DNA of 48,979 nt. It comes from Curtobacterium sp. HSID17257 (lineage in GTDB: Bacteria > Actinomycetota > Actinomycetes > Actinomycetales > Microbacteriaceae). This document shows, one piece after another, positions 1-48,979 of the stretch. The translations under genes and the position numbers were made by a program. How positions within the stretch are numbered: the first letter of the stretch is position 1; each line of letters opens with the position of its first letter. The notes under the pieces are model-generated. The model was not told the DNA's origin. It saw nothing but the letters and a program-made list of their open reading frames with translations, and made no database searches. The stretch covers positions 1 to 48,979 of the forward strand of contig NZ_RBLU01000014.1 of the NCBI RefSeq assembly GCF_003989515.1, given 5' to 3'.

Positions 1-42
1 TGGTTCCTCCGGACGGCCGTCGAAGCCCTCGGGTCGCTTCAC
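1..42 (-). CDS. ftsQ: FtsQ-like cell division protein, N-terminal fragment (cut by window edge)
   Basis: Only the first 14 codons are inside the window; they read [14 protein letters not shown] from a GTG at 42-40. The GTG overlaps the murC stop codon (TGA, 41-39) as GTGA, the same coupling seen at most junctions of this cluster. FtsQ normally follows murC in actinobacterial dcw clusters, and a charged cytoplasmic N-terminus before a single membrane helix is expected of it. The identity rests on position alone because the membrane and POTRA regions lie outside the window. Confidence 0.5.
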
Positions 43-1466
43 TGCGCGCGGTCCCCGTCGCCGTCCTGGCGGAGCGCACCGAGGACCTGCGGGATGATCC
101 GGTACACGTCACCGCAGCTCAGCGTCATGACGATGTCGCCGTCGCGGGCGACCGCGGCCGCGCGGGCGGCGGCGTCGTCCCAGTCCGGCAGGAACTCGAC
201 CTTCGACTGGTCCGTGAAGCGTTCCTGGACGAGGGCGCCGGTGACGCCGGGCTCCGGGTCCTCGCGGGCGCCGTAGACGTCGAGCACGACCGTGTGGTCG
301 GCCAGCTCCTCGTAGACCCGGGCGAAGTCGCCGGCCATGAGCCGTGTGCGCGAGTACAGGTGCGGCTGGTGGATCGCGATGATCCGGCCGTCGCCGACGA
401 CGTTCCGTGCTGCGCGCAGCGCGGCCGCGACCTCGGTCGGGTGGTGCGCGTAGTCGTCGTAGACCGACACCCCGCGTTCGACGCCGTGCAGCTCGAACCG
501 GCGCTCGGTGCCGCCGAACGCCTCGATGCCGCGGATCGCGTCGGCGGGCTCGACCCCCAGCCCGGTGAGCACCGCGAAGGCACCCACCGCGTTGACCGCG
601 TTGTGCCGGCCGGGCACCCGGAGCGTCATGTGGTGCTGCTGGCCGTCGGCGCGGAGGTCGACCTCGACGCTCGCGGCCTCGACGATGCGCTCGATGCGGA
701 CGTCGGCGTCGGCGGCCTCGCCGAAGGTGACGATCTCCGGGGCGTGCTCGCGGGCCCGCACGCCCTCGGTCACCCGCTTCGCGCCCGCGTCGTCGCTCGA
801 CACGACGATGCGCTCCCTCGCCTTGCCGGCGAACTCGACGAACGCGTCGATGAACGCCTGCTCGCTGCCGTAGTGGTCGAGGTGGTCGGCGTCCACGTTC
901 GTGATGAGCGCGACCGCGACGTCGTAGAGCAGGAAGGACCCGTCGGACTCGTCCGCCTCGACGACGAACAGGTCGCTGGCGCCGGGAGCCGAGCTCGTGC
1001 CGAGCGACTGGATGACGCCGCCGTTGACGAAGCTCGGGTCGAGGCCGAGCTCGACCATCGCGGTGACGATCATGCCCGTCGAGGTGGTCTTGCCGTGCGC
1101 ACCGGCGACCGCGACCAGGCGGTGCTCGGCGATGAGCGCGGCGAGGGCCTGGGAGCGGTGCAGCACCGGGAGCCCGCGGCGCTGCGCCTCGAGGAGCTCG
1201 GGGTTGTCCGGCCACAGGGCGCTCGTGACCACGACGGTGTCGGCGTCGCCGAGGTTCGCGGCGTCGTGGCCGACGTGCACCTCGGCCCCGAGCTCGCGCA
1301 TCGTGCCGGTCGTGGCGGTCTCGCGGGAGTCGCTGCCCGTGACGCGGTGCCCGGCGGCCAGGAACATCCGTGCGATGCCGCTCATGCCGGACCCGCCGAT
1401 GCCGACGAAGTGGACCGTGCCGAGGTCGTCCGGGATCGGCTGGGTCAGGTCCGGCTTGATGGTCAT
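39..1466 (-). CDS. murC: UDP-N-acetylmuramate--L-alanine ligase MurC
   Basis: This cytoplasmic ATP-dependent ligase adds L-alanine to UDP-MurNAc, the first amino acid of the peptidoglycan stem. The 475-residue product has the N-terminal Rossmann-type motif [10 protein letters not shown] (about 21-30), the Mur ligase P-loop GAHGKTT (122-128) and the central domain signature around DYAHHPTE. Length is normal. The ATG at 1466 is preferred because it overlaps the murG stop (TGA 1465-1463) as ATGA; in-frame codons upstream belong to murG's repetitive tail in another frame. It sits between murG and ftsQ and is probably translated by coupling. Confidence 0.97.
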
Positions 1467-2659
1467 CGTTCCTCCGTGGTGCTGGTGCTGGTGTGCTCCG
1501 CGCCGGGTCCGCCGGTGCGCTCCGCGCCTGGTCCGCCGGTGCGCTCCGGGCGGGTACCGCCGGTGCGGTCTGCGCGGGGCCTGCTGCTGCGCTTCGACGC
1601 TTCGCGCACGAGGGCCGTCATCCGGTCGGCGCCGTCGCGGTGTCCGACGCTGCCTGCGCGGACCGCCATGTCGGCGATCCGGGCCCGGTCGCGCAGGATC
1701 GGCAGCAGCTGGAACGTCACCCACTCGTCCGTGAACGCCGAGTCGTCGACGAGGACCGCTCCCCCGGAACCGACGACGTCCGCCGCGTTGTGCCGCTGCT
1801 CGCCGTTGCCCACCGGGTACGGCACGAGCACGCTCGGCAGTCCGACCGCCGTGAGCTCGCACACCATCCCCGCTCCGGACCGCGACACGACGAAGTCCGA
1901 CGCGGCGTAGGCCAGGTCCATCCGGTCGCAGTACGGCAGCACGTGGTAGCCGTCGAGGTCGCTCGGCCCGATGTCGGACTTCCCGCCGACGACGTGCAGC
2001 ACCTGCCAGCCCGCGTCGACGATCGCCGTCGCCGAACGGTTCACGGTCGTGTTGATGCTGCGCGCGCCGGACGATCCGCCCGTCACGAGCAGGACCGGGC
2101 GGTCGGGGTCGAGGCCGAACTCGGCCAGGCCCTCGGCCCGCGAGGCCCGACGGTCGAGCGACTCGATCTCCCGTCGCAGCGGCATGCCGACCACGCGACC
2201 GTGGCGCAGGTGTGTGTTCGAGAACGTCAGGCCGACGTGCCGGGTCAGCAGTGCGGCGAGCCGGTTCGCGAGCCCGGGCTTGGCGTTCTGCTCGTGCACG
2301 ACGATCGGGGTACCGGTCCGCTTCGCGGCGATGTAGGCCGGCGCCGCCGCGTAGCCGCCGACCCCGAGGACCACCTCGACGTCGTGCTCGCGGATGTACC
2401 GCTCGGTGCGCCGGACCGCGCCGAGGAAGCCGCCCGGGAAGCGGAGCGCGCGGGCGTCGAGCTTCCGGGGGAAGGGCAGGCGCGGGATCGTCAGCAGCTC
2501 GTAGCCGCGCATCGGGACGAGCCGGGCCTCGAGCCCCTCGGCGGTACCGAGGACGAGCACGCGGGCGTCCGGGTCCTGCTCGGTCAGCCGGTCGGCGACC
2601 GCGAGCAGCGGGTTGACGTGGCCGGCGGTGCCGCCGCCGGCGAAGAGGTAGGTGCTCAC
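1463..2659 (-). CDS. murG: UDP-GlcNAc:lipid I N-acetylglucosamine transferase MurG
   Basis: MurG transfers GlcNAc to lipid I at the inner face of the membrane to make lipid II. The 398-residue product starts [17 protein letters not shown], carrying the glycine-rich loop typical of the family. It also shows [17 protein letters not shown] and [10 protein letters not shown], as expected for GT-B fold MurG. The GTG at 2659 overlaps the ftsW stop (TGA 2658-2656) as GTGA. The last 35 or so residues are an odd low-complexity tail rich in Arg, Thr, Gly and Glu, encoded by 24-bp tandem repeats, and extend past the usual MurG end. Downstream murC overlaps by ATGA. Confidence 0.96.
1490..1577. repeat. 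24-bp tandem repeat inside the 3' end of murG
   Basis: Three units of 24 bp (1490-1513, 1514-1537, 1538-1561) and a partial fourth (1562-1577) follow each other without spacers. Each unit begins GGTGYGCTCCG or close to it. Because 24 is a multiple of three, the repeat adds eight-residue blocks to the MurG C-terminus (ERTGGPGA-like) without shifting the frame. Confidence 0.85.
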
Positions 2660-3945
2660 CGGAGCACTCCGTTCTGTGGTGCGGAGGTGTCGCGCGCCCC
2701 GCCGGGACGACCCTTGCCCGGGAGTTCCCGCGCGAAGGACAGCACGACGCCGATCGCCAGCAGGGTCATGATGAGGGCGGACCCACCGGCGGAGATGAGG
2801 GGCAACGGTACACCGAGCACGGGCAGCAGACCGAGCACGACCGCGATGTTGACGAGCGCCTGCCCGATGATCCACGCCATGATCCCGCCGGTGACGGTCC
2901 GCACGAACGGGTCGTCCGACTGGCGGATCACCTTGATCATGCTGACGGCCAGGACGATGAACAGGGCCAGCACGACGACGGCTCCGATGAGCCCGAGTTC
3001 CTCGCCGACGATCGCGAAGATGTAGTCGTTGTCCGCCTCGGGCAGCCACGACCACTTCGCCTTCGAGTTGCCGAGGCCGACGCCGAACACACCGCCGGAC
3101 GCCAGCGCCCACATGCCGTGCACGGGCTGCCAGCACAGGTCCTGGTACTGGTTCGAGTCGGTGCAGCCGGAGAGCCACGCGTTGATGCGGTACTGCCGGG
3201 ACGCCGACGTCATGGTCACGAAGGGCAGCACGACCGCGACGGCTCCGACGATGATGAGCAGGTGCTTCGCCCGGGCACCACCGATGTACAGGGCGCCGAG
3301 CAGCAGGATGAGCATGATCATCGCGGTGCCCTGGTCGCCGCCGAGGAGCACCATCGCGAGCGGCAGCACCGTCGCGATGCCGATCGGCAGGAACAGCTCC
3401 TTCCACTCCCGCAGCCGGTCGCGCTTCACGTAGATGATCGCGCCGACGGCCAGGGCGATGCCGAGCTTCACGGCCTCGGACGGCTGGGCGCTGAACGAGC
3501 CGAGCCGGATCCAGTTCCGGTTGCCCTGGATCTCGATGCCGAGCGGCGTGTAGACGAGCAGCTGCAGGACCAGCGCCGCGGCGAGGATCCGCATCGCCCA
3601 CTTCCGCCAGAGCCGAGCGGGCACACGACTGGCCACGAGCATGAGCGGGACGCCGAGCACCGCGTAGAGCCCCTGCTTCGAGGCCGCACCGAAGAAGTCG
3701 TGGGTGGCGGCGTACTGCTCGACACTCGACGACGACAGGACCATCACCACGCCGAACACGACGAGGAAGAGCGTCACGCCGAGGATCGTGTAGAACGTGC
3801 TCGACTCGGCGACGAACACGTTCTTCACCGCGACGACGGCGCCCCGCGCACGGCGAGGGGCGCCCGTGTGCTCGGTGCCCGTGTGTCCGGTGCTTCCCGT
3901 CGTCCGGCCGCCGCTACGGCCGCTCGGGAGATCCGTGGTCGCCAT
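2656..3945 (-). CDS. ftsW: Septal peptidoglycan glycosyltransferase FtsW (SEDS family)
   Basis: FtsW is the SEDS-family membrane glycosyltransferase that polymerises lipid II at the septum with its partner transpeptidase (ftsI, same cluster). The 429-residue product has a basic N-terminus of about 50 residues followed by about ten hydrophobic helices. It carries SEDS hallmarks such as NRNWIRLG (compare W-I), QPSEAVKLG and a C-terminal [13 protein letters not shown] block. The ATG at 3945 has GGGAGG eight bases upstream. It overlaps the end of murD by 32 bases and its own stop overlaps the murG start. RodA is the alternative paralogue, but location in the dcw cluster favours FtsW. Confidence 0.95.
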
Positions 3946-5443
3946 CGGCTGTGCCTCCCAGGTGCTCGTGGACCGCCGCCGCGAACCGGCGCCCCCGGTC
4001 GGCGTAGGAGTCGAACTGGTCGAACGACGCGGCAGCCGGGGCGAGGAGGACCGTGTCGCCCGGTCGTGCGACCGAGGCGGCATGCCGGACCGCCTCGGGC
4101 ATGACCTGATCAGTGTCCGTCGCCTCGACCTGCAGGACCGGGACCGCCGGCGCGTGTCGCGCGAATGCCTCCAGCACCGGGGTGCGGTCCGTGCCGATGA
4201 CGACGACCGCTCGAGCTCCGGGGCCGAAGCGTTCGACGAGGGCGTCGATGTCGACGCCCTTGAACTGCCCGCCGACGACCCAGACGACGGTCTCGAACGA
4301 GGCCAGCGACGCGGTCGCCGCGTGCGGGTTGGTCGCCTTCGAGTCGTCGACCCACGTGACGCCGTCGGCCGTCGCGACGTGCTCCGTCCGGTGGTGGTCG
4401 GCGCGGAAGCCCTGCACCGCGGCACGGATGTGCGCGGGCTCGACGGCCGCCGCACGCGCGAGGGCGGCAGCAGCGAGGACGTTCATGGTCATGTGCGGGC
4501 TGGCGAGCCCGGCCTGCTCGAGGTCGGCCAGTGTCGCGAGCTCGAGGGCACTGTTCCGGCGGTCCTCGGTGAACGCGCGGTCGCAGAGCACGTCGTCGAC
4601 GATCCCCACGTCGCCCGGGGCGGGGACGCCGGGCGTGAAGCCGACGGCGCGGCACCCCTCGACCACGTCGGCGCCCTCGACCATGCGGCGCGTGGCCTCG
4701 TCGGAGGTGTTGTACACGCAGGCCATCACGGTGCGTTCGTAGACCTTCGCCTTGGCGGCCCGGTACGCCTCGGCGGAACCGTGCCACTCGAGGTGGTCGT
4801 CCGCGATGTTGAGGCAGGCGCTGGCGAGCGGCACGACCGCACCGTCGCCCGAGGTCGGCAGGTAGTGCAGCTGGTGGCTGGACAGCTCGACGACCAGGAC
4901 GTCGAAGCCCTCGGGGTCGCGGACCACGTCGAGGACCGGCACACCGATGTTCCCGCACGCGGCCGCGCGGAGCCCGGCGGCGGCGAACATCGCGGTCGTC
5001 AGCTGCGTCGTGGTGGTCTTGCCGTTCGTGCCCGTGATGGTGACCCAGGGCGCGGCGACCGGGCCGCGCACGACCTTGTCACGGACGCGCCAGGCGAGCT
5101 CGATGTCGCCCCACACGGTGCTGTGCTCGACCGACCAGCGGACCGAGGCGTTGTGCGGGGGCAGCCCGGGCGACACGACGACGACGTCCGGGGCCTGCTG
5201 CTCGAGGGCAGCCGGCACGGTGTCGAGCGGGGTGCGCTCGAACCGCGCGCCGATGACGTCGAGCAGCTCGATCGTGTCGGCCGGACCGTCGGGGGCGTAC
5301 ACGATGACGTCGCTGCCGAGCTCGACCAGCGTGTCGGCGACCGAGAACCCGGTCGAGCCGAGGCCGAGCACCGCGACGCGCAGCCCCTTCCAGCCCTCGG
5401 CGTACCAGCTGTCGAGTCCTTCGAGGCGGGCGTCAGCCGACAC
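3914..5443 (-). CDS. murD: UDP-N-acetylmuramoyl-L-alanine--D-glutamate ligase MurD
   Basis: MurD adds D-glutamate to UDP-MurNAc-L-Ala in the cytoplasm. The 509-residue product shows an N-terminal Rossmann motif (LGLGSTGFS, about 26-34), the P-loop GTNGKTTTT (138-146), and the C-terminal Mur ligase signatures [11 protein letters not shown] and [13 protein letters not shown] chose the GTG at 5443, which overlaps the end of mraY by 11 bases and has a TGGAG-type ribosome site; another GTG at 5476 lacks one. Upstream is mraY and downstream ftsW (32-base overlap). Confidence 0.96.
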
Positions 5444-6536
5444 GGGCGATCCACTCCAGGTAGAAGAGTCCGACACCGGCCGCGACGCAGAGCCCCGCGA
5501 TGATCCAGAACCGGACGACGACGGTCACCTCGGCCCACCCCTTCAGCTCGAAGTGGTGGTGCAGCGGGCTCATCCGGAAGATGCGCTTGCCGTGGGTGAT
5601 CTTGAAGTAGGCGCGCTGCAGGATGACCGACCCGGTGACGATGAAGAACAGGCCACCGATCAGGATGAGCAGCAGCTCGGTGCGGCTCAGGATCGCGAGT
5701 CCGGCCAGCGCACCACCGAGGCCGAGCGAACCGGTGTCGCCGAGGAAGATCTGCGCCGGCGACGTGTTGTACCAGAGGAACCCGATCAGGCCACCGCACA
5801 CCGCCGCCGCCACGACCGCGAGGTCGAGCGGGTCCGACGTGCTGTAGCAGGCGTGCGCGGTGCTCTCGTCGAGGCGGACGCCGCCGCAGATCTGGTTCGA
5901 CTGCCAGAAGCCGATGATGACGTACGACCCGATCGCCAGGATGCTCGAGCCGGTCGCGAGGCCGTCCAGCCCGTCCGCGACGTTCACTCCGTTCGAGGTG
6001 GAGACGGTCAGCAGCACGATCCACGCGAGGTACAGGACCGTGCCGATCACGGTGCCGAGTACCATGAAGTCGAGCCAGGGGACGTCACGGATCGCGGAGA
6101 TCATCGTCGACGCCGGGGGCTTGCCGTTGCCCGTCGGCACGACGAGCGCGATCGTGGCGAACACCACGCCGACGATGACCTGCCCCAGGACCTTCGCCCA
6201 GCCGCCGAGCCCGAGGCTCCGCTGTCGGCGGACCTTCAGGAAGTCGTCGATGAACCCGACGAAGCCGAGTCCGACCATCAGGAAGAGCACGAGCAGCCCG
6301 GACAGCGTGACCGAGTCGCGGCCGACCAGGTGCCCGACGAAGTAGCCGAGCACCGCGCCGAGGATCAGGACGATGCCGCCCATGGTCGCCGTACCGCGCT
6401 TGGTGTGGTGCGACTGCGGGCCGTCGTCACGGATGAACTGGCCCCAGCCGAGCCGGTGGAAGAGCTTGATGAACAGCGGTGTGAGCAGCAGTGTGAACAC
6501 CAGCGCCACGGCGCCGGCGACGAGGAGCGCGATCAT
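5433..6536 (-). CDS. mraY: Phospho-N-acetylmuramoyl-pentapeptide-transferase MraY
   Basis: MraY joins phospho-MurNAc-pentapeptide to undecaprenyl phosphate, making lipid I. The 367-residue polytopic protein has about ten hydrophobic helices. It shows [12 protein letters not shown] near the N-terminus, [15 protein letters not shown] with the catalytic aspartates, [10 protein letters not shown], and the C-terminal [11 protein letters not shown] histidine motif. The ATG at 6536 overlaps the murF stop (TGA 6535-6533) as ATGA. Length and motifs are entirely ordinary. Confidence 0.98.
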
Positions 6537-8029
6537 TCGGTGACACCTCCGAGGCGGTCGCCGAGGAATCGCAGTTCGGCGGACTTCGAGGACTTGACGA
6601 GGACGACGTCGCCGGGGCGGACCATCTCCTGCAGGGCGTGGACGGCTGCGTCGACGTCCTCGATGTACACGGACTCGCCGTCCCACGATCCCTCGAGGGT
6701 GGCGGCCTGGTGGATCGGTGCAGCGCCGGGTCCGACGACCACGAGCTGCCCGATGTTCAGACGGACGACGAGCCGGCCGATGGTGTCGTGCTCCTCGGTC
6801 GAGAACTCGCCGAGTTCCGCCATCTCGCCGAGCACGGCGACGGATCGCTCCCCCGGGCGCACGATCTGCGCCAGGGTCCGGAGCGCGGCGGCCATCGAGT
6901 CGGGCGACGCGTTGTACGCGTCGTTGATGACGGTCACGCCCTCCGGTCCGCCCTGGAGGAGCTCCATGCGCCAGCGCTCGGCCCGCGTCATCGACGCGAG
7001 CGCCTCGGCGCCGGCGGCGAGCGGCACGCCCCACAGGTGGGCGACGGTGAGCGCGGCCGACGCGTTCATCGCGTGGTGCTCGCCGAGGATGGCGAGGCGG
7101 ACGTCGACGGTCTCGGGGACCGGCGACGTGCCTCCCTCGTGGTCCGCGGCGGCCTCGTGCGGGACGGGAGGCGCGGTGAGCGTGAAACGCGTGCCGCTGC
7201 GGTCCGTCTCGATGCCGGCGATGCGGTAGTCGGCACCGGCGGACGTGCCGAAGCCGACGACCCGCGCGTCGGTGATCGCGCGCATCGACGCGACCCGGTC
7301 GTCGTCCACGTTGAGCAGGGCCGTCGCGGTGGCGGGCAGGTCGGTGACCATCTCCGACTTCGCACGCTGCGTCGCCTCGATGCCGCCGAACTCGCCGGCG
7401 TGCGCGAGCCCGACCTTGAGGACGACGCCCACGTCCGGCTCGGCGATCCAGACGAGCTTCGCGATGTGACCCGTGCCGCTCGCCCCCATCTCGACGACGA
7501 GGAACCGCGTGTCGTGGGTGACGCGGAGCATCGACACCGGGGCGCCGACGTGGTTGTTGAACGATCCCTGCGGCGCGACGGTGGCACCGTGCTGCTCGAG
7601 GATCGTGCGGAGCATGTTCTTGGTGCTCGTCTTGCCGTTCGAGCCCGTGATGCCGACGACGCGCAGGGGGGCAGGACGACCCTGCTCGTCCGTGCGGTCG
7701 GCGCTCGAGGCGCGGACGCGTGCGACGACCTCGTGCGCGAGCGCGGCGAGGGCGGCGTACCCGTCGGACACGACGACCTGCGCGGCGGCGGTGCCGTCCG
7801 GCAGTGCGACGGCGCGCTCGGTCACGACCAGGGCCGCACCGGCCTGGACCGCGTTCGGCACGAAGCGGTGGCCGTCGGTCTCCTCGCCGAGCAGGGCGAA
7901 GAACACGCTGCCGGCGGCGACCAGGCGCGAATCGGTCTCGACGCTGCCGTCGACGACCTGCTCGGGGGCACCGTCGACGAGCTCGCCGCCGATCGCGGCC
8001 GCGATCTCGGCGAGGGTCAGGGCGATCAT
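6533..8029 (-). CDS. murF: UDP-MurNAc-tripeptide--D-alanyl-D-alanine ligase MurF
   Basis: MurF adds D-Ala-D-Ala to the UDP-MurNAc tripeptide. The 498-residue product has the N-terminal substrate domain, the P-loop [10 protein letters not shown] (about 130-139), and the C-terminal [15 protein letters not shown] and [10 protein letters not shown] motifs characteristic of MurF. The ATG at 8029 overlaps the murE stop (TGA 8028-8026) as ATGA with a GGAG-type site just upstream. Residues 105-120 form a variable charged insert before the P-loop. If MurE here adds an unusual third residue, MurF must accept it too. Confidence 0.97.
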
Positions 8030-9669
8030 CGGATCTCCTCCGCCGGGCCGGAGTTCGGCTCCCAGCCGGCCTCGCGGAGGGCCTGTCGGGCCTCGTCGCG
8101 CGCCGAGTAGGGCGTGCGGACCCCCGCGATGTCGCGGTAGTCCTGGTGACCGGGGCCGGCCCAGAGGATCGAGTCGCCCTCGCCGAGCAGGCTCACGGCC
8201 TTGCGGATCGCGGCCTCGGGCGGGCTGACCTCGTACGTCTCGTGGTCCGGGTAGGCCTCGCGCGCGGCGTCGACCAGGGTCTTCCGGATGGACGCGGCGT
8301 CCTCGAAGCGCGGGTGGTGGTCGGTGACGACGAGGATGTCGCTCCCCGCCGCAGCCACCCGGGCCATGTCGCCGCGCTTGGTCGTGTCGCGGTCGCCGTC
8401 GGCGCCGAAGAGCATCAGCACCTTGCCGGTCGTGAACTGTCGGACGGCAGCGAGGGTGTTCTCGAACGCGTCGGCGCTGTGGCCGAAGTCGACGTAGACG
8501 CTCGGGCCCGAGTCGCCGGAGACGCGCTCGGTCCGGCCCGGCAGGTAGCACTCGATCGCACTGACCGGGTGCTCGTCGGTCTCGTCCGCGTAGCGGCGGT
8601 GGTTCGACGCGAGGGCGTGCGCGATGGCGCCGAGCTCGAAGCCGCCCTCGACCAGCATCACGATCGCCAGTGCCGCGTTGGCCGCCATGTGCCAGCCGAT
8701 CAGCGGCACGCGGGTGGTCAGCTCACGGCCCTCGGGGCCGGTCAGCCGGAACGCGGTCCAGGCCGCGTGCGCCTCGACGATGTCGACGTGCCACTCGGCC
8801 TCGACCTCGGGGTGCACCGTGATCGTCGTGACCGGGATGCGGGAGTCCTGCACCACGCGGTGGCCCCAGTCGGTGTCCAGCGAGACGACACCACGACGGG
8901 CGTGCTCGGGCTGGAACAGCGGGAGCTTCGCCTGGTAGTACTCCTCCATGTCGGCGTAGTCGTCGAGGTGGTCGTGCGACAGGTTCGTGAACCCGGCGAC
9001 GTCGAACACGATGCCGTCGACGCGGTGGCGGCTCAGGGCCTGAGCGCTGACCTCGACGGCGACCGCGCGGACCTCGGACTCGCGCATGCGGGCCAGGAGC
9101 GCGTGCATCTCGCTGGCCTCGGGCGTGGTCAGGCGGCTCGTCACGCTGAGCGAGCCGATGTGGCGCTCGGCGGTCGAGCTGAGGCCGGTGACCAGGCCGA
9201 GCTGCTTGAGGATGCCCTCGAGGATGTACGACGTGCTGGTCTTGCCGTTCGTGCCGGTCGTCGCGAAGAGCTGCGGCAGGTCGGTGGCCTCGTCCGGGTG
9301 GGTGCGGTAGACCCACGCCGAGACGTCGCCGAGTGCGGCGCGCGGGTCCTCGACCACGAGCACCGGCAGGCCGGACGACTCTGCGAGGGCGACACCGTCG
9401 GCGTCGGTCAGCACCGCGACGGCACCGCGCTCGGCGGCCTCGGTCGCGAACTGGGCGCCGTGGCGGTTCGCGCCGTGCACGCCGACGAACAGGTCACCCG
9501 GCTGCACCTCGGCAGCGCTCAGCGTGACGCCCGTCGTCTCGACGGCGTCGACGGAGCCGACCACGCGCATGCCGAACGCGTTCGCGAGCTCGGCCACGCT
9601 CCTCGGGGTCGGGTGTTCGGGTCGGAGGACCGGGGGGATCCGTGCGGACAAGTGCTCCTTCTTCCTCAC
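8026..9669 (-). CDS. murE: MurE-type UDP-MurNAc-dipeptide ligase with non-canonical signature motifs
   Basis: Mur ligase adding residue 3 of the stem peptide. The 547-residue product has the P-loop GTNGKTSTS (139-147) and the usual three-domain length. Several signatures differ from the textbook MurE: VDFGHSAD (393-400) for [21 protein letters not shown] for FGCGGDRDxxKRP, DHHPRFED (450-457) for the DNPR loop that reads the third amino acid, and GPGHQDYR for GKGHExYQ. The GTG at 9669 overlaps the ftsI stop as GTGA. A TTG about 15 bases downstream is a weaker start. Position and fold make MurE secure; which amino acid it adds is open, and L-homoserine is my inference. Confidence 0.93.
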
Positions 9670-11435
9670 CACGTGGACGGGTACAGCTGCGCCTCGGCCG
9701 TGGAGGGGGCTACTCGGTACTTCTCGAGCACCTGGGACATGAGTGTGCGGAACGCCGGAGCCGCTCCGCTGGACCACTTGTTGGTCTGCGGCTTCGTGAA
9801 CGTCACCGTGACAACATACTGGGGGTCCTCGGCGGGTGCCATTCCGGCCACCGACGTGATGCGCTGACCGCCGTAGCCCTTGCTGCCCTCGGCCACCTCG
9901 GCGGTACCGGTCTTCGCCGCGATGTTGTAGCCGGAGATCGGCTTCATGCCGACCAGGGTGCCGCCGGTGACCACGCTCTGCAGCATCTTCACGGTCTGGT
10001 CGGCCGCCGCCTCGGACACGACGCGCGAGCCCTGCACGTCGGGCGCGTCGATCGTCTTGCCGTCTGCCGTCTTGCAGCCCTTCACCATGTGGAGCGGGAT
10101 CCGGACACCCTGGTTCGCCAGGGTCTGGAACACGCTCGCGACCTGGATCGCGGTCGTCGAGATGCCCTGGCCGAACATCGAGTTGATGTTCGTCTGCTGG
10201 TCCCAGTTCGGGCTCGCGCCGTACTGCATGCCGGGCTGGCCGGGGTACTGGATCGCCGACTCGGGCTCGAACAGGCCGAACTTCTTCATGTAGTCGTACC
10301 GCTGCTGGGTCGACAGCCGCTCGCCGAGCTCGGTGATGCCGACGTTCGACGAGTTCTGCAGGATGCCGGTCAGCGTCAGGTTCTCGGTCGGGTGCAACTC
10401 GGAGTCCTGGATCTTGCCGCCCCACGGGAAGGACCGCGAGTACGGCACGACCGCGCGGTCCGTCGGGCTCGACTTGCCCTGGTCGATGAGCGCAGCCGCG
10501 ATCGCGGCCTTGATGGTCGAACCGGGCTCGTAGGTCGAGGTCAGCGCGCGCGAACCGTAGGCGCCCTTGTCCGTGGTCGCGTCGACGTCGTTCGGGTCGA
10601 CCGTCGGCCAGTCGGCGACCGCGAGGAGCTCACCGGTCTTGACATCGACGACGGTCGCGGTCGCGGACTCCGCCTGCAGCGTCTGGGCTGCCGAGGCGAT
10701 CGTCTGCTGCGCCATGTACTGCAGGTCGCTGTCGATCGTCGTCTCGAGCGTGCCGCCGTCCTTGGCCTGCTCCGTCGTCCGGGTGCTGCCGGGGAGCTGC
10801 ACGCCGTCCTCACCGCGCTCGTAGGTCTCCGAACCGTTCTTGCCGGCCAGGCACTGGTTGTAGGAGTACTCGAGGCCGGCCTGGGCACCGTCGGTGCCCA
10901 TGAACCCGGTCAGCGCACCGCCGGTGGCCCCCATCGGGTAGACACGCGCGGACTGCTGCTCCTTGTAGACCCACGGAATCCCGAGCGCGACGACGGCCTC
11001 GTAGTGCTTCACGTCGAGACCCTTGACCAGGTAGGCGAAGTCGGACTTCGGATCGGCCTGGATCGCCTTCCGCATCGCGTCGGCGTCGCCCCCGGACGCC
11101 TTCGCCAGTGCCTGCAGCGCGTCGTCGACCGAGATCTTCTTCGTGCGTTCGCCGCCGAGCTTCCCGTCGAAGGCGGCGACCAGCCGCGGCGAGGTGACGA
11201 TGTTGTAGCGGTTGACGCTCTCCGCCAGCTCCGTGCCGTTGCGGTCGACGATCGCGCCGCGGTTGCCGTAGATGGTGACCGGGATGCTGCGCTTGGCCTT
11301 GGACGCGTCGTTGAGCGCCGCTGCCTGCACCACCTGGATGTCGACCAGTCGGATCACGAAGACCGCGACGAGGGCGATCACGGCGATGATCACCACGCTG
11401 TAGCGCAGTCGAGGGTTGCGGATCGTCTTCGTCAC
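9666..11435 (-). CDS. ftsI: Septal peptidoglycan transpeptidase FtsI (class B PBP, PBP3-like)
   Basis: Class B penicillin-binding protein that crosslinks septal peptidoglycan with FtsW. The 589-residue product has one N-terminal membrane helix (about 13-38), a PBP dimerisation region beginning NRGAIVDRNG (58-67), and the active-site triad STIK (306-309), SSN (362-364) and KTGT (508-511). No PASTA repeats follow the transpeptidase domain. The GTG at 11435 has AAGGA about ten bases upstream. A 49-base gap separates it from ftsL, the largest inside the cluster after mraZ-rsmH, and it overlaps murE by GTGA. Confidence 0.96.
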   Translation of the reverse strand: MTKTIRNPRLRYSVVIIAVIALVAVFVIRLVDIQVVQAAALNDASKAKRSIPVTIYGNRGAIVDRNGTELAESVNRYNIVTSPRLVAAFDGKLGGERTKKISVDDALQALAKASGGDADAMRKAIQADPKSDFAYLVKGLDVKHYEAVVALGIPWVYKEQQSARVYPMGATGGALTGFMGTDGAQAGLEYSYNQCLAGKNGSETYERGEDGVQLPGSTRTTEQAKDGGTLETTIDSDLQYMAQQTIASAAQTLQAESATATVVDVKTGELLAVADWPTVDPNDVDATTDKGAYGSRALTSTYEPGSTIKAAIAAALIDQGKSSPTDRAVVPYSRSFPWGGKIQDSELHPTENLTLTGILQNSSNVGITELGERLSTQQRYDYMKKFGLFEPESAIQYPGQPGMQYGASPNWDQQTNINSMFGQGISTTAIQVASVFQTLANQGVRIPLHMVKGCKTADGKTIDAPDVQGSRVVSEAAADQTVKMLQSVVTGGTLVGMKPISGYNIAAKTGTAEVAEGSKGYGGQRITSVAGMAPAEDPQYVVTVTFTKPQTNKWSSGAAPAFRTLMSQVLEKYRVAPSTAEAQLYPSTW

Positions 11436-11484
11436 GCGGTGCGGTCCTTCCCGGGTGGTGCGGCAGTCCGATCCCGCCCGCAGG

Positions 11485-12231
11485 TCACCGGGTGGTGGGT
11501 GCCTGGAGCGGGTTCGCGTCGGACTCTACGTCGGTGGTCGAGCCGGTCCGGCCCGACTCGCTGGCGCCTGCGCTCTTCTCAGCGTCGGACGTCGACGAGC
11601 CACCGGTGGCGGCGCTCGTGCTGCCGCCGGCCCCGGCCGCACCGCTGCCGTCGGTCGTGCTCGAGCTGCCTGCGGCCGACGTCGCACCGCCGGTGGCCGT
11701 GCCGCCGTCGGTCGCGCTGGCCTTCCCGGCGCTCGGGTCGGGGCCCGCCGCGAGCGGGACCGGGTCGAGCAGCGAGTTCGGCACCTGGTTGTCACCGCTC
11801 GCGGTCGCCTCGTCCGGGGCCGCCGGGGTCGGCGTGCCGTAGACGTGGCCGGTCTTCGGGTCGAGGTACACCGGCGTGGAGTTCGCGATCATGCCCAGCG
11901 CCTTGGCGTTCCGCGCCAGGTTCTGCGGCGAGTCGAGCACCCGGAGCTCCTCGGACAGCGACTGCTGCGTACGGGACAGCTTCGTCTGCTCGGCGCCGAG
12001 TGCGTTCAACGTGTACGCCCCCTGGCTGAGCACCATGCTGATGCCGAGCTGCGCGAGGAGCAGTACACCGAGCGCGACGACACCGACCACCGCGTAGGCG
12101 ATCTTCGGCCGTGCCCGGCGCTGGGCCTTCGACGGCGCCACCTCGACGAGCTCGGGGCGTTCCCGGCGCGGTGGGTGCGGGGCACGGGTCGGTGCGCCGA
12201 CGGGGTCGACGAGTGCGAGGTTCGTGCTCAT
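11485..12231 (-). CDS. ftsL: FtsL-like divisome protein with long low-complexity tail
   Basis: A 248-residue bitopic protein. Residues 1-42 are cytoplasmic and basic, 43-68 form one membrane helix, about 75-120 look like the short extracytoplasmic coiled coil (LGAEQTKLSRTQQSLSEELR), and 140-248 are almost only Ser, Thr, Gly, Ala, Asp and Pro. Location between rsmH and ftsI, the membrane topology and the LARNAKALGM-type end of the coiled coil all support FtsL. Known FtsL proteins usually end near residue 120, so the tail roughly doubles the protein. The ATG at 12231 is one base past the rsmH stop. Confidence 0.85.
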   Translation of the reverse strand: MSTNLALVDPVGAPTRAPHPPRRERPELVEVAPSKAQRRARPKIAYAVVGVVALGVLLLAQLGISMVLSQGAYTLNALGAEQTKLSRTQQSLSEELRVLDSPQNLARNAKALGMIANSTPVYLDPKTGHVYGTPTPAAPDEATASGDNQVPNSLLDPVPLAAGPDPSAGKASATDGGTATGGATSAAGSSSTTDGSGAAGAGGSTSAATGGSSTSDAEKSAGASESGRTGSTTDVESDANPLQAPTTR

Positions 12232-12232
12232 G

Positions 12233-13189
12233 TCACTTCCGGATCCGCTCGGCCGCGCGCAGGCGCACGGGGATGGCTCGGGGGTTGGCGGCGCGTTCGG
12301 CCTCGTCGGCCAGTTCCGCGCCCTTGACGACGAGGGAGTAGGTGGGAGCGTGCTCCGGCAGCTCGACCGGCAGGCCGGCCGGAGCGCTCGAGGTGGTGCG
12401 CTCGACGAGTGCCCGCTTCACGAGGCGGTCCTCGAGCGACTGGTACGACTCGACGACGATGCGGCCACCGACCGCGATCACGTCGAGGGCGTCCGGAATC
12501 GCCCGTTCGAGCACGGCGAGCTCGGCGTTCACCTCGATGCGGAGCGCTTGGAAGACGCGCTTCGCCGGGTGTCCCTGCCGCTGCACGGCGACGGGGGTGG
12601 CGTCGTGCAGGACCTGCACCAGGTCGCCGGACATCTCGAACGGCCGCTCGGCGCGACGCTCCACGATGGCGCGGGCGTAGCGACCAGCGAGCTTCTCCTC
12701 GCCGTACCGCTGGAAGATCCTGCGGAGCTCGCCCTCGTCGTAGGTCGCGAGGACGTCGGCGGCGGTCTGCCCCTCGGTCCGGTCCATCCGCATGTCGAGC
12801 GGGGCGTCCTGGCTGTAGGCGAAGCCGCGCTCGGCACGGTCGAGCTGCAGGGAGCTGACCCCGAGGTCGAACAGCACGCCGTCGACCTGGTGGAACCCCT
12901 CGCCCTCCACCGCGTCGACGATGCCGTCGTACACGGTGTGCACGAGCCGCACGCGGTCACCGAAGCGCGCGAGTCGCTCCCCCGCGATGCCGAGGGCGTC
13001 GGTGTCGCGGTCGAGCCCGATGAGCGTGAGCTCCGGGAAGCGCTCGAGCAGCGCCTCGGAGTGCCCGCCCATCCCGAGGGTGGCGTCGACGACGACCTTG
13101 CCCGGCCCGTCGAGAGCGGGGACGAACAGGTCGACGATGCGCTGGAGCATCACCGGCGTGTGCGGGAACTTCGGCTGGTCTTCGGCCAT
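12233..13189 (-). CDS. rsmH: 16S rRNA (cytosine-1402-N4)-methyltransferase RsmH
   Basis: RsmH (MraW) methylates N4 of C1402 in 16S rRNA using SAM. The 318-residue product begins [15 protein letters not shown] and has the SAM-binding motif [14 protein letters not shown] (35-48), [11 protein letters not shown], and the [11 protein letters not shown] and [11 protein letters not shown] motifs of the family. The ATG at 13189 is chosen over a GTG at 13216 because GAGGGG lies six bases upstream of it. It follows mraZ after 107 bases containing a stem-loop and is followed by ftsL after one base. Confidence 0.96.
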
Positions 13190-13240
13190 GTGCAGCCCCT
13201 CGGACCCCTGGGCCACGCATCCGGATCCCCATCCATGCGA

Positions 13241-13266
13241 CCTGACACCGGGGAAGGTGTGTCAGG
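13241..13266 (-). promoter_or_regulatory. Stem-loop between mraZ and rsmH
   Basis: Perfect 8-bp inverted repeat CCTGACAC / GTGTCAGG with a 10-base loop in the 107-bp mraZ-rsmH gap, about 52 bases before the rsmH start. It has no T-tract. It could partly attenuate transcription, protect an RNA end, or bind a protein. Confidence 0.5.
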
Positions 13267-13296
13267 GCACCACGGCTGGGAGTCCCGATCCGCGGA

Positions 13297-13728
13297 TCAG
13301 AAGATCCCCGGGATCACCTCCTCGTCGTTGTCGGCGAAGCCCTCTTCGACCTCGGCGTAGTAGGCCTCCCACGCGGGGGTCGACCAGATCTCGGCACGGT
13401 CACCGCTGCCGATGACCGTGAGGTCCCGCTCGAGCCCCGCGTACTCACGGAGGTTCTGCGGGATCGTCACGCGGTTCTGCTTGTCGGGGTTCTCCGCGCT
13501 CGCTCCGGAGAGGAACAGGCGCATGTAGTCCCGGGTGCGCTTCGAGGTCATCGGAGCCGTCCGGATGCGTTCGTGCAGTTGCTCGAACGTGTCCGCACTG
13601 AAGACCACGACGCAGCGTTCCTGCCCACGGGTCATCACGAGTCCGCCGGACAGTTCGTCCCGGAACTTGGCGGGGAGGATCACGCGACCCTTCTCGTCGA
13701 GCTTCGGGGCATGGGTACCGAGCAGCAC
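13297..13728 (-). CDS. mraZ: Transcriptional regulator MraZ
   Basis: MraZ is a DNA-binding repressor/activator that controls its own dcw operon and can restrain RsmH. The 143-residue product has two SpoVT/AbrB-like halves: [25 protein letters not shown] in the first (shown here only in part by its [11 protein letters not shown] core) and a second half with [15 protein letters not shown]. Length is normal. The GTG at 13728 has GGGAGG six bases upstream. It is the first gene of the cluster; direct repeats matching MraZ boxes overlap its promoter. Confidence 0.95.
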
Positions 13729-13765
13729 GTCGGGCCTCCCCTCCGCTCCACCGGACCGTTGTGTC

Positions 13766-13783
13766 CCCCACTTTACTCCACTT
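13766..13783 (-). promoter_or_regulatory. mraZ promoter -10 overlapped by paired MraZ-box repeats
   Basis: On the minus strand two AAGTGGRG units are exactly 10 bp apart (AAGTGGAGTAAAGTGGGG). This matches the TGGG/TGGAG decamer-spaced sites known for MraZ. The hexamer TAAAGT (13775-13770), a good TANNNT -10 element, lies inside the second unit, 42 bases before the mraZ GTG. Autoregulation by steric block of RNA polymerase follows by inference. Confidence 0.7.
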
Positions 13784-13908
13784 CGCTCCCCGCGGAACGG
13801 TAGGCGCTCCGGAAAGGGGTCGCCTCCCCCGGATTGGGGCGGTCGGCAGGCGCTCCCTCCGGTGCGGGAGCAGCGCGCATCCGCGGAACGACGGGCTCGT
13901 GGAGCGAT

Positions 13909-13934
13909 GTGGAGGGGGTGGAGGGAAGTGGAGG
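13909..13934 (+). repeat. Three GTGGAGG repeats at 9-10 bp spacing, upstream of mraZ
   Basis: GTGGAGG occurs at 13909-13915, 13918-13924 and 13928-13934, on the strand opposite to the mraZ-proximal boxes and about 180 bases upstream of the gene. Spacing close to one helical turn resembles the MraZ operator. It may be a distal operator or chance in a purine-rich stretch. Confidence 0.4.
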
Positions 13935-13965
13935 ACTTTCGCAGCAACGGGAGCGACCGAAGGCG

Positions 13966-14070
13966 CGCCGGACGGGAGGCGCGACGCACGCCCGCCCCGT
14001 GCCTCCCGTCCGATGCGTTCCCGCCTGGTCCCGCACCGCGCCCGTTCCTGCCCATCGCGCCCGCGATGAA
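13966..14070. repeat. Composite intergenic element, copy A
   Basis: About 105 bases that recur at 14333-14437 with few differences. It opens with the GGACGGGAGGC...GCCTCCCGTCC hairpin (13970-13980 and 14001-14011, perfect 11-bp arms, 20-base loop) and continues into a shared segment containing GCGCCCGTTCCTGCCCAT. Just past it, CGGAACC (14074-14080) and GGTTCCG (14094-14100) form a second small inverted repeat. Confidence 0.8.
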
Positions 14071-14102
14071 AAGCGGAACCGGGCGTGCCAGGCGGTTCCG
14101 CG

Positions 14103-14170
14103 CTACCAGGTACGCCCGATGCGACCAGGTACACCCGCTTCGATCAGGTTCGCCCGCTTCGACCAGGGCC
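14103..14170. repeat. 19-bp tandem units, set 1
   Basis: Units of 19 bp start at 14103, 14122, 14141 and 14160 with core CGACCAGGTNCRCCCGCTT, the last one truncated. The same core is found again at 14269-14325 and at 38357-38451. Confidence 0.75.
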
Positions 14171-14187
14171 GATGCAACCCGGGTTCG

Positions 14188-14266
14188 CGCCGTGCGGCCC
14201 GCTCCGCCCGTTCCTTCCCATCACGCGCGCGATGGAAAGCGGAACCGGGCGTACCAGGTGGTTCCG
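14188..14266. repeat. Composite intergenic element, partial copy C
   Basis: Repeats the second part of copy A: a CCCGTTCCTTCCCATC segment followed by the CGGAACC (14240-14246) / GGTTCCG (14260-14266) inverted repeat and then 19-bp units. The GGACGGGAGGC hairpin is absent from this copy. Confidence 0.65.
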
Positions 14267-14268
14267 CC

Positions 14269-14325
14269 CGACCAGGCACGCCCGAACTGACCCGGCACGC
14301 CCGCTTCGACCCGGTACGCCCGCGT
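14269..14325. repeat. 19-bp tandem units, set 2
   Basis: Three contiguous 19-bp units (14269-14287, 14288-14306, 14307-14325) with core CGACCCGGYACGCCCGCTT. They follow the inverted repeat of copy C just as set 1 follows that of copy A. Confidence 0.75.
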
Positions 14326-14332
14326 CCACGAG

Positions 14333-14437
14333 CGCCGGACGGGAGGCGCGGCGCATACCCGCCCCGTGCCTCCTGTCCGATGCGTTCCCGGCAGGCCCCG
14401 CACCGCGCCCGTTCCTGCCCATCACGCCCGGCATGGA
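14333..14437. repeat. Composite intergenic element, copy B
   Basis: Second long copy of the element at 13966-14070. Its hairpin arms are GGACGGGAGGC (14337-14347) and GCCTCCTGTCC (14368-14378), one mismatch. The similarity to copy A stops near 14437. Confidence 0.8.
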
Positions 14438-14479
14438 ATGCCGATCCGCGCGAAGGACGAACGAAGGAACGCCCTCCCT

Positions 14480-14546
14480 CGCGCGGATCCGCCTCCTCCG
14501 CGCGGACCCGCGTTGTACGCGCGGATCCACCTCCTCCGCGCGGATC
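14480..14546. repeat. 29-bp direct repeat pair
   Basis: 14480-14508 and 14518-14546 agree except at two positions; both start CGCGCGGATCC and end CTCCTCCGCGCGGAYC. The copies are separated by nine bases. Confidence 0.7.
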
Positions 14547-14593
14547 GCGCCCGCTGCGCGCGGAGACGGACGACCGCAGCCCCGGGAACGACG

Positions 14594-14623
14594 ACGGGGC
14601 CGGTCCCGAAGAACCGGCCCCGT
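14594..14623 (-). terminator. Terminator-like hairpin after the DUF3040 gene
   Basis: Perfect 11-bp arms ACGGGGCCGGT (14594-14604) and ACCGGCCCCGT (14613-14623) with an 8-base loop, 28 bases past the stop codon of the minus-strand gene. No T-tract follows, as is usual for terminators in high-G+C actinobacteria. Confidence 0.7.
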
Positions 14624-14651
14624 GGAGGCGTGTGGAGGGAGTGCCGAGCGG

Positions 14652-15053
14652 CTACTGCTGCCCGGGATCGTTGCGCTTGTCCCAGCGCTCGTTCATGCGG
14701 TCCATGAACGAGCCGCCCGAGGACGACGAGCGCGGGGCCCGGCCGGACGACGCCTTGCCGGCCCCGGGCGCCTTCGCCCCGGACTTCGGCATGCGCATGC
14801 CCGGACGCAGTGCGTAGAGGACACCGGCGAGCATCACGACGAAGCCCGGCAGGCCGAGCCACGGCTGCTTCACGACGAGGGCGACGATGACGATCGCGAT
14901 GCCCACGAGGGCGCCCAGCACGCCGATCGTGATCGACGTGTAACTGGCGCGACCCTGGCGGCGCGTGACCCGCGCCACGAAGTCGGAGTCGTTCTGGTAG
15001 AGGCTCCGCTCCATCTCTTCGAGGAGTCGCTGCTCTTGCTCCGAGAGTGGCAT
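14652..15053 (-). CDS. DUF3040 family membrane protein
   Basis: A 133-residue protein beginning MPLSEQEQRLLEEMERSLY, the conserved opening of DUF3040 proteins of actinobacteria. Two adjacent hydrophobic helices (about 45-65 and 69-87) are followed by a Lys/Gly/Ser-rich tail ending in SFMDRMNERWDKR. Function is unknown; homologues are small inner-membrane proteins often found near dcw genes. The ATG at 15053 has AGAGGG upstream. A TAGGAT -10 (15149-15144) implies a leader of about 84 bases. It is divergent from the polyprenyl synthase gene. Confidence 0.9.
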   Translation of the reverse strand: MPLSEQEQRLLEEMERSLYQNDSDFVARVTRRQGRASYTSITIGVLGALVGIAIVIVALVVKQPWLGLPGFVVMLAGVLYALRPGMRMPKSGAKAPGAGKASSGRAPRSSSSGGSFMDRMNERWDKRNDPGQQ

Positions 15054-15143
15054 CTCGTTTCCCTCTTGTTCCTGGGGATGCTGTCTGGGTGACCGCTGGT
15101 GTGCCGCGTTGCCGCCGGGTTGTGGCATCGCGGAAGTGGACCG

Positions 15144-15149
15144 ATCCTA
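15144..15149 (-). promoter_or_regulatory. -10 element for the DUF3040 gene
   Basis: TAGGAT on the minus strand in the 126-bp divergent region; a start near 15137 would leave an untranslated leader of about 84 bases before the ATG at 15053. Confidence 0.5.
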
Positions 15150-15166
15150 CGTCTCGACCGCTCCAC

Positions 15167-15172
15167 TAGGGT
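15167..15172 (+). promoter_or_regulatory. Leaderless-type -10 for the polyprenyl synthase
   Basis: TAGGGT ends seven bases before the GTG start at 15180, the spacing expected when transcription begins at the start codon. An AGGAG also lies between them, but only two bases from the GTG, too close to work as a ribosome site. Confidence 0.55.
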
Positions 15173-15179
15173 AGGAGTC

Positions 15180-16298
15180 GTGGCTGAGAGTACGCGATTA
15201 GTGGACCTCGTTTCGGCACGGGTCGGCCGGGCACTCGACGAGCAGCGTGACCGGCTCCTCGCGATCAGCCCCGACCTCGCGCCGTTCGACCAGTACGCCC
15301 GGGACCTGCTCTCCGGCGGCAAGCGCTTCCGCGCGCTGTTCTGCTACTGGGGGTGGCAGTCCGTCGCCGGCCGGTCCGGGTCGTTCGACCCCCTCGCCGA
15401 GGGGTCCCGTCAGACCACCGCAGAGGCGATCGTCACGGTGGCCGCCGCGCTCGAGATCTTCCACGCAGCAGCCCTGGTGCACGACGACATCATGGACCGC
15501 TCGGACACCCGTCGCGGACGTCCCGCCGCGCACCGACGCTTCGAGTCCCTGCACGACGAGTCCGGCTGGGTCGGCGACCGCGGGCTGTACGGCACGAACT
15601 CCGCACTGCTGCTCGGCGACGTGCTGCTCTCGCTGAGCGATGCGGTCTTCGACGAGGGACTCGCCCTCCTCGACCCGGCGCGTGCTCGGATCGTCCGCCA
15701 GGAGTTCCACACGATGCGGCTCGACGTGACCGCGGGTCAGTACCTCGACGTGCACGAGGAGACTGCCTGGCCGTCCATCGACGAGTCCGAGCACCTCGTC
15801 CGCGCTCAGCGCGTCATCGTCTTCAAGTCGGCGAAGTACTCGATCGAGGCCCCGCTCGTCATCGGTGCCCTGGTCGCCGGCGCGTCCGAGGCGCAGCTCG
15901 AGGGCCTGCGGTCCTTCGGCCTGCCCCTCGGCGTCGCCTATCAGCTGCGCGACGACGTGCTCGGCGTCTTCGGCGACCCGGAGGTCACCGGCAAGCCCGC
16001 CGGCGACGACCTCCGCGAGGGCAAGCGCACCGTCCTCATCGCCTCGGCGCGCAAGTCGCTGGCGCCGGGCCCGAGGCAGCTGCTCGACGAACTGCTCGGC
16101 GACCCGGACCTCGACGAGGAGCAGGTGCAGATGCTCCGTGCGACCCTCACCGAGTCCGGCGCGGTCGCCGCGGTGGAGCGTTCGATCGACCGCCACGTGC
16201 ACCGCGCCAAGGCCGCGCTCGAGGCCACCCCGCTCAGCCCCTCGGCGCGCAACCAGCTGCTGTCGCTGGCCGACACGGTCAGCCGCCGCGTCGCCTAG
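15180..16298 (+). CDS. Polyprenyl diphosphate synthase (IdsA/GrcC type)
   Basis: Trans-isoprenyl diphosphate synthase condensing isopentenyl diphosphate with allylic diphosphates, giving geranylgeranyl or longer chains for menaquinone, carotenoid or lipid carriers. The 372-residue product has GGKRFRAL near residue 45, the first aspartate-rich motif HDDIMD with downstream TRRGRPAAH, and the second, QLRDDVLGVFGD. The GTG at 15180 fits the TAGGGT -10 seven bases upstream. It precedes Rv2175c-, PknL- and AroG-like genes, so it corresponds in position to idsA2 (Rv2173). Chain length cannot be read reliably from the sequence. Confidence 0.92.
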   Translation: MAESTRLVDLVSARVGRALDEQRDRLLAISPDLAPFDQYARDLLSGGKRFRALFCYWGWQSVAGRSGSFDPLAEGSRQTTAEAIVTVAAALEIFHAAALVHDDIMDRSDTRRGRPAAHRRFESLHDESGWVGDRGLYGTNSALLLGDVLLSLSDAVFDEGLALLDPARARIVRQEFHTMRLDVTAGQYLDVHEETAWPSIDESEHLVRAQRVIVFKSAKYSIEAPLVIGALVAGASEAQLEGLRSFGLPLGVAYQLRDDVLGVFGDPEVTGKPAGDDLREGKRTVLIASARKSLAPGPRQLLDELLGDPDLDEEQVQMLRATLTESGAVAAVERSIDRHVHRAKAALEATPLSPSARNQLLSLADTVSRRVA

Positions 16299-16310
16299 AC
16301 GCAGGTCGGA

Positions 16311-16356
16311 ACGGACGGGAGGCACGCGGCGAGCCCGCCACGTGCCTCCCGTCCGT
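16311..16356. terminator. GGACGGGAGGC-family hairpin after the polyprenyl synthase
   Basis: Perfect 16-bp arms ACGGACGGGAGGCACG (16311-16326) and CGTGCCTCCCGTCCGT (16341-16356), 14-base loop. It begins 12 bases after the synthase stop codon and lies between two convergent genes, so it probably ends transcription from both sides. Confidence 0.8.
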
Positions 16357-16415
16357 CGTCGTGGACGTCGATCCGGCGACCAGCGTCGCGCGGACCGCCC
16401 GACGGTCCGTCGCTG

Positions 16416-16781
16416 CTAGAGCAGGGACTGCGCGACGCGGCGCACCTCGGCCTTGCGGCCGGCGCGCAGCGCGGCGATCGGCGAGGTGCGGAGCGCCGGC
16501 TCCTCGGAGAGCATCCAGCGGACGGCCTCGTCGTCGGAGAACCCGTTGTCGCCGAGCACGATCAGCGTGCCGCGGAGCTCCGGCAGCGGCTCGGTGTCGT
16601 CGAGGAACTCGCTCGGCACCCGGAGCACGCCGTCGACCCGGGCGGGCAGCAGGGTCTTCTGCTCGAACAGGCGGTGGATACGCCCCGGGCTCACGCCGAG
16701 GAGGTCCACGAGGTCGGGCACCGTCAGCCAGCGCTCGGAGAGGGTCGTGTCGTCGGTGGATCCATCACTCACGAGCCCCAT
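16416..16781 (-). CDS. Rv2175c-like DNA-binding protein (HTH)
   Basis: A 121-residue protein with an N-terminal winged-helix-like segment, TVPDLVDLLGVSPGRIHRLFEQKTL (about 20-44), followed by a conserved ELRGTLIVLGDNGFSDDEAVRWML region. This matches the architecture of Rv2175c, a mycobacterial DNA-binding protein phosphorylated by PknL. A PknL-like kinase lies 1.6 kb away in the opposite direction, keeping the association. The ATG at 16781 has no clear ribosome site; a GTG three codons later is an alternative. An acidic Thr-rich N-terminus (SDGSTDDTTLS) offers possible phosphosites. Confidence 0.85.
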   Translation of the reverse strand: MGLVSDGSTDDTTLSERWLTVPDLVDLLGVSPGRIHRLFEQKTLLPARVDGVLRVPSEFLDDTEPLPELRGTLIVLGDNGFSDDEAVRWMLSEEPALRTSPIAALRAGRKAEVRRVAQSLL

Positions 16782-16944
16782 GTTGCCAGAGCGCGGGCCC
16801 GATCCACCGCCGTCCCGCTGATCACACGAGTCACACGCGCAACACGCGACTCTCTGGTTGACTTGGGAATCACGCCATGTCAGCGTGGAGCCACCTGTGA
16901 GTGCTCGCTGGCGCGCACGGCTCACCCAGGACAGGAGACAACCC

Positions 16945-18240
16945 GTGGACAACGCTGCAGACGACGCCGCCCGGCGTGCCCGATCCGCCCGGTTCGCCAC
17001 CATGCCGATCGTCCTCGCCGGCACGATCGCCGTCACCGCCGGACTCACCGGCCCGGTGGCGCACGCCGAACCTCGGCACGACGACGACGCCACGAAGAAG
17101 CGGCACGTCGACGAGGACCGGAACGTGGGCCACCGCCCGGTCTTCGGCACCGCCGTCGCCCGCCCGTCGAGCACCACGGTCACCACGGTGGCCAGCGTGA
17201 CGAAGGCCCCGACGACGTACACGGTGCGCCAGGGCGACACGGTCTCCGGGATCGCCGCACGCTTCGGGCTCTCCGCGCAGGAGGTCCTGGTCCGCAACGG
17301 CCTCGGCTGGAACACGATCATCCACCCCGGCCAGACGCTCCACCTGGCGTCGGCGCCCGCCGCCCCAGCTGCAGTTGCCGCTGCCGCCCCGGCTCCGTCC
17401 GGCACGAGCGGCAACTACCACGTGAAGTCCGGCGACACCGTGTCGGCCATCGCCGCCCGCAACGGCGTGTCGACCTCGGCGATCCTCGCGGCGAACAACC
17501 TGTCGCAGCGCTCGCTCATCTACCCCGGCCAGACGCTGACGATCCCGCGCGCCGGGACCACGCCGGCCGCACCCGCACCCGCTGCGAGCACCGCGCCGGC
17601 CACGGCTGCGCCGGCTCCCGCTCCCGCTGCTGCGACGAGCGTGAAGATCGCGGCCGGCGACACCATCGGCGCCATCGCCGCGAAGCACGGGGTGTCGGTG
17701 AAGGCCCTCCTCGCCGCGAACGGCCTCAGCTACACGAGCACGATCTACGCCGGGAAGGTCCTGGTGCTGCCCGCGGCGACCTCCAAGCCCACGACGACCG
17801 CGACCGGCGGCGCCGTGACGACCGCGGTCGGCAGCGTCAACGGCGTCGAGCTGACCGGTGAGCAGCGGCGCAACGCAGCAACCATCGTCAGCGTCGGCCG
17901 GACCCTCGGCGTCCCCGACCGCGGCATCGTCATCGCCCTCGCGGCGGCGCTCCAGGAGTCGAGCCTGCGCAACCTGTCGCACGGTGACCGCGACTCCGTC
18001 GGCCTGTTCCAGCAGCGCCCGAGCCAGGGTTGGGGCACGACGGCGGCGCTGCAGGACCCGGCCACCGCCGCGGAGCTGTTCTTCGTCGGCAACCCCGGCA
18101 AGACCCGGGGCCTGCTCGGCGTCCGAGGATGGTCGTCGATGGCCCTGACCGACGCCGCGCAGGCGGTCCAGGTCTCCGCGTACCCGAACGAGTACGCGAA
18201 GTGGGAGCAGACGGCGCGCGCGCTGCTGACCTCGCTCTGA
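16945..18240 (+). CDS. Secreted three-LysM cell-wall protein with lysozyme-like C-terminal module
   Basis: A 431-residue exported protein. Residues 1-41 form a signal peptide ending in AHA. Three LysM domains lie at about 92-135, 157-200 and 233-275, joined by Ala/Pro linkers. The C-terminal module (about 300-431) contains ALQESSLRNLSHGDRDSVGLFQQRPSQ; E338 sits where the catalytic glutamate of lysozyme-like folds would be. It should bind and perhaps cleave peptidoglycan. The GTG at 16945 is chosen because AGGAGA lies six bases upstream and it yields a clean signal peptide. It is read toward the PASTA kinase gene, 109 bases away. Confidence 0.88.
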   Translation: MDNAADDAARRARSARFATMPIVLAGTIAVTAGLTGPVAHAEPRHDDDATKKRHVDEDRNVGHRPVFGTAVARPSSTTVTTVASVTKAPTTYTVRQGDTVSGIAARFGLSAQEVLVRNGLGWNTIIHPGQTLHLASAPAAPAAVAAAAPAPSGTSGNYHVKSGDTVSAIAARNGVSTSAILAANNLSQRSLIYPGQTLTIPRAGTTPAAPAPAASTAPATAAPAPAPAAATSVKIAAGDTIGAIAAKHGVSVKALLAANGLSYTSTIYAGKVLVLPAATSKPTTTATGGAVTTAVGSVNGVELTGEQRRNAATIVSVGRTLGVPDRGIVIALAAALQESSLRNLSHGDRDSVGLFQQRPSQGWGTTAALQDPATAAELFFVGNPGKTRGLLGVRGWSSMALTDAAQAVQVSAYPNEYAKWEQTARALLTSL

Positions 18241-18336
18241 CGAGTCAGCCCCGTCGACCGGTGGGTCGACTCATCCTCGAGATCGAGATTGGGTCACGGT
18301 CGGTGCGTCAGGTCGGACCGCACCGGCAGCCCTTCG

Positions 18337-18342
18337 TAGAAT
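18337..18342 (+). promoter_or_regulatory. Leaderless-type -10 for the PASTA kinase
   Basis: TAGAAT ends seven bases before the ATG at 18350, and no ribosome site is present. This spacing favours the ATG at 18350 over the in-frame ATG at 18341, which overlaps the -10 itself. Confidence 0.65.
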
Positions 18343-18349
18343 GCCGCCG

Positions 18350-20389
18350 ATGACCACGAACGCCGCCACGGACCCGATGATCGGTCGGATGATCGACCAG
18401 CGGTACCGCGTGCGCTCGCGCATCGCCCGCGGCGGCATGGCGACCGTGTACCTCGCCACCGACGTCCGGCTCGAGCGCCGCGTCGCGATCAAGATCATGC
18501 ACGGGCACCTGGCCGACGACCAGGCCTTCCGGGAGCGCTTCATCCAGGAAGCACGCTCGGCGGCACGGCTCTCCCACCCGAACCTCGTCGGGGTGTACGA
18601 CCAGGGCGCCGAGGACGACACGGCGTACATCGTGATGGAGTACATCCCGGGCATCACCCTGCGCGACCTGCTGCAGGAGCACCGGGCACTCACGCCGGAG
18701 CAGGCGACCGACATCCTGCGCGCCGTGCTCGCCGGCCTGGCGTCGGCGCACAAGGCCGGCATCGTGCACCGTGACCTCAAGCCCGAGAACGTGCTGCTCG
18801 CCGACGACGGTCGCATCAAGCTCGGCGACTTCGGCCTGGCACGCGCGACGACGGCGAACACCGCGACCGGCGCGGCCCTGCTCGGGACGATCGCCTACCT
18901 GTCCCCCGAGCTCGTCACGCGCGGCGCCGCCGACTCGCGCAGCGACATCTACGCGCTCGGCATCATGCTGTACGAGATGCTCACCGGCGAGCAGCCCTAC
19001 AAGGGCGACCAGCCGATGCAGATCGCCTACCAGCACGCCAACGACACGGTCCCGGTGCCGAGTGCCGCGGAACCGGGCGTCCCGCCGGAGCTCGACGACC
19101 TGGTCGCCTGGGCCACCGCCCGCGATCCCGAGGACCGTCCCCGCGACGCCCGCGAGATGCTCGACCACATCTCGGGCAACCAGCAGCGCGCCACCGGCCA
19201 GTACCGCACGGCCGTCCTCCGTCCGGAGAACGCCACCGCGATCCTGCCCGCCGGCAGCGCCGTACCGTCCTCGGCCGACGCCGTGCGGGGCGACAGCGGC
19301 GCGCAGGACGACGCCACGCGGGTCATCGCCAGCTCGACCGGCGGCGCCCCCGCGGCACCGGGTCGTCGCGGCGCACCCGGCCCCCGCCGCACCGGGTCCC
19401 AGCCCGGTGCGCTCTCCCCCGCGGGACAACGTCTGGCCGACAAGTCCGCCAAGCGCCGGAAGCGCGGGTGGGTCCTGCTCGCGGTCGTCGTGGTGCTCGC
19501 GATCATCGCCGGGGTGGTCGGGTGGGCGCTCGGTCCGGGTCCCTGGGGCAACGTGCGCATCCCCGAGGTCACCGGCAAGTCGGTGGCACAGGCCCGGCAG
19601 CTCCTCCAGGCGCAGGGCCTCGAGCCCGCTGCCGGCACCGACAGCCGCTACGACGCGGTGGTGGCCAAGGGCCAGGTCTCGACGACGAAGCCCGCGGCCG
19701 AGCGCGAGGTCCGCAAGGGCACGCCGGTGCAGATCGTCGTGTCGAACGGCCCGCGGATGATCGCCCTGCCCGCGATCGTCGGGCAGCCCCTGTCGACCGT
19801 GACGGCCGCGCTCGACGACGACTTCCAGCTGCAGGACGACCAGTACGAGTTCTCCGCCGACGCACCGAAGGACACCGTGATCGCGGCGAAGGGCCTCGGC
19901 ACCGACGGGCAGACCGTCGACCTGGCGTCCGGCGGCGAGTACGCCGAGCGCGGCCCGGTCACCCTGACGGTCTCGCTCGGAGCCGTCCCCGACGTCACGG
20001 GGAAGACCCTCGACGCGGCCACCGCCGCGCTCGACGACGTCGGTCTGGTCGTCGGCGCCCAGCAGGAGCGCTACAGCGACGACGTCCCGAAGGGCCAGGT
20101 CATCTCGTCCAGCGTCGAGGACTCCCCCGCTGTCCGTGGCTCCGCCGTGGACCTCGTGCTCTCGAAGGGGCCGACGCCGATCACGCTGCCCGACGTCGCG
20201 GGCAAGACCATCGACGAGGCGACCTCGACGCTCGAGAACCTCGGCCTCGACGTGAAGGTGCCCGACTGCACGAACGTGCTCTGCCGCTTCTACGACTGGA
20301 AGTCGGCGCTCCCGGTCACCGCGACCGACCCGGTCCAGGGCTCCACCGTGTACCGCGGCGACACGATCACGCTCTCCTACGAGCAGTAG
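18350..20389 (+). CDS. pknL: Membrane Ser/Thr protein kinase with four PASTA domains (PknL-like)
   Basis: Hanks-type kinase sensing muropeptide or lipid II through extracellular PASTA repeats. The 679-residue product has the Gly-rich loop IARGGMATVY (25-34), K48, catalytic HRDLKPEN (D142), DFG (160-162) and an activation loop with several threonines. A Pro/Ala-rich juxtamembrane linker follows, then a membrane helix (373-395) and four PASTA units from about 402 to the end; the last carries a two-cysteine insert (DCTNVLCRFYD). Neighbouring Rv2175c-like and aroG genes match the pknL locus of M. tuberculosis, although PknB-type names would also be used. Start choice follows the leaderless -10. 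Confidence 0.93.
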   Translation: MTTNAATDPMIGRMIDQRYRVRSRIARGGMATVYLATDVRLERRVAIKIMHGHLADDQAFRERFIQEARSAARLSHPNLVGVYDQGAEDDTAYIVMEYIPGITLRDLLQEHRALTPEQATDILRAVLAGLASAHKAGIVHRDLKPENVLLADDGRIKLGDFGLARATTANTATGAALLGTIAYLSPELVTRGAADSRSDIYALGIMLYEMLTGEQPYKGDQPMQIAYQHANDTVPVPSAAEPGVPPELDDLVAWATARDPEDRPRDAREMLDHISGNQQRATGQYRTAVLRPENATAILPAGSAVPSSADAVRGDSGAQDDATRVIASSTGGAPAAPGRRGAPGPRRTGSQPGALSPAGQRLADKSAKRRKRGWVLLAVVVVLAIIAGVVGWALGPGPWGNVRIPEVTGKSVAQARQLLQAQGLEPAAGTDSRYDAVVAKGQVSTTKPAAEREVRKGTPVQIVVSNGPRMIALPAIVGQPLSTVTAALDDDFQLQDDQYEFSADAPKDTVIAAKGLGTDGQTVDLASGGEYAERGPVTLTVSLGAVPDVTGKTLDAATAALDDVGLVVGAQQERYSDDVPKGQVISSSVEDSPAVRGSAVDLVLSKGPTPITLPDVAGKTIDEATSTLENLGLDVKVPDCTNVLCRFYDWKSALPVTATDPVQGSTVYRGDTITLSYEQ

Positions 20390-20453
20390 GCACCCGGCAC
20401 GAGACCCGTCGGGGCTCGCTCCGGTCGCGCGGCGCACCGTCGGCGATCGTCAC

Positions 20454-20504
20454 GGTCGTACGACCTGCCGTCGCGACGGAACCTGAGCGGCAGGTCGTGC
20501 GACC
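20454..20504. repeat. GTCGTGCGACC-family palindrome, copy 1
   Basis: Arms 20454-20470 (GGTCGTACGACCTGCCG) and 20488-20504 (CGGCAGGTCGTGCGACC) pair at 16 of 17 positions around a 17-base loop starting TCG and ending CTGAG. It lies in the 203-bp gap between convergent pknL and aroG. A second copy with the same loop length is at 31349-31409. Confidence 0.75.
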
Positions 20505-20532
20505 GCAGCCGAGCAGGACGGACGCCGGTACG

Positions 20533-20580
20533 GACGGACGGGAGGCGCGGTGCCAGCCGGCACCGCGCCTCCCGTCCGTC
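20533..20580. terminator. GGACGGGAGGC-family hairpin after aroG, 22-bp stem
   Basis: Perfect 22-bp inverted repeat (20533-20554 and 20559-20580) with a 4-base AGCC loop, the longest stem of the family. It starts 12 bases beyond the aroG stop (minus strand) and can also serve pknL. Confidence 0.85.
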
Positions 20581-20592
20581 GTGTGGTCGCGC

Positions 20593-21978
20593 CTACGGCC
20601 GCTGGTACGGGTGCGCGCTGAGCTCCTCGGACACCAGGAAGGCGAGCTCGAGCGACTGCATGTGGTTGAGCCGCGGGTCGCACAGCGACTCGTACCGCGT
20701 CGCGAGGGTCGCCTCGTCGATCTGCTCGGAGCCGCCCAGGCACTCGGTGACGTCGTCGCCGGTGAGCTCGACGTGCATTCCGCCCGGGTAGGTCCCGACC
20801 TGACGGTGGGCCTCGAAGAAGCCGAGGACCTCGTCCACGACGTCGTCGAAGCGGCGCGTCTTGTACCCGGTCGGCGTGGTGAGCCCGTTGCCGTGCATCG
20901 GGTCGGTCACCCACAGCGGGTTCGCGTCCATGCCCTTGATCGCCTCGAGCAGCTTCGGGAGCTCGTCACGGATCTTGCCGGCACCCATGCGCGTGATGAA
21001 GGTCAGGCGCCCGGGCTCGCGCTCGGGGTCGAGCGTGTCGACCAGGGCCTTCATGTCGTCGACGCTCGTCGTCGGGCCGAGCTTCACGCCGATCGGGTTC
21101 CGCACGCGGGACAGGAAGTCCACGTGCGCGCCGTCGATGTCGCGGGTCCGCTCGCCGATCCAGATGAAGTGGCCGGAGGTGTCGTAGGCCTGGCCGGAGC
21201 GTGAGTCGATGCGGGTCATCGGGCGCTCGTAGTCCATGAGCAGCCCCTCGTGCGAGGCGTAGAACTCGGTGTGCTTCAGGGCCTCGAAGTCGGCACCGCA
21301 GGCGTCCATGAAGCGGATCGCGCGGTCGATCTCCTTCGCGAGGTGCTCGTAGCGGGCGTTCGCCGGGTTCGAGGCGAAGCCCTTGTTCCACGAGTGCACC
21401 TGCCGCAGGTCGGCGAACCCGCCCTGGGTGAAGGCGCGCACGAGGTTCAGCGTCGACGCGGCCGTGTGGTACCCCTGCACCAGGCGACGGGGGTCGGCCT
21501 CGCGGCTCTCCGGCGTGAAGTCGTAGCCGTTCACGATGTCACCGCGGTACGCCGGCAGCGTCACGTCGCCGCGCGTCTCGAAGTCGCTCGACCGCGGCTT
21601 GGCGAACTGCCCCGCCATCCGGCCCATCTTGATGACCGGCATCGATGCGCCGTAGGTCAGCACGACGGCCATCTGCAGGATCGTCTTCACGCGGTCGCGG
21701 ATCGAGTCCGCGGTGGCGCCCGCGAAGGTCTCGGCGCAGTCGCCGCCCTGCAGCAGGAACGCCCTGCCCTGGGCCGCCGCGGCGAGCCGTTCACGGAGCT
21801 TGTCGACCTCGCCCGCGAAGACGAGCGGCGGCAGCGTCGCGATCTCGGCGGAGGCGGCCTCGGCCGCAGCACGGTCGGGCCACGTCGGCTGCTGCTTGAT
21901 CGGCAGGGTCCGCCAGTGGTCGAGGCCCTCGATCACGTCCGGATCCTGCAGGGCGACGACGTCGGTCGACTCGATCAA
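20593..21978 (-). CDS. aroG: Class II 3-deoxy-7-phosphoheptulonate synthase (DAHP synthase)
   Basis: First enzyme of the shikimate pathway, joining phosphoenolpyruvate and erythrose 4-phosphate. The 461-residue product shows class II signatures: LLQGGDCAETF, KMGRMAGQFAKPRSS, GPTTSVDDM, RMGAGK, and WVTDPMHGNGLTT with metal-binding residues, plus LTGDDVTECLGG. The start is TTG at 21978 with GAGG seven bases upstream; there is no nearby ATG. The -10 TAGGAT at 22064-22059 predicts a leader of about 73 bases containing a 16-bp perfect palindrome. In M. tuberculosis aroG (Rv2178c) is likewise next to pknL. Confidence 0.96.
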   Translation of the reverse strand: MIESTDVVALQDPDVIEGLDHWRTLPIKQQPTWPDRAAAEAASAEIATLPPLVFAGEVDKLRERLAAAAQGRAFLLQGGDCAETFAGATADSIRDRVKTILQMAVVLTYGASMPVIKMGRMAGQFAKPRSSDFETRGDVTLPAYRGDIVNGYDFTPESREADPRRLVQGYHTAASTLNLVRAFTQGGFADLRQVHSWNKGFASNPANARYEHLAKEIDRAIRFMDACGADFEALKHTEFYASHEGLLMDYERPMTRIDSRSGQAYDTSGHFIWIGERTRDIDGAHVDFLSRVRNPIGVKLGPTTSVDDMKALVDTLDPEREPGRLTFITRMGAGKIRDELPKLLEAIKGMDANPLWVTDPMHGNGLTTPTGYKTRRFDDVVDEVLGFFEAHRQVGTYPGGMHVELTGDDVTECLGGSEQIDEATLATRYESLCDPRLNHMQSLELAFLVSEELSAHPYQRP

Positions 21979-22016
21979 GGCGGTACCTCGGTGTTCTGGG
22001 TCGGGCGGGAGCGGAC

Positions 22017-22032
22017 GGCCTGCGCGCAGGCC
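22017..22032 (-). promoter_or_regulatory. 16-bp perfect palindrome in the aroG leader
   Basis: GGCCTGCGCGCAGGCC lies between the predicted transcription start (about 22051) and the TTG at 21978. It may be an operator or, as RNA, a small hairpin. I see no obvious Trp/Tyr/Phe leader peptide. Confidence 0.45.
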
Positions 22033-22058
22033 GGGCCGGCCGGGGCCGGAGTCCTCAG

Positions 22059-22064
22059 ATCCTA
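22059..22064 (-). promoter_or_regulatory. -10 element for aroG
   Basis: TAGGAT on the minus strand, the same hexamer as at several other genes in the window; predicts a leader of about 73 bases. Confidence 0.5.
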
Positions 22065-22122
22065 CCGTCCGCGCCGGACCGGTCGCTCCCGCGTGACGCG
22101 GGGTCAGCGGCGACGGGGTCCG

Positions 22123-22845
22123 TCAGGCCGTGGGCGTCCGGCGGTCCCTCATGACCTGCTCGCGCGCACTGCTGGCGCGCTCCTTCACGCTCGTCGCGTA
22201 CACGTCGACGTACTCCTGACGGCTCAGCCCGGCGAGCTCGTGCATGACCTCGTCGGTGACGCTGCGCAGGATGAAGCGGTCGGTCTCGAAGCCCTCGAAC
22301 CGTGAGAAGTCGAGCGGCTTGCCGAAGACGACGCCGACCCGCTTGAACTTCGGGAACTTCTGGCCGATCTGCTGCACCTCGCGCGTGCCGACCATCGCGA
22401 CCGGCACGACGGTCACCCGACCCTCGAGGATCATGCGGGCGATGCCTGTACGGCCGCGGTAGAGCTTGCCGTCCGGGCTGCGCGTGCCCTCGGGGTAGAT
22501 GCCGAGCTGCTCGCCGCGCGCCAGGACCTGGAGCCCGGTGTGGAGCGAGGCCTCGGACGCCTTGCCGCCGGAGCGGTCGATCGGCAGCTGCCCGATGGCG
22601 TTGAAGAACGTCTTCGTCGCCCAGCCCTTCAGCCCGCGACCGGTGAAGTAGTCGCTCTTCGCCAGGAACGAGAGACGGCGGTCGAGCACCGCCGGCAGGA
22701 TCACCGAGTCGATGAACGAGATGTGGTTCGACGCGAAGATCACCGGCCCCTTCGCGGGGACGTGCTCACGGCCGATGACCCACGGCCGGAAGAGGGTGAG
22801 GATGAGCGGGCCGAGCAGGAAGTTCTTGAGCAGCCAGTAGGTCAT
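22123..22845 (-). CDS. PlsC-family 1-acyl-sn-glycerol-3-phosphate acyltransferase
   Basis: Membrane-associated acyltransferase that would acylate lysophosphatidic acid in phospholipid synthesis. The 240-residue product has an N-terminal hydrophobic segment, the catalytic NHISFID (H41, D46), GQLPIDRSGG, and YPEGTRS (E119-R122), the usual PlsC blocks in order and spacing. It is the counterpart of Rv2182c, near aroG in mycobacteria. The ATG at 22845 has CTGGAG upstream. A TAGGGT -10 (22889-22884) overlaps the stop codon of the upstream ROK gene, so it can be transcribed separately. Confidence 0.92.
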   Translation of the reverse strand: MTYWLLKNFLLGPLILTLFRPWVIGREHVPAKGPVIFASNHISFIDSVILPAVLDRRLSFLAKSDYFTGRGLKGWATKTFFNAIGQLPIDRSGGKASEASLHTGLQVLARGEQLGIYPEGTRSPDGKLYRGRTGIARMILEGRVTVVPVAMVGTREVQQIGQKFPKFKRVGVVFGKPLDFSRFEGFETDRFILRSVTDEVMHELAGLSRQEYVDVYATSVKERASSAREQVMRDRRTPTA

Positions 22846-22883
22846 CGTCGACTCCAGTTCGGGACGCGCGTTCCGTCGGGGTG

Positions 22884-22889
22884 ACCCTA
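22884..22889 (-). promoter_or_regulatory. -10 of the acyltransferase gene, overlapping the ROK stop codon
   Basis: TAGGGT is formed by the TAG stop of the upstream ROK gene plus the next three bases. Leader length would be about 32 bases. Confidence 0.45.
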
Positions 22890-23840
22890 CGCCGTGCGGG
22901 CGTGGATGCGGGCGAGGTCGGCGGCGCCGACGACACCGGCGTCGTTCACGAGCTCGGCGATCACGAAGTCGGGCTCCGGGTGGTAACCGCGCGCCGGCAG
23001 GTTGTTCAGGTAGGCCTGCTTGATCGGCTCGAGCAGTCGATCGCCGGCGCTCGCGACGCCGCCGCCGAAGACGAAGAGCTGCGGGTCGAGCACGGCGGAC
23101 AGCGATGCGCAGGCCTCACCGAGGTGGCGACCGAGGCGACGGAGGGCCGCGAGCGCGCCCGGGTCGTCGGCCAGGATCAGGTCGCCGACGATCTTCCCGT
23201 CGAGCTGACCGCCGTTCTGCTCACGGGCGTCCGCGAGCGCCGAACCGATGCCACCGGCGTCGGCGACGTCGTTCGCCATTCGTTGCAGGGCACGGCCGGA
23301 GCCGTACTGCTCGATGCAGCCGCGGGCGCCGCAGCCGCAGGGCAGACCGTTCGGGACGATCCGCAGGTGCCCGATCTCGCCGCCCGTGCCGAAACCGCCG
23401 CGGAACAGCCGGTCCTCGGTCACGATCGCGCCGCCGACACCGGTGCCGATCGTGAGCATGGTCATGTCGGACACGAGCCGTCCGGCACCGAAGCGGAACT
23501 CCGCCCACCCGGCCGCGTTGGCGTCGTTGTCGACGGTGATGTGCAGGTCGCCGAGGCGCTCCTGGAGCTTCTGCCGCAGGGGCTCGTTCCGCCACCGGAT
23601 GTTCGGCGTGTAGTAGACGATCGACTGCGAGGCATCGATGAAGCCCGGTGCCGCGACACCCACCGCTCCCACGTCGTGGGCTGCTCGCAGGCGCGTGACC
23701 ATCGTCACGACGTCGTCGAGCATGGCGTCCGGGTCCGCCGCGTTGGTGGCGACGCGGTCCTCGGCGAGGATCTCGCCGAGCTCCGAGACGACCGCTCCCG
23801 CGATCTTGGTGCCCCCGATGTCGATTCCGATGGCATGCAC
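22887..23840 (-). CDS. ROK-family sugar kinase (glucokinase)
   Basis: Cytoplasmic sugar kinase, most likely phosphorylating glucose with ATP or polyphosphate. The 317-residue product shows the phosphate loop DIGGTK (7-12), catalytic D106 in DNDANAAGWAE, GTGVGGAIV, and the ROK zinc motif with H158 and C168, C170, C175 (GLPCGCGARGCIE). No DNA-binding domain is present, so it is a kinase rather than a ROK repressor. The GTG at 23840 lies eight bases after a TAGGCT -10 and lacks a ribosome site, suggesting a leaderless message. Substrate cannot be fixed from the sequence. Confidence 0.9.
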   Translation of the reverse strand: MHAIGIDIGGTKIAGAVVSELGEILAEDRVATNAADPDAMLDDVVTMVTRLRAAHDVGAVGVAAPGFIDASQSIVYYTPNIRWRNEPLRQKLQERLGDLHITVDNDANAAGWAEFRFGAGRLVSDMTMLTIGTGVGGAIVTEDRLFRGGFGTGGEIGHLRIVPNGLPCGCGARGCIEQYGSGRALQRMANDVADAGGIGSALADAREQNGGQLDGKIVGDLILADDPGALAALRRLGRHLGEACASLSAVLDPQLFVFGGGVASAGDRLLEPIKQAYLNNLPARGYHPEPDFVIAELVNDAGVVGAADLARIHARTA

Positions 23841-23848
23841 GAGCGACG

Positions 23849-23854
23849 AGCCTA
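23849..23854 (-). promoter_or_regulatory. Leaderless-type -10 for the ROK kinase
   Basis: TAGGCT on the minus strand, ending eight bases before the GTG at 23840. Confidence 0.5.
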
Positions 23855-23984
23855 CCGTCTCCCCGTGGCGACGCCGAACCCGTGACGGGGCGGAGCCACC
23901 GGTCGAGCAGCCGCACCGCCCGCGCGGGTGCGCGGGTGGCTGACGAGGTGCTGCGAACCGGACGGGAGCCCGGCGCACCGCCCG

Positions 23985-23990
23985 TATGCT
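23985..23990 (+). promoter_or_regulatory. -10 element for the acyl-CoA synthetase
   Basis: TATGCT, followed after about 55 bases by AAGGGAG and the GTG at 24052; this gene therefore has an ordinary leader. Confidence 0.45.
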
Positions 23991-24051
23991 GGCGGTGACG
24001 TCTCATCGTCGAGGCGTCCTCGTATCGAACCGGCCGACAAGGGAGTCAACC

Positions 24052-25899
24052 GTGAACGATCAGCGGCAGCCCGCACCCACCTCCGCACCCGACCACGGCT
24101 CCGCCGCCCGACTGCTGTCCGACCGGGCACGTCGGACGCCCGACCGGGCGATCCTCGCCCAGCGGCACGGCGACACCTGGACGACCGTCAGCGCCGCCGA
24201 CACCCTCGCGCGCGTGCGCGGGATCGCGAAGGGCTTCGTCGCAGCCGGCCTCGAACCGGGTGCGCACGTCGCGATCCTGTCCCGCACCCGGATGGAGTGG
24301 ACGCTCGTCGACTTCGCCGTGTGGACCGCCGGGCTCGTCTCCGTGCCGGTGTACGAGACGAGCTCCCCCGACCAGGTCCGCTGGATCCTGTCGGACTCCG
24401 AGACCGTGGCGATCGTGGTCGAGCAGGAGGAGCACGCCCGCCGGGTGGCCTCGATCGCCCCGGACCTGCCGCACCTCGGCCAGCACTGGACCATCGACGG
24501 CGGCGGGCTCGACGACCTGGTCCGGCTCGGGGAGACCGTCACCGACGCCGAGCTCGACGCCCGCACCGCGGACGTGCACGGCCACGACGACGCGACCATC
24601 ATCTACACGTCGGGCACGACCGGGCGTCCGAAGGGCTGTGTCCTCCGCCACGACAACTTCACCGGGACGGTCGAGGGCGCCACCGAGGCCATGCCCGAGG
24701 TCGTCGCCGACGGGTCCTCCACGCTGCTCTTCATCCCGATGGCCCACGTGTTCGCCCGGTTCATCGCGGTGATGTCGATCTCGACCGGCGTGCTCGTCGG
24801 CCACGAGCCGGACACGCGCGACCTCATGCGGGCGGTGTCGACCTTCCGGCCGACCTTCCTGCTCGCCGTCCCGCGGGTGTTCGAGAAGATCTACAACTCC
24901 GCCGAGCAGAAGGCCGACCTCGGCGGGAAGGGCCGGATCTTCCGCGCCGCGGCCGACGTCGCGGTCGCGCACTCCGAGGCGGTCGCCGCCGGTCGGGTGC
25001 CGCTCGGGCTGAGGCTCCGGTTCGCCCTGTTCGACCGGCTGGTCTACGCCAAGCTCCGCGACGCGATCGGCGGCCGGGTGCAGTACGCGATCAGCGGGTC
25101 AGCACCGCTCTCGCCACGCCTCTCGCACTTCTTCCGCTCGATCGGTGTCCACATCCTCGAGGGCTACGGCCTGACCGAGACGACCGCGCCCGCGACCGTG
25201 AACCGGGCGCACGAGCTGCGGATCGGCACGGTCGGCCGGGCACTCCCCGGTGTCGAGGTGCGCATCGCCGACGACGGCGAGATCCTGATCCGCGGCGTCG
25301 ACGTGTTCGACCGCTACTGGCACAACGACGAGGCGACGGCGAAGGCCTTCGCCGACGGGTGGTTCCGCACCGGTGACCTCGGCCGGCTCGACGCCGACGG
25401 GGTGCTCACCGTCACCGGCCGGGCGAAGGAGCTCATCGTCACGGCCAGCGGCAAGAACGTCGCCCCGGCGCCGCTCGAGGACGGCATCCGCGAGCACCCG
25501 CTGGTCGGACAGGTGGTGGTCGTCGGCGAGGGCAAGCCGTTCGTCGCGGCGCTCGTCACGCTCGACCGCGAGATGCTCCCCGGCTGGTGCGAGGCCCGCG
25601 GCATCTCCCCCGCCCTCACGCCCCGCGAGGCCGCCTACGACGAGCGCGTGCACGTCGCCGTGCAGGAGGCCGTGGACACCGCGAACCAGCGCGTCTCCCG
25701 CGCCGAGTCGGTGCGGTCCTTCACCATCGTCGACACCGAGCTGACGGAGGCATCGGGCCACCTCACCCCGAAGCTGACGATCAAGCGCGCGGTCGTGCTG
25801 CGCGACTTCGCCGCGGACGTCGAGCACATCTACTCCGGGTCGAAGGTCCAGACCACGGCCACCCCGGTGGTCGCGTCCCGACGACGGGGCCGCGCGTAG
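24052..25899 (+). CDS. Long-chain fatty-acid--CoA ligase (FadD15-like)
   Basis: AMP-forming synthetase that activates long-chain fatty acids. The 615-residue product shows YTSGTTGRPKG (185-195), the adenylate-binding GYGLTETTAP, FRTGDLGRLDADG and the C-terminal lysine region GRAKELIVTASGKNVAPAPLE. Length fits the FadD15 group, which sits in the same neighbourhood (Rv2187) in M. tuberculosis. The GTG at 24052 has AAGGGAG seven bases upstream. A GGACGGGAGGC-family hairpin begins ten bases past the stop. Confidence 0.93.
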   Translation: MNDQRQPAPTSAPDHGSAARLLSDRARRTPDRAILAQRHGDTWTTVSAADTLARVRGIAKGFVAAGLEPGAHVAILSRTRMEWTLVDFAVWTAGLVSVPVYETSSPDQVRWILSDSETVAIVVEQEEHARRVASIAPDLPHLGQHWTIDGGGLDDLVRLGETVTDAELDARTADVHGHDDATIIYTSGTTGRPKGCVLRHDNFTGTVEGATEAMPEVVADGSSTLLFIPMAHVFARFIAVMSISTGVLVGHEPDTRDLMRAVSTFRPTFLLAVPRVFEKIYNSAEQKADLGGKGRIFRAAADVAVAHSEAVAAGRVPLGLRLRFALFDRLVYAKLRDAIGGRVQYAISGSAPLSPRLSHFFRSIGVHILEGYGLTETTAPATVNRAHELRIGTVGRALPGVEVRIADDGEILIRGVDVFDRYWHNDEATAKAFADGWFRTGDLGRLDADGVLTVTGRAKELIVTASGKNVAPAPLEDGIREHPLVGQVVVVGEGKPFVAALVTLDREMLPGWCEARGISPALTPREAAYDERVHVAVQEAVDTANQRVSRAESVRSFTIVDTELTEASGHLTPKLTIKRAVVLRDFAADVEHIYSGSKVQTTATPVVASRRRGRA

Positions 25900-25908
25900 G
25901 GACGACCG

Positions 25909-25955
25909 ACGGGAGGCCCGGTGCCGGTCCGACGGACCGACACCGGGCCTCCCGT
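25909..25955. terminator. GGACGGGAGGC-family hairpin after the acyl-CoA synthetase
   Basis: Outer arms ACGGGAGGCCCGGTG (25909-25923) and CACCGGGCCTCCCGT (25941-25955) pair perfectly over 15 bp, and an inner GGTCC (25926-25930) / GGACC (25934-25938) extends the stem around a GAC loop. Ten bases after the stop codon. Confidence 0.8.
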
Positions 25956-26009
25956 GTGTCGTCTGCGCGCGGTTCGCGACCCGACGAGGGGACGCGGCCG
26001 CGCGCCGGG

Positions 26010-26138
26010 TCAGGCCTCCGGGGCCTGCTGTGCCTCCGGTGCGTCGAGGACGGCGACCGACGACGTCGTCGGTGCGGGGTCCGGGCGGCGGTTGGTGCGG
26101 GTGCGGTGCGAGCTGAGCTCGTCGTTCTGAACGGTCAT
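26010..26138 (-). CDS. Small hypothetical protein (42 aa)
   Basis: A short frame encoding MTVQNDELSSHRTRTNRRP and a Pro/Ala/Glu-rich end. It is hydrophilic, with a basic middle and an acidic end, no signal peptide and no cysteine. Support: ATG at 26138 with AGGA nine bases upstream, third codon positions nearly all G or C, and a plausible promoter (TTGTCC about 19 bases from TACCGT at 26196-26191). I recognise no family. It stands alone between the acyl-CoA synthetase terminator and the deformylase. Confidence 0.5.
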   Translation of the reverse strand: MTVQNDELSSHRTRTNRRPDPAPTTSSVAVLDAPEAQQAPEA

Positions 26139-26190
26139 GCGGGGTGTCCTGAGGGTGTGGGAGCCGTGTCGGTGGGAAGCCGACGCGGAC

Positions 26191-26196
26191 ACGGTA
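26191..26196 (-). promoter_or_regulatory. Putative -10 for the 42-aa gene
   Basis: TACCGT on the minus strand with TTGTCC about 19 bases upstream; the leader would be about 46 bases. Confidence 0.35.
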
Positions 26197-26304
26197 CCTC
26201 GCGACGGGGACGTCCGGACAATCCCGCGAAGGGGTGTCACGCCCTGTTCGCCGAGAGCGGCCGGTCGCGTTGCGTTCCGGCCGCCCGTGGACGCCGGTGG
26301 ACGC

Positions 26305-26808
26305 TCAGTGGAACCAGGTCTGCGCGCGGATGTCCCGCAGCGCGCCGCGGCGGACCTCGGGGTCGAGGGTCATCACGTAGACGGTGCCGTCGAGGTGGTC
26401 GACCTCGTGCTGCAGCGCCTCGGCCATCAGCCCGGTGCCCTCGAGCACGACCTCGGCACCGTCGACGTCGACGCCGCGGACCTTCGCGTACGGGGAGCGC
26501 GGGGTCGGGTAGGACAGACCGGGCACCGACAGGCAGCCCTCGTCCATCAGCTCGACCTCGCCCCGGACCTCGACGACCTCGGGGTTGAGCACGTACCCGA
26601 CCTCGCCGTCGACGTTGTACGAGAACGCGCGCAGGCCGACACCGATCTGCGGGGCGGCCACGCCGGCGCGGCCGGGCTCCCGGACGGTGTCGAGGAGGTC
26701 CTGCACGAGGTCGCGGACGCCCTGGGAACCGAGCGCGTCGGGCGCGATCGGGTCCGAAGGGGAACGGAGGACGGGGTCGCCGAACAGGCGGATGGGACGG
26801 ACGGTCAC
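26305..26808 (-). CDS. def: Peptide deformylase
   Basis: Removes the formyl group from nascent protein N-termini. The 167-residue product has all three metal-enzyme motifs: GVAAPQIG (49-56), EGCLSVPG (C92 metal ligand) and QHEVDHLDG (H134, catalytic E135, H138). Normal length. The GTG at 26808 lies one base past the pyruvate carboxylase stop, so the two are probably co-transcribed. Whether this is the only deformylase in the genome cannot be judged here. Confidence 0.96.
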
Positions 26809-26809
26809 G

Positions 26810-29800
26810 TTACTGCAGCACCACCAGGAGGTCGCCGGCGTCCACCTGCTGGGTCGCCGGGATCGCGAGACGGCCGACGGTGCCCGACACGGGCGCCGTG
26901 ATGGCCGCTTCCATCTTCATCGCCTCGATGCTCGCCACGGGCTGACCGGCCCGGACGACGTCACCGACGGCGACCTTGAGCGTCACCACACCGGAGAACG
27001 GTGCGGCGACGTGCTTCGGGTCGGACGGGTCCGCCTGCTCGGCGGCCTTCGTCTCGACCTCGACCGAGCGGTCACGGACGGCGACCGGGCGGAGCTGCCC
27101 GTTCAGCGTCGTCATGACCGTGCGCATGCCCCGCTCGTCGACCTCGCCGATCGCCTCGAGCCCGACGAGCAGCTCCACGCCGCGCCCGAGCGGCACGACG
27201 TGCTCCTGCCCGGGGCGCAGGCCGTGGAGGTAGTCGAGGGTCGGCAGGACGGACAGGTCGCCGTACTGCTCGCGGACCTGCTCGAACTGCCGGGTCGGCT
27301 GCGGGAAGAGCAGTCGGTTCAGGGCCTGCTGCCGCTCCGGGCCGGGGGTGGTGAGGGCGGCGCGCTCGGACTCCGGCACGGGGGTCGTCCCGAGGTGCAC
27401 CTCGCGCCCCTCGAGCACCTTGGAGCGGAACGGCTCCGGCCAGCCGCCCGGCAGGTCGCCGAGCTCGCCGGCCATGAAGCCGATGACCGAGTCCGGGATG
27501 TCGTACTGCTGCGGGTTCTGCTCGAAGTCGTCCGGGTCGGCCCCCACCGCTGCGAGCTGGAGGGCGAGGTCACCGACGACCTTCGAGGACGGCGTGACCT
27601 TGGTCGGACGACCGAGGATGCGGTTCGCTGCCGCGTACCAGTCCTCGACCTGCTCGAACCGGTCGCCGAGGCCCAGCGCGATCGCCTGCTGCCGGAGGTT
27701 CGACAGCTGCCCGCCGGGGATCTCGTGCTGGTAGACGCGGCCGGTCGGGCCGGGCAGACCGGACTCGAACGGTGCGTAGGCGCGACGGACCGCCTCCCAG
27801 TACGGCTCGAGTGCGCCGACCGCGGCCAGGTCGAGCCCGGTGTCGCGCTCGGTGTGCGCCAGCGCCGCCACGAGTGCGGACATGCTCGGCTGGCTCGTCG
27901 TGCCGGCCATCGGCGCCGCCGCGACGTCCACCGCGTCGGCACCCGCCCGGCTCGCTGCCAGGAGCGTGGCGAGCTGGCCGCCCGCGGTGTCGTGGGTGTG
28001 CACGTGCACGGGTTGGTCGAACCGCTCGCGCAGCGCGGCGACGAGCCGCTCGGCGGCGCCGGCGCGGAGCAGCCCGGCCATGTCCTTGATGCCGATGACG
28101 TGCGCGCCGGCCTCGACCATCTGCTCGGCGAGGCGCAGGTAGTAGTCGAGCGTGTAGAGGTCCTCGGCCGGGTCGAGGAGGTCGCCGGAGTAGCAGAGCG
28201 CCGCCTCGGCGACGGCCGTGTCGGTCGCGAGCACGGCCTCCAGGGCGGGTCGCAGCTGACTGACGTCGTTGAGTGCGTCGAACACGCGGAAGACGTCGAC
28301 GCCGCTCGCGGCGGCCTCGGCGACGAAGGCGTCGGTGACCTCGGTCGGGTACGGGGTGTAGCCGACCGTGTTCCGCCCGCGGAGCAGCATCTGCACGGGG
28401 ATGTTGGGGATCGCCGCACGGAGCGCCGCCAGGCGTTCCCACGGGTCCTCGCCGAGGAAGCGGAGGGCGACGTCGTAGGTCGCCCCGCCCCACGCCTCGA
28501 CGCTCAGCAGCTGCGGGGTGAGCCGGGCGACGTGCGGCGCGACGGCGACCAGGTCCTTCGTCCGGACGCGCGTGGCGAGCAGGGACTGGTGGGCGTCGCG
28601 CATCGTCGTCTCGGTGACGGCGAGGGCGGTCTGGGCGCGCAGGGCTCGTGCCCACTCGGCGGGGCCGACGCGCTGCAGCAGGTCGCGCTGGCCGGACGGC
28701 GGCGCGACGGACAGGTCGACCGCCGGCAGCTTCTCGCTCGGCTCGACGGTCTGCGGGCGACGCTCGCCGTTCGGCTTGTTGACCGTGACGTCGGCGAGCC
28801 ACCCGAGCACCTTCGTGCCGCGGTCCTTCGACACGTGGCCGCCGAACAGCTGCGGACGCTCCTCGATGAACTGCGTCGAGACGTCGCCGCGCGCGAAGTC
28901 CGGGTCGTCGAGCACGGCCTGCAGGAACGGGATGTTCGTGCTCACCCCGCGGATGCGGAACTCGGCGAGGGCGCGCTTCGCCCGGGCCACGGCCGCCGGG
29001 AAGTCCCGCCCGCGGCAGGTCATCTTCGCGAGCATCGAGTCGAAGTGCGGGCTGATCTGCGCGCCCGTCGCGACGGTGCCGCCGTCGAGGCGGACGCCGG
29101 CGCCGCCCGGGCTCCGGTAGGTCGTGATCCGCCCGGTGTCCGGCCGGAAGCCCTGCGTGGGGTCCTCGGTGGTGATGCGCGTCTGCAGCGCCGCACCGTG
29201 CACGGACACGGTGTCCTGCGACAGCCCGAGGTCGGCGAGGGTCTCCCCCGCGGCGATGCGCATCTGCGACTGCACGAGGTCGACGTCCGTGACCTCTTCG
29301 GTGACGGTGTGCTCGACCTGGATGCGCGGGTTCATCTCGATGAAGACGTGCTGACCCGCCCGCTCGCCCTCGGTGTCGAGGAGGAACTCGACGGTGCCGG
29401 CGTTCACGTAGCCGATCGACCGGGCGAAGGCGACGGCGTCACGGTGGAGCGCGGCAGCGACGGCCGGGTCGAGGTCCGGCGCCGGAGCGATCTCGACGAC
29501 CTTCTGGTGGCGGCGCTGCACGGAGCAGTCGCGCTCGAAGAGGTGGATGGTGCCGGCGTCCGTGCCGGTGGCGTCCGCGAGGATCTGCACCTCGATGTGC
29601 CGCGGACGCAGGACGGCCTGCTCCAGGAACATCGTCGGGTCGCCGAACGCGCTGTCGGCCTCGCGCATCGCCGCTTCGAGCGCCCCGCGCAGTTCGGCCT
29701 TCGTCTCCACCCGGCGCATCCCGCGACCGCCACCGCCGGCGACCGCCTTCGCGAAGACCGGGAACCCGATCGTGTCGGCGCCGGCGAGCAGCTCGTCGAC

Positions 29801-30220
29801 GTCACGGCTCGGCGGGGTACTCGCGAGGACCGGGACGCCCGCGGCGATCGCGTGCTCCTTGGCGGTGACCTTGTTGCCCGCCATCTCGAGGACGTGCTCG
29901 CCGGGTCCGATGAACGTGATGCCCGCTGCGGCCGCCGCGGCGGCGAGGTCCGGGTTCTCGGACAGGAAGCCGTACCCCGGGTAGATCGCGTCGGCGCCCG
30001 ACTCGCGGGCGACGCGGATGATCTCGGACACGTCCAGGTAGGCGCGCACCGGGTGCCCCGGCTCGCCGATGACGTACGCTTCGTCGGCCTTCAGCCGGTG
30101 CAGCGACCCGCGGTCCTCGTGCGGGTAGACGGCGACCGTACGGGCACCCAGCTCGTACGCGGCACGGAACGCGCGGATGGCGATCTCGCCACGGTTCGCC
30201 ACGAGGATCTTGCTGAACAC
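26810..30220 (-). CDS. pyc: Pyruvate carboxylase
   Basis: Biotin-dependent anaplerotic enzyme making oxaloacetate from pyruvate, ATP and bicarbonate. The 1136-residue single chain has an N-terminal biotin carboxylase (begins [21 protein letters not shown]-grasp to about 450), a central carboxyltransferase domain (about 530-830; [15 protein letters not shown]-type opening as [12 protein letters not shown]), and a C-terminal biotinyl domain with EAMKM, biotin lysine K1102. The GTG at 30220 has AAGGGA upstream. A TAGGGT -10 (30259-30254) gives a leader of about 26 bases, and the promoter region is shared with the divergent ParA gene. Confidence 0.97.
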
Positions 30221-30253
30221 GACGTCCCTTTCAGCCCGGGTTGAGGTGTCACA

Positions 30254-30259
30254 ACCCTA
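30254..30259 (-). promoter_or_regulatory. -10 element for pyc
   Basis: TAGGGT on the minus strand in the 60-bp pyc-parA divergent region. Confidence 0.5.
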
Positions 30260-30266
30260 CTGGCGG

Positions 30267-30272
30267 TAACGT
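30267..30272 (+). promoter_or_regulatory. Leaderless-type -10 for the ParA-like ATPase
   Basis: TAACGT ends eight bases before the GTG at 30281; no ribosome site is present. Only seven bases separate it from the oppositely oriented pyc -10. Confidence 0.5.
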
Positions 30273-30280
30273 GGCTCACC

Positions 30281-31093
30281 GTGCATGTACTCAGCGTGAG
30301 CTCCCTCAAGGGTGGTGTCGGAAAGACGACGGTGACGCTCGGCCTGACTTCGGCCGCGTTCGCCAAGGGACTGCGCACGCTGGTGGTGGACCTCGACCCG
30401 CAGTCCGACGTCTCCACGGGCCTCGACATCGACATCTCCGGCCACCTCAACGTCGCCGACGTCCTCGAGAACCCGAAGGAGAAGATCGTCCGCCAGGCGA
30501 TCGCCCCGTCCGGGTGGACGAAGGGCTCGCAGGGCAAGGTCGACGTGCTCGTCGGATCACCGTCCGCCATCAACTTCGACGGCCCCCACCCCTCCATCCG
30601 GGACATCTGGAAGCTCGAGGAGGCGCTGGCCAACGTCGAGCAGGACTACGAACTCGTCCTCATCGACTGCGCCCCGTCGCTGAACGCCCTCACCCGGACC
30701 GCATGGGCAGCTTCGGACCGTGTGACCGTCGTCACCGAGCCGGGCCTGTTCTCCGTCGCCGCTGCCGACCGCGCCCTCCGCGCGATCGAGGAGATCCGCC
30801 GCGGACTCTCCCCCCGCCTGCAACCGCTCGGCATCATCGTGAACCGGGCCCGCGTGCAGTCCCTGGAGCACCAGTTCCGCATCAAGGAGCTCCGGGACAT
30901 GTTCGGGCCGCTCGTCCTCTCGCCGCAGCTGCCCGAGCGGACGTCGCTGCAGCAGGCCCAGGGTGCGGCGAAGCCCCTGCACGTGTGGCCCGGCGAGTCC
31001 GCGCAGGAGATGGCGAAGAACTTCGATCAGCTGCTCGAGCGGATCATGCGCACGGGCAAGATCGGCCCGTACGCCGAGGGCGGCGCCGCCTAG
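30281..31093 (+). CDS. Orphan ParA/MinD-family ATPase
   Basis: A 270-residue P-loop ATPase with deviant Walker A KGGVGKTT (10-17), switch I/DLDPQ (VVDLDPQSD) and Walker B-like LVLIDCAPSLN. There is no ParB gene, parS-like palindrome or MinE/MipZ partner beside it, and it is shorter in its N-terminus than chromosomal ParA near oriC. It may position a cargo such as a chemosensory, secretion or envelope complex, or regulate the neighbouring genes. It is divergent from pyc and followed by a 697-bp gene-free stretch. Confidence 0.88.
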   Translation: MHVLSVSSLKGGVGKTTVTLGLTSAAFAKGLRTLVVDLDPQSDVSTGLDIDISGHLNVADVLENPKEKIVRQAIAPSGWTKGSQGKVDVLVGSPSAINFDGPHPSIRDIWKLEEALANVEQDYELVLIDCAPSLNALTRTAWAASDRVTVVTEPGLFSVAAADRALRAIEEIRRGLSPRLQPLGIIVNRARVQSLEHQFRIKELRDMFGPLVLSPQLPERTSLQQAQGAAKPLHVWPGESAQEMAKNFDQLLERIMRTGKIGPYAEGGAA

Positions 31094-31113
31094 GCCCTGT
31101 CGAGCTGCGTCGG

Positions 31114-31189
31114 CTGTCGAGCGGGCGACGTCCGTCGCGGTCGGCGGTACCGCGCCTGTCGAGCGGGCCACATCCGTCACGCTCGGCGG
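31114..31189. repeat. 34-bp imperfect tandem duplication
   Basis: Copies 31114-31147 and 31156-31189 differ at four of 34 positions; both begin CTGTCGAGCGGGC and end TCGGCGG. The period is 42 bp. A shorter related piece starts at 31098. Confidence 0.7.
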
Positions 31190-31348
31190 CCGTGAGCGAC
31201 GATCCCTGCCCGCGCGACGACGACCCCGCGGCGTGTCCTGCCCACTCGGGTCGGGGCCTGCTCGACCCGTCGCACGTCCGAGCCGTCGCACGTCTGGCCT
31301 TTCGTACGTCTGAGCCGTCGCTGACCGAGATCGGCCGGGGCTCCGTCC

Positions 31349-31409
31349 GTCGTGGTCGCACGACATGCCGTCGGCACAGGAGCTGAGCGGCAGGTCGTGC
31401 GACCACGAC
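31349..31409. repeat. GTCGTGCGACC-family palindrome, copy 2
   Basis: Arms 31349-31370 and 31388-31409 form a 22-bp stem with one mismatch; the core is GTCGTGGTCGCACGAC paired with GTCGTGCGACCACGAC. The 17-base loop begins TCG and ends CTGAG, as in copy 1 at 20454-20504. Confidence 0.8.
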
Positions 31410-31625
31410 CGACAGGTGCGGCAAGTCGTGCGCCCGGAACGACAGGCCGTGCTGACTCGGAGGTCGATCGCCGCACCTCGGCTGGCGGCTCCCGGCTCCG
31501 AACGCCGGACGCCAGACGCGCCGGAAGCCAGACGCCGGACGTGCCGTCGATCATGCCGCACCGAGCGGGCAGAACACGCCGTGCGTCGGACACCGAGCGG
31601 GTTCGAAACGTCGTCGGGGCGGCGT

Positions 31626-31649
31626 GAGCGTGACAGATCGTGCACGCTC
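31626..31649. repeat. 24-bp inverted repeat, copy 1
   Basis: GAGCGTG (31626-31632) and CACGCTC (31643-31649) flank ACAGATCGTG. A near-identical copy lies 61 bp away. Confidence 0.75.
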
Positions 31650-31686
31650 AGAAGAGAGCCCTGCGACAGGGACGCCGGGGCGTCGC

Positions 31687-31710
31687 GAGCGTGACAGATC
31701 TTGCACGCTC
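31687..31710. repeat. 24-bp inverted repeat, copy 2
   Basis: GAGCGTG (31687-31693) and CACGCTC (31704-31710) flank ACAGATCTTG; one base differs from copy 1 at 31626-31649. It lies about 80 bp past the stop of the minus-strand MerR gene. Confidence 0.75.
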
Positions 31711-31790
31711 GCGGGAGCGCTCGACACCGACGGGCAGCCGGAAGACGGGCCCCGTGACGACCAGGGGCCAGTGCCGGCGGGGCCGAGCGG

Positions 31791-32351
31791 CTAGGACGCG
31801 CGGGTGGCCCGGCGGGCGGCGAGCTCGTCGGCGGGATCGGCAGCCGGGGTCGCGTCGAGCTCGACCAGGGAACTCTCGACCTCGCGCAGGACCTTGCCGA
31901 CGGCGATGCCGAACACGCCCTGGCCGCGGGACACCAGGTCGATGACCTCGTCGTCCGAGGTGCACAGGTAGACCGACGCACCATCGGACATCAGCGTCGT
32001 CTGGGCCAGGTCGGACACGCCGGACTCGCGGAGCTGGTTCACCGCGGTGCGGATCTGCTGCAGCGAGATCCCGGTGTCGAGGAGTCGCTTGACGAGCTTG
32101 AGCACGAGGATGTCGCGGAAGCCGTAGAGCCGCTGCGATCCGGAACCGGCGGCGCCGCGGATGGTCGGCTGCACGAGCTCGGTGCGGGCCCAGTAGTCGA
32201 GCTGGCGGTACGAGATGCCGGCTGCTCGGGCGGCGACGGTGCCGCGGTAGCCGTTCTGCTCGTCGTGCTCGGGGAGACCGTCGGTGAAGAGCAGGCCGAG
32301 GTCGTACCGAGTCATCTCGGACTCGGTACCGGGGGTGTCAGTCCCACTCAT
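31791..32351 (-). CDS. MerR-family regulator (Rv1830-like)
   Basis: A 186-residue protein with a MerR winged helix: YRGTVAARAAGISYRQLDYWARTELVQPTIR, then GSGSQRLYGFRDILVLKLVKRLLDTGISLQQIRTAVNQLR, followed by a C-terminal segment with LMSDGASVYLCTSDDEVIDL. This is the pattern of the second MerR gene in the actinobacterial garA region. The ATG at 32351 is chosen: GGAAGG is seven bases upstream of it but only one base from the earlier ATG at 32357. A TCAAC-N5-GTTGA inverted repeat lies 41 bases upstream. Confidence 0.9.
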   Translation of the reverse strand: MSGTDTPGTESEMTRYDLGLLFTDGLPEHDEQNGYRGTVAARAAGISYRQLDYWARTELVQPTIRGAAGSGSQRLYGFRDILVLKLVKRLLDTGISLQQIRTAVNQLRESGVSDLAQTTLMSDGASVYLCTSDDEVIDLVSRGQGVFGIAVGKVLREVESSLVELDATPAADPADELAARRATRAS

Positions 32352-32391
32352 GTGCATGCCTTCCACGACGTTCGAGCTCTCACCAGAAGGT

Positions 32392-32406
32392 TCAACGACG
32401 GGTTGA
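32392..32406 (-). promoter_or_regulatory. Inverted repeat upstream of the second MerR gene
   Basis: TCAAC (32392-32396) and GTTGA (32402-32406) around five bases. MerR-type regulators bind dyads of about this size, so it is a candidate operator for one of the two MerR proteins here. Confidence 0.4.
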
Positions 32407-32550
32407 GAGTTGTTCCGAGGTCCACGGTAGCGACTCGGGCAGCGTCTGCCCGGCACATCCGCACCGGCGCGTCCGGCGTGTCGAGGATACGCCCCGACCA
32501 CCGACGGTCGACAGGGGTCACCCGCGCGCTCGGAGTCGCCCGGCGGACGC

Positions 32551-33255
32551 TCATGCGTCGAGTCGGCCGATCGCCGCGCGGACCAGGTTGGACCGGACGA
32601 CCTCGAGCTGTCCGGCGATCTCCCGCGCGAGCTCCGTCGCCTTCGCCCGCGAGGTGGCATCGCCCCGGCGGGAGACCGGCATGAGCGCGGACTCGATCAG
32701 CCCGACCTCGCGCTCGACGACCCCGCGCATCGTGCGCAGGTGTCGCGGCTCGATCCCGGTGCGCTGCAGCTCGACGAGGGCCTTCAGCACGGCCACGGCA
32801 TCGTCGCCGTAGGTGTCCGCAGCGGGAAGCAACGACGCGGAGACCGCGTCGTTCAGGAGCATCGGTGAGGCGCCCGCGGCACGGACGGTCTCGTCGCGGG
32901 TGTACCGGCGCTCACGACCCAGGATGGACGGCTTCGGGGCGTCGCCACCACCGGGCAGGACGGGTTCGCGACCGGCATCGAGGTCGGCGAGGTAGTCCTT
33001 GATGACCTTGAGCGGCAGGTAGTGGTCGCGCTGCAACCCGAGCACGATGCGGAGCCGGTCCACGTCGGCCGCCGAGAACTTCCGGTAGCCGCTCGCGGTG
33101 CGGATCGGCGTGACGAGCTCCCGTTCCTCGAGGAAGCGGAGCTTCGAGCTCGACAGGTCGGGGAACTCGGGCTTCAACCGGGCGATGACCTGCCCGATGG
33201 TGAGCAGGTCCGGTACCGCAGCACTGGCCCGGGCTGCGGCGGACCGCGCAGCCAC
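32551..33255 (-). CDS. ftsR: MerR-family regulator FtsR (Rv1828-like)
   Basis: A 234-residue MerR-type protein. The N-terminal helix-turn-helix reads LLTIGQVIARLKPEFPDLSSSKLRFLEERELVTPIRTASGYRKF in segments, followed by ADVDRLRIVLGLQRDHYLPLKVIKDYL. This is the signature of Rv1828 and of corynebacterial FtsR, an activator of ftsZ expression. Its C-terminal half is helical and probably dimerises. The GTG at 33255 shares its base with the FHA gene's TAG stop, so the two are coupled. The assignment to ftsZ control is from family knowledge; ftsZ is outside the window. Confidence 0.88.
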   Translation of the reverse strand: MAARSAAARASAAVPDLLTIGQVIARLKPEFPDLSSSKLRFLEERELVTPIRTASGYRKFSAADVDRLRIVLGLQRDHYLPLKVIKDYLADLDAGREPVLPGGGDAPKPSILGRERRYTRDETVRAAGASPMLLNDAVSASLLPAADTYGDDAVAVLKALVELQRTGIEPRHLRTMRGVVEREVGLIESALMPVSRRGDATSRAKATELAREIAGQLEVVRSNLVRAAIGRLDA

Positions 33256-33734
33256 TACGCGGTCGCCAGGCGCGCCAGGTCGACCCGGGATGCGTAGAAC
33301 GTCAGGCGGAACTTGCCGACCTGCACCTCGGCACCGTCGGTGAGCAGCGCCTCGTCGATGCGCACACCGTCGAAGTAGGTGCCGTTCAGCGACCCGTTGT
33401 CCTTGACGCTGAAGGCCGTGCCGTGGCGCAGGAACTGCGCGTGCTTGCGGGACACGGTGACGTCGTCGAGGAAGATGCTGGCGTCGGGGTGTCGACCGGC
33501 CGTCGTGACGTCCGAGTCGAGGAGGAACCGCGCGCCGACGTTCGGGCCACGCCGGACCACCAGCAGCGCCGAACCCGAGGGCAGGGCGTTGATCGCCTCG
33601 CGCTCCTCGGTCGAGACACCGGACTCGGCCGTCAGGGCCGTCCCCATGTCCATGCTGAAGGTCAGGGTGGTGTCGACCAGCCGCTGTTCCGGAGTCTTCT
33701 GACCGCCCGGCTGCGGTACCACTGGCTCTGGCAT
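33255..33734 (-). CDS. garA: FHA-domain protein GarA-like (OdhI-like)
   Basis: A 159-residue protein with a C-terminal forkhead-associated domain: GR81, S95 and H98 in VSRKHAQ, and NGSLNGT (113-119) are the phosphothreonine-binding residues. GarA/OdhI inhibits 2-oxoglutarate dehydrogenase unless phosphorylated by a Ser/Thr kinase on an N-terminal threonine; here DTT (T22, T23) is the likely site, in a context different from the mycobacterial ETT motif. The ATG at 33734 has a very strong AGGAGGAGG site. It leads ftsR, as in other actinobacteria. The pknL product in this window is one possible kinase. Confidence 0.9.
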   Translation of the reverse strand: MPEPVVPQPGGQKTPEQRLVDTTLTFSMDMGTALTAESGVSTEEREAINALPSGSALLVVRRGPNVGARFLLDSDVTTAGRHPDASIFLDDVTVSRKHAQFLRHGTAFSVKDNGSLNGTYFDGVRIDEALLTDGAEVQVGKFRLTFYASRVDLARLATA

Positions 33735-33760
33735 CGTGGACCTCCTCCTCTTGGCGCACC

Positions 33761-33766
33761 AGCGTA
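33761..33766 (-). promoter_or_regulatory. -10 element for the FHA gene
   Basis: TACGCT on the minus strand; leader of about 20 bases holding the AGGAGGAGG site. Confidence 0.4.
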
Positions 33767-33859
33767 TCGGAAACGGGTGACCTCGCGGGAGCCCCGAACG
33801 GGGCTGGGGACAACTCGGGAGCACGCGCACAGCGAACACACCGACGCGACCCAGCTCAC

Positions 33860-33901
33860 GGACGGGAGGCACGGGGCGGGCCTGCACCGTGCCTCCAGTC
33901 C
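33860..33901. terminator. GGACGGGAGGC-family hairpin after the GH18 gene
   Basis: Arms GGACGGGAGGCACGG (33860-33874) and CCGTGCCTCCAGTCC (33887-33901), one mismatch in 15, lying 26 bases past the GH18 stop codon on the minus strand. Confidence 0.75.
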
Positions 33902-33926
33902 GGAACGTGGTCGCGGGAGTGCGCGA

Positions 33927-35525
33927 TCAGGGCGCGGGCGTCGCCGTCGCGGTGGCTGACGGAGCCGGCTCCCCGGAGGCGAGCCCGTCCAGGATCCGGC
34001 GCACCTCGGCGTCCTTCAGCCGCACCCAGGGCGACCCGTCCGGGTCGCTCGTCGACGCCTCGGGGCTGTCGCCCGTGTTCCACCACTTCGACTGGTAGGG
34101 GATCCCCTGGAACAGGACGCGCGCTCCCGTGTCGTACTGCGTGGTCCCCGACCACGCGGCGTAGGCCCCTGCGGGCAGGGTGAGCGGTTCCACGGGCTTC
34201 TCCCCCGGCAGGACCGGTCCGATGATCTGCCACGGCGTCTCGTACGCGCTGAGCACCGGGTCGTCGGGCAGGTCGCCCGACGTCCACCACTTCGCCTCGT
34301 AGACGTTGTGGTGCCACACCACCTTCGTGCCCTCGAGGTACGAGGCGTCCTGGTCCCAGACCGGGTAGGGACTGGTCTTCGGGTCGTCGGTGGGCTGCTC
34401 GGTCGCGGACGGCTCGGCCTCGGTCACGTCGGAAGCCGCCGCGACGATCCCGCCGCCGAAGCCCTTGCCGAGCACGTCGGCGAAGAGCACCCCGTGCTGG
34501 TCGACCCCGGAACACGAGTTCGACACGGTCGACAGGTTGACGTAGTTCGAGCCGCACGTGGTGTCGCGGTTGAGCGACCACATCGACATCCGGCCCAACC
34601 CGCGGTCACGCGCCCAGGCGTTGAGCTTCCGGGCGTCCGTGAGCGAGAACACCTCGTCACGGACGTCGTTCTGCCCGATCATCGGGGTCGCACCGACCTT
34701 GTGCCAGAGCGTGCTGTCGCCGAGGGGCGTGCCCGCGCGCTGGTACAGGACACCGAGCTGCCGCTGGACCTCCTGCAGCGCCTGCACCGACGCCGAGTAC
34801 ATGCTCTGGCTCGACCCCTTCGCCTCGCCGTAGTCCATCGTCATGGCGTTGACACCGGCGAGGTCCACACCGGCGGCGAGGAACTGCGCCACGGCGGTCG
34901 TGCCGTCGGACGTCAGGCCCGAGGGCGCTGCCGGCAGGGTGAGCCAGACCGCGAGCGGGTGGCCGGCTGCCCGGCGCTCGTCCTGCAGCGCCGCGACCGC
35001 CTTCGCGCGACGCTCCCCCGCGGCGCGGTTCGTGAGGTCGTCGCCCTCGACGTCGTAGTCGACGGTCGACAGGTCGTAGCGGTCCACGACCTTCCGGTAG
35101 GCACCGAGGAGGTCGGACGCCTTCGTGCAGGTGGTGGCGAGCTCGTCGTTGGCCAGGCCGCCGAACGACACGCCGACCTCGCCGTGCTGCTGCTGCAGGC
35201 GGGCGACGCGGCGGTCGAGGTCGAGCTGGTCCGCCGCACCCTGCAGTGAGTAGTAGGACCCCCACGTCGGCGAGCAGGCGTCGTCGTGGTCGGCGACGAC
35301 GAAGGACAGCATGACGTTGCGTCCCTTCGCCGACTTGACGTCCTCGAACGCGAAGGCCGGCGTCGCGGTGACGTCCGTGTAGGCCGCGAACCACGCCGGC
35401 TCCCGCTCGGTCGCCTGGGCCGCGTGCCAGCGGTCGAAGCCGGCGTACCCGGCGACCGAGACGGCGGCGGCGACCACGACCGCGATGGTGACCCGGACCG
35501 GGGAGAGTCGTCTCGTCGTCGGCAT
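33927..35525 (-). CDS. Exported GH18-family glycoside hydrolase with two carbohydrate-binding modules
   Basis: A 532-residue protein with an N-terminal signal anchor (about 11-28). Its GH18-type domain (about 42-365) shows SFGG (120-123) and VDYDVEG with E160 as the predicted acid catalyst. It ends with two CBM5/12-like modules (about 387-437 and 451-502), each with an AKWW/SKWW-TSGD core, and an Ala/Thr/Pro tail. GH18 enzymes act on chitin-like or other GlcNAc polymers. The ATG at 35525 overlaps the synthase stop as TGATG, so the two are co-translated; it may trim or modify the product of that synthase. Endo- versus exo-activity is unknown. Confidence 0.88.
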   Translation of the reverse strand: MPTTRRLSPVRVTIAVVVAAAVSVAGYAGFDRWHAAQATEREPAWFAAYTDVTATPAFAFEDVKSAKGRNVMLSFVVADHDDACSPTWGSYYSLQGAADQLDLDRRVARLQQQHGEVGVSFGGLANDELATTCTKASDLLGAYRKVVDRYDLSTVDYDVEGDDLTNRAAGERRAKAVAALQDERRAAGHPLAVWLTLPAAPSGLTSDGTTAVAQFLAAGVDLAGVNAMTMDYGEAKGSSQSMYSASVQALQEVQRQLGVLYQRAGTPLGDSTLWHKVGATPMIGQNDVRDEVFSLTDARKLNAWARDRGLGRMSMWSLNRDTTCGSNYVNLSTVSNSCSGVDQHGVLFADVLGKGFGGGIVAAASDVTEAEPSATEQPTDDPKTSPYPVWDQDASYLEGTKVVWHHNVYEAKWWTSGDLPDDPVLSAYETPWQIIGPVLPGEKPVEPLTLPAGAYAAWSGTTQYDTGARVLFQGIPYQSKWWNTGDSPEASTSDPDGSPWVRLKDAEVRRILDGLASGEPAPSATATATPAP

Positions 35526-37951
35526 CAGGCTGCGCTCCGTTCCTGGCGGGGGCCGGCCGAGCCGGTCTGGGTGGTGGACGAGATCGGGCGGACGTCGGCC
35601 GCACCGACGACGTCGGCGTCGTGGCGGACGGGCAGGTTGCCGCCGCCGTGGCCGAAGTACAGGACCGCGTGCCAGTCCTCGGTGACCGGCTCCGGGACGG
35701 GACGGACACCGCCGCGACGACGTCCGTGCCGACGGTCGGCACGAGCAGCACGGCGGACGGCACGACGGGCCGCGCGCGCCGACGGGTCGTAGTACATCCA
35801 GCGGGTGGCCCACAGCCAGAGGTCGACCACGGAGTTCCACACGCCGATGTAGGCGACGATCGCGTAGGTGGCGAGGAGGGCGTTGAAGGCGGCGAAGACC
35901 GCGTTTCCCCAGTTCTGCGCGCCGTAGTCGCGGACGAAGGTGAAGACCGAGAACGCGACGATCGCGTAGGGCGCGAGGACGTAGAGCGCCGGCGAGGCGG
36001 TGCGGTCCCGCACCTTCGGCGTCCGGGCGAACGGGATCTTCTTCGCCGTCAGGGCCTGCTGGATGCTCTTGAGCACGCCCGCGACGTTCACCGGCGTGAG
36101 GATGAGGTTGAAGCCGTAGATGCGGAAGACGTCCGTGCGCTTGTACCCGCAGTACTTCAGGTCGCTCGACAGCAGCCAGAAGTAGGGCAGCGCGGCGAGG
36201 AGCACCATCGGGCTGAGCAGGCGCGAGTCGTACGGGTACGCGAGCAGGAAGACGAGGCCGAACGACGCCCAGGTGATCGACGCCATGTAGTTGACGCGGA
36301 GCGCCATCTCGACGAGACCGACCCGTTCGCCACGGGCCCGGCGCTCGCGGACCTGCCGGACGTACTTCGGCAGGATGAGGAGCCCCCCGTTCGCCCAGCG
36401 GCGGCGCTGGACGACGAGCGACCCGAAGTCCGGGGGCGTCGCGCTGTACGAGAGCCGCTCCGGGTAGTTCACGAGCGTCCAGCCGTGCATGCCCAGGTCG
36501 ACGCTCGACTCGGTGTCCTCGATCACGGTGCGGTCCTGCACGTAGCGCTTCACCTCGAAGCCGCCGACGGTCTCGACCTCCTCGATGTCGCGGAGCGCCT
36601 GGGTGCGGATGACGGCGTTCGCCCCGACCCAGAAGGTGGCGTCGTAGCGGGACATCCCCTGGTGGAGGATGTGCTGGATGTCGGTGGTGGCCCCCGCGAG
36701 CCGTTCGATGCGCGTGGCGGCACCGCGGAAGGACGAGTACGGGGTCTGCGTCACCGCGACCCGGGCGTTCTCCGGCTGCTCGAGGAAGTAGACCAGGCGC
36801 AGGCAGTAGTCGCGGAGCAGGACGGAGTCGGCGTCGAGCGTCAGGAGGTAGTCCGAGGCCGGCACCACGAGGTCGGCCGCTGCCGGGTCGGCGACGGTGC
36901 GCAGGACGGTGCCGGACGCGGTCTCGTCGAACGCGTACGCCCCGCCCATCAGGCCGATGTAGGCATTGAGGTTCATCGCCTTGTTGGCCTCGTCGGACAG
37001 GTTCACGTACCGCTTGCGCTCGAAGGCCGTGAGCTCCGCCGTGAAGGTCCACGCGAGGCGGCGCTGCAGCTCGAGCGCCCGGGCGGAGGTCACCTCGCTG
37101 AAGTCCTGCCCGAGTGCGACGGCATCGGCGATCGCGGCCTCCAGCGCCTCGGCGGTGAGGCGGAACTCGTCGGCGAGCCCGACGAGCACCTGGTCGTGGA
37201 AGAAGCGGTCGACGTGGTCGGCGACCTCGTGCTCGCGGGCGTTCCGACGGAGCCACGCGTCGGCCCAGCGGTGGTGCTCGACGAGGGTCCGGAGGGCGTG
37301 CGTGCTGGCGAACGGTGCCGCGTCCGCCTCGACCTCGGCGGAGAACAGCGCCTCCTGGAACCGACGCGAGGGGGCATCGAGCTGCGCCTGGATGCGGCCC
37401 GCGACCGCTCGGGTGCGCTCGAGCTTGTCGAGCGTCGCCGGGTCGGACGGGAAGGGGGCGTCGTCGACCAGCAGGACGATCCGCAGGGACGGGTACTCCT
37501 GCAGCGCCGCCGACCAGAGGGTGGTCGCGACGACGTCGGGCTCCTCGGCGTAGCTCGGCACGAGGACGGTCATGGGGGCGTCGTGGCCGGTCGCGAAGTG
37601 CCGGTCGAGCTCGGCGCGCGGGACGCGGACGTGGGTCGCGAAGCGCTCCATCGCGCCCTGGCGGGCCACCAGGTGCATGAGCGCGGAGAACGTCAGGAAG
37701 GTGACGACCACGAGGTACGAGACGGCCTCGGTGGTGAAGCGGAAGCTCTCGGTGCCGTAGTCGAGGAACTGGCGGATCACGGTGTAGACGACGTACGCCA
37801 GCCAGAAGGCGATGGTCAGGATGATCGCCACGCGTCCGGACACGAGCTTGCGGTCGGAGGGGCGTGCGTGCAGGGTGTCGAGCGGACGGGTCCGGCGCTC
37901 GGCCCCCCACTGACGACGGCGCATCGGTGCGCCGGCAGACGGTTCGGGCAT
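35525..37951 (-). CDS. Family-2 processive glycosyltransferase (polysaccharide synthase)
   Basis: An 808-residue membrane synthase like cellulose, chitin or hyaluronan synthases. Two membrane helices (about 40-63 and 74-95) precede the GT2 domain: PSYAEEPD, LVDD (161-164), LDADS (372-376), IEDTESS (ED 478-479), and QRRRW (514-518). Several helices follow, then an Arg-rich cytoplasmic end. Unusually, about 210 residues separate the first and second aspartate motifs, where most synthases have about 100; the extra part (about 170-345) is charged and helical. The ATG at 37951 has AAGGA five bases upstream. It is coupled to the GH18 gene. No PilZ domain or bcsB partner is seen, and the polymer is unknown. 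Confidence 0.9.
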   Translation of the reverse strand: MPEPSAGAPMRRRQWGAERRTRPLDTLHARPSDRKLVSGRVAIILTIAFWLAYVVYTVIRQFLDYGTESFRFTTEAVSYLVVVTFLTFSALMHLVARQGAMERFATHVRVPRAELDRHFATGHDAPMTVLVPSYAEEPDVVATTLWSAALQEYPSLRIVLLVDDAPFPSDPATLDKLERTRAVAGRIQAQLDAPSRRFQEALFSAEVEADAAPFASTHALRTLVEHHRWADAWLRRNAREHEVADHVDRFFHDQVLVGLADEFRLTAEALEAAIADAVALGQDFSEVTSARALELQRRLAWTFTAELTAFERKRYVNLSDEANKAMNLNAYIGLMGGAYAFDETASGTVLRTVADPAAADLVVPASDYLLTLDADSVLLRDYCLRLVYFLEQPENARVAVTQTPYSSFRGAATRIERLAGATTDIQHILHQGMSRYDATFWVGANAVIRTQALRDIEEVETVGGFEVKRYVQDRTVIEDTESSVDLGMHGWTLVNYPERLSYSATPPDFGSLVVQRRRWANGGLLILPKYVRQVRERRARGERVGLVEMALRVNYMASITWASFGLVFLLAYPYDSRLLSPMVLLAALPYFWLLSSDLKYCGYKRTDVFRIYGFNLILTPVNVAGVLKSIQQALTAKKIPFARTPKVRDRTASPALYVLAPYAIVAFSVFTFVRDYGAQNWGNAVFAAFNALLATYAIVAYIGVWNSVVDLWLWATRWMYYDPSARAARRAVRRAARADRRHGRRRGGVRPVPEPVTEDWHAVLYFGHGGGNLPVRHDADVVGAADVRPISSTTQTGSAGPRQERSAA

Positions 37952-38230
37952 GGCAGTCCTTCGTTCCTTCCGGACCAGCGCTCCGTCGGGTCGGGCGCTG
38001 TCGGGGGTCCGGTCGGTCGGGACGACGGTACGAGGGATCGCGCAGGACGCCGACACCCGTACGGGGGGTCCGGGCGGTTGTGTGCGGGATCACGCAGCCG
38101 CGTGCGGCATCGCGTGGCCGCGGCGCGGATCCCCGCACGGGCCGTCGGGTCGAGTCGGTCGGCGCCGCCGCCTGCTGCCGTCGGCCGACGGACGGACGGC
38201 AGGTGCCCCCTCGCGACGCCACCACGTGAC

Positions 38231-38272
38231 GGACGGGAGGCGCGGCACCGGCCCGCACCGCGCCTCCCGTCC
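38231..38272. terminator. GGACGGGAGGC-family hairpin between permease operon and synthase
   Basis: Perfect 15-bp arms GGACGGGAGGCGCGG (38231-38245) and CCGCGCCTCCCGTCC (38258-38272), 12-base loop. It lies 190 bases past the permease stop, further than the other copies, with the 19-bp units between. Confidence 0.7.
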
Positions 38273-38356
38273 GCCGCGGCGCCCGTTCCGTGCACCCGTT
38301 CCTTCCCAAAACGGGTGGGATGCCTTGCGGGAACGGGCGTACCTGGTGTTCCAGGA

Positions 38357-38451
38357 CGACCAGGTGTGCCCGGAACGACCAGGTGTGCCCGGAAGGACCA
38401 GGTGTGCGCGGAACGACGGGGTGCGCCTGGAAGGACCAGGCACGACCGGGA
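38357..38451. repeat. Five 19-bp tandem units, set 3
   Basis: Units at 38357, 38376, 38395, 38414 and 38433, core CGACCAGGTGTGCCCGGAA; the first two are identical. They begin 12 bases past the permease stop codon. The CGACCAGGTNYGCCC core is shared with sets 1 and 2 near 14.1-14.3 kb. Confidence 0.85.
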
Positions 38452-38462
38452 CTGTGCGGCGC

Positions 38463-39443
38463 CTACCGCCCGCGGGCGAGCAGCCAGAGCAGGTAGGGCG
38501 CGCCCACGACACCCGTGACCACGCCGACCGGCAGCGCGTTGCCGGGGATCGCGAACTGCGCGACCAGGTCGCTCGCGAGGGTGACGACCGCACCGACCGC
38601 GGCGACCGCACCGAGCGCGACGCGACCGTTGCCGACGAGGCGGCGCGCGATCGGCGCGGCCATCAGCGCCACGAACGCGACCGGACCGGCCGTCGCGACC
38701 GCACCCGCGGTCAGGCCGACGGCGGTGATCAGCAGGAGCACCTTCGCCCGGTCGGGGCGGAGGCCGAGGGCGGCGGCCACCTCGTCGCCGAGCGCGAGGA
38801 CCGTCAGGCGCCGGGACTGCGCGAGGGCGGCGGCGAGGAGCACGACGACGGCGACCGCGAGGATGCCGACGAGCGTCCGGTCGACGGCGTTCAGGCTGCC
38901 GGAGAGCCAGAGGAGCGCGGTGCCCGCCTGCTGGACGGTGCCCGCGGTCAGCATCCAGCCGGTGATGCTCAGGCAGATCGCGGCGACCCCGATGCCGACC
39001 AGGACGACCCGGTTGCCGGTGATGCCACGACGCCAGGAGAGCAGGGCGATCACGAGCGCCACGAGCACGGCGCCGACGACCACGGACCCGAAGAGCACGC
39101 CGCCGCTCGCCCCGACGAGCACGATCGCGGTCAGCCCGGCCGCGCTCGCGCCCGAGGTGATGCCGATGACGTCGGGGCTCGCGATCGGGTTGCGGACGAC
39201 GCTCTGCACGATGCCGCCGGCCGCACCGAGGGCCGCCCCGACCAGCACGGCACCGGCGACCCGGGGCCCGCGGAGCTGCCCGACCACGAAGTCCGAGACG
39301 GTGTCGCCGTGGCCGACCAGGGCGCCGGCGACCTGCAGCGGCGAGAGCGGGATCTCCCCCACCCCGAGCCCGACGAGCACGAGGGCGACCAGGAGCACGA
39401 GGACCGCGCCGAGCACGGCGAGCTCGCGGCGGACCGCGGTCAC
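38463..39443 (-). CDS. FecCD-family ferric-siderophore ABC transporter permease, second subunit
   Basis: A 326-residue polytopic protein with nine or ten helices. It has FecCD/BtuC hallmarks: GQLRGPRVAGAVLVGAALGAAGGIVQSVVRNPIASPDVIG in pieces, ALGDEVAAALGLR (coupling region), and GPVAFVALMAAPIARRLVG. The GTG at 39443 overlaps the upstream permease stop as GTGA, so the pair forms a heterodimer. No substrate-binding protein or ATPase gene is adjacent; they must be supplied from elsewhere or have been lost. Confidence 0.93.
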   Translation of the reverse strand: MTAVRRELAVLGAVLVLLVALVLVGLGVGEIPLSPLQVAGALVGHGDTVSDFVVGQLRGPRVAGAVLVGAALGAAGGIVQSVVRNPIASPDVIGITSGASAAGLTAIVLVGASGGVLFGSVVVGAVLVALVIALLSWRRGITGNRVVLVGIGVAAICLSITGWMLTAGTVQQAGTALLWLSGSLNAVDRTLVGILAVAVVVLLAAALAQSRRLTVLALGDEVAAALGLRPDRAKVLLLITAVGLTAGAVATAGPVAFVALMAAPIARRLVGNGRVALGAVAAVGAVVTLASDLVAQFAIPGNALPVGVVTGVVGAPYLLWLLARGR

Positions 39444-40492
39444 AGGCCGGTCACCACCCGCGACCGCACCAGCCAGATGAAGACGGGTGCGCCGATGAGC
39501 GCGGTCACGATGCCGACCTGCAGCTCCCCCGGGTACGCGACGACCCGGCCGATCACGTCGGCGACGAGCAGGAGCGCGGGTGCGACGAGGGCGGACAGGA
39601 GGATCGTCCAACGCTGGTCGGGTCCGCTCAGCCGGCGGACGGCGTGCGGGACGGCGAGGCCGACGAACGCGATCGGACCGGCGGCCGCCACCGCCGACCC
39701 CGCGAGCAGGACCGTCACGATGCCGCCCACGACACGGACGAGGACGACCCGCTGGCCGAGCGACGCGGCGAGCTCGTCACCGAGCGCGAGGGTGTTGAGG
39801 GAGCGTCCGAGCCCCGCGGCCACGACGAGCCCGACGAGCACGGGGACCGCGACGACCCCGGCGGTGCCGAGGTCCTTCCCGGCGAGCGCACCGACCTGCC
39901 AGAAGCGCAGCTGGTCGAGCAGGCTCTGGCTCGACACGAGGACCGCCGTCGTGATCGACGACAGGGCTGCGGCGACGACCGCCCCGGCGAGCGCGAGCCC
40001 GACCGGCGACAGGCCGCGACGGGCGACGGCGGCGATGCCGTAGACGAGCAGTGCCGCGAGTCCGGCACCGACGAAGGCGAACGGCAGGTAGGCGGCGGTC
40101 CCGCTGATGCCGAACACCGCGATGCCGACGACGACGGCGAGGGCCGCTCCCGCGTTGATGCCGAGGATGCTCGGGTCGGCGAGCGGGTTCCGGGTCACCC
40201 CCTGCATCACGGCGCCGGCCACCCCGAGCGCGGCGCCGGCCAGCAGCCCGACGATCGTGCGCGGCACACGGTTGCCGAGGACGATGAGACCCACCTCGTC
40301 GTCCCGGTGCGGGTGCAGGACGACGTCGAGGACGGTCCCGAGCGGGATCGGGCGCGAGCCGAACGCCACGGAGAGCGCCACGGCCACCACGAGCACGGCG
40401 ACCCCGAGCAGCGCCGCCCCGACGAGGCGGGACCGCGTGGCGGGTGCCGGGCGGGGCCGGACGGCGGGGGTGACGGGTGAGGACGCGCGCAT
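39440..40492 (-). CDS. FecCD-family ferric-siderophore ABC transporter permease, first subunit
   Basis: A 350-residue polytopic permease; after a Pro/Arg-rich cytoplasmic start it shows RVPRTIVGLLAGAALGVAGAVMQGVTRNPLADPSILG in segments, ALGDELAASLGQR and GPIAFVGLAVPHAVRRLSG. It pairs with the downstream permease (GTGA overlap) in a siderophore importer. The ATG at 40492 follows a TAGGCT -10 by only 13 bases, giving a leader of about seven bases without a ribosome site. A DtxR/IdeR-like iron box overlaps that -10, predicting repression in iron-replete cells. Confidence 0.93.
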   Translation of the reverse strand: MRASSPVTPAVRPRPAPATRSRLVGAALLGVAVLVVAVALSVAFGSRPIPLGTVLDVVLHPHRDDEVGLIVLGNRVPRTIVGLLAGAALGVAGAVMQGVTRNPLADPSILGINAGAALAVVVGIAVFGISGTAAYLPFAFVGAGLAALLVYGIAAVARRGLSPVGLALAGAVVAAALSSITTAVLVSSQSLLDQLRFWQVGALAGKDLGTAGVVAVPVLVGLVVAAGLGRSLNTLALGDELAASLGQRVVLVRVVGGIVTVLLAGSAVAAAGPIAFVGLAVPHAVRRLSGPDQRWTILLSALVAPALLLVADVIGRVVAYPGELQVGIVTALIGAPVFIWLVRSRVVTGL

Positions 40493-40495
40493 GGG

Positions 40496-40512
40496 AGGTG
40501 CGGCAAGCCTAA
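40496..40512 (-). promoter_or_regulatory. DtxR/IdeR-like iron box over the permease promoter
   Basis: On the minus strand TTAGGCTTGCCGCACCT matches the DtxR/IdeR consensus core TTAGGTTAGCCTAACCT at 13 of 17 positions. It includes the -10 hexamer TAGGCT (40511-40506). Iron repression of the permease pair follows by family knowledge. Confidence 0.7.
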
Positions 40513-40570
40513 TCCCGCACCTCGTTCGGCGGCTCCCGAGGAAGCCCGGAGCAGCCACAGGGCCCGTTCA

Positions 40571-40576
40571 TAGGGT
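40571..40576 (+). promoter_or_regulatory. -10 element for the HtrA-like protease
   Basis: TAGGGT about 105 bases upstream of the ATG at 40681; the gene has an ordinary GGAGAG site, so a long leader is likely. Confidence 0.4.
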
Positions 40577-40680
40577 CGTCTTGGGTTCGGCTCCTGTACT
40601 GGTCTCCGTCGACACCCGACCGGGTCGTCGAGGAGCACACCGCCACCCCCGGGTGGTCGAGGGACGACCGGAGAGCACCG

Positions 40681-42180
40681 ATGAACGAGAACCCCGCCGA
40701 CGACCAGCGCGCGACCGACCGCCCCGGCTGGGAGGCCCCGCACGCCGACCGCGACACCCTCCGCCCCGCCTACGCCTTCGACGGCAGCGGCCCGTGGCTG
40801 TACGGCACCGACGGCTCGGGGCCGTACGCCTACACCCCGGACGGCCGTGGCCCGTACCTGATCGGCAGCGCGGCCCTCGGCGGGACGACCGGCATTACCG
40901 GCCCCGCGAGCACGACGACCGGCAGTACCTCCTGGGGCTGGACCTCGGGCGCTGCTGCCGCGAACCACCCCGGGGCGAAGCGACCGCGGCGGCTCGGACT
41001 CATCATCGGCTCCGGTGTCGCGGCGCTGGCCATCATCGGCGCGGCCGGCGGCACGGCGCTCGGGCTGTCCTCGCAGGGCACCACGACCACGTCGAGCCAG
41101 TCGCAGGGCACGACGACGCTGCCCGGCGGCGGGTCCGGCACGAGCGGCGGCACGAACGGCTTCACCGTCCCCGGCTACGGGAACGGCTCGGGCGGCGACG
41201 GCACGAGCGGCAGTGGCAGCGGCGGCTCCGGTACGGGCACGGGCACGCAGACCGCTGCGACCCCGGCGACCGCCGCGCAGAAGAAGGGCATCGTGACGAT
41301 CGACACCGTGATGAACTACGACACCTCGTCGCAGGCCGCGGGCACCGGCATGGTCCTCACCTCGGACGGCTTCGTCCTGACGAACAACCACGTCGTGCAG
41401 GGTGCGACGAGCATCAGGGTCACCGACGAGACGACCGGCAAGCAGTACCAGGCCGAGGTCGTCGGCACCGACGCCACGCACGACGTCGCGGTGCTGAAGC
41501 TGCAGGACGCATCCGGCCTGTCCACGGTGACGCTCGACGACGACGGCGAACCGTCGACGGGTGACGCCGTGACCGACGTCGGCAACGCGGAGGGCACGGG
41601 CAACCTCGTCGCCGCCGCGGGCACGGTCACGGCGCTCGACCAGGACATCCAGGTGCAGAGCGAGTCCGGCACGGGCACCGAGTCGCTGCAGGGCCTGATC
41701 CAGGTCGCCGCGCAGATCGTCCCCGGCGACTCCGGCGGTCCGGTCCTCGACAGCGAGGGTGAGGTCGTCGGCATGGCCACCGCGGCGTCGTCCGGGTCCG
41801 CCGAGGTCACCGGGTACGCGATCCCGATCACGACCGCGAAGGCGATCGCCGACAAGATCCTCGCCGGAGAGTCCTCGGACACCGTCACGATCGGCCTGCC
41901 GGCGTTCCTCGGCGTCCAGGTCGGATCGAGCGCGACCACGCAGACCACCGCGGGGGTCCCGGTCGCCGGGACCGTCGACGGCTCGGGTGCGGCAGCGGCG
42001 GGTCTGGTCGCCGGCGACACGATCACGAGCATCGACGGCACCGCCGTCACGAGCAACGACGCGCTGACGTCGGCGATCCGCTCGCATGCCGTCGGCGACC
42101 GCGTGCAGATCGGCTACACCGACGCAACGGGCGCGGCGCACACCGTCACCGTGACGCTGACCGCAGGCCCCGCCGCTTAG
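40681..42180 (+). CDS. HtrA-like membrane-anchored serine protease with PDZ domain
   Basis: A 499-residue trypsin-like protease of the HtrA/DegP group. The cytoplasmic N-terminus holds three ten-residue repeats (DGSGPWLYGT, DGSGPYAYTP, DGRGPYLIGS, from residue 34). A membrane helix follows (104-128), then a Ser/Gly/Thr linker to about 200. The protease domain has H237 (TNNHVVQ), D268 (THDVAVLKL) and S351 (PGDSGGPV), and a PDZ domain lies at about 395-495. It faces outside the cell and should degrade misfolded envelope proteins. ATG at 40681 with GGAGAG upstream. It is divergent from the permease operon. Confidence 0.92.
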   Translation: MNENPADDQRATDRPGWEAPHADRDTLRPAYAFDGSGPWLYGTDGSGPYAYTPDGRGPYLIGSAALGGTTGITGPASTTTGSTSWGWTSGAAAANHPGAKRPRRLGLIIGSGVAALAIIGAAGGTALGLSSQGTTTTSSQSQGTTTLPGGGSGTSGGTNGFTVPGYGNGSGGDGTSGSGSGGSGTGTGTQTAATPATAAQKKGIVTIDTVMNYDTSSQAAGTGMVLTSDGFVLTNNHVVQGATSIRVTDETTGKQYQAEVVGTDATHDVAVLKLQDASGLSTVTLDDDGEPSTGDAVTDVGNAEGTGNLVAAAGTVTALDQDIQVQSESGTGTESLQGLIQVAAQIVPGDSGGPVLDSEGEVVGMATAASSGSAEVTGYAIPITTAKAIADKILAGESSDTVTIGLPAFLGVQVGSSATTQTTAGVPVAGTVDGSGAAAAGLVAGDTITSIDGTAVTSNDALTSAIRSHAVGDRVQIGYTDATGAAHTVTVTLTAGPAA

Positions 42181-42217
42181 CGAGCAGCGCCAGCGAGCGG
42201 CAGCAGGGGCAACGACG

Positions 42218-43375
42218 TCAGCCCAGCAGCGCCCGCACGAGGGACCGGTACACGTTGGCCGGGGAGTCGGACCGGAAGGCCGTCTCCCCGGCCTCCGTGC
42301 GTCCGATCCGCGCGAAGCCGATCCCCTCGGCGTGCACGACGACGACCGGCGTCGGTCGTCCCGGCCGACGGATCGACGAGACCGTCCACGGCGCCGCCCA
42401 GAAACGGGCGAGCCGGGGGTCGGCCTCGGCGACGGCCGCCGGCAGGTCGGGCGCGGTCCCGGCGTCACCCGTCCTGCGGGACAGAAGGTCGGCGTTGAGC
42501 GCCCCCGTGCGGAAGGGGAAGGTCCACGACGGGCGGATGCCGAGCCTCCCGGCCGCCAGCGCGACCACCCGCTCGACCGGCAGACGGGCGACGGTGCCGC
42601 CCGTCTCGTCTGTCCCGTCCACGACGGTCTCCGACCAGGCCTGGAGGCGCGTGGTCCGTCCGTCGGGCAGTCGCTGCTCCAGGGTGACCGGCTGGGTGTC
42701 GTCGCCCCACGGGGCGATGAGCTCCTGCGTGGGCTCGGGGAGCGTCCCGAGGCGGCCGACGAGCCCCGTCTGCACGAGTTCGCGCCCGGCGGGCGAGCGC
42801 AGGAGCATCGGGTCCCACCGGCGTCCGGCCAGGCTGCGGAGGGTCCGGAGCGCATCGGCTCCGAGGTGCGTGCCGTCGAGCTGCGGGACCGGCACGGCGA
42901 CCGGCAGCGCCTCCAGCTCGCGCTGCGGGCGGGACGGTGCGGGCTCCGTCGCGCGGACGGACTCGAGCACGGCCGAGACCAGGTCGTCGGTCTCGAGCAT
43001 CCGGGCGAGCGGCCGCTCGATGGTCAGGTCGACACGGTGCCGACCGGTGACGAAGAGCAGGTGGGCACCGGCGACGTCGCCCTCCTCGTCGGGGCGGACG
43101 TACTCGACCAGGCGGGCCGGCGCACCGGCGGTCGTCCACGGGTCGCAGCCGATGAGCCGCAGGCCGTCGACCGATCCGGGCAGGCGCTCGAGCAGGCTGG
43201 TGTGCTCCTCGGCGATCGTCCGTTCCGAGGGGCGGGAGCGGACGGTCAGCACGACGTCGTCACCGGTCAGGCGGAGGTCGGCCTGCGGGGCGTCCTCGCG
43301 GCGCCAGCGGTCGGGACGACGGAGGGTCAGGCGGGAGGTTCGGTCCTCGGTGCCGAGCGGGACGGGGACGGCCAT
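42218..43375 (-). CDS. Hypothetical protein (385 aa)
   Basis: I do not recognise the family. The 385-residue product lacks a signal peptide or membrane helices. It looks like two domains: 1-150, with alternating hydrophobic strands (ADLRLTGDDVVLTVRS, LLFVTGRHRVDLTIERP), and 165-385, with an LLRSPAGRELVQTGLVGRLG region and a WTVSSIRRPGRPTPVVVVHAEG strand pair near the end. The N-terminal part vaguely resembles DcrB/LpqN-type modules. Its ATG at 43375 lies downstream of a pentanucleotide repeat tract. It is convergent with the HtrA gene (37-base gap). Confidence 0.8.
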   Translation of the reverse strand: MAVPVPLGTEDRTSRLTLRRPDRWRREDAPQADLRLTGDDVVLTVRSRPSERTIAEEHTSLLERLPGSVDGLRLIGCDPWTTAGAPARLVEYVRPDEEGDVAGAHLLFVTGRHRVDLTIERPLARMLETDDLVSAVLESVRATEPAPSRPQRELEALPVAVPVPQLDGTHLGADALRTLRSLAGRRWDPMLLRSPAGRELVQTGLVGRLGTLPEPTQELIAPWGDDTQPVTLEQRLPDGRTTRLQAWSETVVDGTDETGGTVARLPVERVVALAAGRLGIRPSWTFPFRTGALNADLLSRRTGDAGTAPDLPAAVAEADPRLARFWAAPWTVSSIRRPGRPTPVVVVHAEGIGFARIGRTEAGETAFRSDSPANVYRSLVRALLG

Positions 43376-43465
43376 GGGTCGAGGCTACGTGGCGGCGCCT
43401 GCGGGGACGGCGACGGCTCGCCGGTGATGAGCGCCGCCGGGATGCGACGGGCCACGGGGGCTGCG

Positions 43466-43500
43466 GCCGTGCCGTGCCGTGCCGTGCCGTGCCGTGCCGG
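43466..43500. repeat. GCCGT pentanucleotide microsatellite
   Basis: Six perfect GCCGT units (43466-43495) plus GCCGG. It begins at the stop codon of the 111-residue gene and ends 91 bases upstream of the 385-residue gene's start, so changes in copy number would alter the spacing of that upstream region. Confidence 0.9.
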
Positions 43501-43836
43501 TCAGCGTCGGCGTGGGCGGGGCGCAGGTGGTGGGGGCACCGGCTTCGCAGCGACGACGTCGGCGAGCAGGACCTCGACGGGTCCTCGCCGGGTCTCGATC
43601 GTCAGCGTGTCCGCGGTGCGTGCGATCAGCGTGCCGAGGGCGTCCTGCGCGCCGTCCCCGACCCGTGCCCGCACCACGAGCCGGTCGCCGAGCGACGCGT
43701 CGCGCAGCACGCCGAGCGCCAGCGCTCGAGCCAGGGCGTCCTGCCCACCGGGAGCGCCACCGATCGGGGGCCGGCCGTCGGGGGCCTGGCCGTCGGGGAG
43801 CTGTCCGTCGGGGTCCGGCTGCCGCGGTTCCTGCAC
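43501..43836 (-). CDS. Small SH3-like domain protein (DUF6725/Rv0428c N-terminal-like)
   Basis: A 111-residue protein. After a disordered Pro/Gly/Asp-rich 33 residues it has a compact beta domain, GDRLVVRARVGDGAQDALGTLIARTADTLTIETRRGPVEVLLADVVAAKPVP in segments, and a Pro/Arg tail. The DVVAAKPVPPP ending is typical of the small SH3-like domain found at the N-terminus of Rv0428c-type acetyltransferases and as stand-alone proteins in Microbacteriaceae. The acetyltransferase part is absent. Function is unknown. The N-terminal part contains DGQLPDGQAPDGRPP-type repeats. Confidence 0.75.
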   Translation of the reverse strand: MQEPRQPDPDGQLPDGQAPDGRPPIGGAPGGQDALARALALGVLRDASLGDRLVVRARVGDGAQDALGTLIARTADTLTIETRRGPVEVLLADVVAAKPVPPPPAPRPRRR

Positions 43837-43874
43837 GGGTCGAGCGTAGGGGCTGCTCGCAGGGCCGGTCCGCC

Positions 43875-43880
43875 TAGGGT
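43875..43880 (+). promoter_or_regulatory. Leaderless-type -10 for the S4 protein
   Basis: TAGGGT ends six bases before the ATG at 43887. Confidence 0.55.
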
Positions 43881-43886
43881 GGTGGG

Positions 43887-44249
43887 ATGGAGAAGGCGCG
43901 CGTGGACAGCTGGATCTGGGCGGTGCGGATCACGAAGACCCGCTCCGCCGCGACCAGCGCGTGCAAGGCCGGGCATGTCCGGGTCAACGGTGAGCGCGCG
44001 AAGCCGGCGCAACCGATCGGCCCCGGGGACGAGGTCCGGGTCCGCCAGCACGGGTTCGACCGCGTGGTCGTCGTCCGGGGCATCATCCTCAAGCGCACGA
44101 GTGCGATCGAGGCGGCGAAGCACTTCGAGGACCGGACCCCGCCCCGACTCCCCCGCGAGGAGGCCGGCTTCGTCCCGACCCGCGACCGCGGTGCCGGGCG
44201 ACCGAGCAAGCGGGAGCGCCGCGACCTCGAGAAGCTCCGCGGCTACTGA
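43887..44249 (+). CDS. S4-domain RNA-binding protein (Hsp15/HslR-like)
   Basis: A 120-residue protein whose first 65 residues are an S4 RNA-binding domain: KARVDSWIWAVRITKTRSAATSACKAGHVRVNGE, followed by PGDEVRVR. A basic tail ends in GRPSKRERRDLEKLRGY, as in Hsp15-family proteins, which recycle stalled 50S subunits in E. coli. The -10 TAGGGT lies six bases before the ATG. Its stop codon overlaps the 3' end of the convergent DUF6578-like gene by seven bases. Confidence 0.9.
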   Translation: MEKARVDSWIWAVRITKTRSAATSACKAGHVRVNGERAKPAQPIGPGDEVRVRQHGFDRVVVVRGIILKRTSAIEAAKHFEDRTPPRLPREEAGFVPTRDRGAGRPSKRERRDLEKLRGY

Positions 44250-44608
44250 CGGGTCTGCGTGACGTACCGGTCGAGGACGACCTCGAAGTGGTCGGCCTCG
44301 ACCGTGACCGGCTCGCCGGTCCACGGTGCTTCGAGATGACCGTCATCGTGCTCGTCGAACCCGCGGAGCGCCCGGCCAGAGGGGATGCGCTGCACGCCGA
44401 CGCGCGTTCCGTGCTCGGTGACCGCGAAGAGCGCGACGATGCGTCCGCGGAGCTCGACGATGCCGTCCGGGGTCTCGTGGTGTCGGGACTCGTCGTAGCG
44501 CGGGCCCGGCCCGAGAGCCGTGAACGACGCGACGGTGTCGAGTTCGTGTGCCGGGCCGCAGCACTCGTGCTCCCAGCCGCCGACCTCGACGACGACCTCC
44601 TCACGCAT
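44243..44608 (-). CDS. DUF6578-like hypothetical protein
   Basis: A 121-residue protein starting MREEVVVEVGGWEHECCGPAHEL, a pattern I associate with DUF6578 proteins, with adjacent cysteines (C16, C17) and a HEC-C-x5-H-like arrangement that might bind metal. The rest is a predicted beta-rich fold with GIVELRGRIVALF. The ATG at 44608 overlaps the stop of the J-domain gene as TGATG, so translation is coupled. Function is unknown. Confidence 0.75.
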   Translation of the reverse strand: MREEVVVEVGGWEHECCGPAHELDTVASFTALGPGPRYDESRHHETPDGIVELRGRIVALFAVTEHGTRVGVQRIPSGRALRGFDEHDDGHLEAPWTGEPVTVEADHFEVVLDRYVTQTRQ

Positions 44609-45543
44609 CAGACGAAGCGGACGGTCTGCTGCAGGCGGTCGCGGATCTCGAACACGTCGACGGAGCCCTCCGGGGAGAACACCCCGTTCAGGACCTGCCC
44701 GAGGGCGCTCCGTCGGACCACGAGCGCGGTGGGCTTCCGCGCCGGGCCGACGACCTGGACGTCCTCGTCGACGGCGGAGTCCGGGACGACCATCAGGCGC
44801 CCGGTGAACTTGACACGGGTCTGCTTCTGCACCGCCCGGGCCGCCCGCACGAGTTCCTTGACCGGGCGCTCCCCCGGCGCGAGGGTCTCGCCGGCGATCT
44901 CCCCGTGCTCGACGCGCACCGGCGCACCCCAGTCGATCGACTCGACGGCCCAGAGCCCGCTCGGGGTGAGGACCGCGTGGTCGAGCTTGCCCTCGGCACC
45001 GGCGTCGAGGTCGTGCCACACGGACACGCCGATGCCCATCTCGGACACGATCGCCGCCGTGGCTTCCTCGGCCAGGGCCTCGGCGAGCAGCCGTCGGATG
45101 TGGCGAGGCGCCGAACGCACCAGCGCGGGGTCGTACGGGTCCTCGATCGGGTCGCCGAGGCCGACCCACTCGCGCTCGGCCTGCAGGAAGACCTCGCGGG
45201 ACCGACCTCCCGGGTGTCCGTGCGAACGCGCCCGGGGCCGGGAGTCGCGCCGGGCCGTCGGGGGTGCGAACGTGCCGTCCTCGTCGTGCGCCCACACCGA
45301 GGAGCCGGACGGGGTCCGGGGTGCCGAGGCGCGCGAACCCGCGTCGTACGCCCGCCGAGCGGCCGGCGTCCCGATGCGCTCCCATGCGATCTGCACCTGA
45401 CGGAAGCGCCGGGCGTCACCGCCGAGGTCGGGGTGCGTCTCGCGGGCGGCCCGACGGTAGGCGCGACGGAGTTCGTCGTCGTCGGCGGTCGCGGGGACGC
45501 CGAGGACCTCGTACGGGGTGGCGTCGGCCGGGCTGTCGGTCAT
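44608..45543 (-). CDS. J-domain protein with NERD-like C-terminal domain
   Basis: A 311-residue protein. Residues 1-68 form a J domain with HPD at 37-39, which would stimulate a DnaK ATPase. A linker of about 80 disordered residues follows. The C-terminal 150 residues (AEGKLDHAVLTPSGLWAVESIDWGAPV and onward) resemble NERD nuclease-related domains, with D and E residues in the right order. It lacks the Gly/Phe and zinc-finger regions of DnaJ. Start is the ATG at 45543. It is coupled to the DUF6578-like gene. Confidence 0.82.
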   Translation of the reverse strand: MTDSPADATPYEVLGVPATADDDELRRAYRRAARETHPDLGGDARRFRQVQIAWERIGTPAARRAYDAGSRASAPRTPSGSSVWAHDEDGTFAPPTARRDSRPRARSHGHPGGRSREVFLQAEREWVGLGDPIEDPYDPALVRSAPRHIRRLLAEALAEEATAAIVSEMGIGVSVWHDLDAGAEGKLDHAVLTPSGLWAVESIDWGAPVRVEHGEIAGETLAPGERPVKELVRAARAVQKQTRVKFTGRLMVVPDSAVDEDVQVVGPARKPTALVVRRSALGQVLNGVFSPEGSVDVFEIRDRLQQTVRFV

Positions 45544-45733
45544 GGCCCTGCGACACTACCGGCTGCAGGATCAGAGTCCGCCGCGCGTGCGCTGGGAGCT
45601 GCCGGGAGGCGCGGTGCACGTCCGGCGCGTGCGTTGCGTGCGCGAGACGCCCGCGTCTGTGCGGGACGCCGCGGTTCGACGAGCCGGTTCCCTGCCCGAG
45701 ACGCCGGCGTGCGCCCGAGACGCCGTCCGCCGG

Positions 45734-45765
45734 CCGAGACGCCGTGGGATCCGGCGGCGTCTCGG
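45734..45765. terminator. 11-bp hairpin in the GAGACGCC cluster
   Basis: Perfect arms CCGAGACGCCG (45734-45744) and CGGCGTCTCGG (45755-45765) with a 10-base loop, about 145 bases past the phosphotransferase stop on the minus strand. It could end that transcript, though its repeated arms suggest a repeat-derived origin. Confidence 0.45.
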
Positions 45766-45777
45766 TGGCTCGGCGGC

Positions 45778-45858
45778 GTCTCGCGTCGACGCCGGCGTCT
45801 CGTGTCGCCGCTGTGTCTCGGTGAGGTGGCGATGTCTCGCGTCGACGCCGGCGTCTCG
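45778..45858. repeat. 25-bp direct repeat with palindromic core
   Basis: Identical 25-mers at 45778-45802 and 45834-45858, each containing the 12-bp palindrome GACGCCGGCGTC. Confidence 0.85.
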
Positions 45859-45909
45859 CGTGCAGGGCGGCGCGTGGCGTCCCGCGCTGCGGTCGCGGCG
45901 CGACCGGCG

Positions 45910-46662
45910 TCAGGCCGCGGTGACGGCGGTGTGGATCGCGTCGGCGTGCGACTCGATCCACGCGACGTCGGCGCGGTACAGGTCGGCGTGCCCGTGCTCC
46001 AGGTCGCTGAGGAACTTCGGGTTCCCGGCGGCGGCCTCGGTCTCCATCGTCGTGACGAGGGCGACGAGCGACGCGGTCATCGTCTCGACGAGCACCCCAC
46101 GGGAGCGGTCGTCGAGCCCGTAGGCGCGGCAGAACTCCGCCGCCCGGTCGAGGCGCTCGTCGAGTCCCGGCGCGGTGCTCCCCTCGACGAGCCCGGTGGT
46201 GAACGGCGCGAAGCGGTAGACGGCACTCGCGACGTCCCAGACCCGTGGCCCGGGGTGTGCGGTGTCGAAGTCGATGAGACCGACGGCAGCGATGCCGTCG
46301 TACACGCAGTTGTACGGCGCGAAGTCGCCGTGCACGATCGTCTCGACCGGCAGCCGTCCGGCCTGCGACCAGACGTCGACCGCGTCGTCGCGCGGGTAGC
46401 TCGCCGCGACGTCGTGGTACTGGCGGAGCAGCCTCGCGGACGTGACGAGGGCCGCCTCGCTCGCGATCTCGGTGCTCCACGGGTAGTTGCCCGCCGTGCC
46501 CGGCACGAAGGTCACGGTCTCGACGGCGTCGCCGACGGCGATCGGTTCCGGTGCCGCGACGAAGCGCTGCTCGTGCAGGTGCGCGAGCAGCCGGTGCACC
46601 GTCGGCGTCCAGGGCCCCGCGGGGCGGTGGACGCGGTCGTCGGCTCTGGTGACACGCTCCAT
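45910..46662 (-). CDS. APH-type phosphotransferase family protein
   Basis: A 250-residue kinase-fold protein with HGDFAPYNCVYD (D113 catalytic, N118) and LIDFDTAHPGPRVWD (D131 metal ligand), the two signatures of aminoglycoside/choline phosphotransferases. The N-terminal lobe is short (about 75 residues). Substrate is unknown, and such proteins are mostly not resistance enzymes. The ATG at 46662 has a full AGGAGG site seven bases upstream. It is divergent from the GntR gene across 150 bases. Confidence 0.87.
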   Translation of the reverse strand: MERVTRADDRVHRPAGPWTPTVHRLLAHLHEQRFVAAPEPIAVGDAVETVTFVPGTAGNYPWSTEIASEAALVTSARLLRQYHDVAASYPRDDAVDVWSQAGRLPVETIVHGDFAPYNCVYDGIAAVGLIDFDTAHPGPRVWDVASAVYRFAPFTTGLVEGSTAPGLDERLDRAAEFCRAYGLDDRSRGVLVETMTASLVALVTTMETEAAAGNPKFLSDLEHGHADLYRADVAWIESHADAIHTAVTAA

Positions 46663-46782
46663 CGTGACCTCCTGATCAGTACGTCTCCGTTGACGTGAGG
46701 GTCAGCGTAGCGACGGCGGGTGGGGAATGTCTCGATCCGGTCACGAACGCCGTGTGACGTTCTCGCTCCGCAGCGGATGCAA

Positions 46783-46796
46783 CCTTGCATGCAAGG
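46783..46796 (+). promoter_or_regulatory. Palindromic operator of the GntR regulator
   Basis: CCTTGCATGCAAGG is a perfect 14-bp palindrome ending two bases before the TAGGAT -10. The TTG-N4-CAA core is the usual form of FadR-subfamily GntR sites. Binding there would block the promoter of the gntR-MFS operon. Confidence 0.7.
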
Positions 46797-46798
46797 CG

Positions 46799-46804
46799 TA
46801 GGAT
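46799..46804 (+). promoter_or_regulatory. Leaderless-type -10 for the GntR gene
   Basis: TAGGAT ends eight bases before the GTG at 46813. Confidence 0.6.
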
Positions 46805-46812
46805 CGGCTGCC

Positions 46813-47454
46813 GTGAGCGACACCAGCAGCGAGGCACCCGCAGCCGTCCGGGCCTACGAGCACATCAAGCGGGCGATCGTCCGCGGTGACCTGCCCGGCG
46901 GCGCCGCGATCAGCGAGAACGCGCTCTCCCAGGAGATCGGCGTCTCGCGGACACCGGTGCACGAGGCGTTCCTGCGCCTGGCGGCCGAGGAACTCATCCT
47001 GCTCGGCGCCCGCCGGGGCGCCGTCGTGCGCCCGATGTCCCCGAACGAGGCGGCGGACGTGCTCGAGATGCGAGAGGCGATCGAGTCGACCGCGGCGACC
47101 CGCGTCGTCACCGACGGCCGGGTGACGGAACTGGCACCGCGCCTCCAGGCCGAGCTGGCGGAGCAGGAGGCGGCGGTGGCCGCCGGGGACGTCGACCGCT
47201 TCGTCGAGCGCGACGCGGCGTTCCACGGCGCCGTCGTCGAGGCGTCGCGGAACGCGATCGCCGTCCTCTTCGCGCGGACGCTGGGCGACCGTCAGCAGCG
47301 GCTCCGGCACCAGCTGATGCGGCTGCGGCCGGAGCAGCTGCAGGCGTCGCTCGACGACCACCGGGCACTCGCCGCCGCCCTCGACGACGGGGACGCCGAG
47401 CGGTACGCCGCGGTCCTCCGCGCCCACGTCGCCTCGCACCGGGGTGCACTGTGA
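46813..47454 (+). CDS. GntR-family (FadR/FCD subfamily) transcriptional regulator
   Basis: A 213-residue repressor-type protein. The N-terminal winged helix reads AYEHIKRAIVRGDLPGGAAISENALSQEIGVSRTPVHEAFLRL in segments. The C-terminal all-helical FCD domain holds EMREAIESTAA, RDAAFHGAVVEAS and HRALAAALDDGD with the Asp/His residues that often bind a metal and a carboxylate ligand. The GTG at 46813 fits a leaderless -10; longer in-frame starts would run through the operator. Its stop overlaps the MFS start as GTGA, so it most likely controls the transporter. Confidence 0.92.
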   Translation: MSDTSSEAPAAVRAYEHIKRAIVRGDLPGGAAISENALSQEIGVSRTPVHEAFLRLAAEELILLGARRGAVVRPMSPNEAADVLEMREAIESTAATRVVTDGRVTELAPRLQAELAEQEAAVAAGDVDRFVERDAAFHGAVVEASRNAIAVLFARTLGDRQQRLRHQLMRLRPEQLQASLDDHRALAAALDDGDAERYAAVLRAHVASHRGAL

Positions 47455-48704
47455 GCGGCGCGACCGGGAGCATCCCGACCACCGGGGCCGTGTCGACGCC
47501 GACGAGCCGGGTGGCCCCGTGGGCGATGGTCTGGGGTGCGGTCTTCGTGTGCTCGTGGGGCGGCAACCAGTTCTCGCCGCTGCTGCTCATGTACGAGGAG
47601 CGGGCGCACTACTCGTCCCTGCTCGTCAACGCCTTCCTCGGCGTCTACGTGCTCGGGCTCGCACCCGCGCTGCTCGTCGCCGGGTCGCTCTCCGACCGGC
47701 ACGGGCGGAAGCCGCTCATGCTCGTCGGGATCGGCGCCGCGGTCGTCGGCAGCGGGCTCCTGGCACTCGGACCGCTCGGGCCCGGGTTCCTGGCGGCCGG
47801 ACGGCTCTTCTCCGGCGTCACCGTCGGCATCGCCATGGCGGTCGGCAACAGCTGGGTGAAGGAGCTCTCGCAGGGCCGGTACGACCCGTCGGCGGACACC
47901 GGGTCCGGTGCACGGCGGGCATCCCTGGCGTTCACCCTGGGGTCCGGGATCGGGGCGCTGGTCGCCGGGGCGATCGCGCAGTGGGGGCCGGTGCCCGAGG
48001 TCACGCCGTTCCTCGTGCACGTCTGCGTCGCGGCGCCGTTCGCCCTCGTCGTGTGGCGGGCGCCGGAGACCGCGGTGCACGGCGGTCTGGCCGGGCCGTG
48101 GTGGCGGCAGCTCGCGATCCCGAGCGCCGGGCACCGCCGGTTCACCCGGGTGGTCGTCGTCGCGGCGCCGTGGATCTTCGGCTCCGCCGCGATCGGCTAC
48201 GGGTACCTGCCGACGCGGCTCGCGGGGGCGACCGGTCCGTGGGGACTCGTGTTCGCCACCGCCGCGACCGTCGTGGCGCTCGGGGTGTCGAGCGCCGTGC
48301 AGCCGTTCGCCAAGCGGGTGCACTCGGTGGCCTCGGCGCGTGGGCTCGTGACCTCGGTCGCCGTGATGACCGTCGGGATCGGGGTCGTGCTCCTGGCCGT
48401 CGAGCTGCAGTCGGTGTGGGTCGGCCTCGCGGCGAACGTCGTGATCGGTGTCGGGATGGGGACCGCACTGGTGTCCTCGTTGCTCGAGGTGCAGCGGATC
48501 GCCGGGTCGCGCGACCTGGCCGGTCTGACGGGGGCGTTCTACGCGGTGGCGTACAGCGGGTTCCTCGCGCCGGCGGTCATCGCGGCGGTCGTGGGCGGCA
48601 CCGGGGTGCCGGTCTCGGTGGTCCTGGCCGTCGTGGTCGGGCTCGGGGTGGTGTCGTGGGTGGCGCTGCTGGTGTCGTCGAAGCGGTACGTGCCCGAGGG
48701 CTGA
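47451..48704 (+). CDS. MFS-family transporter
   Basis: A 417-residue polytopic protein with about 12 helices and the MFS motif A between helices 2 and 3 (GSLSDRHGRKPLM). The first ~20 residues are a Thr/Ser-rich cytoplasmic start. It is translated from a GTG overlapping the gntR stop codon, so expression should follow the ligand of that regulator. The substrate cannot be read from the sequence; a small-molecule exporter or a sugar/aromatic acid permease are both possible. Confidence 0.9.
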   Translation: MSGATGSIPTTGAVSTPTSRVAPWAMVWGAVFVCSWGGNQFSPLLLMYEERAHYSSLLVNAFLGVYVLGLAPALLVAGSLSDRHGRKPLMLVGIGAAVVGSGLLALGPLGPGFLAAGRLFSGVTVGIAMAVGNSWVKELSQGRYDPSADTGSGARRASLAFTLGSGIGALVAGAIAQWGPVPEVTPFLVHVCVAAPFALVVWRAPETAVHGGLAGPWWRQLAIPSAGHRRFTRVVVVAAPWIFGSAAIGYGYLPTRLAGATGPWGLVFATAATVVALGVSSAVQPFAKRVHSVASARGLVTSVAVMTVGIGVVLLAVELQSVWVGLAANVVIGVGMGTALVSSLLEVQRIAGSRDLAGLTGAFYAVAYSGFLAPAVIAAVVGGTGVPVSVVLAVVVGLGVVSWVALLVSSKRYVPEG

Positions 48705-48712
48705 CGCCATGG

Positions 48713-48767
48713 CGGGCTCCTGCTCGCCGGCGCGGGCTCCTGCTCGCTGCGTCGGGCTACTGCTCGC
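48713..48767. repeat. 20-bp-period repeat over the end of the NYN-domain gene
   Basis: CGGGCTCCTGCTCGC at 48713-48727 and 48733-48747, and with one change at 48753-48767. The third unit contains the stop codon of the NYN gene, so the repeats look like successive duplications of its 3' end. Confidence 0.7.
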
Positions 48768-48979
48768 GGAACCAGCCCGGGCCGCGCACCTCGGCCCCCA
48801 GCGCCTCGACGCGGGTCCGGAGCTCCCGGTCCGCCGTCACGACGACGACCGGGACGTGACCGTCGGCGAGCGCCGACCGGGCGGCCTCGACGATCGCGTC
48901 GTCGCCGGAGCCCTCGGCACGGACGATCCCGACCGAGTCGCCGTCGACCCCGGCCGGGGCGCCGGCTACCGCGGACCCC
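48757..48979 (-). CDS. NYN-domain protein, C-terminal part (cut by window edge)
   Basis: The last 73 or so codons of a minus-strand gene, ending GWFREQ and TAG at 48759-48757. The visible part includes DDAIVEAARSALADGHVPVVVVTADRELRTRVEALGAEV in segments. This matches the C-terminal half of YacP/NYN-type PIN-like ribonuclease domains, where VVTADRELR carries an acidic metal ligand. The start and the other catalytic residues lie outside the window. It is convergent with the MFS gene. Confidence 0.8.
   Translation of the reverse strand, partial: GSAVAGAPAGVDGDSVGIVRAEGSGDDAIVEAARSALADGHVPVVVVTADRELRTRVEALGAEVRGPGWFREQ

Follow-up and report, generated by a model that had tools for sequence, protein, structure and literature searches.

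The window analysed here, a stretch of 48,979 nt, belongs to a Curtobacterium genome (Actinomycetota), of which 3.35 Mb were searched. The first-pass annotation had reported seven similar hairpins between its genes, and we confirmed 7/7, all of which fold as stems. They are listed below as copies of a palindrome termed F1, together with two single half-sites inside genes. The distances to stop codons rest on gene calls made in this analysis and the gene names are those of Pfam, except for the gene at 6533–8029, which we take to be murF from its place in the dcw cluster (gene order). The only known RNA family detected in the window was mraW RNA.

7162..7172, plus strand: single half-site GGACGGGAGGC, inside gene 6533–8029 (minus strand), murF, in a linker that is rich in indels in relatives
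13970..14011, no strand: F1 palindrome, upstream of mraZ and 640 nt beyond the stop codon of DUF3040 gene 14652–15053 (minus strand); half of a local duplicate pair
14337..14378, no strand: F1 palindrome, 273 nt beyond the stop codon of the same DUF3040 gene 14652–15053 (minus strand); local duplicate of copy 13970
16311..16356, no strand: F1 palindrome, site A, 12 nt past the stop, between the convergent polyprenyl synthetase (15201–16298, plus strand) and Rv2175c-like (16416–16781, minus strand) genes
20533..20580, no strand: F1 palindrome, site B, 22-bp perfect stem, 12 nt past the stop, between the convergent Pkinase/PASTA (18341–20389, plus strand) and DAHP synthase (20593–21978, minus strand) genes
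25909..25955, no strand: F1 palindrome of the 47-nt subtype, site C, 9 nt past the AMP-binding gene (24052–25899, plus strand), which is convergent with a deformylase gene (26305–26808, minus strand)
33860..33901, no strand: F1 palindrome, 25 nt beyond the stop codon of CBM_5_12 gene 33927–35525 (minus strand); kept in the relative G371
38231..38272, no strand: F1 palindrome, 190 nt beyond the stop codon of FecCD gene 38463–39443 (minus strand); kept in the relative G371
47131..47154, plus strand: single half-site CTCGGCCTGGAGGCGCGGTGCCAG, inside gene 46813–47454 (plus strand)

As had been noted before, four copies lie close past a stop codon (12, 12, 9, and 25 nt for 16311, 20533, 25909, and 33860) and three further away (640, 273, and 190 nt for 13970, 14337, and 38231). 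The copies at 13970 and 14337 belong to a stretch of 121 bp that is locally duplicated with 87.6% identity and, being duplicates, are not independent. The earlier figure of up to 22 bp for the stem was also correct, the perfect 22-bp stem being that of copy 20533–20580.

A search of the 3.35 Mb with the arm GGACGGGAGGC gave 246 + 235 = 481 matches, against 1 + 2 = 3 for a reversed control pattern, and the arm pair ACGGGAGGC-N10-40-GCCTCCCGT gave 196 matches against 0. The genome contains many copies rather than few. A looser arm search allowing ≤4 mismatches found 175 hits in the genome's own contigs and 265 with the reversed control; it was noise and was therefore replaced by stringent matches. 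Flanking bases lengthen the arm to GACGGACGGGAGGC, so that the F1 unit reads GACGGACGGGAGGC-N20-GCCTCCCGTCCGTC, and 161 of 202 stringent matches have an exact span of 38 nt. The palindromes measure 42–48 bp, occur in length subtypes of 43, 47, and 54, and carry a symmetric flank profile with GACGG at both ends; there are approximately 200–300 near-identical hairpins per genome, with median MFE values of −48.0 and −43.8 kcal/mol. The arms are nearly identical, as had been described, but the ‘variable loops’ of that description consist mostly of a base-paired interior whose length is fixed and which covaries as a helix. Sequence is indeed conserved besides structure: GGAGGC and its neighbours stay while the interiors change.

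Perfect 9+9 arm pairs were present in 42/42 Curtobacterium genomes tested with that pattern (5–211 each) and in 5/292 other Microbacteriaceae genomes (one each). If these were ordinary GC-rich terminators whose likeness is coincidental, the excess of arm matches over the control would not be expected, nor would the pattern be as rare as chance predicts in other Microbacteriaceae genera of high GC content. Elsewhere in these genomes, genes do end in long hairpins of unrelated sequence, but we regard such coincidence as extremely improbable, and the control patterns and the family survey rule out chance or base composition as the source of F1. The seven window features are members of one genus-wide palindrome family. 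The matches listed from the open PMC literature included no such element in Curtobacterium.

The position of F1 relative to genes was examined in two evenly spaced 400-kb samples. The palindrome occupied 24/91 convergent gaps, 20/238 tandem gaps, and 0/108 divergent gaps, and the median distance from the core to the nearest upstream stop codon was 22–25.5 nt across three sets. Copies between divergent genes amounted to 1/15 in G315, 5/144 in the named loci, and 0/22 in the own contigs. Convergent gaps without F1 numbered 31/48, many of them filled by other long hairpins.

The hairpin is kept at orthologous sites although the flanks are unalignable. At site A, a 32-nt core was found in 18/21 orthologous regions (the window included), with 325/360 pair cells paired and double changes at 11/24 positions. 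At site B, 20 relatives carried F1 in 14 cases, another long hairpin in 5, and none in 1, and at site C a GGAGGC hairpin was present in 17/19 comparable relatives. The stop distances, the gap orientation counts, and the orthologous sites support the earlier suggestion that the palindrome family is employed at gene ends.

That suggestion had been coupled to the idea of a spreading palindromic element. In this explanation, F1 would be a mobile, non-autonomous element of REP/MITE type that was put to use at gene ends as it spread, and the singles in coding sequence would be insertion relics. The high copy number, the restriction to the genus, the length subtypes, the REP-like intergenic location past gene ends, the local duplication at 13970/14337, and the occurrence of an arm at each end of the variable murF linker would all fit. 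A near-identical palindrome also occurs on two Microbacterium plasmids (the plasmid search matched 3 records), so it can travel along with genes; a search against phages gave no match. However, copies are retained at orthologous sites across the genus, and Y1/RAYT transposase genes (Y1_Tnp, PF01797) gave 0 matches in the own genome under conditions where 5/14 control genomes matched. The empty sites anticipated in relatives did not appear: among the few sites compared, none was cleanly empty and none showed a target duplication. The mobile-element explanation is quite unlikely, and the original idea of spreading is weakly supported.

The absence of T-tracts after the stems, reported earlier for the window, was confirmed in the tails of 27 hairpins of G371 and 20 of G034, where 0 tails had ≥4 T in 8 nt; the mean T content was 1.28 (G371) and 1.60 (G034) against backgrounds of 1.09 and 1.15. 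A simple T-tract terminator scan of positions 13000–32999 found 2 candidates versus 3.1 in shuffles, none of them at F1 sites. F1 shares with the canonical intrinsic terminator a stable hairpin shortly past the stop codon, except that three of the seven window copies are 190–640 nt off. U-less termination in Actinomycetota is itself debated. We consider F1 to be probably a U-less bidirectional 3′-end hairpin of terminator type, located where transcription units end. Transcription from both directions would yield an identical, highly stable hairpin, in many cases a few to a few tens of nucleotides downstream of the stop codon. This hairpin would end or define the mRNA 3′ end and keep convergent genes from running into one another; RNA polymerase may stop there, or the hairpin may protect a processed end. 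How high-GC Gram-positives end transcription without U-tracts is unsettled, and F1 makes the question testable through one consensus and its mutants. Counting against a plain terminator, such a structure would need neither conserved arm letters nor single half-sites in genes.

Such single half-sites occur in all gene contexts, and also unpaired inside the window genes. In coding sequence, the 12 most over-represented 11-mers include 10 derived from the arm, and singles exceeded the reversed pattern in G034 (45 vs 10), G371 (25 vs 9), and G168 (A form, 100 vs 19); the excess was weak in the own genome (14 vs 8), and over-representation in coding DNA is modest overall. Synonymous-codon shuffles gave 7 arm 11-mers vs 0.3 expected in the own contigs and 12 vs 1.1 in the named loci, where 4 of these 12 belong to palindromes in wrongly called genes; the counts were 1 vs 0.4 for G315 and 0 vs 0.2 for the core region of 20 genomes. 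Since an unrelated control word beat its shuffle too (5 vs 0.65), these were not relied on. Markov models of orders 4–6 do show an excess, while at maximal order there was hardly any in the last base (11 vs 9.8, 5 vs 5.0). With a weight matrix, Curtobacterium yielded 352 half-sites paired in gaps vs 30 coding singles, and the 343 kb of coding sequence from one core region compared in 20 genomes contained 2 strict singles.

The coding half-sites lie on either strand and in each of the three codon frames (in G168, 49 sense and 83 antisense), which spoke against a peptide motif behind them; the window site at 42534, however, is simply protein sequence that relatives conserve. A polar Chi/KOPS-like motif was rejected, as there was no replichore bias: by contig half (origin not located), the strand balance was +21/−18 and +10/−14 in G371 and +22/−23 and +27/−21 in G034. 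Of the coding half-sites with relatives, 8/12 align gap-free, some of them reciprocally, which argues against insertion relics of a mobile element.

The base preceding GGAGGC varies by lineage, giving CG, CT, and A dialects, and the change runs in parallel in palindromes and in both intergenic and coding singles, while 7/7 control contexts showed no difference. A relic of insertion would not shift its spelling in this manner, and spelling in step across genes, gaps, and hairpins calls for a cause acting in trans. We propose that the half-site, with its core GGAGGC, would be a genome-wide DNA motif upheld by something acting in trans, and that the arm letters would be kept beyond structure for this reason. 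The agent might be a binding protein, a recombination drive, or an uptake receptor.

The first of these corresponds to the shared binding factor suggested earlier: F1 would be the site of a sequence-specific DNA- or RNA-binding protein (a nucleoid, termination, or processing factor), with palindromes binding dimers and singles binding weakly. Conserved arms at the 38-nt spacing and singles in all gene contexts are consistent with it, and the lineage spelling that single half-sites have in common with the palindromes lends it support, as would be expected if the specificity of the factor drifts. However, a dimer site does not need an interior that covaries as a helix, the length subtypes break the fixed spacing, and no factor was found. 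We see the binding factor as a real, if minority, possibility.

Alternatively, the half-site may be a DNA-uptake sequence, in which case biased uptake and recombination would enrich it in tolerant places, with inverted pairs gathering at gene ends and doubling as terminators, an explanation that complements the terminator role. As in DUS/USS, the half-site is over-represented in coding and non-coding DNA, forms inverted pairs at gene ends, occurs in both orientations, and has lineage dialects; the lead of arm words among coding 11-mers, the excess of coding singles, the use of both strands and all frames, and the lack of replichore bias point the same way, and comEC with an adjacent SLBB-HHH (comEA-like) gene is present. 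On the other hand, ComEC is widespread (10/14 control genomes), coding singles are far fewer than in known uptake sequences, most half-sites are paired in gaps, the one core region examined was not dense in them, and the murF site lies in an indel-rich linker. We therefore consider an uptake role unlikely. The wider claim, that Curtobacterium and at least one other Microbacteriaceae genus carry an uptake-type self-recognition sequence whose inverted pairs have given Curtobacterium one of its major classes of bidirectional, U-less terminators, would likewise be speculative and of low probability. We know of no such sequence in Actinomycetota, a group in which none was expected, and to our knowledge self-recognition in transformation is so far a feature of Gram-negative families. 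If DNA uptake were the cause, self-recognition would extend past these families and influence how genes move within a common genus of plant-associated bacteria.

Some known systems resemble F1, which we read as a probable terminator-type hairpin. The palindromic elements of Rickettsia place palindrome-related sequence inside reading frames, and the murF linker may be an example, whereas F1 is mostly intergenic and its coding sites mostly align gap-free. REPs, as described in the extracts of PMC3733652, are likewise palindromes of high copy number that follow coding regions and separate convergent or tandem genes, and F1 is extragenic in the same manner; it differs in its symmetric ends, which lack a GTAG/CGTC tag, in the lack of RAYT/Y1 in its own genome, in its genus-wide orthologous retention, and in having a half-site that stands single in genes. 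The same extracts describe CGTC REPs without a dedicated transposase. In Neisseria and Pasteurellaceae, terminators are built from uptake signal sequences, which, in the extracts of PMC1852404 and PMC3630211, share with F1 a short conserved motif, inverted pairs forming hairpins at gene ends, singles including some in genes, dialects, and both orientations. F1 differs in belonging to Actinomycetota, in its long GC-rich motif, in its fixed-length covarying interior, in being mostly paired, and in lacking a T-tract, and its uptake role is putative. The U-poor long terminator hairpins of Streptomyces, as given in the extracts of PMC8269248 and PMC12207403, resemble F1 in being very stable, past stop codons, poor in U, and from a high-GC actinomycete; what sets F1 apart from them is an arm sequence common to hundreds of copies.

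All seven hairpins with conserved arms that the first-pass annotation described in the window are present, starting at positions 13970, 14337, 16311, 20533, 25909, 33860 and 38231, and the genome-wide count that it had proposed as a check found the arm to be abundant. In the assembly of this strain (3.35 Mb in 253 contigs, the window being contig C51), the 11-mer arm occurs 246 + 235 times against 1 + 2 for the reversed pattern, and the arm pair ACGGGAGGC-N10-40-GCCTCCCGT occurs 196 times against none for the reversed pattern. Scanning named genomes for the pattern gave at least 116 stretches; among the matches listed, 113 were labelled Curtobacterium (Microbacteriaceae, Actinomycetota) and the other three were a Cellulosimicrobium MAG contig, Actinomadura and Streptomyces. 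The pair pattern was found in 36/36 Curtobacterium genomes of a first set (28-196 copies each) and, in a draw of 299 genomes of the family, in 7/7 Curtobacterium genomes (the present one and six new ones; 5-211 copies), giving 42 of 42 distinct genomes. Single copies were found in 5 of the 292 genomes of other genera in that draw and in 1 of 23 genomes from other families of the order. With the shorter core GGAGGC-N16-30-GCCTCC, three Curtobacterium genomes gave 293, 277 and 267 copies against 14, 15 and 9 in controls. Among the 150 genomes scanned, two numbered genera gave 196 vs 39 and 159 vs 38 (g56) and 146 vs 64 and 58 vs 55 (g76), and the remaining genera were mostly near control, with a small excess in a few. 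The palindromes, called F1 here, are a real, genus-wide family, conserved in sequence and sited at the ends of transcription units.

Among 202 stringent matches (at most two mismatches in the 9 + 9 arms), 161, of which 121 are distinct, span exactly 38 nt, and the flanks lengthen the arm to GACGGACGGGAGGC. The interior is variable yet paired, Watson-Crick pairs accounting for 77% of the first interior pair (34% expected) and 73% of the fifth (38% expected). No T-tract was found at the F1 stems. Since these matches were picked by their arms, they cannot by themselves establish that the arms are conserved, and orthologous sites give a less biased view. The region around the copies at 16311, 20533 and 25909 was read in 20 relatives. 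At 16311, 18 of 21 sequences, the window counted, contain a 32-nt core (15 distinct). Watson-Crick or G-U pairs fill 325 of 360 pair cells, double changes occur at 11 of 24 positions, the interior switches type, and on both arms the G that precedes GGAGGC is replaced by T. The hairpin is retained in close relatives though the surrounding gap DNA is largely unalignable. At 20533, F1 is present in 14/20 relatives, another long hairpin in five and none in one; at 25909, 17 of 19 comparable relatives have a GGAGGC hairpin. Copies 33860 and 38231 are retained in the Curtobacterium genome G371, and no clean empty site was seen among the orthologous sites compared. Three divergent gaps of the same region, and five short tandem ones, lack a strong hairpin in every comparable relative. 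The following features adjoin F1 copies or lie nearby in the window:

13203-13301, minus strand: mraW RNA (Rfam), located between mraZ and the gene that follows.
13729-14651: the mraZ upstream gap, in which local tandem duplication (121 bp at 87.6%, 157 columns at 81.5%) has doubled the F1 copy, giving the pair at 13970 and 14337.
20390-20592: repeated CGGTCGCACGACGTGCCG units adjoining F1, here and in orthologous gaps; their number differs among relatives.
About 38330-38440: GGAACGACCAGGTGTGCCC-type short tandem repeats past the end of the FecCD gene, with an expanded array in G371 (locus L381).

Position relative to genes, called with a custom codon-usage caller, was analyzed in evenly spaced 400-kb samples each from two Curtobacterium genomes, G371 and G034, with Fisher tests. 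F1 was found in 15/46 and 9/45 convergent gaps, respectively, in 10/112 and 10/126 tandem gaps, and in 0/57 and 0/51 divergent gaps; when strong hairpins were counted regardless of sequence, 57/91 convergent vs 2/108 divergent gaps were occupied in both samples together. Divergent F1 copies numbered 0/22 in contigs of the present genome, 1/15 in genome G315 and 5/144 in named loci, which were chosen for holding hits and had 2/144 copies within genes. In the own contigs and G315, 17 of 48 convergent gaps carry F1, and many F1-free ones are occupied by other long hairpins, some recurring, e.g. GCACAACGAGAAGCACC and GCGAAAGCGACAG. Most likely, the F1 copies serve as U-less bidirectional 3'-end hairpins. 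Recurrent long-hairpin families other than F1, the GCACAACGAGAAGCACC and GCGAAAGCGACAG types among them, lie at convergent gene ends (L141 3308-3357, L152 1713-1762, L147 13053-13233, L224, L225, L232), and the GCGAAAGCGACAG type is also found in g56.

With regard to mobility, we found neither a Y1_Tnp match in the present genome nor an F1 palindrome in phage records. Two Microbacterium plasmids carry palindromes 91.7% and 87.5% identical to the 20533 copy, 13 nt past a gene annotated as SDR oxidoreductase, and a Curtobacterium plasmid carries one 91.5% identical, 11 nt from a gene end. In the Microbacterium plasmids (L382, L383), near-identical F1 stands behind the same three-gene stretch with identical protein accessions, which points to transfer of these genes together with the terminal hairpin. 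Copies on plasmids appear to have travelled with genes.

Unpaired half-sites were also found. After clear palindromes had been masked in 1.15 Mb of Curtobacterium coding sequence, 21,943 11-mers, each seen at least 10 times, were ranked against a frame-aware order-5 Markov model; the arm, with 16 occurrences against 0.9 expected, came second by excess, and arm pieces or variants made up 10 of the top 12. Of 487 places selected by these top words, 367 were intergenic; within genes, 94 had no partner and 26 had one, some of the latter lying in miscalled genes. With stricter masking and trimmed gene ends, a 24-column weight matrix at 14 bits gave 30 coding hits; 60 column permutations averaged 2.1 and reached 10 at most. 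The extended consensus cCGGCCTGGAGGCGCGGnTCGcCtCC is common to 23 coding sites of G034, which use all three frames and both strands. Coding counts versus reversed were 45 vs 10 (G034), 25 vs 9 (G371), 14 vs 8 (own) and, for the form with A before GGAGGC, 100 vs 19 (G168); two control genera gave 3 vs 5 and 0 vs 3, and 6 vs 2 for the A form in one. Gap counts outside strong hairpins, some of them imperfect palindromes, were 27 vs 0, 21 vs 1, 9 vs 0 and 50 vs 1 for G034, G371, own and G168. In g56, AGGAGGCGCGG stands three times in tandem, 20 bp apart (L298 11166-11216).

The base before GGAGGC differs between lineages. Palindromes with CG and CT numbered 196:4 in the own genome and 145:0, 28:63 and 53:94 in others, CT outnumbering CG in 7 of the 42 genomes with counts of both. 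Before GGAGGCNCGK, G:T in G371 vs G034 was 47:6 vs 9:35 in hairpins, 21:4 vs 9:23 in gap singles and 18:8 vs 9:39 in coding singles, and no difference was seen at seven control contexts taken from these coding sequences (p 0.18 to 1). G168 has A there at 71/132 coding, 34/41 gap and 10/10 hairpin sites. The half-site belongs to a wider motif with lineage dialects. No motif polarity was found by contig half.

The boldest reading, conceivable if rather unlikely, is that the half-site is a DNA-uptake sequence. Inverted pairs of uptake sequences act as terminators in Neisseria and Pasteurellaceae (PMC1852404), uptake-sequence dialects track phylogeny (PMC3630211), DNA uptake in Micrococcus luteus uses ComEA, ComEC and Flp pili, and this gene combination is frequent in actinobacteria (PMC6370729, PMC4322843); the own genome has a comEC gene with an SLBB-HHH gene adjoining. 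Against this reading, half-sites are mostly paired by the weight matrix (gaps hold 352 paired and 43 single ones, genes 30 single ones), and the core region of 20 genomes has few strict coding singles (2 in 343 kb, 5.8 per Mb, vs 35-75 per Mb in other sets). A relative was available for only 12 of 89 strict coding sites (eight gapless alignments, including two reciprocal pairs, and four gapped), and in the window one coding site merely reflects conserved protein sequence. The murF site is part of an indel-rich linker that has arm-like words at either end in most of 30 sequences, a picture that would also fit insertion; this linker (window near 7162; L321-L350) is in frame, of variable length and bounded by such words across the genus. 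No motif polarity was found by contig half.

Curtobacterium goes unmentioned in the main text of the REP survey PMC12306157. REPs resemble F1 in preferring convergent and tandem gaps and differ from it in their GTAG or CGTC tags (PMC3733652). Streptomyces terminators are long, stable and U-poor (PMC8269248, PMC12207403).
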